46,282 nt of DNA from Cytobacillus oceanisediminis 2691. GTDB taxonomy: Bacteria; Bacillota; Bacilli; Bacillales; Cytobacillaceae. Position 1 is the first letter of the stretch. Each line of letters starts with the position of its first letter. This document shows positions 1 to 46,282 of the stretch, piece after piece. Both the position numbers and the translations under genes were made by a program. The stretch spans positions 1 through 46,282 of the forward strand of contig NZ_VEEP01000005.1 in NCBI RefSeq assembly GCF_007678455.1, read 5' to 3'. A model generated the notes under the pieces. It was not told the DNA's origin. It ran no database searches and saw only the letters and a list, made by a program, of their open reading frames with translations.

Positions 1-75
1 AGCCATTAGCTCAGTCGGTAGAGCATCTGACTTTTAATCAGAGGGTCGAAGGTTCGAGTCCTTCATGGCTCACCA
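1..75 (+). tRNA. tRNA-Lys (TTT), lacking its first base
   Basis: Cloverleaf with anticodon TTT in a 5-bp stem, GGTTCGAGTCC T-arm and encoded CCA at 73-75. The 3' acceptor strand ATGGCTC requires a 5' G that lies just outside the window, so the gene is cut by one base. It is followed by the same tRNA order as B. subtilis trnB from Lys onward, so Val and Thr tRNAs and an rRNA operon are expected upstream (inference). Confidence 0.95.
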
Positions 76-90
76 TTTTTAAAAAAATAT

Positions 91-175
91 GCGGGTGTGG
101 CGGAATTGGCAGACGCACCAGACTTAGGATCTGGCGCCGCAAGGCGTGGGGGTTCGACTCCCTTCACCCGCACCA
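91..175 (+). tRNA. tRNA-Leu (TAG)
   Basis: 85-nt class II tRNA with a long variable arm (GCCGCAAGGCG), anticodon TAG and encoded CCA. It reads CUA/CUN leucine codons. Confidence 0.96.
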
Positions 176-195
176 TTTTTTCAAAAGCTATATAT

Positions 196-270
196 GCGGA
201 AGTAGTTCAGTGGTAGAATACAACCTTGCCAAGGTTGGGGTCGCGGGTTCGAATCCCGTCTTCCGCTCCA
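196..270 (+). tRNA. tRNA-Gly (GCC)
   Basis: 75-nt cloverleaf, acceptor GCGGAAG pairing with CTTCCGC, anticodon GCC, encoded CCA. Confidence 0.96.
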
Positions 271-280
271 TAGTTCTTTA

Positions 281-369
281 GCCGGGGTGGCGGAACTGGC
301 AGACGCACAGGACTTAAAATCCTGCGGTAGGTGACTACCGTACCGGTTCGATTCCGGTCCTCGGCACCA
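281..369 (+). tRNA. tRNA-Leu (TAA)
   Basis: 89-nt class II tRNA with long variable arm (GGTAGGTGACTACC), anticodon TAA and encoded CCA; the second leucine acceptor in the cluster. Confidence 0.96.
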
Positions 370-394
370 CCAAGTTAGCTAATATACTAAATAT

Positions 395-471
<77 letters not shown>

Positions 472-488
472 TTATATTTTCTCTTTAT

Positions 489-565
489 CGGGGAGTAGCT
501 CAGCTTGGTAGAGCACTTGGTTTGGGACCAAGGGGTCGCAGGTTCGAATCCTGTCTTCCCGACCA
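489..565 (+). tRNA. tRNA-Pro (TGG)
   Basis: 77-nt cloverleaf, acceptor CGGGGAG/CTTCCCG, anticodon TGG, encoded CCA. Confidence 0.96.
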
Positions 566-580
566 TGCTTTATATTATAT

Positions 581-656
581 GGGGCCTTAGCTCAGCTGGG
601 AGAGCGCCTGCCTTGCACGCAGGAGGTCAGCGGTTCGATCCCGCTAGGCTCCACCA
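581..656 (+). tRNA. tRNA-Ala (TGC)
   Basis: 76-nt cloverleaf, anticodon TGC in a CCTGC/GCAGG stem, encoded CCA. Confidence 0.96.
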
Positions 657-678
657 TTATATCTTAATAAAATAATTT

Positions 679-755
679 GGCGGTGTAGCTCAGCTGGCTA
701 GAGCGTACGGTTCATACCCGTAAGGTCGGGGGTTCGATCCCCTCCGCCGCTACCA
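679..755 (+). tRNA. tRNA-Met, elongator (CAT)
   Basis: 77-nt tRNA with anticodon CAT. It is one of three CAT tRNAs here; its place after Ala and before the Ile2-type tRNA matches the elongator Met of trnB, and it lacks initiator hallmarks. The acceptor starts with a G1-U72 wobble. Discriminator A73 fits the TGGT T-box sequence of the MetRS leader in this window. Confidence 0.9.
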
Positions 756-794
756 AATTTAATCTGGTTGAACCTATTCAATCTAGGATATCCT

Positions 795-871
795 GGACCT
801 TTAGCTCAGCTGGTTAGAGCAGACGGCTCATAACCGTCCGGTCGTAGGTTCGAGTCCTACAAGGTCCACCA
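795..871 (+). tRNA. tRNA-Ile2 (CAT, lysidine type)
   Basis: 77-nt tRNA with genomic anticodon CAT, acceptor GGACCTT/AAGGTCC and encoded CCA. By position in the trnB-like order and by its body sequence it is the isoleucine tRNA whose C34 is changed to lysidine by TilS to read AUA. The identity as Ile and not Met is inferred from synteny and body sequence. Confidence 0.82.
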
Positions 872-890
872 TTTTACTTGTTTTGAATAC

Positions 891-983
891 GGAGGTATAC
901 CCAAGTCTGGCTGAAGGGATCGGTCTTGAAAACCGACAGGCGGGTAACACCGCGCGGGGGTTCGAATCCCTCTACCTCCTCCA
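891..983 (+). tRNA. tRNA-Ser (TGA)
   Basis: 93-nt class II tRNA with long variable arm, anticodon TGA, acceptor GGAGGTA/TACCTCC. The base before the encoded CCA is T, where bacterial serine tRNAs usually have G73; the second Ser tRNA in this cluster does have G. Confidence 0.94.
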
Positions 984-1003
984 TAGTTTTTTATTAATAT
1001 TGT

Positions 1004-1077
<74 letters not shown>

Positions 1078-1080
1078 TCT

Positions 1081-1156
1081 GGTCCCGTGGTGTAGCGGTT
1101 AACATGCCTGCCTGTCACGCAGGAGATCGCCGGTTCGATCCCGGTCGGGACCGCCA
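1081..1156 (+). tRNA. tRNA-Asp (GTC)
   Basis: 76-nt cloverleaf only 3 nt after the fMet tRNA body; acceptor GGTCCCG/CGGGACC, anticodon GTC, G73, encoded CCA. Confidence 0.96.
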
Positions 1157-1185
1157 TTTTTATTTTTTAGATACACTATTATAGT

Positions 1186-1258
1186 GGCTCAGTAGCTCAG
1201 TCGGTAGAGCAAAGGACTGAAAATCCTTGTGTCGGCGGTTCGATTCCGTCCTGAGCCA
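1186..1258 (+). tRNA. tRNA-Phe (GAA), no encoded CCA
   Basis: 73-nt body, acceptor GGCTCAG/CTGAGCC, anticodon GAA. The three bases after A73 are CCT, so the CCA end is not encoded. Confidence 0.95.
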
Positions 1259-1294
1259 CCTTATTTAATTTAATTAATTATATGATTGAGATAT

Positions 1295-1368
1295 GGCGAT
1301 TGTGGCGAAGTGGTTAACGCATCGGATTGTGGTTCCGACATTCGTGGGTTCGATTCCCATCAGTCGCC
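1295..1368 (+). tRNA. tRNA-His (GTG), no encoded CCA
   Basis: Anticodon GTG. The extra 5' G (-1) faces C73, the histidyl-tRNA identity pair. The bases after C73 are CCT, so CCA is not encoded. Confidence 0.94.
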
Positions 1369-1382
1369 CCTTTTCTTAATAT

Positions 1383-1456
1383 GCGGGTGTAGTTTACTGG
1401 TAAAACCTCAGCCTTCCAAGCTGATGTAGTGGGTTCGATTCCCATCACCCGCTCCA
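1383..1456 (+). tRNA. tRNA-Gly (TCC)
   Basis: 74-nt cloverleaf, acceptor GCGGGTG/CACCCGC, anticodon TCC, encoded CCA; second glycine acceptor in the cluster. Confidence 0.96.
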
Positions 1457-1461
1457 TATAT

Positions 1462-1535
<74 letters not shown>

Positions 1536-1548
1536 TTTTTTATATTAT

Positions 1549-1623
1549 TCCGCAGTAGCTCAGTGGTAGAGCACTCGGCTGTTAACCGAGCGGTCGTAGG
1601 TTCGAATCCTACCTGCGGAGCCA
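1549..1623 (+). tRNA. tRNA-Asn (GTT)
   Basis: 75-nt cloverleaf, acceptor TCCGCAG/CTGCGGA, anticodon GTT, G73, encoded CCA. Confidence 0.96.
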
Positions 1624-1627
1624 TTAT

Positions 1628-1718
1628 GGGGAAGTACTCAAGAGGCTGAAGAGGCGCCCCTGCTAAGGGTGTAGGTCGGGTAACCGGCGCGAGGGTTCAA
1701 ATCCCTCCTTCTCCGCCA
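1628..1718 (+). tRNA. tRNA-Ser (GCT)
   Basis: 91-nt class II tRNA starting 4 nt after tRNA-Asn; long variable arm, anticodon GCT, G73 and encoded CCA. Confidence 0.95.
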
Positions 1719-1721
1719 TAA

Positions 1722-1793
1722 GGCCCCTTGGTCAAGCGGTTAAGACACCGCCCTTTCACGGCGGTAACACGGGTTCGAATCCCGTAGGGGTCA
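1722..1793 (+). tRNA. tRNA-Glu (TTC), no encoded CCA
   Basis: 72-nt body, acceptor GGCCCCT/AGGGGTC, anticodon TTC. A73 is followed by TAA. It is the last gene of the cluster, as Glu is in B. subtilis trnB. Confidence 0.95.
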
Positions 1794-1800
1794 TAAGGAA

Positions 1801-1833
1801 AGCTGTTAGCAATTGTGCTAACAGCTTTTTTTT
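1801..1833 (+). terminator. Rho-independent terminator of the tRNA cluster
   Basis: A 10-bp stem AGCTGTTAGC/GCTAACAGCT with a 6-nt loop is followed by eight T residues, 8 nt downstream of the last tRNA. Confidence 0.93.
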
Positions 1834-1989
1834 GTACTTAAAATTTTTTCCTCCAGAGGAACCAGGTGTTCTCTTCCAACTTGTCTGCTTTTTTCCAAGA
1901 TGTTGTTTAAGCAATACAGCAGGCTGCACGCACTATCAAAACAGAGTACATAGAAGCGACGATTATGGATTTATGCCAGGGTAAAGGAT

Positions 1990-2365
1990 TGAAAAGGAAA
2001 AACTGATCACTTTAGGGGAGATATGTGCTCGGTTGCTTGGTGAAAGAGAAAAACGGGTCACAAAAGGAAGAGGTATGTTCCCGGTTTCTGGGTGAAAGAG
2101 AAAAACGGAGCACAAAAGGAAGAGATATGTTCCCGGTTTCTGGGTGAAAGAGAAAAACGGAGCACATAAAGAAGAGATATGTTCCCGGTTATAGGGTGAA
2201 GGAGAAAAACGGAGCAGATAAAGAAGAGATATGTTCCCGGTTATAGGGTGAAAGAGAAAAACGGAGCACATAAAGAAGAGATATGTTCCCGGTTATAGGC
2301 AGTAATAAAAAACGAGGCACATATCGAGAGATATATTCCCGGTTTTAGGAAGAAAGAGAAAAACG
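1990..2365. repeat. Tandem repeat, about 7 copies of a 52-bp unit
   Basis: The phrase GAGATATGT..CCGG recurs at 2017, 2069, 2121, 2173, 2225 and 2277 (exactly 52 bp apart) and once more, degenerate, at 2327. Each unit also carries a GAGAAAAACGG segment. The central copies are nearly identical and the outer copies diverge. There is no spacer between units. This array takes up much of the gene-free stretch 1834-2860; the open frame through it on the minus strand is only an effect of the repetition (52 is not a multiple of 3, so each unit is read in a different frame). Confidence 0.92.
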
Positions 2366-2449
2366 GTCCATAAACTAGTGACGAGTGATGTGTTCCTCCA
2401 ATATCCGAGCCAATGAGAATTCAACCGCATAAACTTCGTAAAAAACAGA

Positions 2450-2659
2450 TCATACAATCAACCTCAATGGCTTTACACGACCACTTAATAGTATTGCTGT
2501 ATTCAGTAGGAAGTCTACGTAACCCCCCTCAGTCCTAATCACTATTCCATCATTTCCATATGAAAACGCTATCAACCGAAAAATATTTTTAATCACCATC
2601 TCTTTGCCAAACCTAATAAATTCAACCAACCCTCTCAAAAAATCATTATTCACTTTCAA
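2450..2659 (-). CDS. Possible small protein, 69 aa, unrecognised
   Basis: Minus-strand frame starting with TTG at 2659, preceded by GGAGAACGAAAG, a usable ribosome binding site. The product has a central hydrophobic stretch and two basic ends but no motif I recognise. It stands alone between the 52-bp repeat array and the glg promoter region, has a rare start codon, and may be chance or a gene remnant. I give it low weight and list it because the ribosome binding site is reasonable. Confidence 0.25.
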   Translation of the reverse strand: MKVNNDFLRGLVEFIRFGKEMVIKNIFRLIAFSYGNDGIVIRTEGGYVDFLLNTAILLSGRVKPLRLIV

Positions 2660-2701
2660 CTTTCGTTCTCCAAATTTCGCGTAATTGGAAGATTTAGTAC
2701 A

Positions 2702-2715
2702 TTAAAGCGCTACCA
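2702..2715 (+). promoter_or_regulatory. Candidate cre site (CcpA) upstream of glgB
   Basis: The 14-mer TTAAAGCGCTACCA matches the CcpA consensus TGWAARCGYTWNCA at 13 of 14 positions (only position 2 differs). It lies about 150 bp before glgB, so catabolite control of the glycogen operon is plausible. Function is inferred. Confidence 0.5.
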
Positions 2716-2863
2716 TTTGCGGGCTTTTGTCGAATTACCCGCTTAACTAAGTATTATTGTCGAAAAATTAAGAAAATGTTTACAAGGAATTCTTTATGGT
2801 AACTAGAATACTACTCAAATAGGAAGTTTTATTCGTTTTTACAAAGGCAGGTGGAGGGTATTG

Positions 2864-4819
2864 GTGATAAATCCAACAGAGTTTGAATTGCATCTGTTCC
2901 ATGAAGGGAATTTGTATCAGAGTCATAATTTATTTGGTGCGCATGTCATGAATCGAGGAACCGAAACATATACTCGATTTTGTGTGTGGGCTCCAAATGC
3001 GCTTGAAGTAAAGCTTGTTGGTGATTTTAATCATTGGTATGGAGAGAATCATAAGTTTCATAAAGTGAATAAGGAAGGTGTCTGGCAGCTTGCCTTAGAG
3101 GGTGATCTGACTGGAGCTATTTATAAATATGAGATTTTTACAGCTGGCGGGGGTAAGAAGCTTAAAGCTGATCCGTTTGCTTTCTTCTCGGAAGAGAGGC
3201 CAAATACCGCTTCGGTTGTTTATTCCCTTGATGGGTACAAATGGGGTGATCAGAAGTGGCTGCAGAAGAGGGAGGGGCGGAGCACGCTCGATGAGCCTGT
3301 GTTCATCTATGAACTGCATGTGGGTTCCTGGAAAAAGCATGATGATGGATCGTTCCTTACATATCGTGAGCTTGCAGATGAGCTGATTCCTTATATTCTT
3401 TCACATGGATACACACATATTGAGCTATTGCCTTTAACTGAGCATCCGCTCGACATGTCCTGGGGCTATCAATCCACAGGTTATTTTTCTGTTACAAGCC
3501 GTTATGGAACACCACATGAATTTATGTATTTCGTGGATATGTGCCATCAAAACGGCATTGGGGTTATCCTTGACTGGATTCCTGGCCATTTTTGCAAGGA
3601 TGCCCATGGGCTGTACCAGTTTGATGGCAGTTATGTTTTTGAATACCAGCGTGAGAGTGACCGGGAGAACCTGGTTTGGGGAACAGCCAATTTTGACTTG
3701 GGAAAAACAGAGGTCCAGAGCTTCCTGATCTCGAGTGCGATTTTCTGGCTGGAGAAATATCATATTGATGGCTTCAGGGTCGATGCGGTTGCGAACATCA
3801 TTTATTGGCCTAATTCAGTCAATGCAGCCAATCCGTACGGGGTGGAGTTTTTAAAGAAATTGAATAAAGCAGTGAAAGAGTTTGAACCTGGAGCTTTGAT
3901 GGTCGCGGAGGATTCGACCGACTGGCCGCAGGTGACGGCTCCCGTGGAGTATGGCGGACTAGGTTTTACATACAAGTGGAACATGGGGTGGATGAACGAC
4001 ACATTGAAGTATATGGAGGAAGAAAGCCATAACAGGAAGCATATACATGATAAGGTTACGTTCTCCCTGCTTTATGCTTTTTCAGAGAATTTTGTGCTGC
4101 CTTTTTCACATGATGAGGTGGTGCATGGAAAGAAATCTCTTCTCGACAAGATGCCGGGCGATTATTGGCAAAAATTTGCGCAGCTGCGGCTATTGCTTGG
4201 ATTCATGGTCGCGCATCCTGGAAAGAAGCTGACCTTCATGGGAACCGAATTCGGCCAGTTTTCGGAGTGGAAGGACAAAGAACAGCTTGACTGGAATCTG
4301 TTCGGGTATGAAATGCATGAAAAAATGAACCATTACACAAAAGAGCTGATCAAACTCTATAAGCGTTCAAAGCCACTGTATGAGATTGACCAGAGCTATG
4401 AAGGTTTTGAGTGGATTGACGCGGATAATCGTGACCAGTCGATTTTCTCTTTTATCCGTAAAGGGCAGAATCCGGAAGATCTGCTTGTCATCGTCTGCAA
4501 TTTTACCGAGAAAGTATACCATGAATATCGGATTGGTGTCCCGAAGTCCGGGGAATATCGGGAAATTTTAAATAGCGATGCTGAGGTTTTCGGGGGCTCA
4601 GGCGTGTTGAATAAAAAAGTGCGAAAAGCAAAGGAAATAGCTTTCCATGGAAGGCCATATTCTATAGAGATGAGTATTTCTCCATTCGGAATCTCAGTTT
4701 TACGTCCTGTTATTAAAAGAAAGGGGAGAAACAATCATGCAAAAGAAGAAATGCGTGGCAATGCTATTGGCAGGAGGAAAAGGAAGCCGTCTGCACTCAC
4801 TGACAAAGAATCTCGCTAA
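2864..4819 (+). CDS. glgB: 1,4-alpha-glucan branching enzyme GlgB
   Basis: GH13 branching enzyme that moves alpha-1,4 glucan segments to alpha-1,6 positions during glycogen synthesis. Visible: N-terminal CBM48-like part (FCVWAPNA.., GDFNHW), then the catalytic barrel with DWIPGHF, GFRVDAV (nucleophile Asp near residue 307), MVAED (acid Glu near 349) and [10 protein letters not shown] (Asp near 417). A GTG start at 2864 sits 6 nt after GGAGG; a TTG one codon earlier is also possible but too close. First gene of the operon. The frame runs 83 bp into glgC, giving a basic C-terminal tail ([15 protein letters not shown]) beyond the usual end of the family, about 20 residues longer than typical Bacillus GlgB. 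Identity is sure; start and tail are less so. Confidence 0.97.
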
Positions 4820-5885
4820 ACCTGCTGTCCCTTTTGGCGGCAAGTATCGAATCATCGATTTTCCATTAAGTAACTGCACAAACTCGGGCATCCATACAGT
4901 CGGTGTATTGACGCAGTATCAGCCGTTATTGCTTAACTCCTATATCGGCATAGGCAGTGCATGGGACCTCGACAGAAAGGATGGCGGGGTGACAGTGCTG
5001 CCGCCTTATGCTGAGAGTTCCGAGGTTAAATGGTATTCAGGCACGGCAAGTGCGATTTTTCAGAACCTGAATTATCTTGATCAGTATGATCCTGAATATG
5101 TTTTAATTCTTTCAGGTGACCATATTTATAAAATGAATTATGAATTGATGCTCAACTATCATGTTGAAAAAGGGGCTGATGTGACCATTTCGGTCATAGA
5201 GGTGCCTTGGGAAGAAACTAATCGTTTCGGGATCATGAATACGGATTTTGAGCTGAGAATTACTGAATTTGAAGAAAAACCGGATGTCGCTAAAAATAAT
5301 CTGGCTTCGATGGGAATTTATATTTTTAAATGGAGTGTTTTAAGGGAATATCTGATAAGAGATGACCAGAACCCGGAATCCAGCCATGATTTTGGCAAGG
5401 ATATCATTCCGCTGCTGATCGAAGAAAATATGAAGTTATTTGCCTATCCTTTTAAAGGTTACTGGAAGGATGTTGGTACTGTTCAGAGCCTGTGGGAAGC
5501 GAATATGGATTTATTGGATAAGGATTGTGAACTGAACCTGTTCGACCAGTCTTGGCGGATTTATTCCGTGAACCCGAATCAGCCGCCGCAATATATTTGC
5601 CCAGAGGGGGAAGTTTCGGAATCCCTTGTCAATGAGGGCTGCAAGATTGAAGGAGAAGTTTCCAAAACGGTCGTATTCCAGGGTGTAACGGTTAAAAAAG
5701 GAGCGGTTGTAAAGGAAACGGTCATTATGCCAGATGCGGTCATCGGCCATAATTGCGTGATTGAGAAGGCGATTGTGTCGCCAGGAGTGTATGTCCCTGA
5801 TGGAACAATCATCAGGCCAGATGATAGCTGCACTGAAATTACATTAGTATCGGAAGAAACAATTGGTGAATTGCAATCCAATTGA
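4737..5885 (+). CDS. glgC: Glucose-1-phosphate adenylyltransferase, catalytic subunit GlgC
   Basis: Makes ADP-glucose from glucose 1-phosphate and ATP, the committed step of glycogen synthesis. Residues 12-19 AGGKGSRL form the nucleotidyltransferase loop, followed by KPAVPFGG and [18 protein letters not shown] carries the metal-binding Asp. The C-terminal third (after about 280) is a left-handed beta helix of hexapeptide repeats. The ATG at 4737 follows AAAGGGGAGAA and lies within the glgB frame. 382 aa is normal for Bacillus GlgC. It is expected to pair with the GlgD subunit encoded next. Confidence 0.97.
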
Positions 5886-5908
5886 GCCGACTTCGGGAGG
5901 AAATAGAA

Positions 5909-6937
5909 ATGAACAAACGATTATTGGGAGTAATAGATGCGACAACCGTTCACGAAGATCTTCAGGAACTGTCCCTGCATCGGTCGGTGGCGGCGATTCC
6001 CTTTGGCGGGCGATACAGGCTGATTGATTTTATCCTTTCAAACATGGTTAATTCGGGAATCGAGAGCGTGGCAATTTTTCCAAAATACCAGTATCGGTCA
6101 TTAATGGACCATTTGGGGTCGGGTCGAAATTGGGACCTCAACCGAAAAAGGGATGGATTGTTTTTCTTCCCTGCATCAAATCTGAATAAAAATTATACGG
6201 GAATCGGAACATTGGATCACTTTGCCGATAACATTGATTATTTTGAACGCAGTACGCAGGATTATGCGCTGATAGCGAATTCCTATACGGTTTTCAATAT
6301 GGATTTCCAGCCGTTGCTTGACTGGCATATCGAATCCGGTTGTGACATTACGGAAGTACAGAAGAATGGAAGGTCTCTAGGAATTTATCTTGTGAAAAAA
6401 ACTCTGCTGATGGATTTGATCATGACAAGGAATGAAACAGGATATTCGAATATGAGGGATGCTGCCAGGGATACCAGCAGTCAGTTCCAGCTTTGTTATT
6501 ACGACTATGAAGGCTATGCAGTGATGGTGGATACCATCGCTAAATATTTCAGTGTGAGCATGGATTTGCTGAAGCCTGAGGTTTGGAAGGAGTTATTCCC
6601 TAAAGAACGCCCTATTTTAACAAAGGTGAAAGATGAGCCTCCAACCCGCTATGATGTGGATGCATCGGTCCGGAATTCAATGGTCGCCAATGGCGGGCTG
6701 ATTGAGGGGACGGTTGAAAACAGCATCATCGGAAGAGGTGTGAAAATTGGGAAGGGTACAGTGATCCGCAATTGTATCATCATGCAAAAGACGCAGATTA
6801 AGGAGAATTGTATATTGGACTCTGTAATAGTAGATAAGGATGCAAGAATCGAGGCAGGAACCGTGATTACAGCGCCAGCAGACTCGCCTGCTGTCATCCG
6901 TAAAGGAGCAGTACAGGGAGTGGGGAGCAGCTCGTGA
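5909..6937 (+). CDS. glgD: GlgD, regulatory-type subunit of ADP-glucose pyrophosphorylase
   Basis: Homologue of GlgC that in Bacillus forms a hetero-oligomer with GlgC and raises its activity (family knowledge). The sequence keeps the overall plan ([22 protein letters not shown] near the N-terminus, beta-helix at the C-terminus) but the glycine-rich AGGKGSRL loop is replaced by a region beginning LGVIDATT, consistent with a non-catalytic subunit. The ATG at 5909 has GGGAGG 8 nt upstream; an in-frame TTG at 5882 has no such site. 342 aa. Its stop overlaps the GTG of glgA (GTGA). Confidence 0.95.
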
Positions 6938-8385
6938 AGGTATTATTCGCAGTATCGGAATGTGTTCCTTTCATCAAGTCAGGAGGCCTGGCAGATGTAG
7001 CAGGATCACTTCCGAAGGAACTGGAAAAATTAGGAACGGATGTCAGGGTGATTTTACCGAAATACGGATTGATTCCTGAGAAATTCCGCTCTGAAATGAA
7101 GAAATTGAAAGAGTTTACTGTGCAATTGGGTTGGCGCTCGCAATATTGCGGCATTGAAGCTCTTGAACATGATGGTGTTACCTTCTATTTTGTGGACAAT
7201 GAATATTACTTCAAGCGGGATAGTCTTTATGGGCATTATGATGATGGGGAGCGTTTTTCCTTTTTTAGCAGGGCGGTGCTCGAGTTCATCGCCGAAAGCG
7301 AGTTTTATCCTGACGTGATCCATTGCCATGACTGGCATACAGGGATGATTCCTTTCTTGCTGCGGACAGAGTATTATAAGCGTCCGGGTTATGGATTGAT
7401 CCGGTCGGTATTCACGATCCATAACCTCCAGTTCCAGGGAATCTTTCCTCAGGAAGTGCTGGGTGACCTGCTGCAGATTGACAGTTCTTATTTCAATGAG
7501 GAACAGCTGGAATTTTACGGGATGGCCAATTTCATGAAAGCCGCATTGATTTCAGCAGATCATATCACGACCGTCAGCCCTACTTACAAGGACGAAATCC
7601 AGACTGAGTATTTTGGTGAAAAACTGGATGGAATCCTGAGAAAAAGGCGTGAGGATCTTTCAGGGATCTTAAACGGGATCGACCATGATGCTTATGACCC
7701 TGAAAGCGATCCTGGCCTGGCCGCCAGTTTTGGTGTATGGGGACTAGAAAGAAGAGTGATCAACAAACTGCAGGTACAGCGAAGCTTTGGCCTTCCGGTT
7801 AATGATGATGTTCCGGTTGTTGCGATGATCACAAGGCTGACGAAACAAAAAGGCCTTGATTTGGTCAGGGAAGTCTTCCATGAAATCATGGCAACGGGAG
7901 TGCAGCTTGTTGTTCTTGGCACCGGTGACCCTGAGTTTGAGCAGTTCTTCAGGGAAATGGCTGCGGAATATCCTGACCAATGTGGCGTATATATCGGCTT
8001 TGATGAGAATCTGGCACATCAGGTTTATGCAGGATCCGATTTATTTTTGATGCCATCAAAGTTCGAGCCATGCGGATTGAGCCAGATGATTGCGATGCGC
8101 TATGGATCGATCCCGATTGTCAGGGAGACGGGCGGGCTGAACGATACGGTACAGCCATATAATGAATTCACCGGAGAGGGCAATGGTTTTACTTTTGCCA
8201 ATTTCAATGCCCATGACATGCTCTTTACGATTGAACGGTCACTCTCATTTTACCGTAAGCGTGAAAAATGGCTGAAGCTGATGGCACAGGCAATGGAAAC
8301 AGATTATAGCTGGGCGCAGTCGGCAAGACAGTACAAAGACTTGTATTCCGATCTCATCTCAAGGAGTGAATCGCATGTTTTCTAG
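6934..8385 (+). CDS. glgA: Glycogen synthase GlgA (ADP-glucose type)
   Basis: GT5 glycosyltransferase that adds glucose from ADP-glucose to the non-reducing ends of the glucan. KSGGLADV at residues 15-22 is the KTGGL-type ADP-glucose loop, and [17 protein letters not shown] contains the conserved E-x7-E type C-terminal motif. 483 aa, normal for the family. The start is GTG at 6934, overlapping the glgD stop by 4 nt, with GTGGGGAG just upstream; translational coupling is likely. Confidence 0.97.
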
Positions 8386-10777
8386 TGTTCCCAAATTCAA
8401 AACCGCTTTCTTGAAAAAACTCGAGATGATGTTTGGAACCAGCTTTGAAGAAAGCTCGAGCCGGGAGCAATTCCAGACTCTCGGGCATATGATCAGGGAG
8501 CATGTGAGTTCTGATTGGATCAAAACGAATGAATTATATCGTGCTGGCGCGAAAAAGCAGGTGTATTACCTGTCGATCGAATTCTTGCTTGGGCGGCTGC
8601 TCAGGCACAATCTGATCAATTTGGGTGTTGAAGAGGTTGTGTGCAAGGGGCTCTGGGAACTGGGGATCGAGCTTGATCAGTTGGAGGAAATCGAGGCGGA
8701 TGCCGGTCTTGGCAATGGAGGACTTGGCCGTCTTGCCGCCTGTTTCCTCGATTCACTTGCTTCGCTTGATTTTCCTGGACATGGCTGCGGAATCCGCTAC
8801 AAGCATGGCTTGTTTGAGCAGAAGATCGTTGATGGCTACCAGGTTGAACTTCCGGAGCAATGGCTGAGGCACGGCCATGTCTGGGAGGTACGCAAGACGG
8901 ATGATGCAGTGGAAGTACCTTTTTGGGGAGAGATTGAGAGCAGAATGGAAAATGGCCGGCTCGTTTTCAGACATCTGAACGCGGAGACCATCATGGCTGT
9001 TCCTTACGATCTTCCTGTCATCGGGTACCAGACCCAGACGGTAAATACCCTTCGTCTTTGGAATGCTGAGCCATCGAGATTTCCGGCAAATGCAGATATT
9101 TTCAAATATAAGAAGGATACCGAGTCGGTTTCTGAGTTTTTATACCCGGACGATACCCATGATGAAGGGAAAATCCTTCGGCTAAAGCAGCAATATTTCC
9201 TTGTCGCAGCGAGCCTGAAGGCGATTGTGAAGTCTTTTAAAAAGAAGAATAAGAGCTTGCTAGAATTCCATGACTATGTGAGCATCCATATCAATGATAC
9301 ACACCCTGCGATAGCGGTCCCCGAATTGATGAGGATCCTGATGGATGAAGAGGGACTAGGCTGGGAAGATGCGTGGCATATTACTGTCCAGACACTTTCC
9401 TATACAAACCATACGACCCTGGCAGAGGCGCTTGAACGCTGGCCGATCAGGATATTCCAGCCGCTGCTGCCGCGTATATACATGATCGTCGAAGAGATAA
9501 ACGAGCGTTTCTGTAAAGTGGTATGGGAGCAATATCCTGACGATTGGGGCAGGGTTGAATCCATGGCAATCATTGCCCATGGCGAGGTCAGGATGGCCCC
9601 GCTTGCGATTGTCGGCAGTCACAGCATTAATGGAGTGGCGAAGCTCCATACGGATATCTTAAAAAATCGGGAAATGAACTTGTTTTATCAATTCTATCCA
9701 GAGCGATTCAATAACAAGACAAATGGCATCACTCATAGGCGCTGGCTGCTGAAGGCAAACCCTGGATTGTCCGGGTTGATTACCGATGCAATTGGGCCTG
9801 AGTGGGTAGGGGCACCGAATAAACTGGAGGAATTGATGCGTTACAAGGAGGATGCAGCCTTCCTGGAAAAACTGCATGACATCAAGCAAGAGAATAAGGA
9901 ACGGCTTGCAAGGCGGATTTTGGATAAAACAGGGATTGAGGTCGACACAGAATCAATTTTTGATGTCCAGGTAAAAAGGCTCCACGCCTATAAGCGGCAG
10001 TTGTTGAATGTGCTGCACATCATGCATCTGTATAATGCGTTGAAAAAAGATCCGGAAGCGCTGTTGTATCCACGGACATTCATTTTTGGCGCCAAGGCTT
10101 CACCTGGGTATTATTTTGCCAAGAAGGTCATAAAACTCATTAACAGTGTTGCTGATAAGGTGAACAATGACCCTGTGACGAATGATAAGCTGAAGGTCAT
10201 TTTCCTCGAAAATTATCGTGTGTCCCTGGCCGAGGAAATTTTTCCGGCAGCGGATATCAGTGAGCAGATATCAACAGCGAGTAAGGAAGCTTCAGGGACA
10301 GGAAATATGAAATTCATGATGAACGGGGCTTTGACACTGGGCACACTTGATGGAGCCAATGTCGAGATCACGGAAATGGTTGGCAGGGAGAACATTTTCC
10401 TGTTCGGATTGAGTGCAGAGGAAGTGCTGGATTACCAGCATAACGGAGGCTATCATTCGCTGGAGTACTACCACCATGATGAACGGATCCGGGAAGTCGT
10501 TGACCAGCTGGTTAATGGATTCTTCCCTGATACAGAAAACCATTTTAATGAAATCTATGATTCCCTGCTGGGGCATAATGACCAGTATTTTTTGCTTAGG
10601 GACTTTGCTTCCTATGCTAAGGCACACGGGGAAGTCAGCCGGAAATATTTAAACCGTGGCGATTGGCTGCAGATGAGCCTGGTCAATATCGCCAAATCCG
10701 GATATTTCTCCAGCGACAGGACCATAAGGGAATATGCGGATGAAATCTGGAAAGTCCAGTCTGCTTTGAAACTATAG
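8375..10777 (+). CDS. glgP: Glycogen phosphorylase GlgP
   Basis: GT35 alpha-glucan phosphorylase releasing glucose 1-phosphate from glycogen; PLP-dependent. The PLP site [14 protein letters not shown] is present with its lysine at about residue 646, and [15 protein letters not shown] near the N-terminus is typical. ATG 8375 is 8 nt after AAGGAG and lies inside the end of glgA (11-bp overlap); an upstream in-frame GTG at 8366 would overlap the ribosome binding site itself. 800 aa. Last gene of the operon, so synthesis and breakdown are co-transcribed, as in B. subtilis. Confidence 0.97.
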
Positions 10778-10782
10778 AATAA

Positions 10783-10813
10783 GGCCAAACCGATGACGGT
10801 TTGGCCATTTCTT
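10783..10813. terminator. Terminator between glgP and the convergent transporter gene
   Basis: A 10-bp perfect stem GGCCAAACCG/CGGTTTGGCC with a 4-nt loop directly after glgP, followed by a T-rich tract on the plus strand and TTATT on the minus strand; it can serve both convergent units. Confidence 0.85.
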
Positions 10814-10830
10814 GTTTTCTCAAAATCCTT

Positions 10831-11703
10831 TTACAAGATCAATAAGCCAGTGCCAATCGTAATCAATACCGCACCTGCCACGGTCGAGCGTGTCGGTTTT
10901 TCTTTTAGTATGATGAAGCTCAGGATCATCGTCAGGACGACACTGAACTTATCGATCGGATTGACGATACTTACCTTTCCGATTGCGAGTGCAGCGAAGT
11001 AACAAAGCCAGGAGAAGCCTGTAGCTGCACCAGATAGAATTAGAAAGATGTATGATTTCCTTGAGATGTTCTTCAATTCCTTTACAGTCCCCTGAAAAAA
11101 GACAATTCCCCATGCAAAAATGATGATTACGACAGTACGGATGAAGGTGGCCACATTGGAATCGACGTCTTCAATCCCGATTTTTGCGAGAATATTGGTC
11201 AACGCTGCGAAAACAGCAGACATGATGGCGAGGAAAAGATACGATTTCATGTTGAATACCTTTTTTCTCTCGGTATTTTTCTTTTCCTTTTTTCCAATCA
11301 ATACGAAGGTACCTATCGAAATGATGATGCCCCCTGCCACAACAGGCATTGTAGCAGGTTCCCTGAGGATGATGAAAGAAAGCAGGATCGTCAGCAATAC
11401 GCTTGATTTATCAATCGGGACAACCTTGGAAACATCACCAATCTGGATTGCTTTGAAAAATGCCAGCCAGGAAAGGCCAGTTGTCAATCCTGAGAGAATA
11501 AGGAAAATCAGTGATCTCGCAGATACTGTCATTATATTGTCCGTCTGCCCTGTAATCACCACCATTAAATAAGCCATGATAACGACCACCACAGTCCTGA
11601 CAGCAGTGGCCAGGTTGGAATCGACATCCTCAATGCCAATCTTGGCGAGAATCGCTGTAAAAGAAGCAAAAAGTGCAGCAAGCAGAGCAAGAATAATACT
11701 CAT
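10831..11703 (-). CDS. EamA/DMT-family transporter with two near-identical halves
   Basis: Integral membrane protein with ten predicted hydrophobic segments in two EamA domains (about 1-140 and 150-290). The halves are strikingly alike: NILAKIGIEDVDSN and LSGxxTGxSWLxxFxAxxIG occur in both, with similar PIDKxSVVLTxxLSFIIL segments near each C-terminus. Drug/metabolite superfamily members export small molecules, but the substrate cannot be named. ATG at 11703 follows GGAG at good spacing. It stands alone between glgP and the YteA-like gene. Family assignment is firm, function unknown. Confidence 0.85.
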   Translation of the reverse strand: MSIILALLAALFASFTAILAKIGIEDVDSNLATAVRTVVVVIMAYLMVVITGQTDNIMTVSARSLIFLILSGLTTGLSWLAFFKAIQIGDVSKVVPIDKSSVLLTILLSFIILREPATMPVVAGGIIISIGTFVLIGKKEKKNTERKKVFNMKSYLFLAIMSAVFAALTNILAKIGIEDVDSNVATFIRTVVIIIFAWGIVFFQGTVKELKNISRKSYIFLILSGAATGFSWLCYFAALAIGKVSIVNPIDKFSVVLTMILSFIILKEKPTRSTVAGAVLITIGTGLLIL

Positions 11704-11813
11704 TTTCTATCTCCGTTTCTATATTATTTAGTCTTAGTTTGAGACTCTGCTCGGAGAATATTCTTGTGCCTAAGCTGAACGACTTGATTTGTGCCTTATG
11801 TTTCAGAATGGTG

Positions 11814-11846
11814 AAAAAAAACCTCAGTTCACTTAATGAACTGAGG
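11814..11846 (-). terminator. Terminator of the yteA-like gene
   Basis: Stem CCTCAGTTC/GAACTGAGG with a 7-nt loop just after the minus-strand gene, followed on that strand by seven T residues. Confidence 0.9.
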
Positions 11847-11853
11847 CTTCTTC

Positions 11854-12621
11854 TTATTTATCGTCATCCTTTTTTTCGTCTTCTACATAACTATCTCCTT
11901 CTTTATAAGGGATATCGCCAAGCTCCGATTCCATGCCGGTTTCGTCAAGCCTTTCCTCGTATTCCTCTTCGCTGTCGCTCTGAAATACTTGCCTGTCATC
12001 GCCTTCGATATCTGTGGCGCTGAAGGATTCATAGTCTTCAGTGAACCCGCGCTCGGTTTCATTATCAATATAAAGCTTATTGTAGTCTTCGTGATCCCTG
12101 GTAAAATCGGAAGGTGTTTCGGAGGTCCCGAACTCAGCTACATCATCGAAGCTGTTCCTGTTGTCCGCCATCTCCTCGTTCTGTCTGCGGTCGAAATCTG
12201 CATCGTGGGTGTATTCCAATACATCTTCCTCTGCTGGACGGTCATTTGATACGCCCTGTTCCTGGGAGTGATCGACGCAGTATAAAGTGTATGGAATTGC
12301 TTCGAGTCGCTCGTATGGAATCTCTTTCCCGCACTCGACACATTTTCCGTATGTGCCATCCTCGATCGCCTTCAGGGCGTTTTCGACTTTGCCCATCTGG
12401 TCCTCATGATGCTCGTCCATCGCAAGGGTCTTGCTCCGCTCGAATAGTTCTGTTCCACTGTCGGCGGGATGGTTATCGTATGAAGAAAGTTCTCCGGTTG
12501 CCTCCCGCTGGCTGCCTTCGAGGTAACCTTCCTCTTCATTTTGATCTATTTGTGATTGAAGTGTTTCTTTTTCATTAATAAGTGTGTCCTTCAAGTTATT
12601 GAGCTGGTCCTTTGTCAGCAT
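11854..12621 (-). CDS. yteA: YteA-like TraR/DksA zinc-finger protein
   Basis: 255 aa. The N-terminal half is a coiled-coil-rich DksA-like region (from about 1 to 90), then a zinc finger C94-x2-C97-x17-C115-x2-H118, where the last ligand is His in place of Cys. The C-terminal 130 residues are very acidic and low in complexity. In Bacillus such proteins are called general stress proteins and are poorly characterised; binding to RNA polymerase like DksA is conceivable but not shown by the sequence. ATG 12621 follows AAGGATGTG. The neighbouring menA is on the same strand but separated by a terminator. Confidence 0.82.
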   Translation of the reverse strand: MLTKDQLNNLKDTLINEKETLQSQIDQNEEEGYLEGSQREATGELSSYDNHPADSGTELFERSKTLAMDEHHEDQMGKVENALKAIEDGTYGKCVECGKEIPYERLEAIPYTLYCVDHSQEQGVSNDRPAEEDVLEYTHDADFDRRQNEEMADNRNSFDDVAEFGTSETPSDFTRDHEDYNKLYIDNETERGFTEDYESFSATDIEGDDRQVFQSDSEEEYEERLDETGMESELGDIPYKEGDSYVEDEKKDDDK

Positions 12622-12691
12622 GATTACACATCCTTCATATTGTATCGTGTCATACGTTCTAAATACCCGCTCATCATTTCAGGAAACATAG

Positions 12692-12719
12692 AAAAAGCTT
12701 CCGCCTAAGGCAGAAGCTT
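12692..12719 (-). terminator. Likely terminator of menA
   Basis: Stem AAGCTTCTGCC/GGCGGAAGCTT (one G-T pair) on the minus strand followed by TTTTT, about 190 bp downstream of the menA stop. The 290-bp gap 12622-12911 has no gene. Confidence 0.7.
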
Positions 12720-12911
12720 CTCGTTTAATTAGGCTTTTTTCTCAAACTTTGTTGCTTTTGGCTGCAAAATGGGATTAAATGACCTATTTTTCTTCACAAA
12801 ATTTAAGAGAAAAGAGCCTGCACACTTAATTCCGAACGACAAAATGGCATATTATCACGTTAAAATCGGCTTTAGGATTTTAACAACAATCTTTACGAAA
12901 ACAGCCTAACA

Positions 12912-13844
12912 TTAAATTAAGCTGATGAAAATACCGACGGATAAAAGCAGGCCAAAGATCGTGTTCGTCTTTGCTGTTGCAGCCATTGCCGGCATCATTT
13001 GCATGGGATTGGACTTTCCGATAAAACCTTTTGTTGCTTTGACTGCTTTTGGAATGCTTAGTGCGACAATCGCCAGCCAAGGAGAAACGACACCCGCAAT
13101 GATCAGGCCGATTACCCATGTATATGACACGATGAACATGCCAGCAAGCAGGCGGATTGCCCCTTTTCTTCCAAGCAGGATAGCGAGTGTTTTTCGCCCA
13201 AAATCTTTGTCGCCGTCAAGGTCACGGATATTATTAGCAAGCAGGATGGCACCTACCAGCAAAAAGCTTGGGAATGATACGAGTACACTTGTAGGTGTGA
13301 CCGTGCCAGTCTGGATATAAAACGAGATCAGAATGATCAGTACACCCATGAAAAATCCAGCGACAAGCTCACCGAAAGGAGTGTAGGCAATTGGCAGCGG
13401 ACCGCCTGTGTAAAGGTAACCGGCAGCCAGGGAAACAACCCCGACAGCTGCGACCCACCAGCTTGTGCTCATACAGATATAAACACCGAGTAAAACGGAT
13501 ATTCCATATAGACTGAAAGCAAGGTTCAAGACCGTTTTAGGCTTGATGCCATGACGGACAATCGCGCCGCCGATCCCAACGGAATTCTCATTATCCAGTC
13601 CGCGTTTAAAATCATAATATTCATTGAACATATTTGTTGCTGCCTGGATTAACAGGCTTGCGACGAGCATGGCTATAAACATGCCCCAATGGATGCCGCC
13701 ACTGTTTTCTATGGCTAAAGCAGTACCGAGAAGGACAGGGGCAAATGCGGCAGTCAATGTATGAGGACGGGTTAATTGCCACCAGACTTTCCAGCTTTCT
13801 TTATCAACTGCTGGTGAAGAACTAGGCTGTAACTGTGATTGCAT
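12912..13844 (-). CDS. menA: 1,4-dihydroxy-2-naphthoate polyprenyltransferase MenA
   Basis: UbiA-family membrane enzyme that attaches the polyprenyl chain to 1,4-dihydroxy-2-naphthoate, giving demethylmenaquinone. Both aspartate-rich motifs are visible: NEYYDFKRGLD (about residues 71-81) and NNIRDLDGDKDFGRKT (about 205-220). About eight hydrophobic segments lie between them and to the C-terminus. 310 aa, ATG at 13844 with GGGAGAG 8-9 nt upstream. It is divergent from menF, the first gene of the men operon, with a clear sigma-A promoter in between. Confidence 0.95.
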   Translation of the reverse strand: MQSQLQPSSSPAVDKESWKVWWQLTRPHTLTAAFAPVLLGTALAIENSGGIHWGMFIAMLVASLLIQAATNMFNEYYDFKRGLDNENSVGIGGAIVRHGIKPKTVLNLAFSLYGISVLLGVYICMSTSWWVAAVGVVSLAAGYLYTGGPLPIAYTPFGELVAGFFMGVLIILISFYIQTGTVTPTSVLVSFPSFLLVGAILLANNIRDLDGDKDFGRKTLAILLGRKGAIRLLAGMFIVSYTWVIGLIIAGVVSPWLAIVALSIPKAVKATKGFIGKSNPMQMMPAMAATAKTNTIFGLLLSVGIFISLI

Positions 13845-13885
13845 ATCTAATTCTCTCCCTTAATATCAATCTATCAAACCTAAAT

Positions 13886-13914
13886 ATTTTATCTAAAAGA
13901 ACGAAAATTGTCAA
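13886..13914 (-). promoter_or_regulatory. Sigma-A promoter of menA
   Basis: On the minus strand TTGACA (13914-13909), a 17-bp spacer and TAAAAT (13891-13886). The start of transcription would be near 13879, about 35 nt before the menA ATG. Confidence 0.8.
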
Positions 13915-14173
13915 AAAGACCTTTAAAATCCAGGTTAAATTACCTTACAATTATAAGTGTAGATATTCACATATCCACTGTCAATTAGTATTTTCACGTC
14001 TAAGCAGGATGGTTTTACCAGATTATGCAAGCTTTTGGCGTGAAATATATAATAAGGATGATAATCGCTTTGGAAAGCCCGCCATGATTGACATCGTGAT
14101 GTATGAGGTGTATCTTAAAATAAGCTTTTAAACGTTTGATAACAGATGAGAGGCTGTTATTGGGGGGATATTT
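13915..14173 (+). other. Divergent menA-menF spacer, remainder
   Basis: The whole spacer is 329 bp (13845-14173). Besides the menA promoter it holds a perfect -10-like TATAAT at 14048-14053 without a good -35, and a small hairpin TAACAG/CTGTTA ending just before the menF ribosome binding site. A 98-codon open frame crosses it (13835-14131) but its composition is AT-driven and I do not regard it as a gene. Confidence 0.5.
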
Positions 14174-15580
14174 TTGGTTGCCATTCAGGAAACGGAACTT
14201 AGACAGGGAATCCTTGATGGGATTGAGCGGGCCAAAGGACTATCTCAGTCGATTTTGGTAAGCGAAGTCCATAAAATAGATCGTATCGATCCTTTTCATT
14301 TTTTTGCTTCAGGCCGGGAAAAGTACTTAGGAGAACGTTTTTTCTGGAAGGATTCTGAGGGAGAACAAATCCTTGCGGGGTTGGGGGTTTGCGGGCAAAT
14401 ACAGTCGGATCAGCCAGCTGACCGCTTTTTTCATGTAGAAAAAGAGTGGAAGCGCTTCATGGATTCCGCGCTGGTATTTAATAAATACAATCTCAATGGA
14501 ATAGGTCCAGCCTTGTTCGGCGGATTTTCGTTCGATCCGCTGAAAAAAGGAACTGCTTTATGGTCCAAGTTTTCAGAAGCACTGTTCCATATTCCGAAAT
14601 ACATGCTGACTATAATCAAGGGTGAGGCGTATTTCACTACCAACGTAATTTGCACCCAGCATGATGATCTAACCTTATTTGAAAAATTGTCCAGGGAGCG
14701 GGAAGAAGTGCTCTCGAGGGCAGTTGTGAAACCAGCACTTGCTCAGCTTCATCTCAAGGAAATTGTTGAAATCGAACCGGAAGCATGGAAGCAGACTGTA
14801 ACAGATGCCGTAAACAGTTTTGAGAATAGCGAACTGAAAAAAGTTGTCCTCGCAAGGGAGCTGCGCCTTCATTTCGAAGAAAAGGTCCAGGCAGAAAGAG
14901 TCCTTGCGAATCTCTTGGATCACCAGAAGGCAAGCTTTACATTCGCTTTTGAATCCAATGGGGATTGTTTTATTGGTGCATCACCCGAAAGGCTGGTCAA
15001 GAAGGATGGCGACAGCCTGTTTTCCGCATGTCTCGCAGGTTCGATCGCAAGAGGGAACACTCCTGAAGAAGATGAAAAGCTTGGCTGTGAACTTTTAACT
15101 GACCAGAAAAATTTGATTGAACACCAATATGTGGTCGATATGATCAAAGAGGCGATGGAGGAAACCTGTGATGAGGTAATCCTTCCAGAGCAGCCTGCTT
15201 TAATGAAGATGAAATACATCCAGCATCTGTATACCCCGGTCATCGGTAAAAACCGGGAAGGAACATCGATTCTTCACCTGGTGGACAGACTCCATCCGAC
15301 TCCAGCACTTGGAGGATTGCCGAAACAGGCAGCCATCGAGAAAATCAGGGAAATCGAACAGCTGGACAGAGGGCTTTATGCTGCACCTGTTGGCTGGATG
15401 GATTATCAGGGGAACGGTGAATTTGCCGTAGCCATCCGTTCAGGACTGATTCAGGGAAAAGAGGCTTCCTTATTTGCGGGATGTGGAGTCGTGGCAGATT
15501 CAAATGCCGAAAGCGAATATAAAGAGACTAGCATCAAGTTCCGACCGATGCTTACAGCACTTGGAGGAAAGATAACATGA
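14174..15580 (+). CDS. menF: Isochorismate synthase MenF
   Basis: Chorismate-binding enzyme that converts chorismate to isochorismate, entry to menaquinone synthesis. The C-terminal 260 residues contain the family core: ASPERLVKKDGD, GSIARG, HPTPALGGLPK, GLYAAPVGW and FAGCGVVADSNAESEYKE, with metal and substrate residues. 468 aa. The start is TTG at 14174, 5 nt after a GGGGGGAT site. Its stop overlaps the menD ATG (ATGA). Menaquinone use is preferred over a siderophore role because the rest of the men operon follows. Confidence 0.95.
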   Translation: MVAIQETELRQGILDGIERAKGLSQSILVSEVHKIDRIDPFHFFASGREKYLGERFFWKDSEGEQILAGLGVCGQIQSDQPADRFFHVEKEWKRFMDSALVFNKYNLNGIGPALFGGFSFDPLKKGTALWSKFSEALFHIPKYMLTIIKGEAYFTTNVICTQHDDLTLFEKLSREREEVLSRAVVKPALAQLHLKEIVEIEPEAWKQTVTDAVNSFENSELKKVVLARELRLHFEEKVQAERVLANLLDHQKASFTFAFESNGDCFIGASPERLVKKDGDSLFSACLAGSIARGNTPEEDEKLGCELLTDQKNLIEHQYVVDMIKEAMEETCDEVILPEQPALMKMKYIQHLYTPVIGKNREGTSILHLVDRLHPTPALGGLPKQAAIEKIREIEQLDRGLYAAPVGWMDYQGNGEFAVAIRSGLIQGKEASLFAGCGVVADSNAESEYKETSIKFRPMLTALGGKIT

Positions 15581-17328
15581 GTCACCAGGAAGGTTTAACA
15601 GCGTATATCGCTGCATTTGTTGCAGAGTTATCCAAAACAGGGGTGAGGGATGTTGTCATCAGCCCTGGTTCGAGATCAACGCCAATGGCACTGGTGATGG
15701 CAGAACACCCTGAACTGAGGACCCATATTCTTGTCGATGAGCGTTCTGCTTCATTTTTCGCCCTCGGGATTGCCAAAGCAACCCGAAAACCCGTCGCACT
15801 GCTTTGTACATCTGGGACGGCAGCGGCGAATTATTATCCTGCGGTCATAGAAGCTAGCATTTCAAGGGTTCCGCTGATCGTCCTCACAGCGGATCGTCCG
15901 CATGAACTCCGAGATGTCGGTGCACCACAGGCGATAGACCAAATCCATTTGTATGGAAAAAACGTCAAATGGTTTGTTGAGATGGCGCCGCCGCAAAAAA
16001 CAGAGGATATGATTCGCTATGCACGTACTGTTTGCGGCAGAGCGGCTGCAACAGCATCAAGCTATCCGCAGGGACCTGTCCATTTGAACTTCCCGTTCAA
16101 GGAGCCATTGATTCCGAAGCTGGATGGAAATTTGTTCGAACTGCCTGAGCGTGTTGGTGGATATGTCGAAATCCAGACCGGACGTATAAGCTTATCAGAT
16201 GAAATGTTCGAGAGAATTGCTGAAGACCTTGCGTCATTTAAAAACGGAATCATCGTCTGCGGGCAGATCGACAGCAGTGATTTTGCTGAACGCGTGATTG
16301 CGCTCGCTGACAGCCTGAAGTTCCCGATTATCGCTGATCCGCTGTCACAGCTGCGAAGCGGTGAACACGACGGACGTCATGTTGTCGATACATATGATGC
16401 GTTTTTGCGTAACGAAGACGCGAAGGAAGCTTTAAAGCCCGATGTGATCATCCGTTTTGGTGCGATGCCTGTTTCAAAAGCGCTGACTATCTTTATAAAA
16501 GAGAATCGCAACGCCCGCCAGTTTGTGATCGATAGCGGTGCCGGCTGGCGCGAGCCGACGATGTCGGCAAGTGATATGTTTTATTGTGATGAAGCACTTT
16601 TTTGCGAGAAGATAAGCAGTGCAGTTGATCATGTTGATGAGTCTTCCTACTTGGATAAGTGGCTTGCGTTGAACGATACAGCCAAACAGCAGCTGATGGG
16701 CATTTCAAAGGTAGAAGAAATGAGTGAAGGCAAGCTGTTCCATCTGCTTGCTGAAATGCTTCCTGAAGGAGCGACTCTATTCGTTGGCAACAGTATGCCG
16801 ATCCGCGACCTCGATTCATTTTTCCTGCTTAATGATAAGAATATCAAGGTCATGGCCAACAGGGGAGCGAATGGCATAGACGGGATTGTCTCTACAGCAC
16901 TTGGGGTAGCGAGTGTATCGCAGCCATGTTACCTGGTGCTGGGGGATTTAACTTTATATCATGACTTGAATGGGCTATTGGCATCAAAATTGTATAATAT
17001 CGATATTAATATTTTACTGATCAATAATAATGGCGGAGGAATATTCTCCTTCCTGCCCCAGGCAAACGAGCCGAAGCATTTCGAGATGCTTTTCGGCACT
17101 CCGCTCGATCTTGACTTCAGCCATGTTGTCGCGATGTACAAGGGGAAATATGACCTGATTAAAGACTGGGAGCATTTTTCTGAGACCTTTACTGAAAACC
17201 AGCGCGCCGAAGGCTTGAAGGTCATGGAAATCCGGACGGCAAGGGATTCTAACATGATGGAACATCGAAATTTGTGGAAATCTGTTTCCCGGGAAATAAC
17301 TGCATTGTTAAAAGGTGACGAATCATGA
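15577..17328 (+). CDS. menD: SEPHCHC synthase MenD
   Basis: Thiamine-diphosphate enzyme joining 2-oxoglutarate and isochorismate to give SEPHCHC. E55 in VDERS is the ThDP-activating glutamate; the ThDP/metal motif GDLTLYHDLNGL begins near residue 456 and continues to NNNGGGIFSFLP. ISPGSRSTP near the N-terminus is typical of the family. 583 aa. ATGA overlaps with menF before it and menH after it point to coupled translation. Confidence 0.97.
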   Translation: MSHQEGLTAYIAAFVAELSKTGVRDVVISPGSRSTPMALVMAEHPELRTHILVDERSASFFALGIAKATRKPVALLCTSGTAAANYYPAVIEASISRVPLIVLTADRPHELRDVGAPQAIDQIHLYGKNVKWFVEMAPPQKTEDMIRYARTVCGRAAATASSYPQGPVHLNFPFKEPLIPKLDGNLFELPERVGGYVEIQTGRISLSDEMFERIAEDLASFKNGIIVCGQIDSSDFAERVIALADSLKFPIIADPLSQLRSGEHDGRHVVDTYDAFLRNEDAKEALKPDVIIRFGAMPVSKALTIFIKENRNARQFVIDSGAGWREPTMSASDMFYCDEALFCEKISSAVDHVDESSYLDKWLALNDTAKQQLMGISKVEEMSEGKLFHLLAEMLPEGATLFVGNSMPIRDLDSFFLLNDKNIKVMANRGANGIDGIVSTALGVASVSQPCYLVLGDLTLYHDLNGLLASKLYNIDINILLINNNGGGIFSFLPQANEPKHFEMLFGTPLDLDFSHVVAMYKGKYDLIKDWEHFSETFTENQRAEGLKVMEIRTARDSNMMEHRNLWKSVSREITALLKGDES

Positions 17329-18134
17329 AAACCATGATTAATGGAATCCAATATCATGTCGAGCAATACGGCAGCGGCTTTCCACTCGTATTGCTCCATG
17401 GTTTTACCGGAGCGGCTTCTACATGGAAGCCGTTTTGTCCTATATGGGGACAGCACTCAGACCTTGTTATGGTAGACCTCATTGGGCACGGCGAGACTAA
17501 ATCGCCAGGCGATATGGAGCGATATGATATAAAGGAAGCAGCCAATGACATCAAAGTTCTTTTAGACCAGCTCGGTATTGAAAAAACGGATTTGCTTGGA
17601 TACTCAATGGGCGGACGGACAGCCATTACCTTTGCAAGTCTGTATCCTGAAAGAGTAAGGAAGCTCATTCTTGAGAGCACGACGCCAGGACTAAAAACAT
17701 CTGAAGAGCGCGAAGCACGAATTCAGCAGGACCATAAACTGGCTGACAGGATTGAAAGGGAAGGCGTGGAGAAATTCATCGATTTTTGGGAAACGATCCC
17801 GCTTTTTCATTCGCAGTTGAATCTCCCCGCAGAAGTAAGGGAACAAATAAGAAGTCAAAGACTGAAGAACGACCCCGTTGGCCTGGCAAACAGCCTGCGG
17901 GGAATGGGAACCGGCGCTCAGCCTTCATGGTGGGATGAGCTTGTGAACTTTGATTTCGAGACCCTGCTGATTACAGGAGAGCTTGATGAAAAGTTTTGCA
18001 AAATAGCCGACGACATGGCCTTGAAGCTGCCAAATCCGACAAAATTGACGATAAATGGATGCGGGCATGCAATTCATGTGGAAGAACGAGAAAAATTTGG
18101 TACAATAGTAAGTGAGTTTTTGTCGAATACATAA
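17325..18134 (+). CDS. menH: SHCHC synthase MenH
   Basis: Alpha/beta hydrolase fold enzyme that removes pyruvate from SEPHCHC to give SHCHC. Triad residues can be placed: S94 in GYSMGGR, D221 in GELDEKF, H248 in GCGHAIHVEE; VLLHGFTG is the oxyanion region. 269 aa. The ATG overlaps the menD stop by 4 nt, with AAAGGTGA upstream. Position between menD and menB supports the assignment over other hydrolases. Confidence 0.93.
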   Translation: MKTMINGIQYHVEQYGSGFPLVLLHGFTGAASTWKPFCPIWGQHSDLVMVDLIGHGETKSPGDMERYDIKEAANDIKVLLDQLGIEKTDLLGYSMGGRTAITFASLYPERVRKLILESTTPGLKTSEEREARIQQDHKLADRIEREGVEKFIDFWETIPLFHSQLNLPAEVREQIRSQRLKNDPVGLANSLRGMGTGAQPSWWDELVNFDFETLLITGELDEKFCKIADDMALKLPNPTKLTINGCGHAIHVEEREKFGTIVSEFLSNT

Positions 18135-18149
18135 TAGGAGGTTATCTTA

Positions 18150-18968
18150 ATGACAGTTGAATGGGTTTCAGAACGCAATTACGAAGATATTCTGTATGAA
18201 ACATATAATGGCATTGCGAGAATCACCATTAACCGCCCGGAAGTGCGCAACGCATTCCGTCCGAAAACGGTTATGGAAATGATCGATGCATTTTCTTATG
18301 CTCGTGATGATTCAAGCGTTGGTGTTATCGTCCTTACTGGAGCTGGAGACGATGCATTCTGCTCCGGCGGTGACCAGAAAGTACGCGGACACGGCGGATA
18401 TGTTGGTGAAGACGAGATTCCACGTTTGAACGTCCTTGACCTTCAGCGCTTGATCCGTGTAATTCCTAAGCCAGTTATCGCTCAGGTAAAGGGTTATGCA
18501 ATCGGCGGCGGCCATGTGCTTCATGTCGTATGTGACCTGACAATCGCGGCTGATAACGCTATATTCGGTCAGACAGGCCCTAAAGTAGGAAGCTTTGATG
18601 CCGGTTACGGTTCAGGCTACCTTGCAAGAATCGTCGGCCACAAAAAGGCACGTGAAATCTGGTACCTGTGCCGTCAGTACAATGCCCAGGAAGCGCTGGA
18701 CATGGGTCTTGTCAACACAGTTGTACCTCTTGACCAGGTTGAAGAGGAAACACTCAAGTGGTGTGAAGAAATGCTTGAGAAGAGCCCAACTGCTCTTCGC
18801 TTCCTGAAAGCTGCAATGAACGCTGATACTGATGGTCTTGCTGGACTACAGCAGATGGCAGGAGATGCAACATTGCTTTACTACACAACAGATGAAGCGA
18901 AAGAAGGCCGCGATGCATTCAAGGAAAAGCGCAAGCCAGACTTCGGCCAGTTCCCAAGATTCCCTTGA
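18150..18968 (+). CDS. menB: 1,4-dihydroxy-2-naphthoyl-CoA synthase MenB
   Basis: Crotonase-family ring-closing enzyme turning o-succinylbenzoyl-CoA into 1,4-dihydroxy-2-naphthoyl-CoA. CSGGDQ and [15 protein letters not shown] form the oxyanion hole and CoA site, and [14 protein letters not shown] carries the MenB-specific Asp. 272 aa. ATG at 18150 follows a consensus AGGAGG. The codon choice is more biased to C/T-ending optimal codons than its neighbours, suggesting high expression. Confidence 0.97.
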
Positions 18969-18984
18969 TTTTATAATTATGACA

Positions 18985-19014
18985 CAGCTTGATGGACCTC
19001 CATCAAGCTGTTTT
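18985..19014 (+). terminator. Hairpin between menB and menE
   Basis: An 11-bp perfect stem CAGCTTGATGG/CCATCAAGCTG with a 4-nt loop, followed by only TTTT. It may act as a partial terminator or as an mRNA end/stability element that keeps menB message above menE and menC. Whether it terminates is an inference. Confidence 0.6.
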
Positions 19015-19039
19015 AGTATGTAGAGAAAGGGTGACATCA

Positions 19040-20530
19040 ATGTCAGAAACGATACCGAATTGGCTGAAAAAGCGGGCCGATCTCTCTCCAGACCGGGAAG
19101 CGCTGATATTTGAAGAACATACCTATACGTTTAAGCAAGTTTTTGAAAAAGCAAAAACGTATGCGGGAAAACTTGGCGCACTGGGGATTCAAAAAGGTGT
19201 GGCGGCTGCCGTGCTGTTTTCCAATCAGGCTGAATCTGCCTTTATTTTATACGCTTTGCAAATGGCGGGAGTCAGAGCGGTTATTTTGAACAATCGCCTG
19301 ACATCAGAAGAACTGTCATGGCAGCTGGATGATAGTCAAGCGGTCGTACTTCTATATGAAACTCGCTTCATTGATAAAGTATCAGGAATTCATTCTGATA
19401 CAAAGAAGGTCAGCATCAATGATTTAAAAGAACTCGAAGGAATAAATCCATTTATTCTTGAAGAATACGATATGGATGAAGTCACTTCGATCATGTATAC
19501 ATCAGGCACAACCGGCAATCCGAAAGGGGTCATGCAAACATATGGAAACCACTGGTGGAGCGCGAATGCTTCAGCGCTCAATCTTGGTTTGCATGTTCAG
19601 GATAAATGGCTTTGCACTGTGCCTATTTTCCATATTAGCGGCTACTCTATTTTAATGAGGGGCCAAATATATGGAATGCCGATTGTCTTACATTCTTCTT
19701 TCGAGGAGAAAAAGGCAATCGAAGATATCAGTCGATATCAGATCACCATTATGTCGGTCGTCAGCACGATGCTAAGGCGGATCATTGACGAATTGGGCTC
19801 TGACAGACTGCCGGGATCATTCCGATGCATGCTGTTGGGGGGCGGGCCTGCTCCTTTACCATTACTTCAATCCTGTCTGGAAAAAGATATCCCGGTATTC
19901 CAAACCTATGGGATGACAGAAACTTCTTCACAGTTTGCGACATTATCACCGGAATACAGCATTGAGCGCCTTGGTTCTGCCGGTAAAGCGCTATTTTCCA
20001 ACCAGATACGGATTGTGGATGCAGATGGCCTGGATGTTCCGCCTGGTGCAGAGGGTGAAATTGTTGTAAAAGGGCCGAACGTGACAGTCGGGTACTTGAA
20101 CCGCCCTGATGAAACGGCAGATAAAATCCGTGAGAGATGGCTTCATACCGGTGATATTGGCTATGTGGACGGAGATGGATTCCTATATGTTCTTGACCGC
20201 CGTTCCGATTTAATTATTTCCGGCGGGGAAAATGTCTATCCTGCTGAAATTGAAGGCGTCCTGCTTTCGCATCCAGGTGTGGCTGATGCCGGAGTGATTG
20301 GAATGCCTGATGAGCAATGGGGACAGGTGCCTGTCGCTTTTATTGTGAAAAATGATTTGGGCGTGTCAGAAGAAGAGTTGCTCAAGCTATGTGAACAAAA
20401 ACTTGCAAAATACAAGCTTCCTAAAAAGTTCTACTTTGTTGACAGCCTGCCGCGTAATGCCGCAAAGAAATTATTAAGGCGCAAACTGCGCGAGTGGCTG
20501 GATGTGGAGCGTGATGAAAATGGCGATTAA
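19040..20530 (+). CDS. menE: o-Succinylbenzoate-CoA ligase MenE
   Basis: ANL-superfamily acyl-CoA ligase that activates o-succinylbenzoate before MenB. The AMP-binding P-loop YTSGTTGNPKG is at residues 153-163; YGMTETSS, HTGDIGYVDGDGFLYVLDR and the C-terminal PRNAAKKLLR with its catalytic Lys follow in order. ATG 19040 is preceded by AAAGGGTGA; an in-frame ATG at 18989 lies inside the hairpin and is rejected. 496 aa. Its 3' end overlaps the start of menC. Confidence 0.95.
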   Translation: MSETIPNWLKKRADLSPDREALIFEEHTYTFKQVFEKAKTYAGKLGALGIQKGVAAAVLFSNQAESAFILYALQMAGVRAVILNNRLTSEELSWQLDDSQAVVLLYETRFIDKVSGIHSDTKKVSINDLKELEGINPFILEEYDMDEVTSIMYTSGTTGNPKGVMQTYGNHWWSANASALNLGLHVQDKWLCTVPIFHISGYSILMRGQIYGMPIVLHSSFEEKKAIEDISRYQITIMSVVSTMLRRIIDELGSDRLPGSFRCMLLGGGPAPLPLLQSCLEKDIPVFQTYGMTETSSQFATLSPEYSIERLGSAGKALFSNQIRIVDADGLDVPPGAEGEIVVKGPNVTVGYLNRPDETADKIRERWLHTGDIGYVDGDGFLYVLDRRSDLIISGGENVYPAEIEGVLLSHPGVADAGVIGMPDEQWGQVPVAFIVKNDLGVSEEELLKLCEQKLAKYKLPKKFYFVDSLPRNAAKKLLRRKLREWLDVERDENGD

Positions 20531-21626
20531 GTCGGTACATTTATCGGTCATTAAAATGCCATTGAAGCAGCCTTTCATGACTCATTTAGGTTCCGTGACC
20601 GACAGGGAAGCGATCATAGTAGAAGTGGAAGATCGTAATGGCATCACTGGATATGGCGAAGGGGTAGCATTTTCATCACCCTGGTATACGGAGGAAACGG
20701 TGCAAACCTCATATCATGTGCTTAAAGATTTTTTGATCCCTCTTTTGAAAAAAAAGGGGATCAGCCATCCTGAAGAAGCTTTCGGGTTGTTCAGTTCCGT
20801 GCGCAGGAATCATATGGCAAAGGCCGCCCTTGAAACAGCACTCTGGGATCTGCAGGCAAAGAAAGAGGAAATTCCGCTATCGAGACTTATTGGCGGAACG
20901 ATGTCAGAGATACCTGCAGGTGTGGTTGTCGGGAACCCAAATTTGTCTGAAGTCCTGAAACAAATCGAAAGCTATCTGGATCAAGGCTTCAAGCGCGTGA
21001 AAATTAAAATAAGCCCCGAAACTGACTACCAGTTAATTTCGGGAATTCGTCAGCAGTTTCCTGATCTGCCACTGATGGCCGATGCAAACTCGGCATACTC
21101 TCTCAGGGATGCGAACCGGTTAAAAGCACTTGATGATTTTAGCCTGCTGATGATCGAACAGCCATTGGGTTTTGATGACATTATTGATCATGCCAAACTT
21201 CAGAACCAGATCAAGACACCCATCTGCCTGGATGAAAGCATCGTCACTTTCGATGACGCTAGGAAAGCAGTCGAACTCGGCAGCTGCGGGGTCATTAATA
21301 TAAAAGTCGGCCGTGTCGGCGGCATTGGCGAAGCAAAAAGAATTCATGACTACTGCCGCTCAAAAGGCATTCCTGTCTGGGCAGGCGGCATGATAGAATT
21401 CGGCATTTCAAGAGCCCATAATATTGCGCTCGCTTCACTGCCAGGATTCACAATACCAGGGGATATTTCCGGTTCGGACCGCTATTGGGAAGAAGATATC
21501 ATAGAGCCGGAGATCAAAGTGGAAAACGGGATGATCCAGGTGCCTGAGAACCCTGGTATCGGTTTTGAACTGAACAGGAAACGAATGAAGGAAGTAACTG
21601 TTTTTGAAGAACGGTTTGAGTTTTAG
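20514..21626 (+). CDS. menC: o-Succinylbenzoate synthase MenC
   Basis: Enolase-superfamily dehydratase producing o-succinylbenzoate from SHCHC. Visible are KRVKIKI (catalytic Lys region), the metal ligands in MADANSAY, MIEQPLG and CLDESI, and the later IKVGRVGG. About 370 aa. Start choice is uncertain: ATG at 20514 or 20520 lie 4 and 10 nt after GGAG inside the menE end, and an earlier ATG at 20502 precedes that site. I use 20514. Last gene of the operon. Confidence 0.94.
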   Translation: MKMAIKSVHLSVIKMPLKQPFMTHLGSVTDREAIIVEVEDRNGITGYGEGVAFSSPWYTEETVQTSYHVLKDFLIPLLKKKGISHPEEAFGLFSSVRRNHMAKAALETALWDLQAKKEEIPLSRLIGGTMSEIPAGVVVGNPNLSEVLKQIESYLDQGFKRVKIKISPETDYQLISGIRQQFPDLPLMADANSAYSLRDANRLKALDDFSLLMIEQPLGFDDIIDHAKLQNQIKTPICLDESIVTFDDARKAVELGSCGVINIKVGRVGGIGEAKRIHDYCRSKGIPVWAGGMIEFGISRAHNIALASLPGFTIPGDISGSDRYWEEDIIEPEIKVENGMIQVPENPGIGFELNRKRMKEVTVFEERFEF

Positions 21627-21636
21627 AAAATGTGGA

Positions 21637-21668
21637 GAGCACTGCTTTGGCAGTGCTTTATTTTTTTG
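21637..21668 (+). terminator. Terminator of the men operon
   Basis: Stem GCACTGC/GCAGTGC (21639-21645, 21650-21656) with loop TTTG, followed by TTTATTTTTTT. Confidence 0.9.
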
Positions 21669-21706
21669 TCAGGTCAAATTGGAAAAAGTGAGTGTTTTTT
21701 TCCAAT

Positions 21707-21826
21707 TCGCTATAAAAAGGAAAAAGTCGCTATAAAAACGAAAAACTCGCTATAATAATAAAAAAATCGCTATATAAATGAAATTTTCGCTATATAAATT
21801 AAAATCTCGCTATAAAAATTATCGTA
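21707..21826. repeat. Array of six 20-bp units with a fixed head and variable tail
   Basis: TCGCTAT begins at 21707, 21727, 21747, 21767, 21787 and 21807, exactly 20 bp apart. The head TCGCTATAAAAA (or TCGCTATATAAA) is kept and the last 8-9 bp vary. It is preceded by an inverted repeat AATTGGAAAAA/TTTTTCCAATT (21678-21706). Located between the men terminator and the hmp promoter. Confidence 0.9.
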
Positions 21827-21960
21827 AGTCCTTTTTTCGTATAGTTTAATGGTCTTAATCATCCATATTTGGTGATTGATTCATTTTACTCATGAATTAC
21901 GTTAGGAATGAAGCAAATCCCAATGAAAAAAGCTGATTCAAAAGAACTATTTTACGATAG

Positions 21961-22003
21961 TGTGATTTGAATCACTTAGTCTGCTGAAATAATTTATTAT
22001 AAT
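21961..22003 (+). promoter_or_regulatory. hmp promoter with an Fnr/CRP-family site
   Basis: TGTGA-N6-TCACT (21961-21976) matches the Bacillus Fnr consensus TGTGA-N6-TCACA with one change. A perfect TATAAT lies at 21998-22003 and no -35 hexamer is present. With transcription starting about 7 nt after the -10, the box centre is at about -41.5, the class II activator position. Confidence 0.72.
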
Positions 22004-22064
22004 CACTATGGGAATGAGGTAAAACGCCTCAACGAGAAGATATTGACATAGGGGAGTGTTTGAA

Positions 22065-23279
22065 ATGCTAGATCAGAAAACGATTGAGATCATCAAATCA
22101 ACAGTACCAGTACTTGAAGTGCACGGAGAACAAATCACGACAGTATTCTATAAAACTATGTTCGAAAACCATCCAGAATTATTGAACATTTTTAACCATG
22201 CAAACCAGAAGCAGGGCAGACAGCAAAGAGCGCTGGCTGGAACAGTCTATGCTGCTGCAAAATACATCGATAATCTTGAAGCGATCCTTCCGGTTGTAAA
22301 CCAGATTGCGCATAAGCACCGCAGCCTTGGCATCCTGCCTGAGCATTATCCAATCGTCGGAAAGCACTTGCTGATTGCGATCAAGGAAGTTCTTGGAGAT
22401 GCGGCTACAGATGAAATCATCAATGCGTGGGCCGCAGCATATGGCGTAATCGCGGACGCATTCATCTCTGTGGAGGCGGAAATGTATGATGAAGCTGCGA
22501 ACCAAAGAGGCGGCTGGAAGGACTTCCGTCCATTTATTGTTGCGAAAAGAGTCGAGGAAAGTGATGTCATCACTTCTTTCTACTTGAAGCCGGTCGATGG
22601 GAAGGCAATCGCTGCATTTAAGCCAGGGCAGTATATCAGCATCAAGCTAGAAATCGAAGGCGAAGAGTTCACACATATCCGCCAGTACAGCCTATCAGAT
22701 GCTCCTGGAAAAGATTATTACCGTATCAGCGTGAAAAAAGAAGCTGGCATGGAAACTCCGGATGGCAAAGTATCGAACTACCTGCACAACAGCGTAGAAG
22801 AAGGCGAAGTTCTGCAAATTAGTGCACCAGCAGGCGACTTCTTCCTTGATACAGAAAAAGATACTCCAGTCGTACTGCTAAGCGGCGGTGTTGGCCTGAC
22901 TCCGATGGTCAGCATGCTGAACACCGTAGCAGAACTGCAGCCGGAAAAAGAAGTGACTTTCATCCATGCAGCCCAGAATGGAAAAGTGCATGCCCTTAAA
23001 GAGGAAGTCGCAGCAACCGCAGCCAAAGCAAAGGTCAATTCAGTAGTATTCTACGACCAGCCAACAGAAGAAGACCGCCAGAACAACAGCTTTGATGTTG
23101 AAGGGTATATTACAAAAGAATGGCTAAAAGAAAATGTGAACCTTGAACAATCAGACTTCTATTTCTGCGGCCCAGTACCATTCATGAAAGCAGTCAACTC
23201 TGCATTAAAAGATCTTGGCGTTACAGAAGACAGAATTCACTTCGAATTCTTCGGGCCAATGGCAAGCTTAGAGGCTTAA
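22065..23279 (+). CDS. hmp: Flavohaemoglobin Hmp (nitric oxide dioxygenase)
   Basis: Cytosolic enzyme converting nitric oxide and oxygen to nitrate with NAD(P)H. The N-terminal globin domain has the expected haem-pocket residues Y29, Q53 and proximal H85 (IAHKHRSLGI). FAD-binding RQYSLSD and then the NAD domain GGVGLTPMVSML and FCGPVPFM follow. 404 aa. ATG 22065 is 7 nt after AGGGGAG; an in-frame GTG at 22056 overlaps that site. Single-gene unit with its own promoter and terminator. Confidence 0.97.
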   Translation: MLDQKTIEIIKSTVPVLEVHGEQITTVFYKTMFENHPELLNIFNHANQKQGRQQRALAGTVYAAAKYIDNLEAILPVVNQIAHKHRSLGILPEHYPIVGKHLLIAIKEVLGDAATDEIINAWAAAYGVIADAFISVEAEMYDEAANQRGGWKDFRPFIVAKRVEESDVITSFYLKPVDGKAIAAFKPGQYISIKLEIEGEEFTHIRQYSLSDAPGKDYYRISVKKEAGMETPDGKVSNYLHNSVEEGEVLQISAPAGDFFLDTEKDTPVVLLSGGVGLTPMVSMLNTVAELQPEKEVTFIHAAQNGKVHALKEEVAATAAKAKVNSVVFYDQPTEEDRQNNSFDVEGYITKEWLKENVNLEQSDFYFCGPVPFMKAVNSALKDLGVTEDRIHFEFFGPMASLEA

Positions 23280-23309
23280 CTGGCTATATAAATATATTCA
23301 AAATAAAAA

Positions 23310-23351
23310 AACAACGCTTGGGGATGTTAACGTACCAAGCGTTGTTTTTTT
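23310..23351. terminator. Bidirectional terminator between hmp and the anti-sigma gene
   Basis: 12-bp stem AACAACGCTTGG/CCAAGCGTTGTT with T-run on the plus strand and a matching A-run before it that gives Ts on the minus strand. Confidence 0.92.
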
Positions 23352-23358
23352 ATAAGCT

Positions 23359-24114
23359 TTATCTCTCAGCTTCAAAGTTAAATAAATTGGCAAGTCGTAT
23401 TAACTCCTCTGAATCACCCTGCTTTTTATCCAACAACCCATCATTAGTCATATAGTATACATAATTTTTGGTTACGATATATAACGCAGTTGAGCCATAC
23501 TCTGTTGTCGGTTCATGTAGAAATGCGCGTTGACCTGAAACGTTTATTTCAGTGACTTTTGTTCCGTATAGGGGATGTTCGGGAAAGAAATGCCTACTCA
23601 TTTCTTCAACTGATCCCGTTTCATTCTTTGTATAATGTACTGAAATAAACCTTCCTTCTGAAGTCGGGTAAAAAGCCTGTGTAAATATTTGTTCTTTACT
23701 GCCTATTTTTTCAACAGATACTGCAAGAAGTGGTTCTCCTGAGATTGTATTGATCTCCTTGTAGGCATCCATTGGATAAACGACATATTCCATTCCTTTT
23801 TCGGTTAAAACCGGTGTCTCTTTTCCGTTGATCACTTCCATTGTATACAGCTTTTCTTTATTTGATAGCATTCCAGAGACAAATGAATCTTCATTCCCCA
23901 ATTGAATAATGAGCAAAAACAGTAGAGAAAAAGTTATACTTATGGTTGATGCGTAACCAGAAATTTTAAAAATTCGAGATTTGACCTTTTCTTTATAAAT
24001 TTGCCTCTCCAGTTTTCTCCTGACTGAATTGGCTTGATCCTGACTCCATTCCAAATCATATTCTACTTTCTGAAGAGCACGATTAAAAGTGTTCAATTCA
24101 CTTTGTATGTTCAT
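23359..24114 (-). CDS. Probable membrane-bound anti-sigma factor
   Basis: 251 aa with a basic, alpha-helical N-terminal 50 residues (cytosolic), one hydrophobic segment at about 52-71 and a 180-residue C-terminal part expected outside the membrane. No enzyme motif is seen and I cannot place the extracellular part in a named family. The start ATG lies 17 bp inside the end of the ECF sigma gene on the same strand, the usual arrangement of a sigma factor and its regulator. Anti-sigma function is inferred from topology and context. Confidence 0.7.
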   Translation of the reverse strand: MNIQSELNTFNRALQKVEYDLEWSQDQANSVRRKLERQIYKEKVKSRIFKISGYASTISITFSLLFLLIIQLGNEDSFVSGMLSNKEKLYTMEVINGKETPVLTEKGMEYVVYPMDAYKEINTISGEPLLAVSVEKIGSKEQIFTQAFYPTSEGRFISVHYTKNETGSVEEMSRHFFPEHPLYGTKVTEINVSGQRAFLHEPTTEYGSTALYIVTKNYVYYMTNDGLLDKKQGDSEELIRLANLFNFEAER

Positions 24115-24625
24115 TTAACCACGACTCCTTTATCAATCTTTTTTCCAAAGCTAACATCCCACGATGCAAGGTGGATTTTACTTTACTTTCCGAACAATTC
24201 AATATTTCCGCTGTTTCAGTAATTGAAAAACCCTTTATTTTTCTAAGGATGATTACTTCTCGGTGTGATTGTTTAAGTGCACTTAATGCTTCGTATATTT
24301 CCTTAGAACTTTCTTTAAGCTGTACTACATTCTCTGGCAATAGTTTTATGTCAACTTGAGGTTGAAACAACTCTTTTATAAAACGAATTGGTTTTTGCTT
24401 TCTTAAGTAATCAACAGTTGTGTTATGAGCAATACTGAATAACCAAGTCTTTTCACTAGAATCACGATTGAAATTATGATAATACTTATATGCCTTGAAA
24501 AAAGTTTCCTGGGTTAAATCCTCAGCCTGCTGATAGTCTTTGGTGAGCATGAAAATAAATTTGAAAATTGTTTGATGATAAAGATCGTACCATTCATTTA
24601 TATCTTCATCCCTGTAGTCAGCCAT
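24098..24625 (-). CDS. ECF-type RNA polymerase sigma factor
   Basis: 175 aa, two sigma domains: region 2 at about 10-80 (YHQTIFKFIFMLTKD, AEDLTQETFFKAY, TWLFSIAHNTTVDYLRK) and region 4 at about 110-165 (ALSALKQSHREVIILRK, GFSITETAEILNCSESKVKSTLHRG helix-turn-helix). It directs RNA polymerase to a dedicated promoter set, probably under control of the membrane protein encoded downstream. ATG 24625 has GGGAGAG upstream. Which B. subtilis ECF factor it corresponds to cannot be decided by eye. Confidence 0.93.
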   Translation of the reverse strand: MADYRDEDINEWYDLYHQTIFKFIFMLTKDYQQAEDLTQETFFKAYKYYHNFNRDSSEKTWLFSIAHNTTVDYLRKQKPIRFIKELFQPQVDIKLLPENVVQLKESSKEIYEALSALKQSHREVIILRKIKGFSITETAEILNCSESKVKSTLHRGMLALEKRLIKESWLNEHTK

Positions 24626-24658
24626 ATAAATTCTCTCCCTGCTAATGAACTCAATACT

Positions 24659-24686
24659 TAGACGTGTGAGATTATAAAAGGTTTTG
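24659..24686 (-). promoter_or_regulatory. Candidate ECF promoter (autoregulation) of the sigma gene
   Basis: Minus strand: CAAAAC (24686-24681), 16-bp spacer, CGTCTA (24664-24659). This resembles Bacillus ECF promoters (TGAAAC, 16-17 bp, CGTA/CGTC). The leader would be about 25 nt. A sigma-A-like TATAAT is present inside the spacer, so a housekeeping start is also possible. Confidence 0.55.
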
Positions 24687-24733
24687 GTATATTTAAAATC
24701 TTTTTTACATCGGAATAAAATGGCAGAATTTTA

Positions 24734-24762
24734 TTGACTTCCTGGAAATTTCTGAATAAAAT
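24734..24762 (+). promoter_or_regulatory. Sigma-A promoter of the T-box/metRS unit
   Basis: TTGACT (24734-24739), 17-bp spacer, TAAAAT (24757-24762), about 15-20 bp before the first T-box stem. Confidence 0.8.
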
Positions 24763-24784
24763 CAGATTAATAAATTTTTAAAAG

Positions 24785-25080
24785 CAATGAAGAGAAAAAG
24801 TAGGGTGCCCCTGTTTTTTACCAGAGAGCTTCGGAAGCTGAAAAGAAGCAAAGACAGACACTTGAAAAATGGTCTCTGAGCTCCGTCCTGAACATGCTGC
24901 AGGCATAAGTAGGTAACGGCGAGAGTTGGCACTCGTTATCAATGTCACAGTATAAGAGCAGGCATTCCATGCTCCGTACTTGGTGAGGCAAATAGTGTAA
25001 GCTATTTGCGAAATAAGGTGGTATCACGGGGAATCCAAACCTCGTCCTTAACTTTTACGGTTAAGGGCGGGGTTTTTTTA
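24785..25080 (+). promoter_or_regulatory. T-box riboswitch, methionine specifier
   Basis: Stem I begins near GAAGAGAAAAAGTA. The specifier is ATG at 24869-24871: it is preceded by GAAAA and followed after five bases by TGAGC, the spacing seen in known T-boxes. Stem III GCAAATAG/CTATTTGC lies at 24988-25009. The T-box AAGGTGGTATCACGGG is at about 25015-25030; its TGGT would pair with the ACCA end of uncharged tRNA-Met (A73). The terminator CCTCGTCCTTAA/TTAAGGGCGGGG plus seven Ts (25040-25079) competes with the antiterminator. It turns on the MetRS gene when methionyl-tRNA is short. Confidence 0.94.
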
Positions 25081-25103
25081 TTCTTCTAAGGAGGTCATAT
25101 TAA

Positions 25104-26741
25104 ATGAGCATTTTTATTGGAGGAGCATGGGCTTATGTTAATGGATCCTTGCATCTCGGGCATATTTCCAGTCTGTTGCCGGGGGATATTTTAGCAAGGT
25201 ATTACCGGTTAAAAGGAGAAAAAGTTCTATATGTTTCTGGCAGCGACTGCAATGGTACACCTATTACGATCAGAGCGAAACAGGAGGAAGTTACGGCAAA
25301 AGAGATAGCGGATTACTATCATAACGAATTCGTTGATTGTTTTTCTCGTCTGGGGTTCTCTTATGACCTGTATACGAGGACTGATACAGAACATCATCAT
25401 CAAATTGTTCAAGCCATCTTTTTGGAGTTGTTGGAGAAAGGATTCATTTACAAGAAAGAAATTGATCAATTGTATTGCGAGCATGATAAACAGTTTTTGC
25501 CTGACCGATATGTAGAGGGTCTATGCCCAATCTGCGGAGCGAATGCACGGGGTGATCAATGCGACGCCTGTTCAAGTGTATTGGAACCTCTGGATTTGCT
25601 GGATAGACGATGCAAAATCTGCGGTCAGCCGCCAACGGTGAGAAAAACGGAACACTTTTATTTTGCCTTAAGAGCCTTTCAAAAGACTCTGGAACACTAT
25701 GTTGCTGAAGCAGAAAGCAATGGGGACTGGCGTGATAATGCCATCTCTCTGACCAGGAGATATCTGAAGGAGGGTCTTCAGGATCGGGCCGTATCACGTG
25801 ATTTAGACCATGGGGTAAGTGTGCCGATAAAGGGGTATGAGCAAAAGAAAATCTATGTGTGGATCGAGGCTGTTTCTGGTTACTATACCGCCAGTAAATT
25901 ATGGGCAAAAGAAACAAATGGGGATGACCAGATTTTTTGGAGTTATGGGACTGAATCTTATTATGTACACGGCAAAGACAATATCCCTTTCCATTCCATC
26001 ATTTGGCCTGCGATCCTAGCCGGGTTAGGAAAAGATCCATTGCCAACTCACATTGTTTCGAATGAATATCTCACATTGGAAAAAAGAAAATTGTCGACCA
26101 GCAGAAATTGGGCTGTCTGGGTCCCTGATATTTTAGAGAGGTATGATCCTGATTCTATCAGATATTTTCTGACGATTAACGCCCCCGAAAATCGGGATGC
26201 GGATTTCTCGTGGAAGGAATTTATCTATAGTCATAATAGTGAATTGCTTGGTGCATATGGAAACCTTGTGAACCGGACCTTGAAGTTCATCCAGAAATCA
26301 TTTGATGGCATCATTCCGGAAAAAAGAATTAGCAAAGAAATAGTGGATCGGGTTGCCAGACTATATGAAGACACAGGCCGAAGTATTGAGGAGACAAGGT
26401 TTAAACAGGCATTGGAAACAGTATTTGATTTGGTCAGATATTCGAATAAATACTTTGACCAGCAGCAGCCCTGGAGACAGGTCCATGAAAATGTAGAAGA
26501 ATGCAAACAGACTCTGGCAGACTGTGTCTACATCATAGGGAATCTGGCCAATATCCTGACACCTTTCTTGCCTTTTTCTAGTAAAAAGGTAAAACACATG
26601 CTGTCTTTTACAGAAGAATACTGGAAACCGCAGAAAATCACAGCTCGTAGTGTAACTGCTGTAGAGCCTTTATTTGAACGGATCGATCCAGAAAGGATTC
26701 ATATAGAATTAGAAAGTCTGGGCAGAGGACAAAGGGTTTGA
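25104..26741 (+). CDS. Methionyl-tRNA synthetase, second (MetRS2-like) type
   Basis: Class I synthetase charging tRNA-Met. The HIGH motif is HLGH at residues 17-20 and the KMSKS motif is KLSTS at 329-333. Between them is a zinc-knuckle region: C141-x2-C144-x8-C153-x2-C156 and then C170-x2-C173 whose second pair is missing. 545 aa, so it lacks the C-terminal tRNA-binding EMAP-like domain of the usual long Bacillus MetG. ATG 25104 follows AAGGAGG. The main metG of Bacillus lies elsewhere, so this is probably an extra copy (inference), kept under methionine T-box control. Confidence 0.92.
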
Positions 26742-26794
26742 TTGTTTTTTTAAAACGGCAGCAGGGGGTTGTGAAGTTAGAGGGAGGTGTCTAA

Positions 26795-26902
26795 ATAAAA
26801 ATAGTGTTGGATTCCGCTTGCGGTAAGGATTCCACGCTTGCATTATATAAATTAGATAAACCGGATTATGAGTTTGATTCAATGTTCTTACTAAAGGCTT
26901 GA
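26795..26902 (+). pseudogene. Remnant of a Dph6-like PP-loop ATP pyrophosphatase
   Basis: The frame reads IKIVLDSACGKDSTLALYKL and continues about 15 residues to a TGA. This matches the N-terminus of the ATP-pyrophosphatase (DUF71/Dph6-type) family, whose P-loop is SGGKDS followed by xLALYKL. A good ribosome binding site GAGGGAGGTG (26780-26789) stands in front, but the start codon position is ATA and only about 35 residues of a normally 200+ residue protein remain. Loss of the start and of nearly all the gene indicates decay after the MetRS gene. Confidence 0.6.
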
Positions 26903-26934
26903 ATAGGACCGGGAGCAACCCGATCCTGGATTGA

Positions 26935-27090
26935 TTAACTTAACGCTTCAAACGTCTTGCAGTCGGTTTCCCGGCTATTGTCGGCTGTCTCGCCGGAATG
27001 GCTGACTACATAGATTTTATCGGCATTGCAAAGGTTGCCATGCTCCCAATATTGACAGTTATTGACTTCGCACAATACGTCTTTTGCCAT
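26935..27090 (-). CDS. DUF1540 small cysteine protein
   Basis: 51 aa. Cysteines at about 7, 12, 21 and 44 in the order CEVNNC, NLC, TDC are typical of DUF1540, a family of small Bacillus/Clostridium proteins presumed to bind metal. ATG 27090 is 8 nt after AGGAGTGG; a longer frame from 27120 adds residues upstream of that site and is rejected. Its biological role is unknown. Monocistronic, with a GC-rich hairpin (AGGATCGGG/CCCGGTCCT) just downstream. Confidence 0.82.
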   Translation of the reverse strand: MAKDVLCEVNNCQYWEHGNLCNADKIYVVSHSGETADNSRETDCKTFEALS

Positions 27091-27173
27091 CGGTGTACCA
27101 CTCCTTTTTGATTGATACACCTTTAGCTTGCTGCGCGAGGGTATAACACATTCAAGCTAATATTAGGTAAAAA

Positions 27174-27201
27174 GGATCAGGTTTGTTCCCTGGTCTTTTT
27201 T
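27174..27201 (+). terminator. Orphan terminator-like hairpin
   Basis: GGATCAGG/CCCTGGTC stem with loop TTTGTT followed by seven Ts on the plus strand, with no plus-strand gene directly upstream. It may end read-through transcription from the MetRS unit. Confidence 0.45.
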
Positions 27202-27336
27202 TAACGCAAATATCTTTTATCCTGCATGAACAGGCTCAAAAAATAGATGAAGCCGGGAAACAGAAGGAGTCACTTTAGGGAAAATATGTAGGTGGAATCC
27301 TATAAAAAAAACCTCCAAATAGGGAGGCATACACAT

Positions 27337-28302
27337 TTATTCATTCAGTGCTTTTCCTAGAGTGGATAGATTCTTTTCCATCAACGTGAAGTATGTTTCT
27401 TTGTTTTTTATGTCTTCATCTGTCAAAACAGAAAGGTTGTGGAGTGTAAGTGGTTTACCGTTAATTTCTTCCTGGACCATTTTTGCCAATTTGGAGTTGA
27501 AATTCTGTTCGTTCAAAACATATTTTATTTTTTCGTCCCTCGCATGTGATATGAGTTTTTGAAGTTCTTTTTGGGTCGGCTCATTAGTAGTCGACAGGCC
27601 GGAAATACTGATTTGCTCAAGACCGTATCGCTTTTCCCAATAGCTGTAGGCAGCATGGGCTACGATGATTTCTTTGCGCTTTGCAGTCCCGATTACCTCT
27701 GTAAATTCCTTGTCCAGACCCTTTAATTGGGCAGCAAGCTCAGAATAATTTTTCTCAAAAGCATCTTTCTGTTCAGGCATTTGTTCAACTAACTGGTCTT
27801 TGATAGTAAGAGCAAGTTCGTTTGCATAGATTGGATCCAGCCAGACGTGCGGGTCAATGTCTCCGTGTGCATGGCCGTCACCATCTGCATGTTCATCTTC
27901 GCCGTGATCTTCCTGTTCTCCAGAGCCTTCTTCACCAATGTGCAGCGAATCTCCGACGGGGACCATTTTAACATCCTCATTCTTCAAAGTTTTCCTGGCT
28001 TTATCAACGAATCCTTCAAGACCGAGGCCGATATAGAAAAATAAATCTGCGTCAGCCAGTGCCATCATATCTTTTTGAGAAGGTTCAAATGTATGTTCAT
28101 CTGCTCCCGGCGGGTAGATTGTTTTTACATCAACAAACTCACCGCCGATTTGCTGTGTGAAATACTGAAGCGGATAGACGGTTGTGTATACCTGCAAAAG
28201 GTTTTCATCCTTTTCCTTATTAGAAGTTTCCCCTTGCCCGCATCCGCTCAGTAAAGCTGAAATTGTAAGAAATAAAGAAAGTATTAAAGCGTATTTTTTC
28301 AT
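27337..28302 (-). CDS. Zinc ABC transporter substrate-binding lipoprotein (ZnuA/AdcA type)
   Basis: 321 aa. Signal peptide with lipobox LSGC (lipidated C21), then a cluster A-I/TroA-like protein. Zinc ligands are suggested by GADEH70TFEP, the His/Asp/Glu-rich loop (about 131-150, HGEDEHADGDGHAHGD) and DPHVWLDP, VAHAAYSYW. The His-rich loop favours zinc over manganese. ATG 28302 follows GGGAGGCC. Two Zur-type boxes lie upstream. No permease or ATPase gene accompanies it here, so it must use a transporter encoded elsewhere. Confidence 0.93.
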   Translation of the reverse strand: MKKYALILSLFLTISALLSGCGQGETSNKEKDENLLQVYTTVYPLQYFTQQIGGEFVDVKTIYPPGADEHTFEPSQKDMMALADADLFFYIGLGLEGFVDKARKTLKNEDVKMVPVGDSLHIGEEGSGEQEDHGEDEHADGDGHAHGDIDPHVWLDPIYANELALTIKDQLVEQMPEQKDAFEKNYSELAAQLKGLDKEFTEVIGTAKRKEIIVAHAAYSYWEKRYGLEQISISGLSTTNEPTQKELQKLISHARDEKIKYVLNEQNFNSKLAKMVQEEINGKPLTLHNLSVLTDEDIKNKETYFTLMEKNLSTLGKALNE

Positions 28303-28320
28303 ATTGGCCTCCCTGGTTTA

Positions 28321-28340
28321 AAACGTATTCATTACGATTT
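28321..28340. promoter_or_regulatory. Zur-type operator, znuA-proximal
   Basis: AAACGTATTCATTACGATTT resembles the Bacillus Zur box (TCGTAAT-N-ATTACGA core); right half perfect, left half with two changes. It lies 19 bp upstream of the zinc lipoprotein start. Confidence 0.65.
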
Positions 28341-28395
28341 ATAAAGTATACTGGTAAAATTCATTTTAGTTTTCAAGTCAGCGGTAAAAAATATT

Positions 28396-28416
28396 AATTC
28401 GTAATCGTTACGATTT
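28396..28416. promoter_or_regulatory. Zur-type operator, second copy
   Basis: ATTCGTAATCGTTACGATTT holds the palindrome TCGTAA-TCG-TTACGA, very close to the Bacillus Zur consensus. It lies 94 bp upstream of the zinc lipoprotein and 110 bp upstream of the divergent carbonic anhydrase and could act on either. Confidence 0.75.
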
Positions 28417-28526
28417 ACCTTCTGTATCATACAAAAGGATTGATTCAAAATCAAGTAAAACATTTTGGCTCAGCCGTTATTTGCGGTATTCTATTTAAGA
28501 GAACATGTTAAAAAGGAGTAGAGAAG

Positions 28527-29090
28527 ATGAAAATGCTTGAGGAAATCCTTCATTTTAATGAACAATTTGTAGCTGAAAAGAAGTATGAAGAGTTTACGAC
28601 TACCAAATTTCCAAACAAAAAAATGGTCATATTAACATGCATGGATACAAGGCTTGTCGAGCTTTTGCCAAGAGCATTGAACATCCGTAATGGAGATGTG
28701 AAAATCGTCAAGAACGCGGGCGCACTCATCATGCATCCGTTTGGAAGTATCATGAGAAGCCTGCTTGTCGCTGTTTATCAGCTTCAGGCTGAGGAAGTTG
28801 CGATCATAGGCCATTATGACTGCGGTATGAGCGGGATGAAGCCCGACATCGTGATTGAAGAGATGAAAAAGCGCGGGGTCAGCGATGATATGCTGAATAC
28901 ATTAAACTATTCGGGTATCGATGTGAAGGAATGGCTTCACGGTTTTGACAATGTAAAGGACAGCGTTGCCCACAGTGTCGAAATCGTAAAAAACCATCCC
29001 TTGATGCCTAAGGATGTTCCTGTTCATGGTCTCGTGATCGATCCGGCAACAGGAAGGCTGGATCGCGTGATTGATGGATATGAAAAATAA
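28527..29090 (+). CDS. Beta-class carbonic anhydrase (YtiB-like)
   Basis: 187 aa cytosolic zinc enzyme interconverting carbon dioxide and bicarbonate. The zinc ligands are C38, H96 and C99, and the D40-R42 dyad is in CMDTR; GHYDCGMSG contains the last two ligands. ATG 28527 is 9 nt after AAAGGAG. It is divergent from the zinc lipoprotein across two Zur boxes, so shared zinc control is possible but not shown. Confidence 0.92.
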   Translation: MKMLEEILHFNEQFVAEKKYEEFTTTKFPNKKMVILTCMDTRLVELLPRALNIRNGDVKIVKNAGALIMHPFGSIMRSLLVAVYQLQAEEVAIIGHYDCGMSGMKPDIVIEEMKKRGVSDDMLNTLNYSGIDVKEWLHGFDNVKDSVAHSVEIVKNHPLMPKDVPVHGLVIDPATGRLDRVIDGYEK

Positions 29091-29119
29091 TTCAATGATC
29101 TAGGTAGAATGAATCACCC

Positions 29120-29374
29120 TTAATGATCATGTGCCTTGGCTTTTTTCTTGGAAGGCCACTCTTCCGGTACAGGATCGAAGCCGCCAGGATGCAATGGCTG
29201 GCATTTCAGGATCCGGACGATTGTCAGCCAGCCGCCTTTGAAGGGTCCGAATTTTTGGATTGCTTCAAGCCCGTAATGGGAGCAGGTCGGGTAAAAACGG
29301 CAAGTTGGCGGCTTTAATGGCGAAATGACCGTTTGATAAAATCGGATAATGCCGATGAAAGCTTTTTTTAGCAT
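29120..29374 (-). CDS. yidD: Membrane protein insertion efficiency factor YidD
   Basis: 84 aa. The family signature [27 protein letters not shown] is present across residues 13-38, with [13 protein letters not shown] near the C-terminus. YidD proteins assist YidC/Oxa1-type insertion at the inner face of the membrane. ATG 29374 has AAGGGA upstream. Here it is single, not next to rnpA-yidC, as for the ytjA locus of B. subtilis. Confidence 0.93.
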
Positions 29375-29407
29375 AGGTAAATCCCTTCTTGTAAATAGAA
29401 TCAGGAA

Positions 29408-29434
29408 AAAGGAGCTGGCTTTCAGCTCCTTTTT
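29408..29434. terminator. Terminator downstream of ytzI
   Basis: Stem GGAGCTG/CAGCTCC with A-run and T-run on both sides, so it works in both directions; placed between minus-strand ytzI and yidD. Confidence 0.85.
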
Positions 29435-29601
29435 TATTTATTTTTACCAGGTTCTTCGTTTTCAGATTCCCTGGTTTCTTCGCTGCTGCTTTCAATCGGG
29501 TCGATCGTGTGTTTGAATTGATATGCCTTCGAAGTCGTCAACACGCTTAAAACCAGGACAACGATGACGATAATGACTGAGATAATCAAAACGGTATACA
29601 T
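29434..29601 (-). CDS. ytzI: YtzI-like small membrane protein
   Basis: 55 aa with one N-terminal transmembrane segment (about residues 3-22, [19 protein letters not shown]) and a charged tail rich in Glu and Ser. ATG 29601 lies after AAAGGAGGACG; the longer frame from 29643 reads through that site and is rejected. The function of the family is unknown. The name is by similarity in size, topology and the [14 protein letters not shown] segment. Confidence 0.75.
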
Positions 29602-29674
29602 AATACGTCCTCCTTTGTTCAAAATTATTGTAGCATGTTCCATTCCGGGATAGGAAAAAAGTTGCTGCCAGCAT

Positions 29675-29700
29675 GTTTTTTCTCACCCAGGGAGGGGAAT
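29675..29700 (+). promoter_or_regulatory. Candidate sigma-B promoter of dps
   Basis: GTTTTT (29675-29680), 14-bp spacer, GGGAAT (29695-29700), compared with the sigma-B consensus GTTTAA-N12-15-GGGTAT. Dps genes of Bacillus are known general-stress genes, which fits. Confidence 0.5.
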
Positions 29701-29732
29701 ATAATTTATGACTAAGAGGAGGATGAATTTAC

Positions 29733-30173
29733 ATGGCACAAAATGAACTAATTCAAGCAGTAAACAAACAAGTAGCGAACTGGACGGTTCTTTATACCAA
29801 GCTCCACAATTATCACTGGTATGTAAAAGGCCGGCATTTTTTCACACTTCATGTGAAATTTGAAGAACTTTACAATGAAGCAGCGACAATCATCGATGAA
29901 TTTGCAGAAAGAATTCTCGCGTTGGACGGAAAGCCTGTAGCAACGCTTAAAGAATATTTGGAACTGTCTTCAGTAAAAGAGGCAACAGGTTCTGAAAAAG
30001 AAGAAGAAATGGTAAAACAATTGCATGATGACTTTGCAACAATCGTTGAAGAGCTTCAGCAAGCAATCGAACTTGCAGAGAAGGCAGACGATACCGCTAC
30101 CGCTGATATGATGACGGAAGTGAAAATGAGCCTTCGCAAACATATGTGGATGTTCAAGGCTTATCTTGGATAA
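29733..30173 (+). CDS. dps: Dps-family DNA-binding ferritin-like protein (YtkB-like)
   Basis: 146 aa. Forms a hollow dodecamer that oxidises and stores iron and protects DNA in stress (family knowledge). The ferroxidase ligands have the right spacing: H28 and H40 from one subunit, D55 and E59 from the next (DEFAER). No basic N-terminal DNA-binding tail is seen. ATG 29733 follows AAGAGGAGG. A sigma-B-like promoter precedes it and a strong terminator comes about 160 bp downstream, after a palindromic repeat. Confidence 0.94.
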   Translation: MAQNELIQAVNKQVANWTVLYTKLHNYHWYVKGRHFFTLHVKFEELYNEAATIIDEFAERILALDGKPVATLKEYLELSSVKEATGSEKEEEMVKQLHDDFATIVEELQQAIELAEKADDTATADMMTEVKMSLRKHMWMFKAYLG

Positions 30174-30174
30174 A

Positions 30175-30294
30175 GAAAAGCGGAAGCGCCTCGGTCAGCG
30201 CCGACAAGCGTTGGAGGGCCGACCGGTGAAGTCGTTCTTTGACTTCATTGGGCGGACCGAAACGACTCGAGGGGCTAGGCGCTGGAGCTGGACA
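30175..30294. repeat. Palindromic intergenic repeat, short copy
   Basis: Bounded by AAAAGCGGAAGCGCC and GGCGCTGGAGCTGGAC, which pair, with internal complementary segments (GTCGTTCTTTGACTTCATTG, GGAGGGCCGACC/GGGCGGACC). GC-rich against an AT-rich flank. The same arms occur inverted at 37741-37977. It starts 2 nt after the dps stop, so it is likely transcribed with dps. Confidence 0.8.
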
Positions 30295-30336
30295 ATTATA
30301 TAAGTGAATTTTACACTTTCTTATCTAGAAAGAAAA

Positions 30337-30361
30337 AACTGGCCGTAGCCAGTTTTTTTTT
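30337..30361. terminator. Terminator of dps
   Basis: AAACTGGC/GCCAGTTT stem with loop CGTA, then Ts on the plus strand; also A-rich on the other side. Confidence 0.9.
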
Positions 30362-30373
30362 GTTAAATAAAGA

Positions 30374-30398
30374 AAAAACCGGCTTCAACAGCCGGTTT
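30374..30398 (-). terminator. Terminator of the DUF6154-like gene
   Basis: AAACCGGC/GCCGGTTT stem, minus strand followed by TTTTTTC; 20 bp after the dps terminator, facing it. Confidence 0.85.
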
Positions 30399-30416
30399 GT
30401 ATGTATGGACTATTCG

Positions 30417-30671
30417 TTAATGGATGTTGCGGGAAGGATATGTGACAGAGCGCGCGCCAAAGTCATCCTGGGCAAATTTCCCCTTAAGACTCTCGATTAA
30501 ATAGAGACCCATCAAATCATAAAGCTCCTGCTTATCAAGGTCCTGGATAATCTTCAACAGGTCTTCACGGCTCATTTCTTCAAGGAAGGCAAAAGCGAGC
30601 ATATCGATATCCTCTTCGTCGCCGGTCAATTTGTTGCGGTATAGTTCGTATAGCTCATCAATCAGTTTCAT
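30417..30671 (-). CDS. Small acidic protein, probable DUF6154 family
   Basis: 84 aa, mostly helical and acidic, beginning MKLIDELYELYRNKLTGDEED. I believe it belongs to a Bacillaceae-only family (DUF6154); this is from memory of the sequence pattern, not a search. No catalytic motif or membrane segment. ATG 30671 has GGAGAGGTG upstream. Role unknown; convergent with dps. Confidence 0.7.
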   Translation of the reverse strand: MKLIDELYELYRNKLTGDEEDIDMLAFAFLEEMSREDLLKIIQDLDKQELYDLMGLYLIESLKGKFAQDDFGARSVTYPSRNIH

Positions 30672-30923
30672 GGCATTTCACCTCTCCTTCTTTTATCCTC
30701 CATAATCCTATACTTATTTAATACCCTCCATAGGAAAAAATATGCCTTGAACTTGAAGTATTTCCCTGTTGGGTTATTGATTCACTTTATTTTTATTTGT
30801 GTCTAATTTTAACATACTCCTTACTTTAAAAGTAAATTTGGAGTGCTTAAAAATTATTTATTTTAATGATATTCAGTATAAAGAAATATAGACGCAGGGA
30901 ACGATATCCATGAGGTGAGAAAC

Positions 30924-31244
30924 ATGACAGAAAGCAAAAAAACATACTATATCAACATCAGTGATGGCGAGATTCAAAGCGTATCAACTGCATCTCCATG
31001 GAATTTTAAAATTGAGGCAACTGACGAGGAAATCACCGCATTAAGGGAAATATTCGACCAGGGACATTCCACAGGCTGGCAGAACTTCATGAGGGCGCAC
31101 GTTCCATATGTCCAGTACCATTATGACCGGGAAAATGATGCTCTCGACAGACAACTGATCCAGACATACGAAATGATCTATAAACTTGGAGATGAAGAAG
31201 CAAGGAACCATATTGAAAGCATGGGAATACTACCTGAAAGATAG
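30924..31244 (+). CDS. Conserved-looking small protein, unrecognised
   Basis: 106 aa soluble protein starting MTESKKTYYINISDGEI. Notable are an acidic helix (EATDEEITALREIFDQ) followed by a His/aromatic-rich segment (HVPYVQYHYDREND) and a short C-terminal helix. No known motif was recognised. ATG 30924 follows GAGGTGAG; the GTG at 30915 is part of that site. It has its own terminator. Position just before the Nudix gene ytkD resembles other Bacillus genomes, but a link in function is not evident. Confidence 0.75.
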   Translation: MTESKKTYYINISDGEIQSVSTASPWNFKIEATDEEITALREIFDQGHSTGWQNFMRAHVPYVQYHYDRENDALDRQLIQTYEMIYKLGDEEARNHIESMGILPER

Positions 31245-31249
31245 AGCAG

Positions 31250-31276
31250 CCGCAGACAAATCGTCTGCGGTTTATT
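31250..31276 (+). terminator. Terminator after the 106-aa gene
   Basis: CCGCAGA/TCTGCGG stem followed by TTTATT. Confidence 0.75.
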
Positions 31277-31330
31277 CATTTTCTGTTTTTCTATATAATT
31301 AGGTCATGAAATAGAACGGGGAGAGGGAGC

Positions 31331-31798
31331 ATGGAAAAGTTTAAAGCGATGAACGGCGAGGACGTAATCTTGTCCTTTCAGGAAAACGCCTTTGAAAAAA
31401 AGGCATGCCACGTGCTGGTCATCTGTAAATATCGAGACCAGTGGCTTTTGACCAACCATAAAGTAAGAGGTCTCGAGTTTCCCGGCGGCAAAATGGAGAA
31501 AGATGAAACCCTGGAGGATGCCGCTCACCGGGAGGTAATGGAAGAAACGGGTGCAGTTTTAAGTAGCCTAGAGTTTATTGGGGAATATCAGGTTATGGAT
31601 AGAGAAGGTTCATTTGTAAAAAGAATCTTTTACGGTGAAGTGGAGAAAATCGTACCCCAGGATGATTACCTGGAAACAGGGGGCCCCGTACTTATAAGTG
31701 GAGATCTGCTCGCGGATAGAATGAAGGATGAGTATAGCTTTATCATGAAGGACGATGTGATTAAACATGCGCTTGAATTTTTGCAGAAAAAGAGATGA
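31331..31798 (+). CDS. ytkD: Nudix hydrolase YtkD-like
   Basis: 155 aa. A full Nudix box G53-x5-E59-x7-R67-E-V-x-E71-E-x-G is present in the stretch GGKMEKDE..REVMEETG. The B. subtilis homologue hydrolyses oxidised or normal (d)NTPs and has been reported to act on RNA 5' ends; the substrate of this protein is inferred. ATG 31331 is preceded by GGGGAGAGGG. Its genomic place next to ytlABCD-type and ytmA genes supports the name. Confidence 0.87.
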   Translation: MEKFKAMNGEDVILSFQENAFEKKACHVLVICKYRDQWLLTNHKVRGLEFPGGKMEKDETLEDAAHREVMEETGAVLSSLEFIGEYQVMDREGSFVKRIFYGEVEKIVPQDDYLETGGPVLISGDLLADRMKDEYSFIMKDDVIKHALEFLQKKR

Positions 31799-31800
31799 AA

Positions 31801-31835
31801 AATTGGCGGTTTGCAGTTGAGACCGCCAATTTTTT
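31801..31835 (+). terminator. Terminator of ytkD
   Basis: AATTGGCGGT/ACCGCCAATT 10-bp stem and T-run immediately after the gene. Confidence 0.92.
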
Positions 31836-31913
31836 AGGTTGATCTGTACGGGAATATGATCTTTCATGGCAAATGCGCATTACGAAAGGTCGTTACAAAT
31901 GCAGTTCACTAAC

Positions 31914-31983
31914 TTATTGGCGAAAAATAAATTTTATTGGCGGTTTTCTCCATTTTATTGGCGAAAATCTGATTTTATTGGCG
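31914..31983. repeat. Array of four 20-21-bp units with head TTATTGGCG
   Basis: TTATTGGCG starts at 31914, 31934, 31955 and 31975. On the minus strand each unit reads CGCCAATAAAA followed by 9-10 variable bases, like the TCGCTATAAAAA array at 21707-21826. It lies between the ytkD terminator and the convergent ytlD terminator. Confidence 0.85.
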
Positions 31984-32033
31984 ATGGCACTACTTATTCT
32001 AAAGAGAGAATCATTTTACGCCTAAATCTAAAA

Positions 32034-32060
32034 GAAGCCAGAAGGATTAAACCTGGCTTC
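32034..32060 (-). terminator. Terminator of the ytl operon
   Basis: GAAGCCAG/CTGGCTTC stem directly after the permease stop; minus strand continues with TTTTAGATTT. Confidence 0.8.
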
Positions 32061-32061
32061 A

Positions 32062-32868
32062 TCACTGGTTACTTTTAATCAGTTTCTTTTCGAGCAGCTC
32101 GACCAGCTGATACATCACGGTTGCGAACACAGCGATGACCAGCAGCGACAGGAACACGAGCGTGAAGTTGAATACCTGGAATCCATAGATAATCATGTAT
32201 CCAAGTCCACGTGCCGAAACGAGGAATTCTCCAACCATGACCCCTACCCAGCTAAGGCCGACATTCACTTTCAAGGTTGAAATGATGGTCGGGAATGAGG
32301 CTGGCAGGATGGCTTCCCTGAAGCACTGAGTCCTTGTGGCACCGAATGTTTGCAGCACTCTTAAATAGTTGGGATCCACTTCTTTAAAAGAGGTGTAGAC
32401 CACGATTGTCGTGATGATTACGGAGATGATGGCTCCCATTGCAATAATGGAAGTCATATTGGTCCCCAGCGCGACAATCAGGATCGGCCCTAATGCCACT
32501 TTTGGCATTGAATTCAAAATGACGAGGTAAGGGTCCAGTATTCTTGATAGCAGCGGCGACCACCATAGTATTGCGGCGAGTATGGTTCCGGCGAGGGTAC
32601 CCAGGATGAATCCGAGTACAGTCTCTGCCAGTGTTATGCCAAGGTTGACAGCGAGCGAACCGTCGAGCGTCTTCTCAATCAGCAGATTCCAGACTTTTGA
32701 GGGTGAACTGAAGAGTAGAGGATCAATCCATTTTTGCTGGCTTGATATTTCCCAGCTTGCAAAAAAAACGATGAAAATCAACAATTGATAGAGGCGGACT
32801 TTTTTCTGCTCTCTGCTCAGCTTTTTCAGATACTGTTGATGGAGGAGTTCAGTTTTCTTCTGGTTCAA
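32062..32868 (-). CDS. ytlD: ABC transporter permease (YtlD-like)
   Basis: About 268 aa, six hydrophobic segments, with the permease coupling-loop region [25 protein letters not shown] (EAA motif) after residue 180. SsuC/TauC/ThiX-type family, for nitrate, sulfonate or pyrimidine-like compounds. Start: a TTG at 32868 has AAGGAG about 10 nt upstream and overlaps the ATPase end by 20 bp; the more distant in-frame ATG at 32934 lies deep in the ATPase gene with no ribosome binding site. Last gene of the three-gene operon. Confidence 0.88.
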
Positions 32869-33625
32869 TGGATTCCAACTCCTTCCATATCGTCTGGAAC
32901 AGATCATTGTATAAAGGGTGATTTCTCGCCTCAAACGGGCTCAGGTTTCTAAGCTCTTCCGGCATTGAGAAGGTTTTATGCAAGCGGCCAGGCCTTGGTG
33001 AGAACAGGAATATGCGATCACTCATCGCGATGGCTTCCCCGATATCATGCGTGACCAAAATCGCTGTTTTTCCAAACGACTTGAATGTATTTGAAACCAG
33101 GTCCTCAAGCTTCAATTTCGTTTGATAATCCAGGGCGGAAAACGGTTCATCGAGCATGAGCAGCTTGGGTTCTGTTGCCAGTGTCCGCACCAGGGCCACA
33201 CGCTGGCGCATCCCGCCGGACAGCTGTTTAGGATAAAGTTTTTCTACATTCTCCAGCCCCATCTGTCCCAGCAGCGCTAAAACTTCCTCTTTTTTTGACT
33301 CTTCCAATGTTCCGCTGATCTTTAATCCTAGCAATATATTTTCCTCAATCGTTTTCCAGGGGAATAAGTAATCCTGCTGCAGCATGTATCCGGTCTGGTT
33401 CGAAGCCTCTTTGACAGATTTCCCTTCGAGTTTTACCTTGCCGTCAGAAGGTTCGATCAGCCCTGCGATAATCGAAAGCAGTGTCGTCTTGCCGCAGCCG
33501 CTCGGACCCAGAAAGGAGACGAATTCCCCTTCCTGGACATCGAGTGAAATGTCATTCAGCGCAGTGACAGCGGATGTTTTTGTAAAATAAGTGTGATGAA
33601 TCCCTCTTAATGTCAAAAAGTCCAT
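32849..33625 (-). CDS. ytlC: ABC transporter ATP-binding protein (YtlC-like)
   Basis: 258 aa. Walker [10 protein letters not shown] (residues 40-48), signature [15 protein letters not shown], Walker [14 protein letters not shown] and the switch His in LVTHD are all intact. Energises the YtlA/YtlD importer. The start ATG 33625 is 17 bp after the binding-protein stop, preceded by AGGAGGTTGC. Substrate unassigned. Confidence 0.93.
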
Positions 33626-33642
33626 TAGGCTGCAACCTCCTG

Positions 33643-34638
33643 TTATTTCATGACTTTTCCTGCCACTTCTGTATTGACTAAAGTGTCATGGCTGACTTGC
33701 TTAGGAAGTTCCCCGGCTTCATCCATGATGGCCTGGAGATTGTTCCACTCTTCCTCATCAAGGATTGGGTCAGTTGCGTATGAACCCTGGCTCTTATAAC
33801 GGTCAACCACTGTTTCGATCAGCGCTAAATCTGTATCTTTAAAGTATTCCTGTATGGCTTCAGCGGTTTCTTTGGCACTGTGGGAATCGACCCATTTCTG
33901 TGCTTTGTAAACGGCACGGGTGAACTTTTCAATCGTTTCCGGGTTTTCCTTCATGTAGCTTTGTTTTGCCATGAATGTGGTATAAGGTACATGACCGGAT
34001 TCAGTACCGAATGATGCGACGATATGACCTTTGCCTTCTTTTTCAAACATGCTTGCCTGCGGCTCGAATAGCTGCACAAAGTCGCCGGTTCCGGAAGCAA
34101 AGGCATTTGGAATATTGGCGTAATCAATATTTTGGATCATCTTTAAATCTTGTTTCGGATCAATATCGTGTTTTTTGAGCACGAATTCACCGACCATTTG
34201 CGGCATTCCGCCTGTACGCTGTCCGAGATAGGTAGATCCCTTCAGCTGATCCCATGAAAAATTGTCGATCTTCTCTCTGGAAACAAGGAAGGTGCCATCC
34301 GTCTGGGTCAGCTGGGCAAAGTTGATGACCGGGTCGTTTGAATCCTGGGCATAAACGTAAATGGAAGTTTCCGAGCCAACTAGTGCAACATCTGCCGCAT
34401 TCGAAAGCACGGCGGTCATTGTCTTGTCGCCGCCCCAAGCTGTAGTGAGCTCGATTTTCAGTCCTTCTTCCTCAAAAAATCCATTGGCAAGGGCAACATA
34501 TTGAGGAGCATAGAAAATTGAACGAGTTACCTCTGCCACTTTAACAGTCTGTACCTTGTCTTGACTGCAGGCTGCAAGAGGTATAATAAGTATGGCAACC
34601 AAAAATAAAGCAAAACCGGCTTTGAACCATTTTTTCAT
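33643..34638 (-). CDS. ytlA: ABC transporter substrate-binding lipoprotein (YtlA-like)
   Basis: 331 aa. Signal peptide with lipobox LAAC (C24), then an NMT1/THI5/SsuA-like binding protein (APQYVALANGFFEEEGLKIEL). Such proteins bind thiamin pyrimidine precursors, aliphatic sulfonates or nitrate; the sequence alone does not decide. No TPP riboswitch or S-box is seen in the 109-bp leader, so a thiamin or sulfur role has no support from regulation. ATG 34638 follows AGGAGGCAT. First gene of the operon. Confidence 0.9.
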   Translation of the reverse strand: MKKWFKAGFALFLVAILIIPLAACSQDKVQTVKVAEVTRSIFYAPQYVALANGFFEEEGLKIELTTAWGGDKTMTAVLSNAADVALVGSETSIYVYAQDSNDPVINFAQLTQTDGTFLVSREKIDNFSWDQLKGSTYLGQRTGGMPQMVGEFVLKKHDIDPKQDLKMIQNIDYANIPNAFASGTGDFVQLFEPQASMFEKEGKGHIVASFGTESGHVPYTTFMAKQSYMKENPETIEKFTRAVYKAQKWVDSHSAKETAEAIQEYFKDTDLALIETVVDRYKSQGSYATDPILDEEEWNNLQAIMDEAGELPKQVSHDTLVNTEVAGKVMK

Positions 34639-34750
34639 ATAGATGCCTCCTAAAATCTGTCTTAAATTGGGCTTACGATAATGTATGAGGAGAGAAAAAA
34701 TGTGTGAATGCCCAGTAGCAAAATAGAAAAAAATTCATATAAGAGGAGTG

Positions 34751-35545
34751 ATGACGGTGGACAATGACGGTCAAATCATATCAGCATATAAGTTTCCTTC
34801 TCCCAACCCAAAAGTCGAACTTGAAATGGTTACTTATTTTGCAGGCGGGCTGCGTGTCAAAGGGCTGCTGGCAAGACCGGCTGAAGGAAGCGGGGCAGAA
34901 GGGTTCCTTTACCTTCGTGGCGGAATCAAAAATGTCGGGAAGGTGAGGCCAGCCCGGATTGCCCAATTCGCTTCCGAAGGCTTTACGGTTTTTGCTCCTT
35001 TTTACCGTGGCAACCAGGGTGGTGAAGGGGATGAAGATTTTGGCGGTAATGACCGTGACGATGCCTATGCCGGCTTTAGGCTGCTTCAATCACTGCAAGG
35101 GGTTGAAAGGGTTCATGTCTTTGGGTTTTCCCGAGGCGGTTTGATGGCTTTGCTGACTGCCATTCAATTTCCGGAGACAGCCTCAGTTGTCACCTGGGGC
35201 GGTGTAACCGATATGTTTTTAACCTATGTGGAAAGAAAAGACTTGCGAAGAATGATGAAAAGGGTAATTGGCGGATCGCCGAAAAAAGTGCCGAACCGAT
35301 ATAAATTCAGGACGCCCTTATACGAAATCGAAAACCTTGAAGCACCTGTGCTGCTGATCCACGGCCGAAATGACCGCAATGTCTCGGTTGAACACTCCTA
35401 TCGGATCGAGAAACGGTTAAAAGAGTTGGACATGCCGGTCGAAAGCTGGTACTTTGATGAATATACGCACTATTTTCCACCGGTGATGAACCGGAAAGTG
35501 GTCAGCGATTTAACGAATTGGATGAAATCACAGCCGCAACAATGA
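34751..35545 (+). CDS. ytmA: Alpha/beta hydrolase, S9-peptidase-like (YtmA)
   Basis: 264 aa. The nucleophile elbow GFSRGG, the Asp in HGRNDRNV and the His in EYTHYF give a complete triad in the order of dienelactone hydrolase/acyl-peptidase-like proteins. No signal peptide. Start is ambiguous: GTG 34748, ATG 34751 or GTG 34757 follow AAGAGGAG at 0-8 nt; I use the ATG because known YtmA proteins begin in a similar way. Substrate unknown. Followed by ytmB. Confidence 0.82.
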   Translation: MTVDNDGQIISAYKFPSPNPKVELEMVTYFAGGLRVKGLLARPAEGSGAEGFLYLRGGIKNVGKVRPARIAQFASEGFTVFAPFYRGNQGGEGDEDFGGNDRDDAYAGFRLLQSLQGVERVHVFGFSRGGLMALLTAIQFPETASVVTWGGVTDMFLTYVERKDLRRMMKRVIGGSPKKVPNRYKFRTPLYEIENLEAPVLLIHGRNDRNVSVEHSYRIEKRLKELDMPVESWYFDEYTHYFPPVMNRKVVSDLTNWMKSQPQQ

Positions 35546-35584
35546 TAAAATGAATTTGAAGTTACTTGCGAATAGGAGCGAAAA

Positions 35585-35830
35585 ATGATGGGGATGCCAT
35601 TAGAGTTGAATACAATGATCGTGACAAAAGGCCGCGAAAAAAGGCTCGAAGACAACTTCTTCTCTTTGAAAAAGGAAGGCTACAGGCTTTATCCAATTGA
35701 CATTCCAGTAGAAGTCAAAAAGACGATCGAAGGAGACCTGACGGGAACAGGCGTCATCTCAAAGGTCGAGTGGACAGAAAATGAAACAACCATTACGTAT
35801 CAATTAGTTTCCTTGAACTCTACAAACTGA
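35585..35830 (+). CDS. ytmB: YtmB-like DUF2584 protein
   Basis: 81 aa small basic/acidic protein starting MMGMPLELNTMIVTKGRE, containing YPIDIPVEVKKT and ending in a beta-rich part. It fits DUF2584, a Bacillus family of unknown function found after ytmA. ATG 35585 follows AATAGGAGCG. Probably co-transcribed with ytmA (40-bp gap). Confidence 0.85.
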   Translation: MMGMPLELNTMIVTKGREKRLEDNFFSLKKEGYRLYPIDIPVEVKKTIEGDLTGTGVISKVEWTENETTITYQLVSLNSTN

Positions 35831-35831
35831 G

Positions 35832-35862
35832 CAGGGCACATACTGTGCTCTGTTTTTTTTTT
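35832..35862 (+). terminator. Terminator of ytmA-ytmB
   Basis: CAGGGCACA/TGTGCTCTG 9-bp stem with loop TAC followed by ten Ts. Confidence 0.93.
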
Positions 35863-35916
35863 GAATAGGGCTGGTGCTAACTGTTAGAAAAACAATCAAG
35901 TGTGCAAAGTGCATCT

Positions 35917-36000
35917 TTATTGGTGCCCTGTTTTCGGATGGAACGGGAATTTAGGTCAGCAAAGGGCTTTATTGGTGCCCTGTCCTACAAGGGAACGGGA
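35917..36000. repeat. Two copies of a 52-bp repeat (TTATTGGTGCCCTG..AACGGGA)
   Basis: TTATTGGTGCCCTG begins at 35917 and again at 35969, exactly 52 bp apart; each is followed after about 12 variable bases by GGAACGGGA. Between the ytmB terminator and the pckA terminator. An open frame on the plus strand here (35900-36514) mostly shadows pckA. Confidence 0.8.
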
Positions 36001-36056
36001 TTGTGGCTTTGCTCAATATAAGAATCCATTTATGAATAACAAAATAATAAAATCAA

Positions 36057-36083
36057 AGGCCATCTCTTTTCCAGAGATGGCCT
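36057..36083 (-). terminator. Terminator of pckA
   Basis: AGGCCATCTCT/AGAGATGGCCT stem just after the pckA stop; minus strand continues with TTGATTTTATT. Confidence 0.85.
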
Positions 36084-36094
36084 CGATCAAATTC

Positions 36095-37684
36095 TTATTT
36101 AACGGTTGGTCCGCCTTTTTCTTCGATTTCAGACGGGACGTTTGTGAACTTTTTGAAGTTGTCACGGAACTGGTCTGCGAGGTCGTTTGCTTTTGCGTAG
36201 TAGGCTTCCTTGTCACTCCATGTTTTGACTGGCTGGAGGACATCGTCAGGTACACCTGGTACGTGCAGCGGGATATCGAGGCCAAAGATTTCGTCTTTGG
36301 CGGTTTCGACGTTGTTCAGTTCGCCTTCAAGTGCTGCCTGGACCATCGCGCGAGTGTACGCCAGCTTCATACGGCTGCCGGTTCCATACTCTCCGCCTGT
36401 CCATCCTGTATTCACGAGGAATACCTTTGCGTTGTGCTCATCGATTTTTTCACCAAGCATTTCCGCGTACCTTGTGGCTGCAAGCGGAAGGAATGGAGAA
36501 CCGAAGCATGTTGAGAATGTTGCCTGTGGTGAAGTGATGCCGCGTTCTGTTCCAGCAAGCTTCGAAGTGTATCCGCTCAGGAAGTGATACATTGCTTGTT
36601 CCTTTGTCAGCCTGGCGATTGGAGGCAAGACTCCGAAAGCGTCAGCTGTCAGGAATACGATCGCGTTTGGATGCCCCGCTATGCTTGGGTCCACGATGTT
36701 TTCGATAGCCTGGATCGGATAGGCTGCACGAGTGTTTTCGGTCAGGCTGCCGTCATCATAATCGGCCACGCGTGTTTCGTCATCGACTACGACGTTCTCA
36801 AGAACAGATCCAAAGCGGATTGCATCAAAGATTTGCGGTTCTTTTTCCTTGGACAAGTTGATGCATTTCGCATAGCAGCCGCCTTCGATGTTGAACACAC
36901 CATTAGGTGACCAGCCATGCTCATCGTCACCGATCAAACGGCGATTATTATCAGCAGATAAAGTTGTTTTGCCTGTGCCAGATAGTCCGAAGAACAATGC
37001 TACATCCCCTTCGCGGCCTACATTCGCTGAGCAGTGCATCGAAAGGATTCCATTTTCCGGAAGTATATAGTTCATCACGGAGAAAATCGATTTCTTCATT
37101 TCGCCCGCATATTCCGTTCCGCCGATCAAGACGACGCGCTGTTCGAAGGAAACAATGATGAATGTTTCTGAGTTTGTTCCATCAACCTCTGGATCTGCTT
37201 TGAAAGTAGGAGCCGAAATGACCGTAAACTCGGATTCATGCTCAGGAAGCTCTTCCTCAGTCGGACGGATGAACAATTGATGGGCAAACAGGTTGTGCCA
37301 TGCGTATTCATTGATGACCTGGATTGGCAGGCGGTATTTCTTATCCGCGCCGGCGAATCCCTTGAATACGAAAACTTCCTCTTTATCTTTAAGGAACTTC
37401 AATACCTTATTATATAGCTTCGTGAAGGATTCCTCGGAGATCGGCTGATTGACCGAGCCCCAGTCAATTTTGTCTTTCACGGATTCTTCTTCGACAATGA
37501 ATTTATCTTTAGGTGAACGGCCAGTATATTTACCAGTAGTCGCTCTTACTGCTCCAGTTGATGTCAAAAGCCCTTCGTTGCGGTTCAGGACCTTTTCGAC
37601 AAGCTGGGGCACAGATAGCTGTACCTGTACATTGCTTCCTTTTAATAATGCTGAAAGTTCATTTGATATTCCTACAACGTTCAT
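36095..37684 (-). CDS. pckA: Phosphoenolpyruvate carboxykinase (ATP), PckA
   Basis: 529 aa. Makes phosphoenolpyruvate from oxaloacetate with ATP, the first step of gluconeogenesis. Kinase-1a motif GLSGTGKTT at 233-241 (K239); [20 protein letters not shown] and the Asp-rich IGDDEHGWS are all conserved. ATG 37684 has AGGAAGG 9 nt upstream. A TTGATA and a TATAAA lie upstream with unusual spacing, so the promoter may need a regulator (CcpN is known for this gene in B. subtilis). Convergent with ytmAB. Confidence 0.97.
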
Positions 37685-37740
37685 CGGAGGATACCTTCCT
37701 TTTTTATAGATTCAAAATACGTATATCAACTTTCGAGAAT

Positions 37741-37977
37741 CCAGTTCCAGCGCCTGACCGCTCGAGTCGCTTGGCTAGTGTCGCCTCCTAGAAATTTCGA
37801 AACTTCAACTCCGCCCACAGAAGCAAAAAACGCTTCATTGCCGGAGTCTCCAGTTTCTGCGTTTCTGGTCAGACGGCTATACTTTTCGATTTTGGTCTGC
37901 CCAATGAAGACAAAAAACGACTTCGCTGGTCGGCCTCCAACGCTTGCCGCGGCAGGTCAAGGCGCTTCCACTTTTCT
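37741..37977. repeat. Palindromic intergenic repeat, enlarged inverted copy
   Basis: Reverse orientation of the element at 30175-30294: CCAGTTCCAGCGCCTGACC..CTCGAGTCG at the left and AACGACTTCGCTGGTCGG, CTCCAACGCTTG, GGCGCTTCCACTTTTC at the right. It differs by an insertion of about 120 bp (about 37776-37893) containing GAAATTTCGAAACTT and GGAGTCTCCAG. Situated between the pckA promoter and the MITE. Confidence 0.8.
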
Positions 37978-38146
37978 TGAAAGAATGATAATTTGTAAGT
38001 GTTTACATCTCGGTAATAGTATAACACATTGCTTCAATTAATCTATACTAATGATGAAAAAATTACCTTGTACCTAACTTGCGTTATATAATTCTTTCTT
38101 TATATAGTCAAGTAATATGGGTTGGTTTGACAACTTTTTATTTTAA

Positions 38147-38385
38147 GGCTCTGTTAAACAAGACTGTTGATTTTTGTTCCAGGCGCTTCGCTTTCCGCGG
38201 GGGAAGAATTATGAAAAAGCTCAAGTGCCAGCTTTTTCAAAGACCAAATTCTTCTTGGCTGGCGCTGAGCCTCCTCGTCGCTTTGCTCCTGCGGGGTCTC
38301 ACCTAACCAGCTGCGCCCGCAGGAGCCTACGCGCCTTCCACTACAATCAACAGGTGTAAAAACAACATTGGGCTTTAACAGAGCC
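38147..38385. mobile_element. MITE-like element with 12-bp terminal inverted repeats and 8-bp target duplication
   Basis: Left end GGCTCTGTTAAA (38147-38158), right end TTTAACAGAGCC (38374-38385), perfect 12-bp inverted repeat; further subterminal similarity (CTGTTGATT on both). The flanks carry the identical 8-mer TATTTTAA at 38139-38146 and 38386-38393. 239 bp, GC-rich core, no transposase. An 8-bp duplication and GGCTCT ends fit mobilisation by an IS6- or ISL3-family transposase supplied elsewhere (inference). Confidence 0.85.
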
Positions 38386-38437
38386 TATTTTAAAGAAATG
38401 GTTTCAACAACAATCGACATTTTTGTCGAGAAAATGA

Positions 38438-38466
38438 TTGACATGGCCAGACAGGTTCGTTATGAT
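38438..38466 (+). promoter_or_regulatory. Sigma-A promoter of the metK riboswitch
   Basis: TTGACA (38438-38443), 17-bp spacer, TATGAT (38461-38466); start of transcription near 38473, right before the aptamer. It begins 53 bp after the MITE end. An inverted repeat TCGACA/TGTCGA (38414-38429) is just upstream. Confidence 0.85.
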
Positions 38467-38483
38467 TTTGATTTGAACGGATA

Positions 38484-38678
38484 CTCTCTTATCCCGAGCT
38501 GGTGGAGGGACAGGCCCAATGAAACCCAGCAACCTGCAAACGAGAAAAACAGCCTAAGAATCAGCTGATCTTTTCCGGGCAAAGGTGCTAACCTGACGCA
38601 AGGGAATTGCCCTTGAACGATAAGAGCGAAAGGCGCGGTTAAAGCTAAAACCTTTCCTCACAATTGGAGAGGTTTTTT
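38484..38678 (+). promoter_or_regulatory. SAM riboswitch (S-box) with terminator
   Basis: The SAM-I core is clear: CTCTTATCCCGAG, GGTGGAGGGA, GGCCC-ATGAAACCC-AGCAACC, AAGGTGCTAA and closing CGATAAGAG (P1, about 38630). The terminator AACCTTTCC/GGAGAGGTT plus TTTTTT is at 38649-38678. When S-adenosylmethionine is abundant the anti-antiterminator forms and transcription stops before metK. Confidence 0.97.
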
Positions 38679-38912
38679 ATATTGCTTTTTTCTGTCCGAT
38701 GCATAGAAATGCAACTGGACTGCCTTCTTTGGTGTCATTGCTCCCGTGGGTGAAAATTAGGAAAAAAAGAAATTCACCATGAATCTTAAACAAATTTTTC
38801 TAATAAAAACTCAGCGTTTATTTCATACTACATAGGGAATGAGTACCGTATCAAACCGAGGTTTGTATTGGGACAGCCTCGATCAATTTTTATACATGAG
38901 GGAGGAACTCAG
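38679..38912 (+). other. Long leader between the S-box terminator and metK
   Basis: 234 bp without a gene. It contains a small hairpin TGCAT/ATGCA and a looser CGAGG/CCTCG pairing shortly before the metK ribosome binding site. No second riboswitch was recognised. Confidence 0.4.
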
Positions 38913-40115
38913 ATGTCAAACAAACGCCGTTTGTTCACTTCTGAATCAGTAACAGAAGGCCATCCGGATAAAATTTGCGACCAGATTTCTGACGCGATTT
39001 TGGATGCGATCCTTGCTAAAGATGCTAACGCACGTGTTGCTGCTGAAACATCAGTTACAACTGGCCTTGTACTAGTTGCAGGCGAAATCACAACATCTAC
39101 ATACGTAGATATTCCTAAAATCGTACGTGAAACTGTCAAGGAAATTGGCTATACTCGCGCGAAGTACGGCTTTGACGCTGAAACTTGCGCAGTGTTAACT
39201 TCCATTGACGAGCAGTCTGCAGACATCGCGATGGGTGTTGACCAGGCTCTTGAAGCACGTGAAGGACAAATGTCCGATGCAGAAATCGAAGCAATCGGAG
39301 CTGGCGACCAAGGCTTGATGTTCGGTTTTGCATGTAATGAAACGAAAGAGCTTATGCCGCTTCCGATTTCATTGGCGCACAAAATTTCCCGCCGCCTGAC
39401 TGAAGTGCGCAAGGAAGAAATCCTTCCATATCTTCGTCCGGACGGAAAAACTCAGGTAACGGTAGAATACGATGAGAATGACAAGCCAGTCCGCATCGAC
39501 ACAATCGTTATCTCAACACAGCACCATCCTGAAGTTTCGCTTGAGCAAATCCAGCGCAATCTTAAAGAACATGTCATCAACCCTGTCGTACCGGCAGAGC
39601 TGATCGATGAAAACACAAAATACTTCATCAACCCAACTGGCCGTTTCGTAATCGGCGGACCACAGGGTGACGCAGGTCTTACTGGCCGCAAAATCATCGT
39701 TGATACTTACGGCGGATACGCTCGCCACGGCGGAGGCGCATTCTCTGGTAAGGATCCTACAAAAGTTGACCGTTCAGCTGCATACGCTGCGCGTTATGTT
39801 GCGAAAAACATCGTCGCTGCAGGCCTTGCTGAAAAAGTTGAAGTTCAGCTTGCTTACGCAATCGGTGTTGCCCGTCCGGTATCTATCTCAATCGATACGT
39901 TCGGAACAGGCAAGGTAAGCGAAGATGTATTGATCGATGTTGTTGAAAACAACTTCGACCTTCGTCCAGCTGGAATCATCAACATGCTTGACCTGCGCAA
40001 GCCAATCTACAAGCAGACAGCTGCATACGGACACTTCGGCCGTTCTGACGTTGACCTTCCATGGGAGCGTACAGACAAGGCAGAGGCACTCCGCACTCAG
40101 GCTCAAGGTAAATAA
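38913..40115 (+). CDS. metK: S-adenosylmethionine synthetase MetK
   Basis: 400 aa. Makes SAM from methionine and [17 protein letters not shown] at the N-terminus, [10 protein letters not shown] (ATP), [16 protein letters not shown] and [16 protein letters not shown] are the conserved blocks with catalytic Lys and Asp. ATG 38913 is 7 nt after GGGAGG; the upstream in-frame ATG at 38868 is rejected. Codon use is strongly biased as in highly expressed genes. Controlled by the S-box upstream. Confidence 0.98.
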
Positions 40116-40126
40116 AAAGGAACAAC

Positions 40127-40160
40127 GGGAGTTGCATAGAAATATGTAACTCCCTTTATT
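40127..40160 (+). terminator. Terminator of metK
   Basis: 12-bp stem GGGAGTTGCATA/TATGTAACTCCC (one G-T pair) with GAAA loop followed by TTTATT. Confidence 0.82.
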
Positions 40161-40369
40161 ATTTGCCGTCTAATTAGGGAGCGCCAGATATTTTCAAGGT
40201 TTGCACCTGGTCCAAAAGGTGTAAAATAAAGTATTACCTTAAATTTCCCTCAGATTTTACTGCAAAAATTTTGCGTTTAATGGTAGTATTAGATGGTATG
40301 TTTTTTGGAAGTAAAATCACTGGAAAATCACAATAAATTTTTTCTGAAATGGAGAAGGTGAAGTACATA

Positions 40370-42265
40370 ATGTGTGGCTTTATCGGTTGTGTACATGAAA
40401 ATGCACAGGAATTCAGCAGCGATGATAAGCAGCTGTTCAAAAATATGAATGACATCATCACCCACCGCGGGCCTGATGATGATGGGTATTTCTATGATGA
40501 GCATATCCAGTTCGGCTTCCGCCGTCTGAGCATCATCGACCTTGAGGCTGGCCATCAGCCATTGACTTATGAAAATGAACGCTATTGGATCATTTTTAAC
40601 GGGGAAATCTACAACTATCTCGAACTTCGTGAAGAGTTGATTGAAGAAGGACTGACTTTCGAAACGCACTCTGATACTGAAGTCATCATTGCCCTATACA
40701 GCCACCTTAAGGAGCAGGCTGTAGACAAGCTGCGCGGAATGTTCGCATTTGTCATCTGGGATAAGCAGGAACAAGTCCTTTACGGTGCACGTGACCATTT
40801 CGGCATCAAGCCATTCTTCTATTTTGAAGATGAAAATCGCACATTCTTCGGTTCTGAAAAGAAAAGCATTTTGCTTGCGCTGCAGAATGATGTGATTGAT
40901 TATAAGGCACTGCAGCACTATTTAACTTATCAATTTGTCCCAGAACCTAATACAATGTCTGAAGGCATCTACAAGCTTGAGCCAGGGCATTATTTTACAA
41001 AGAAAATCGGTTCACCTATGGAAATCAAGCGTTATTGGAAAGCGAGCTTCTCGCCAATCCAAAAATCTGAGGATGAATTCACGAAGGAGATCAGGGATGT
41101 CCTGTTCGAATCGGTGAAAATCCACATGCGCAGTGATGTGCCGGTTGGTTCTTTCCTTTCCGGCGGGATTGATTCTTCTATCATTGCGTCGATTGCGAAG
41201 CAATACCATCCTGGAATCAAAACATTCTCTGTCGGATTTGAACAGAATGGCTTCAGCGAGATTGACGTCGCCAAGGAAACGGCTGATCGACTCGGTGTTG
41301 AAAATATCAGCTATGTGATCAGCCCGCAGGAATACATGGATGAACTTCCTAAAATCATGTGGCATATGGATGACCCGCTTGCTGATCCGGCAGCCATACC
41401 TTTGTATTTCGTTGCCCGTGAGGCAAGGAAGCATGTAACGGTAGTCCTTTCCGGTGAAGGTGCCGATGAATTGTTCGGGGGCTATAATATTTACCGCGAA
41501 CCGCAAGACCTCGAGGTATTCAATAAAATTCCCGGAGTAGGGAAGGCGATGCTTAAGGGCATTTCCAAAATGATGCCAGAGGGTATGAGAGGCAAGAGCT
41601 TCATCGAGCGCGGCGTGACTCCAATGGAGGAGCGTTATATCGGAAACGCGAAGATGTTCACGGAAAAAGAGAAGAGCGAACTGCTGCATGTTTATAACGG
41701 CCAGTACGATTACAGGGATGTCACGAAGCCTTTATATCGTGAAAGCAGAGGCTATGATCCGGTTGATACAATGCAATACATCGACATCCACACATGGATG
41801 CGCGGCGATATTTTATTGAAAGCAGATAAGATGACGATGGCTCATTCTTTGGAGCTTCGCGTACCATTCCTGGATAAGGTTGTTTTTGAAACAGCTTCAA
41901 AGATTCCGACAAGCCTGAAGACAGCGAATAATACAACGAAGTATATTTTGCGAAAAGCGGCAGAAGGAGTGGTCCCTGACCACGTGCTTACCCGCAAGAA
42001 ACTCGGCTTCCCGGTGCCAATCAGACACTGGCTTAAGAATGAAATGAACGAGTGGGCAAAGAACATTATCAAGGAAAGCAACACAGAACATCTTATCAAT
42101 AAGTCTTACGTTTTAAGACTATTGGATGAACACTGCCAGAACAAGGCGGATAACAGCCGTAAAATCTGGACAGTTCTGATGTTCATGATGTGGCATGATG
42201 TGTATGTCGAAAAAAAATACTCCTTCCAGAAGGAGTATGAGGCTCAAAAAGTATTACAATCTTAA
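40370..42265 (+). CDS. asnB: Asparagine synthetase (glutamine-hydrolysing) AsnB
   Basis: 631 aa. N-terminal class II glutamine amidotransferase with C2 as nucleophile (MCGFIG), THRGPDDDG and FNGEIYNY; C-terminal synthetase with PP-loop SFLSGGIDSS, SGEGADELFGGY and LRVPFLD. The start at 40370 (8-9 nt after GGAGAAGGTG) puts Cys at position 2, which the enzyme needs; the ORF start 21 bp upstream is wrong. Some AsnB paralogues amidate cell-wall precursors, but similarity to the B. subtilis AsnB next to metK supports asparagine synthesis. Confidence 0.95.
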   Translation: MCGFIGCVHENAQEFSSDDKQLFKNMNDIITHRGPDDDGYFYDEHIQFGFRRLSIIDLEAGHQPLTYENERYWIIFNGEIYNYLELREELIEEGLTFETHSDTEVIIALYSHLKEQAVDKLRGMFAFVIWDKQEQVLYGARDHFGIKPFFYFEDENRTFFGSEKKSILLALQNDVIDYKALQHYLTYQFVPEPNTMSEGIYKLEPGHYFTKKIGSPMEIKRYWKASFSPIQKSEDEFTKEIRDVLFESVKIHMRSDVPVGSFLSGGIDSSIIASIAKQYHPGIKTFSVGFEQNGFSEIDVAKETADRLGVENISYVISPQEYMDELPKIMWHMDDPLADPAAIPLYFVAREARKHVTVVLSGEGADELFGGYNIYREPQDLEVFNKIPGVGKAMLKGISKMMPEGMRGKSFIERGVTPMEERYIGNAKMFTEKEKSELLHVYNGQYDYRDVTKPLYRESRGYDPVDTMQYIDIHTWMRGDILLKADKMTMAHSLELRVPFLDKVVFETASKIPTSLKTANNTTKYILRKAAEGVVPDHVLTRKKLGFPVPIRHWLKNEMNEWAKNIIKESNTEHLINKSYVLRLLDEHCQNKADNSRKIWTVLMFMMWHDVYVEKKYSFQKEYEAQKVLQS

Positions 42266-42268
42266 AAA

Positions 42269-43147
42269 TTAGGGAAGGTAGGTGATGGCCTGCCTTCCCA
42301 TCTGCACCCAGGATTCTGCGAAATCCTTAATGGGTGCTTTTTTATTTTTTTCATTTGATAAAGGATCATTGAAATAGACGAAGTTTTCATCATACCCGGT
42401 AATCAGGACAGAATGTTCCTTCGTTGTAATTTTAACAGGCCCGCCAGGCGTGTACCATGTCTGGAAAAAGCTGTCGTCCAGCTTTTTGTATTCGGTGTTA
42501 ATGATCACCCAAACTGGCCTGCCATCTGACAGGTGCGATTTAATATCCTGGAATCCTGCGCCCGTAAGATCTTTTATTTTGCCGGGAAGATACTTTTCTG
42601 CCAGTTCAGCAATTGGTTTATGATAGACTCCGAGCCCTGGTTCTGTGTATGTGTACATATTGCCGACAAAGCCCTCATTCGGGTCTCCAAAAAAGACTTT
42701 TCCATTATCGAGGCGGTACTCAGCCGGGTTTTTCCTGACTTCGCTGGCGAGTGTCAGCTTGTCCACTTTTACACCCTGATGCATGAGGAGCATGGCCAGG
42801 CTTGTTACCTCACATCCTCGAGGGAGCTCAGGCATTTGCCATATGATTGGTGCCTCCAGGAGTACCTGCTTTTTAGTCGGTATGATTTTAGGTTCGCTCT
42901 CTTCCTGGACAGCAGGTGCCCTTTCTGTTCTGGGTTCAGGCTCATCCAGCCAGTCTTTCACCGATTGTACGGCCAGGGCTACATGTGAAGCCTGAAGGTT
43001 CTCGAGGAGGAAAGCACCAACGATTGAGGTGAAAACAAACAGGAACATCAAGATGGATTTCATCATGCTATTTTGTTTTCGAATCAATAAATAAAACATG
43101 AGCAGCAAAGGGATAATTGCTGCAATAGGTAAATACAGTTTGTCCAC
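42269..43147 (-). CDS. C39-like (YvpB-type) peptidase domain membrane protein
   Basis: 292 aa. Two N-terminal hydrophobic segments (about 5-22 and 30-50) anchor it, a short acidic/Pro linker follows, then a C39_2-like papain-fold domain with Cys112 (LPRGCEVTSLAMLL), His245 (KEHSVLITGYD) and Asp261 (FNDPL). Extracellular cysteine peptidase activity is likely but no substrate is known. Start: GTG 43147 has GGGGTG 6 nt upstream; ATG 43153 and TTG 43174 are less well placed. Its last codons form a terminator stem. Confidence 0.82.
   Translation of the reverse strand: MDKLYLPIAAIIPLLLMFYLLIRKQNSMMKSILMFLFVFTSIVGAFLLENLQASHVALAVQSVKDWLDEPEPRTERAPAVQEESEPKIIPTKKQVLLEAPIIWQMPELPRGCEVTSLAMLLMHQGVKVDKLTLASEVRKNPAEYRLDNGKVFFGDPNEGFVGNMYTYTEPGLGVYHKPIAELAEKYLPGKIKDLTGAGFQDIKSHLSDGRPVWVIINTEYKKLDDSFFQTWYTPGGPVKITTKEHSVLITGYDENFVYFNDPLSNEKNKKAPIKDFAESWVQMGRQAITYLP
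42272..42299 (-). terminator. Terminator inside the 3' end of the C39-like gene
   Basis: 11-bp stem GGGAAGGCAGG/CCTACCTTCCC on the minus strand (42299-42272) followed by TAATTTTT. The stem lies within the last ten codons, and its T-run includes the stop codon. asnB ends 3 bp away on the other strand. Confidence 0.75.
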
Positions 43148-43234
43148 ATCCATCACCCCGTCCGCATATTTCAAAAATAATAGGGTATATTATATTATTT
43201 AGTATCGGACTGGTGAGGGAGTTTTTTTAGCAGA

Positions 43235-43756
43235 TCATTCATCTTTGTTCTGCAAACTTTTATAGTATTGCCCTTTTTCGGCGTATTCTCTGGAAATGCG
43301 TTCCATATCCCTTATATCGTCTTCGTTCAATTCACGGATGACTTTTGCCGGTCGTCCGAAAGCCAGTGTATTGGGCGGGATCTTCTTACCCTGAGGAACG
43401 AGGCTGCCGGCACCAATAAAAGCGCCTTCGCCGATTTCAGCTTCATCAAGAATGATTGACCCCATCCCAATCAGGGCCTTTTTCCTGATGATGCAGCTGT
43501 GGAGGACGACCTGATGTCCGACGGTCACCTCGTCTTCGAGGATTAAAGGGTTATTCGGACTTTGATGCAGGACCGAATTGTCCTGGATGTTCACTTTATT
43601 GCCAATGATCGTCGGGGCGACATCGCCGCGGATCGAGGTATTGAACCAGACACTCGATTCCTCACCGATTTCAACATCTCCGGTAATTGTTACATAATCC
43701 GCGATAAAAGCGGAATCTGCTATTTTAGGTGTTTTGCCATTGTAAGGATAAATCAT
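43235..43756 (-). CDS. ytoA: Gamma-carbonic anhydrase family protein YtoA
   Basis: 173 aa left-handed beta-helix protein of hexapeptide repeats (residues about 15-140) with a C-terminal helix. The three His that bind zinc in the family are visible in NSVLHQS and VGHQVVLHSC; AFGRPAKVIREL is typical of the YrdA/PaaY group. Enzyme activity is not certain in this group. ATG 43756 is 7 nt after AGGAGTG; the longer frame from 43804 contains that site and is rejected. Divergent from ytpA. Confidence 0.9.
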   Translation of the reverse strand: MIYPYNGKTPKIADSAFIADYVTITGDVEIGEESSVWFNTSIRGDVAPTIIGNKVNIQDNSVLHQSPNNPLILEDEVTVGHQVVLHSCIIRKKALIGMGSIILDEAEIGEGAFIGAGSLVPQGKKIPPNTLAFGRPAKVIRELNEDDIRDMERISREYAEKGQYYKSLQNKDE

Positions 43757-43862
43757 TTGTGCACACTCCTGTAATTTTATAATGCTTTCGTTTTTATTTT
43801 TCATTAATTATATATTATAGTTCTTTTAAAGAAAGAAAAAGTATTTGAGTGGGGGAATGGTC

Positions 43863-44666
43863 ATGTGGAAATGGGAAGCTGATGGGGATGCTAAGGCTGT
43901 GATTGTGATGATTCATGGTGCGCAGGAGCATCATCGCCGGTATGGCTGGCTGATTGAAGCCTGGCGTTCATCCGGTTTTCATGTCATAATGGGTGACCTG
44001 CCAGGACAGGGCATGACCACAAGAGCAAACCGTGGCCATATTGATTCCTTTGATGAATATATTTTGGAAGTGAAAGAGTGGATAGAGGCAGCTTATGACT
44101 TTGACCTCCCAGTGTTTTTGCTAGGCCACAGCATGGGGGGACTTATTGCCATCCGCTTGCTGCAGGAGGAACGTGTCGAACTTGCCGGATTGATACTATC
44201 ATCACCATGCCTCGGATTGGTAAAGTATCCATCAAAAATGCTGGATATGCTCTCGCACGGCCTGAATGTCATTTTACCGACATTCAGGATCTCATCGGGC
44301 CTGTCTGTCGATATGGCAACCAGGAATGAGGATGTCAGGGCAGTCGACGCCAATGATTCATTATATATTACCAAGGTATCGGTGCGCTGGTACCGCGAGC
44401 TGGCAGCGGCAATGGGGCTTGCGTTTGATAATATGGATAAAGTCCAGGACGTACCAACACTGCTTCTGCAGGGCGGAGATGATAAGATAGTCGATAAGCG
44501 AGCGGTTAAAGATTGGTTCAACAATGCCCCGCTTTCAGAGAAACGATATAAAGAATGGCCGAAATGCTACCATGAAGTCTTCAATGAACCTGAACGCGAA
44601 GAGGTTTTTGACTATGCGCATGATTTTGTCATGAGCCAGCTGAAGGCGATTGGATATGTTTATTAG
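43863..44666 (+). CDS. ytpA: Alpha/beta hydrolase YtpA (lysophospholipase-like)
   Basis: 267 aa. GHSMGG nucleophile elbow near residue 88, Asp in QGGDDKIVD, His in CYHEVFNEPERE: the monoacylglycerol lipase/lysophospholipase plan. In B. subtilis YtpA produces bacilysocin, a lysophospholipid antibiotic, from phosphatidylglycerol; the same role here is inferred. ATG 43863 is 7 nt after GTGGGGGA; ATG 43857 is too close. Followed by ytpB in an apparent operon (24-bp gap). Confidence 0.88.
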   Translation: MWKWEADGDAKAVIVMIHGAQEHHRRYGWLIEAWRSSGFHVIMGDLPGQGMTTRANRGHIDSFDEYILEVKEWIEAAYDFDLPVFLLGHSMGGLIAIRLLQEERVELAGLILSSPCLGLVKYPSKMLDMLSHGLNVILPTFRISSGLSVDMATRNEDVRAVDANDSLYITKVSVRWYRELAAAMGLAFDNMDKVQDVPTLLLQGGDDKIVDKRAVKDWFNNAPLSEKRYKEWPKCYHEVFNEPEREEVFDYAHDFVMSQLKAIGYVY

Positions 44667-44690
44667 AAAGAGAAAGGGTGAAGCTGCAGC

Positions 44691-45785
44691 ATGATGATCC
44701 CATCAATGCCCATCAGTTTGATGTACCGGGTGTACAGAAAAGTCCTGCCACAGGTACATCGGGAGCTGGCATACTGGAAAAGCAGGGCAGAGGAAATCCC
44801 GAATCCTGAACTCAGGAGGCAGGCCCTGGCTAGCATCGAGCACAAGACTTTCCATTGTGAGGGCGGCTCTATTATGAGTCTGACCGCGAAAAAACAATAT
44901 AAAGAGGCCATCCGGTTCATTGTGGCTTACCAGACAATCAGCGATTATCTCGATAATCTATGTGACCGCAGCACCTCGCTGGATCCGGTGGATTTTGCCG
45001 CACTGCATGAGTCGATGGCAGATGCTCTCAGCCTGGACAACCAGTTGAAAAATTATTATCGCGAGCGGGAAGACCAGAATGATGGCGGGTATCTGATCGA
45101 GCTGGTTACCGTTTGCCGCGAAGTCCTTGCCGGGCTTGATCATTATCAGGATATAAAGGAGCATCTGGTTGAACTGTGTGATTACTATTGCGATTTGCAG
45201 ATACATAAGCATGTCGAGGTGAAAGAGCGTGTGCCGAGATTGCAAACATGGTTCGATGGCCATCGTGAAAATATTCCCGACATGGAATGGTACGAATTCT
45301 CAGCCTGCACCGGATCGACGCTCGGCATCTTTTGTCTCGTATCCTACGCGCTTCGCGATGATTTCAAACCGGAATACGCAGATAGCATCCGCAACGGTTA
45401 TTTTCCATACATACAAGGGCTGCACATCCTCCTGGATTATTTCATCGACCAGGAAGAGGATCGCGAAGGCGGCGATTTGAACTTCTGTTTCTATTATGAA
45501 AATGAAGAAGCTTTGTTTGGGAGGTTGCGGTATTTTGTGGAAAATGCCGACCGGCACACAGCTCGATTGCCGCATCGGAAATTCCACAAACTGATCAACC
45601 GCGGACTGCTCGGCGTTTATCTATCCGATGAAAAAGTAAGGCGTCAGGAAAGAATCAGGAAGCTCGCCAGGGAAATGATCAAAACAGCAGGCCCCGTCAG
45701 CTACTTCTTTTATATTAATGGACGAGCTTATCGGTCATTGCAGAAGTGGGTGCCATCAGGAGTCGTGAAGGCGTTTATAAAATAG
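44691..45785 (+). CDS. ytpB: Tetraprenyl-beta-curcumene synthase YtpB
   Basis: 364 aa large-terpene cyclase (class IB) that acts on linear tetra- or hexaprenyl diphosphate in sesquarterpene formation in Bacillus. Acidic motifs D85-Y-L-D88-N-L-C-D92 and DYFIDQEEDREGGD fit metal-diphosphate binding. No membrane segment. The ATG at 44691 follows AAAGGGTG at about 11 nt; a second ATG is the next codon. Known products (sporulenes) protect membranes and spores; the role here is inferred from the family. Confidence 0.93.
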   Translation: MMIPSMPISLMYRVYRKVLPQVHRELAYWKSRAEEIPNPELRRQALASIEHKTFHCEGGSIMSLTAKKQYKEAIRFIVAYQTISDYLDNLCDRSTSLDPVDFAALHESMADALSLDNQLKNYYREREDQNDGGYLIELVTVCREVLAGLDHYQDIKEHLVELCDYYCDLQIHKHVEVKERVPRLQTWFDGHRENIPDMEWYEFSACTGSTLGIFCLVSYALRDDFKPEYADSIRNGYFPYIQGLHILLDYFIDQEEDREGGDLNFCFYYENEEALFGRLRYFVENADRHTARLPHRKFHKLINRGLLGVYLSDEKVRRQERIRKLAREMIKTAGPVSYFFYINGRAYRSLQKWVPSGVVKAFIK

Positions 45786-45790
45786 GATTG

Positions 45791-45819
45791 CAGCCAGGGA
45801 TTGAGCCTTGGCTGTTTTT
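45791..45819 (+). terminator. Terminator of ytpA-ytpB
   Basis: CAGCCAGG/CCTTGGCTG stem followed by TTTTT. Confidence 0.85.
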
Positions 45820-45869
45820 GAATCAGGAGAATTAAGTCACCCGAATCAACCAAATAAAGGTGATATTTG

Positions 45870-45985
45870 ATTGCGGTCACAGACTGAGACGGGCTGCGCC
45901 AAAAAGAGGAAATCACTCGGATACGGTCGCAGAAAAGGAGCAGCTGCGCCCGAAAAGAGGAAACCACTCGGAGTACGGTCGTAGA
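45870..45985. repeat. Degenerate repeat, three partial copies with a 50-51-bp period
   Basis: CGGTC starts at 45874, 45924 and 45975; GAGGAAATCACTCGG and GAGGAAACCACTCGG and CAGCTGCGCC/GGGCTGCGCC recur at the same spacing. Lies directly before the 53-bp array. Confidence 0.75.
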
Positions 45986-46047
45986 ACTAGAGAGAGGTGC
46001 CATGTAAATATGTGTCTTAACTGAAAAAACGTTATACATACCCTTGT

Positions 46048-46282
46048 ATGGTGCCCTTATATGGACAATTTCGCCTGCATAAGGGTATCTATCGACATGA
46101 ATGGTGCCCTTATGTGGACAATTTCGCCTGCATAAGGGTATCTATCGACTTGAATGGTGCCCTTATGTGGACAATTTCGCCTGCATAAGGGTATCTATCG
46201 TCTTGAATGGTACCCTTATGTGAACAATTTCGCCTGCATAAGGGTATCTATCGACATGAATGGTACCCTTATGTGAACAATT
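46048..46282. repeat. Tandem repeat, 53-bp unit, running off the window
   Basis: AAGGGTATCT recurs at 46081, 46134, 46187 and 46240, exactly 53 bp apart. Each unit has CATAAGGG and, 23-25 bp on, CCCTTATG, an 8-bp inverted repeat that could form a hairpin. Copies are nearly identical. No coding sequence is seen from 45786 to the end. Confidence 0.92.

What the first reader, a model, noticed from the sequence alone, without database searches (positions are those of the whole stretch)
1990..46282. Six separate intergenic arrays with only two period classes, near 2 and 5 helical turns
Arrays at 1990, 21707, 31914, 35917, 45870 and 46048 have periods 52, 20, 20-21, 52, 50-51 and 53 bp. Their sequences mostly differ, yet periods cluster around 21 and 52.5 bp, i.e. 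whole turns of B-DNA at 10.5 bp. All lie between genes, mostly after terminators or at convergent ends. Simple slippage would not be expected to choose the same two periods in unrelated sequence. Helically phased sites for a protein, nucleoid architecture or a supercoiling buffer are possible explanations.
Basis: partly seen in the sequence, partly recalled or inferred. Interest (0 to 1): 0.72.

Follow-up and report, generated by a model that had tools for sequence, protein, structure and literature searches.

The report
Helically phased intergenic DNA repeat arrays
Between the genes of this bacterium and many of its relatives lie short tandem repeats whose letters differ from place to place but whose length is mostly two or five turns of the double helix, which suggests a shared, still unidentified job in bending or holding DNA.

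Summary
In 2.45 Mb sampled from seven genomes of five genera, 119 of 142 intergenic tandem arrays have periods of 20-21 (or 39-42) or 50-54 bp; 57 are exactly 52. Arrays inside genes show this much less (20 of 52), and shuffled sequence gives none near 52. The 52-bp units carry a 27-bp dyad plus a 25-bp linker. The word changes by locus and species, the frame does not: TGTCC-N17-GGACA arrays alone occur in 151 of 193 family genomes. Dyad arms are conserved; middles and linkers vary. AT content of the units oscillates at 10.4 bp, with the same mean phase in two word groups and in Mesobacillus and pooled other genera, as expected of bent or wrapped DNA. The 20-bp arrays keep core and 20/21-bp spacing while spacers vary, and lie downstream of a gene that points at them (17 of 17). 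At orthologous sites the word can change, once even the class. Best reading: duplex sites on one face of DNA for architectural protein(s) at ends of transcription units. The protein is unknown. STAR elements and BIMEs are the closest known kinds; neither fits.

The parts
2018..2366 (+). 52-bp array, 6.8 copies, between the tRNA cluster and glgB; dyad GGAGCACATA-N7-GATATGTTCC; purine-rich on +
   Evidence: TRF, dyad, purine 0.69; p51-52 arrays at the orthologous place in 10 of 20 genus genomes, own included
21636..21659 (+). intrinsic-terminator-like hairpin after menC, just before the array
21677..21707 (+). head element (hairpin or dyad AATTGGAAAAA...TTTTTCCAATT) in front of the 20-bp array
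   Evidence: sequence; similar head at 16 of 16 orthologous loci whose upstream piece was shown and before most TTATTGGCG-word arrays listed
21707..21819 (+). 20-bp array, 5.7 copies, core TCGCTATAAA
   Evidence: 20-bp-class array at the same place in 15 of 21 genus genomes by TRF, own included, plus period 19 in G019 and a 52-bp array in G017; spacing 20 in 70 of 73 steps under 30 bp
31914..31984 (+). 20/21-bp array, 3.5 copies, core TTTATTGGCGA, between convergent ytkD and an ABC permease gene
   Evidence: same word, 3-7 cores, at the same place in 4 of 4 fetched relatives L078-L081
35914..36020 (+). two 52-bp units between convergent genes, 3' of pckA
   Evidence: lag-52 identity 33/45, 0 of 100 shuffles; 3.3 copies in G006
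35954..35980 (.). 27-bp dyad frame GGTCAGCAAA-gggcttt-ATTGGTGCCC within the pckA 3' pair
   Evidence: read by eye in the frame defined
45865..45959 (+). marginal two-unit repeat, lag 50
   Evidence: 27/45, 1 of 100 shuffles; near chance
46048..46282 (+). 53-bp array, 4.4 copies, runs off the window; dyad word CATAAGGGTATC...GGTGCCCTTATG
   Evidence: a similar-looking word stands near the pckA 3' end of congener G004 (p53, 9.2 copies)
46083..46109 (.). 27-bp dyad frame GGGTATCTAT-CGACATG-AATGGTGCCC in the 53-bp array
   Evidence: read by eye; the mechanical scan preferred a wider frame here (loop 16)

Best explanation
The arrays are runs of double-stranded DNA sites set on one face of the helix and embedded in DNA whose AT/GC content alternates every 10.4 bp, so that the DNA bends or wraps round a repeating protein assembly at the ends of transcription units. 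In the 52-bp class each unit is a dyad with two half-sites; as I read the conservation profile, half-site spacing alternates at about 20 and 32 bp (two and three turns). In the 20-bp class a directional core repeats every two turns, in many loci behind a head of about 30 bp, downstream of a gene that points at it and in several loci right after its terminator. Shown here: the two spiked periods, the dyad frame, conserved arms and cores with variable middles and spacers, conserved spacing, AT phasing, depletion from divergent regions, exchange of words and once of class at one locus. Inferred: that protein binds (rather than bare DNA shape acting alone), and that the effect is local, to hold a bend or plectoneme and so separate neighbouring transcription units or absorb torsion.
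For: Period histogram. Dyad frame: among 32 arrays of period 50-54 (one of them coding), inverted repeats of 8 or more pairs in 10 occur in 10-17 arrays at each odd loop length from 5 to 27 and in 0-3 at even lengths; loop 7: 14 versus 0.23 in shuffled units. Arms less diverse than linker in 51 of 60 arrays and than the middle in 56 of 60. AT 5th harmonic (10.4 bp) z=10.7 and phase coherence 0.92 in 36 non-redundant units; non-arm positions alone fit 10.1 bp, R2 0.69, 0 of 1000 permutations; all positions 10.2 bp, R2 0.43. In units from the sampled stretches without any dyad filter 3.01 (35 units) versus 1.21 in 7597 control intergenic 52-mers. Same mean phase in Mesobacillus and other genera, and in TGTCC and other words. 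20-21-bp units: 2nd harmonic 1.98 versus 1.06 permuted (49 units; 1.99 in 29 non-redundant). Wedge model: more curved than shuffled units of the same period in 27 of 36 (parameters recalled). No G-T over A-C excess in dyad mismatches (117 versus 112), which fits duplex rather than single-strand hairpin recognition. Core spacing 20/21 in 90 of 102. Orthologue exchange.
Against: No protein was identified, and no binding, curvature or supercoiling was measured. The 10.4-bp signal is a class average: only 25% of single units exceed the 95th percentile of control. A genome-scale study holds that the periodic dinucleotides common to all organisms are not those that bend DNA (PMC7537859, abstract read), so periodicity need not mean bending. 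The 52-bp arrays are purine-rich on the leading strand (33 of 40), which the wrapping idea does not predict. The TGTCC arrays are absent from some close relatives (G011; 13 of 13 genomes of genus g20), so whatever they do is dispensable there. At orthologous loci many congeners lack an array that TRF can call (pckA 7 of 21 with one, glgB 10 of 20). The two classes differ in orientation (genes versus replication), so they may not share one function.
Confidence: 0.5

Rival explanations
1. Gyrase-loading arrays: the phased bends attract DNA gyrase to the ends of transcription units, as BIME-2 elements do in E. coli, so that positive supercoils are removed there.
For: The E. coli gyrase motif has flanks with 10.75-bp GC periodicity and BIME-2 holds many gyrase sites (Sutormin 2018, PMC6379681, passages read). 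The arrays show 10.4-bp AT phasing and are rare in divergent regions (7 of 71 arrays versus 22% of intergenic bases). Gyrase is universal (recalled), which would fit patchy array gain and loss.
Against: The period is 10.4 (52/5) or about 10.25 (20.5/2), not 10.75. Conserved word-specific arms and cores go beyond a bend preference. Gyrase binding was not tested.
Confidence: 0.15
2. Neutral or selfish repeats: an ancestral 52-bp and an ancestral 20-bp repeat spread, drift in sequence at each locus and are kept alike by slippage; the period is inherited, not selected.
For: Copy number varies, array-poor relatives exist, units are alike within loci, the same word drifts at the tRNA-glgB locus across species, and most outer words are of one pattern, as common descent would give.
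Against: Drift would not keep arms and cores while middles and spacers change, would hardly keep length so exact (57 of 58 exactly 52), and would not readily place four different words, all of period 51-53, at or next to one orthologous spot (pckA) or give one AT phase in different words.
Confidence: 0.17
3. RNA-level 3' elements: the arrays are transcribed by read-through and act as RNA hairpins or protein-binding RNA at the 3' end.
For: The 20-bp arrays are oriented with the upstream gene (17 of 17; 22 of 25 in a chosen set), and their head can fold.
Against: Several lie after a terminator-like hairpin (read; for menC). The 52-bp arrays are not gene-oriented (11 versus 7, 4 neutral) and show no G-T excess in dyad mismatches and 4 compensatory doubles in 178 departures. 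Eleven pieces folded about like shuffles (z from -2.0 to 1.3). No Rfam family reaches its threshold at any array of the window.
Confidence: 0.11
4. Replication-linked signals: the 52-bp arrays are polar marks read by a replication or chromosome-translocation system, as their purine-rich strand follows the leading strand.
For: 33 of 40 arrays in four genomes agree with replichore versus 57.5% of 6144 control 52-mers (p 7e-4); mean purine excess 0.097 versus 0.016 (p 2e-8); in 4 of 4 conflicts with the flanking genes the array follows replication.
Against: 7 of 40 disagree; the 20-bp class follows genes instead; arrays of one genus are not independent; strand skew could be enhanced mutational skew.
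Confidence: 0.07

Closest known systems
STAR elements of Staphylococcus (Cramton 2000, recalled; Purves 2012, PMC3532100: abstract, parts 1 and 2 of 5 of section 3, and found passages read)
   Same: Intergenic direct repeats, locus-specific spacers, species-specific loci, copy-number change, abundance unrelated to phylogeny, a start signature, function unknown
   Different: Pairs of the word TGTTGNGGCCC are absent from the own genome; units are 14 + 40-44 bp at the gapR locus in the paper and 60-61 bp in the one class genome found here (G925), not 52; no helical phasing or word exchange in what I read
REP / BIME elements and their RAYT (Y1) transposases (PMC3733652, passages)
   Same: Short palindromes repeated between genes; some BIMEs are bound by gyrase (PMC6379681, passages)
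   Different: No single shared word across loci; dyad mismatches not hairpin-like; Y1 transposase genes do not follow array abundance
E. coli gyrase motif (PMC6379681, passages)
   Same: GC/AT alternation near the helical repeat, read as phased bending
   Different: 10.75 bp, degenerate, about 130 bp long; not described as tandem in what I read
Genome-wide 10-11 bp sequence periodicity of bacteria (PMC4132750 and PMC7537859, outlines and abstracts)
   Same: A helical-repeat component in base composition
   Different: A weak genome-wide average, mainly in coding DNA in the cyanobacterial study; here discrete intergenic tandem arrays
Plasmid iterons (recalled)
   Same: Direct repeats of about two helical turns with a conserved core
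   Different: Many chromosomal loci, downstream of genes, with a head element

Membership tests
STAR elements | 14-bp consensus T(G/A/T)TGTTG(G/T)GGCCC(C/A) repeated | tested here: not met
   TGTTGNGGCCC-N36-50-TGTTGNGGCCC, exact: 0 hits in G000; 1 of 398 class genomes
STAR elements | unit of 14 + 40-44 bp (54-58 bp) | tested here: not met
   57 of 58 intergenic arrays in the 50-54 band are exactly 52 bp
STAR elements | intergenic, locus-specific spacers, variable copy number | tested here: met
REP/BIME | one palindromic word shared genome-wide | tested here: not met
   13 different left outer 5-mers in 64 arrays, TGTCC in 35 of them (set enriched for TGTCC)
REP/BIME | hairpin with compensatory and G-T pairs | tested here: not met
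   GT 117 versus AC 112; 4 of 178 departures compensatory
REP/BIME | cognate RAYT (Y1) transposase | tested here: not met
   PF01797 in 19 of 20 array-rich and 17 of 20 array-poor genomes; none in array-rich G020, only a remnant in G402
DNA gyrase sites | helically periodic GC/AT content | tested here: met
   10.4-bp harmonic, though not 10.75
DNA gyrase sites | bound or cleaved by gyrase in vivo | not testable with these tools
   needs Topo-Seq
CRISPR arrays | 24-48 bp repeats with non-repetitive spacers | tested here: not met
   20-bp class: core about 10 bp, spacer about 10 bp; repeat size from PMC3733652 passage; cas genes not searched
Helically phased protein-site array | conserved half-sites, variable spacers, integral-turn spacing | tested here: met
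Helically phased protein-site array | a protein that binds it | not testable with these tools
   no candidate found

The most novel reading that the evidence does not exclude
A class of chromosomal DNA elements spread over many Bacillales genera in which what is selected is the helical frame (two- or five-turn units, dyad half-sites, 10.4-bp AT phasing) while the recognition word is free to change from locus to locus: a dispersed architectural system whose arrays can replace each other at the same spot, read by a diversified family of wrapping proteins or by DNA mechanics itself.
Probability: 0.42. Interest if true: 0.92.

Novelty: new variant of a known kind. Interest (0 to 1): 0.8.

Why it matters
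Intergenic tandem repeats are often set down as slippage or typing markers. Here period, symmetry, spacing and AT phasing are held while the letters are not. There are 15 intergenic arrays of the 52-bp class in the 446 kb sampled of this genome, so by extrapolation well over a hundred in the whole. If they are architectural, they offer a countable, editable set of natural sites for asking how bacteria bend DNA and separate neighbouring transcription units; the STAR elements of staphylococci, whose function Purves 2012 calls unknown, may be a related case.

Tried and rejected
RNA or single-strand hairpin idea: pieces fold about like shuffles; no wobble asymmetry. REP/RAYT: rejected, which tests the Y1 domain only. 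My first thought that the arms covary as stems was dropped: arms are palindromic at the array level (positions 6-8 pair in 0.82-0.97 of 38 arrays versus 0.54-0.61 shuffled), but mismatches are not RNA-like and position 9 is mismatched in 22 of 38 (18 of them C against G read in arm direction). STAR membership: rejected by word and period. Gene-strand orientation of 52-bp arrays: 11 versus 7 (4 neutral), not supported. Rfam: only tRNAs, a T-box and a SAM riboswitch. Literature: ten searches of the PMC library; no title listed is about 52-bp or helically phased intergenic arrays in Bacillales (one search listed 8 of 139); subscription papers and preprints are not held.

Rows dropped and weak points: the period-54 array in L061 and the array in L152 (both called coding); L105 (same array as L095) and arrays with fewer than three full units or identical first units; 19 of 83 arrays without a 52-bp consensus or a dyad of at least 7 pairs, where L095/L105 and L101/L121 are still the same arrays counted twice. 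Twenty loci had been fetched with the TGTCC pattern; one search's unfiltered 35 units come from the sampled stretches and window alone. Frames were aligned on the best dyad before phases were averaged; other harmonics, aligned in the same way, reach coherence 0.40 at most, which is the internal control. In one search the observed fit used a finer period grid (0.1) than the permutations (0.2). The right arm looks more conserved than the left; I think this is an edge effect of incomplete first units but did not test it. Genes were called by a simple hexamer script of mine. The curvature parameters and the iteron comparison are recalled. One search failed on a script error and was redone; one search did not orient the loci and was redone.
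Full report
What is in the window. The window is the first 46,282 bases of contig C433 of a 4.9-Mb genome. Relatives of its ytkD region carry the names Mesobacillus selenatarsenatis and Bacillus sp. ISL-37/-55, so I take the genus to be Mesobacillus (inference). TRF finds four of the six arrays; the pair at 35917 is real (0 of 100 shuffles) and longer in the same-species genome G006 (3.3 copies); the one at 45870 is near chance.

I sampled 2.446 Mb: the window and 20 stretches of G000, 20 each of congeners G003 and G006, and 5, 5, 25 and 25 stretches of G040, G057, G152 and G162 from four other genera. Of 142 intergenic arrays, 58 have period 50-54 (57 exactly 52, one 53), 61 have 20-21 or 39-42, and 23 others. 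Arrays in called genes give 3, 17 and 32; Markov-shuffled copies of all stretches give 0, 6 and 3. In two array-poor genomes 40 kb each gave 0 arrays (G165) and 3 arrays, none near 52 (G011).

The 52-bp class. Units carry a 27-bp dyad and a 25-bp linker. In 32 arrays of period 50-54 (one coding), inverted repeats of at least 8 pairs in 10 occur in 10-17 arrays at each odd loop length from 5 to 27 and in 0-3 at even lengths, as one shared axis would give; at loop 7 there are 14 arrays against 0.23 for shuffled units. The word differs by locus: TGTCC...GGACA with different inner letters, TGTCA, GGTCA, GGGCA, GGTAA and others; both outer arms fit K-G-K-M-M in 47 of 64 arrays, a set enriched for TGTCC. 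TGTCC-N17-GGACA-N25-TGTCC-N17-GGACA with up to 2 mismatches occurs in 151 of 193 family genomes (19 of 25 genera) and 82 of 397 order genomes (35 of 135 genera), up to 447 hits a genome, while the backward control gives 0-3 a genome. The spread is patchy: 0 in G011 of the own genus and in all 13 genomes of genus g20; other words were not searched there.

What varies and what does not. In 60 arrays with 491 units mean diversity is 0.098 in arm positions 1-8, 0.253 in the middle 7 and 0.203 in the linker; bases just outside the dyad are also held. From this I place half-sites about 20 and 32 bp apart, two and three turns (inference). Dyad mismatches show no G-T over A-C excess (117 versus 112 in 3110 cells) and compensatory doubles are 4 of 178 departures, so I read the dyad as a duplex site.

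Helical phasing inside the unit. AT content of 36 non-redundant units is dominated by the 5th harmonic (10.4 bp): power 36.0 versus 13.0 permuted (z 10.7), phase coherence 0.92; no other harmonic exceeds z 0.8 or coherence 0.40. Outside the arms the best period is 10.1 bp, R2 0.69, 0 of 1000 permutations; over all positions 10.2 bp, R2 0.43. Control intergenic 52-mers (7597) give 1.21 in normalised units, array units 2.81, and 3.01 without any dyad filter (35 units from the stretches and window); only 25% of single units pass the control's 95th percentile. Mesobacillus (20 units) and pooled other genera (19) have the same mean phase, 86 and 89 degrees (coherence 0.97 and 0.87), as do TGTCC (19; 0.98) and other words (20; 0.87). 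A wedge model predicts more curvature than in shuffled units (27 of 36, p 6e-5) and than in control DNA (44 arrays versus 2148 pieces, p 5e-6) (parameters recalled). A genome-scale study cautions that common periodic dinucleotides are not those that bend DNA (PMC7537859, abstract).

The 20-bp class. TTATTGGCG cores are spaced 20 or 21 bp in 90 of 102 steps, core fixed, spacer free. TTATTGGCG pairs occur in 20 of 21 genus genomes and, with 1-2 hits, in 9 of 172 others; TCGCTATAAA pairs in 19 of 21 and, with 1 hit, in 2 of 172. In sampled Mesobacillus stretches (1.246 Mb, two of three genomes one species) 17 of 17 such arrays lie downstream of a gene that points at them, 11 with the AACTGGAAAAAA...TTTCCAGTT head; in a chosen set 22 of 25. 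AT power of 45 intergenic arrays is 8.1-8.4 at 10.0-10.25 bp, 6.2 at 20.5 and 1.9 at 6.83; in 49 units the 2nd harmonic is 1.98 against 1.06 permuted, and 1.99 in 29 non-redundant units.

Context and strand. Of 71 arrays with both neighbours known 24 are convergent, 40 codirectional, 7 divergent; intergenic bases are 19, 58 and 22% (chi-square about 12.8 by my arithmetic). In codirectional regions 16 of 22 arrays of the 52-bp class are nearer the 3' end. The 52-bp arrays are purine-rich on one strand; this follows replication (33 of 40; control 57.5%; 4 of 4 conflicts), not the flanking genes (11 versus 7, 4 neutral). I have no good explanation for that.

Orthologous loci in up to 21 genomes of the genus, own included. 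3' of pckA: TRF arrays of period 51-53 in 7 of 21, with four different words (GGTGCCC, GGTAAAAGCA, TGTCCGAA, CATAAGGGTGC; the last, in G004, lies 216-700 bp from pckA, so its place is less exact); L078 and L079 have the TGTCC word, L081 a single remnant, L080 none. tRNA-glgB: 10 of 20, one drifting word, a different one in G017. menC-hmp: a 20-bp-class array in 15 of 21 (plus period 19 in G019), spacing 20 in 70 of 73 steps, a similar head in 16 of 16 loci whose upstream piece was shown; G017 has a 52-bp array there instead. So a place can keep an array while its word, and once its class, changes.

What it most likely is. These facts ask for selection on a frame rather than a word. I commit to phased duplex sites that bend or wrap DNA round a protein assembly at the ends of transcription units (0.50). 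The step from sites to protein is inferred; the step to a topological role more so. Gyrase loading, neutral repeats, RNA elements and replication marks are weighed as rivals.

Compared with what is known. STAR elements share the life style but not the word or the period. BIMEs share the intergenic place and perhaps gyrase, but not the single word, the hairpin or the transposase. Ten literature searches listed no title on such arrays in Bacillales, within an open-licence library.

Noticed in passing
window 24778-25052: T-box leader (Rfam RF00230, 106.8 bits)
   Followed up: no
window 38486-38626: SAM riboswitch (RF00162), upstream of the open frame at 38868-40115
   Followed up: no
L081 (JAGGQZ010000022.1): Record titled Chryseobacterium sp. 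ISL-80 matches 10 of 13 window anchor proteins at 89-100% identity; probably a mislabelled Mesobacillus
   Followed up: no
G925:C1:1609308-1609620 (L190-L194): STAR-like array with period 60-61 and, by eye, two palindromes per unit, the same two-dyad idea in a different frame
   Followed up: partly
L080:14456-15693: In M. selenatarsenatis the pckA 3' site holds about 1.2 kb that reads like a coding insert instead of an array; not tested
   Followed up: no
window 31800-31836: The terminator-like stem after ytkD (read by eye) has TTGGCGGT...ACCGCCAA, sharing TTGGCG with the array core about 80 bp downstream; chance or origin of the word unknown
   Followed up: no
L001:1500-1800: A TTATTGGCG array and a TATAGCGA array side by side in one orientation with one head between them
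   Followed up: no
G003, G006, G162, G152 stretches: 52-bp arrays are purine-rich on the leading strand, beyond ordinary intergenic skew
   Followed up: partly
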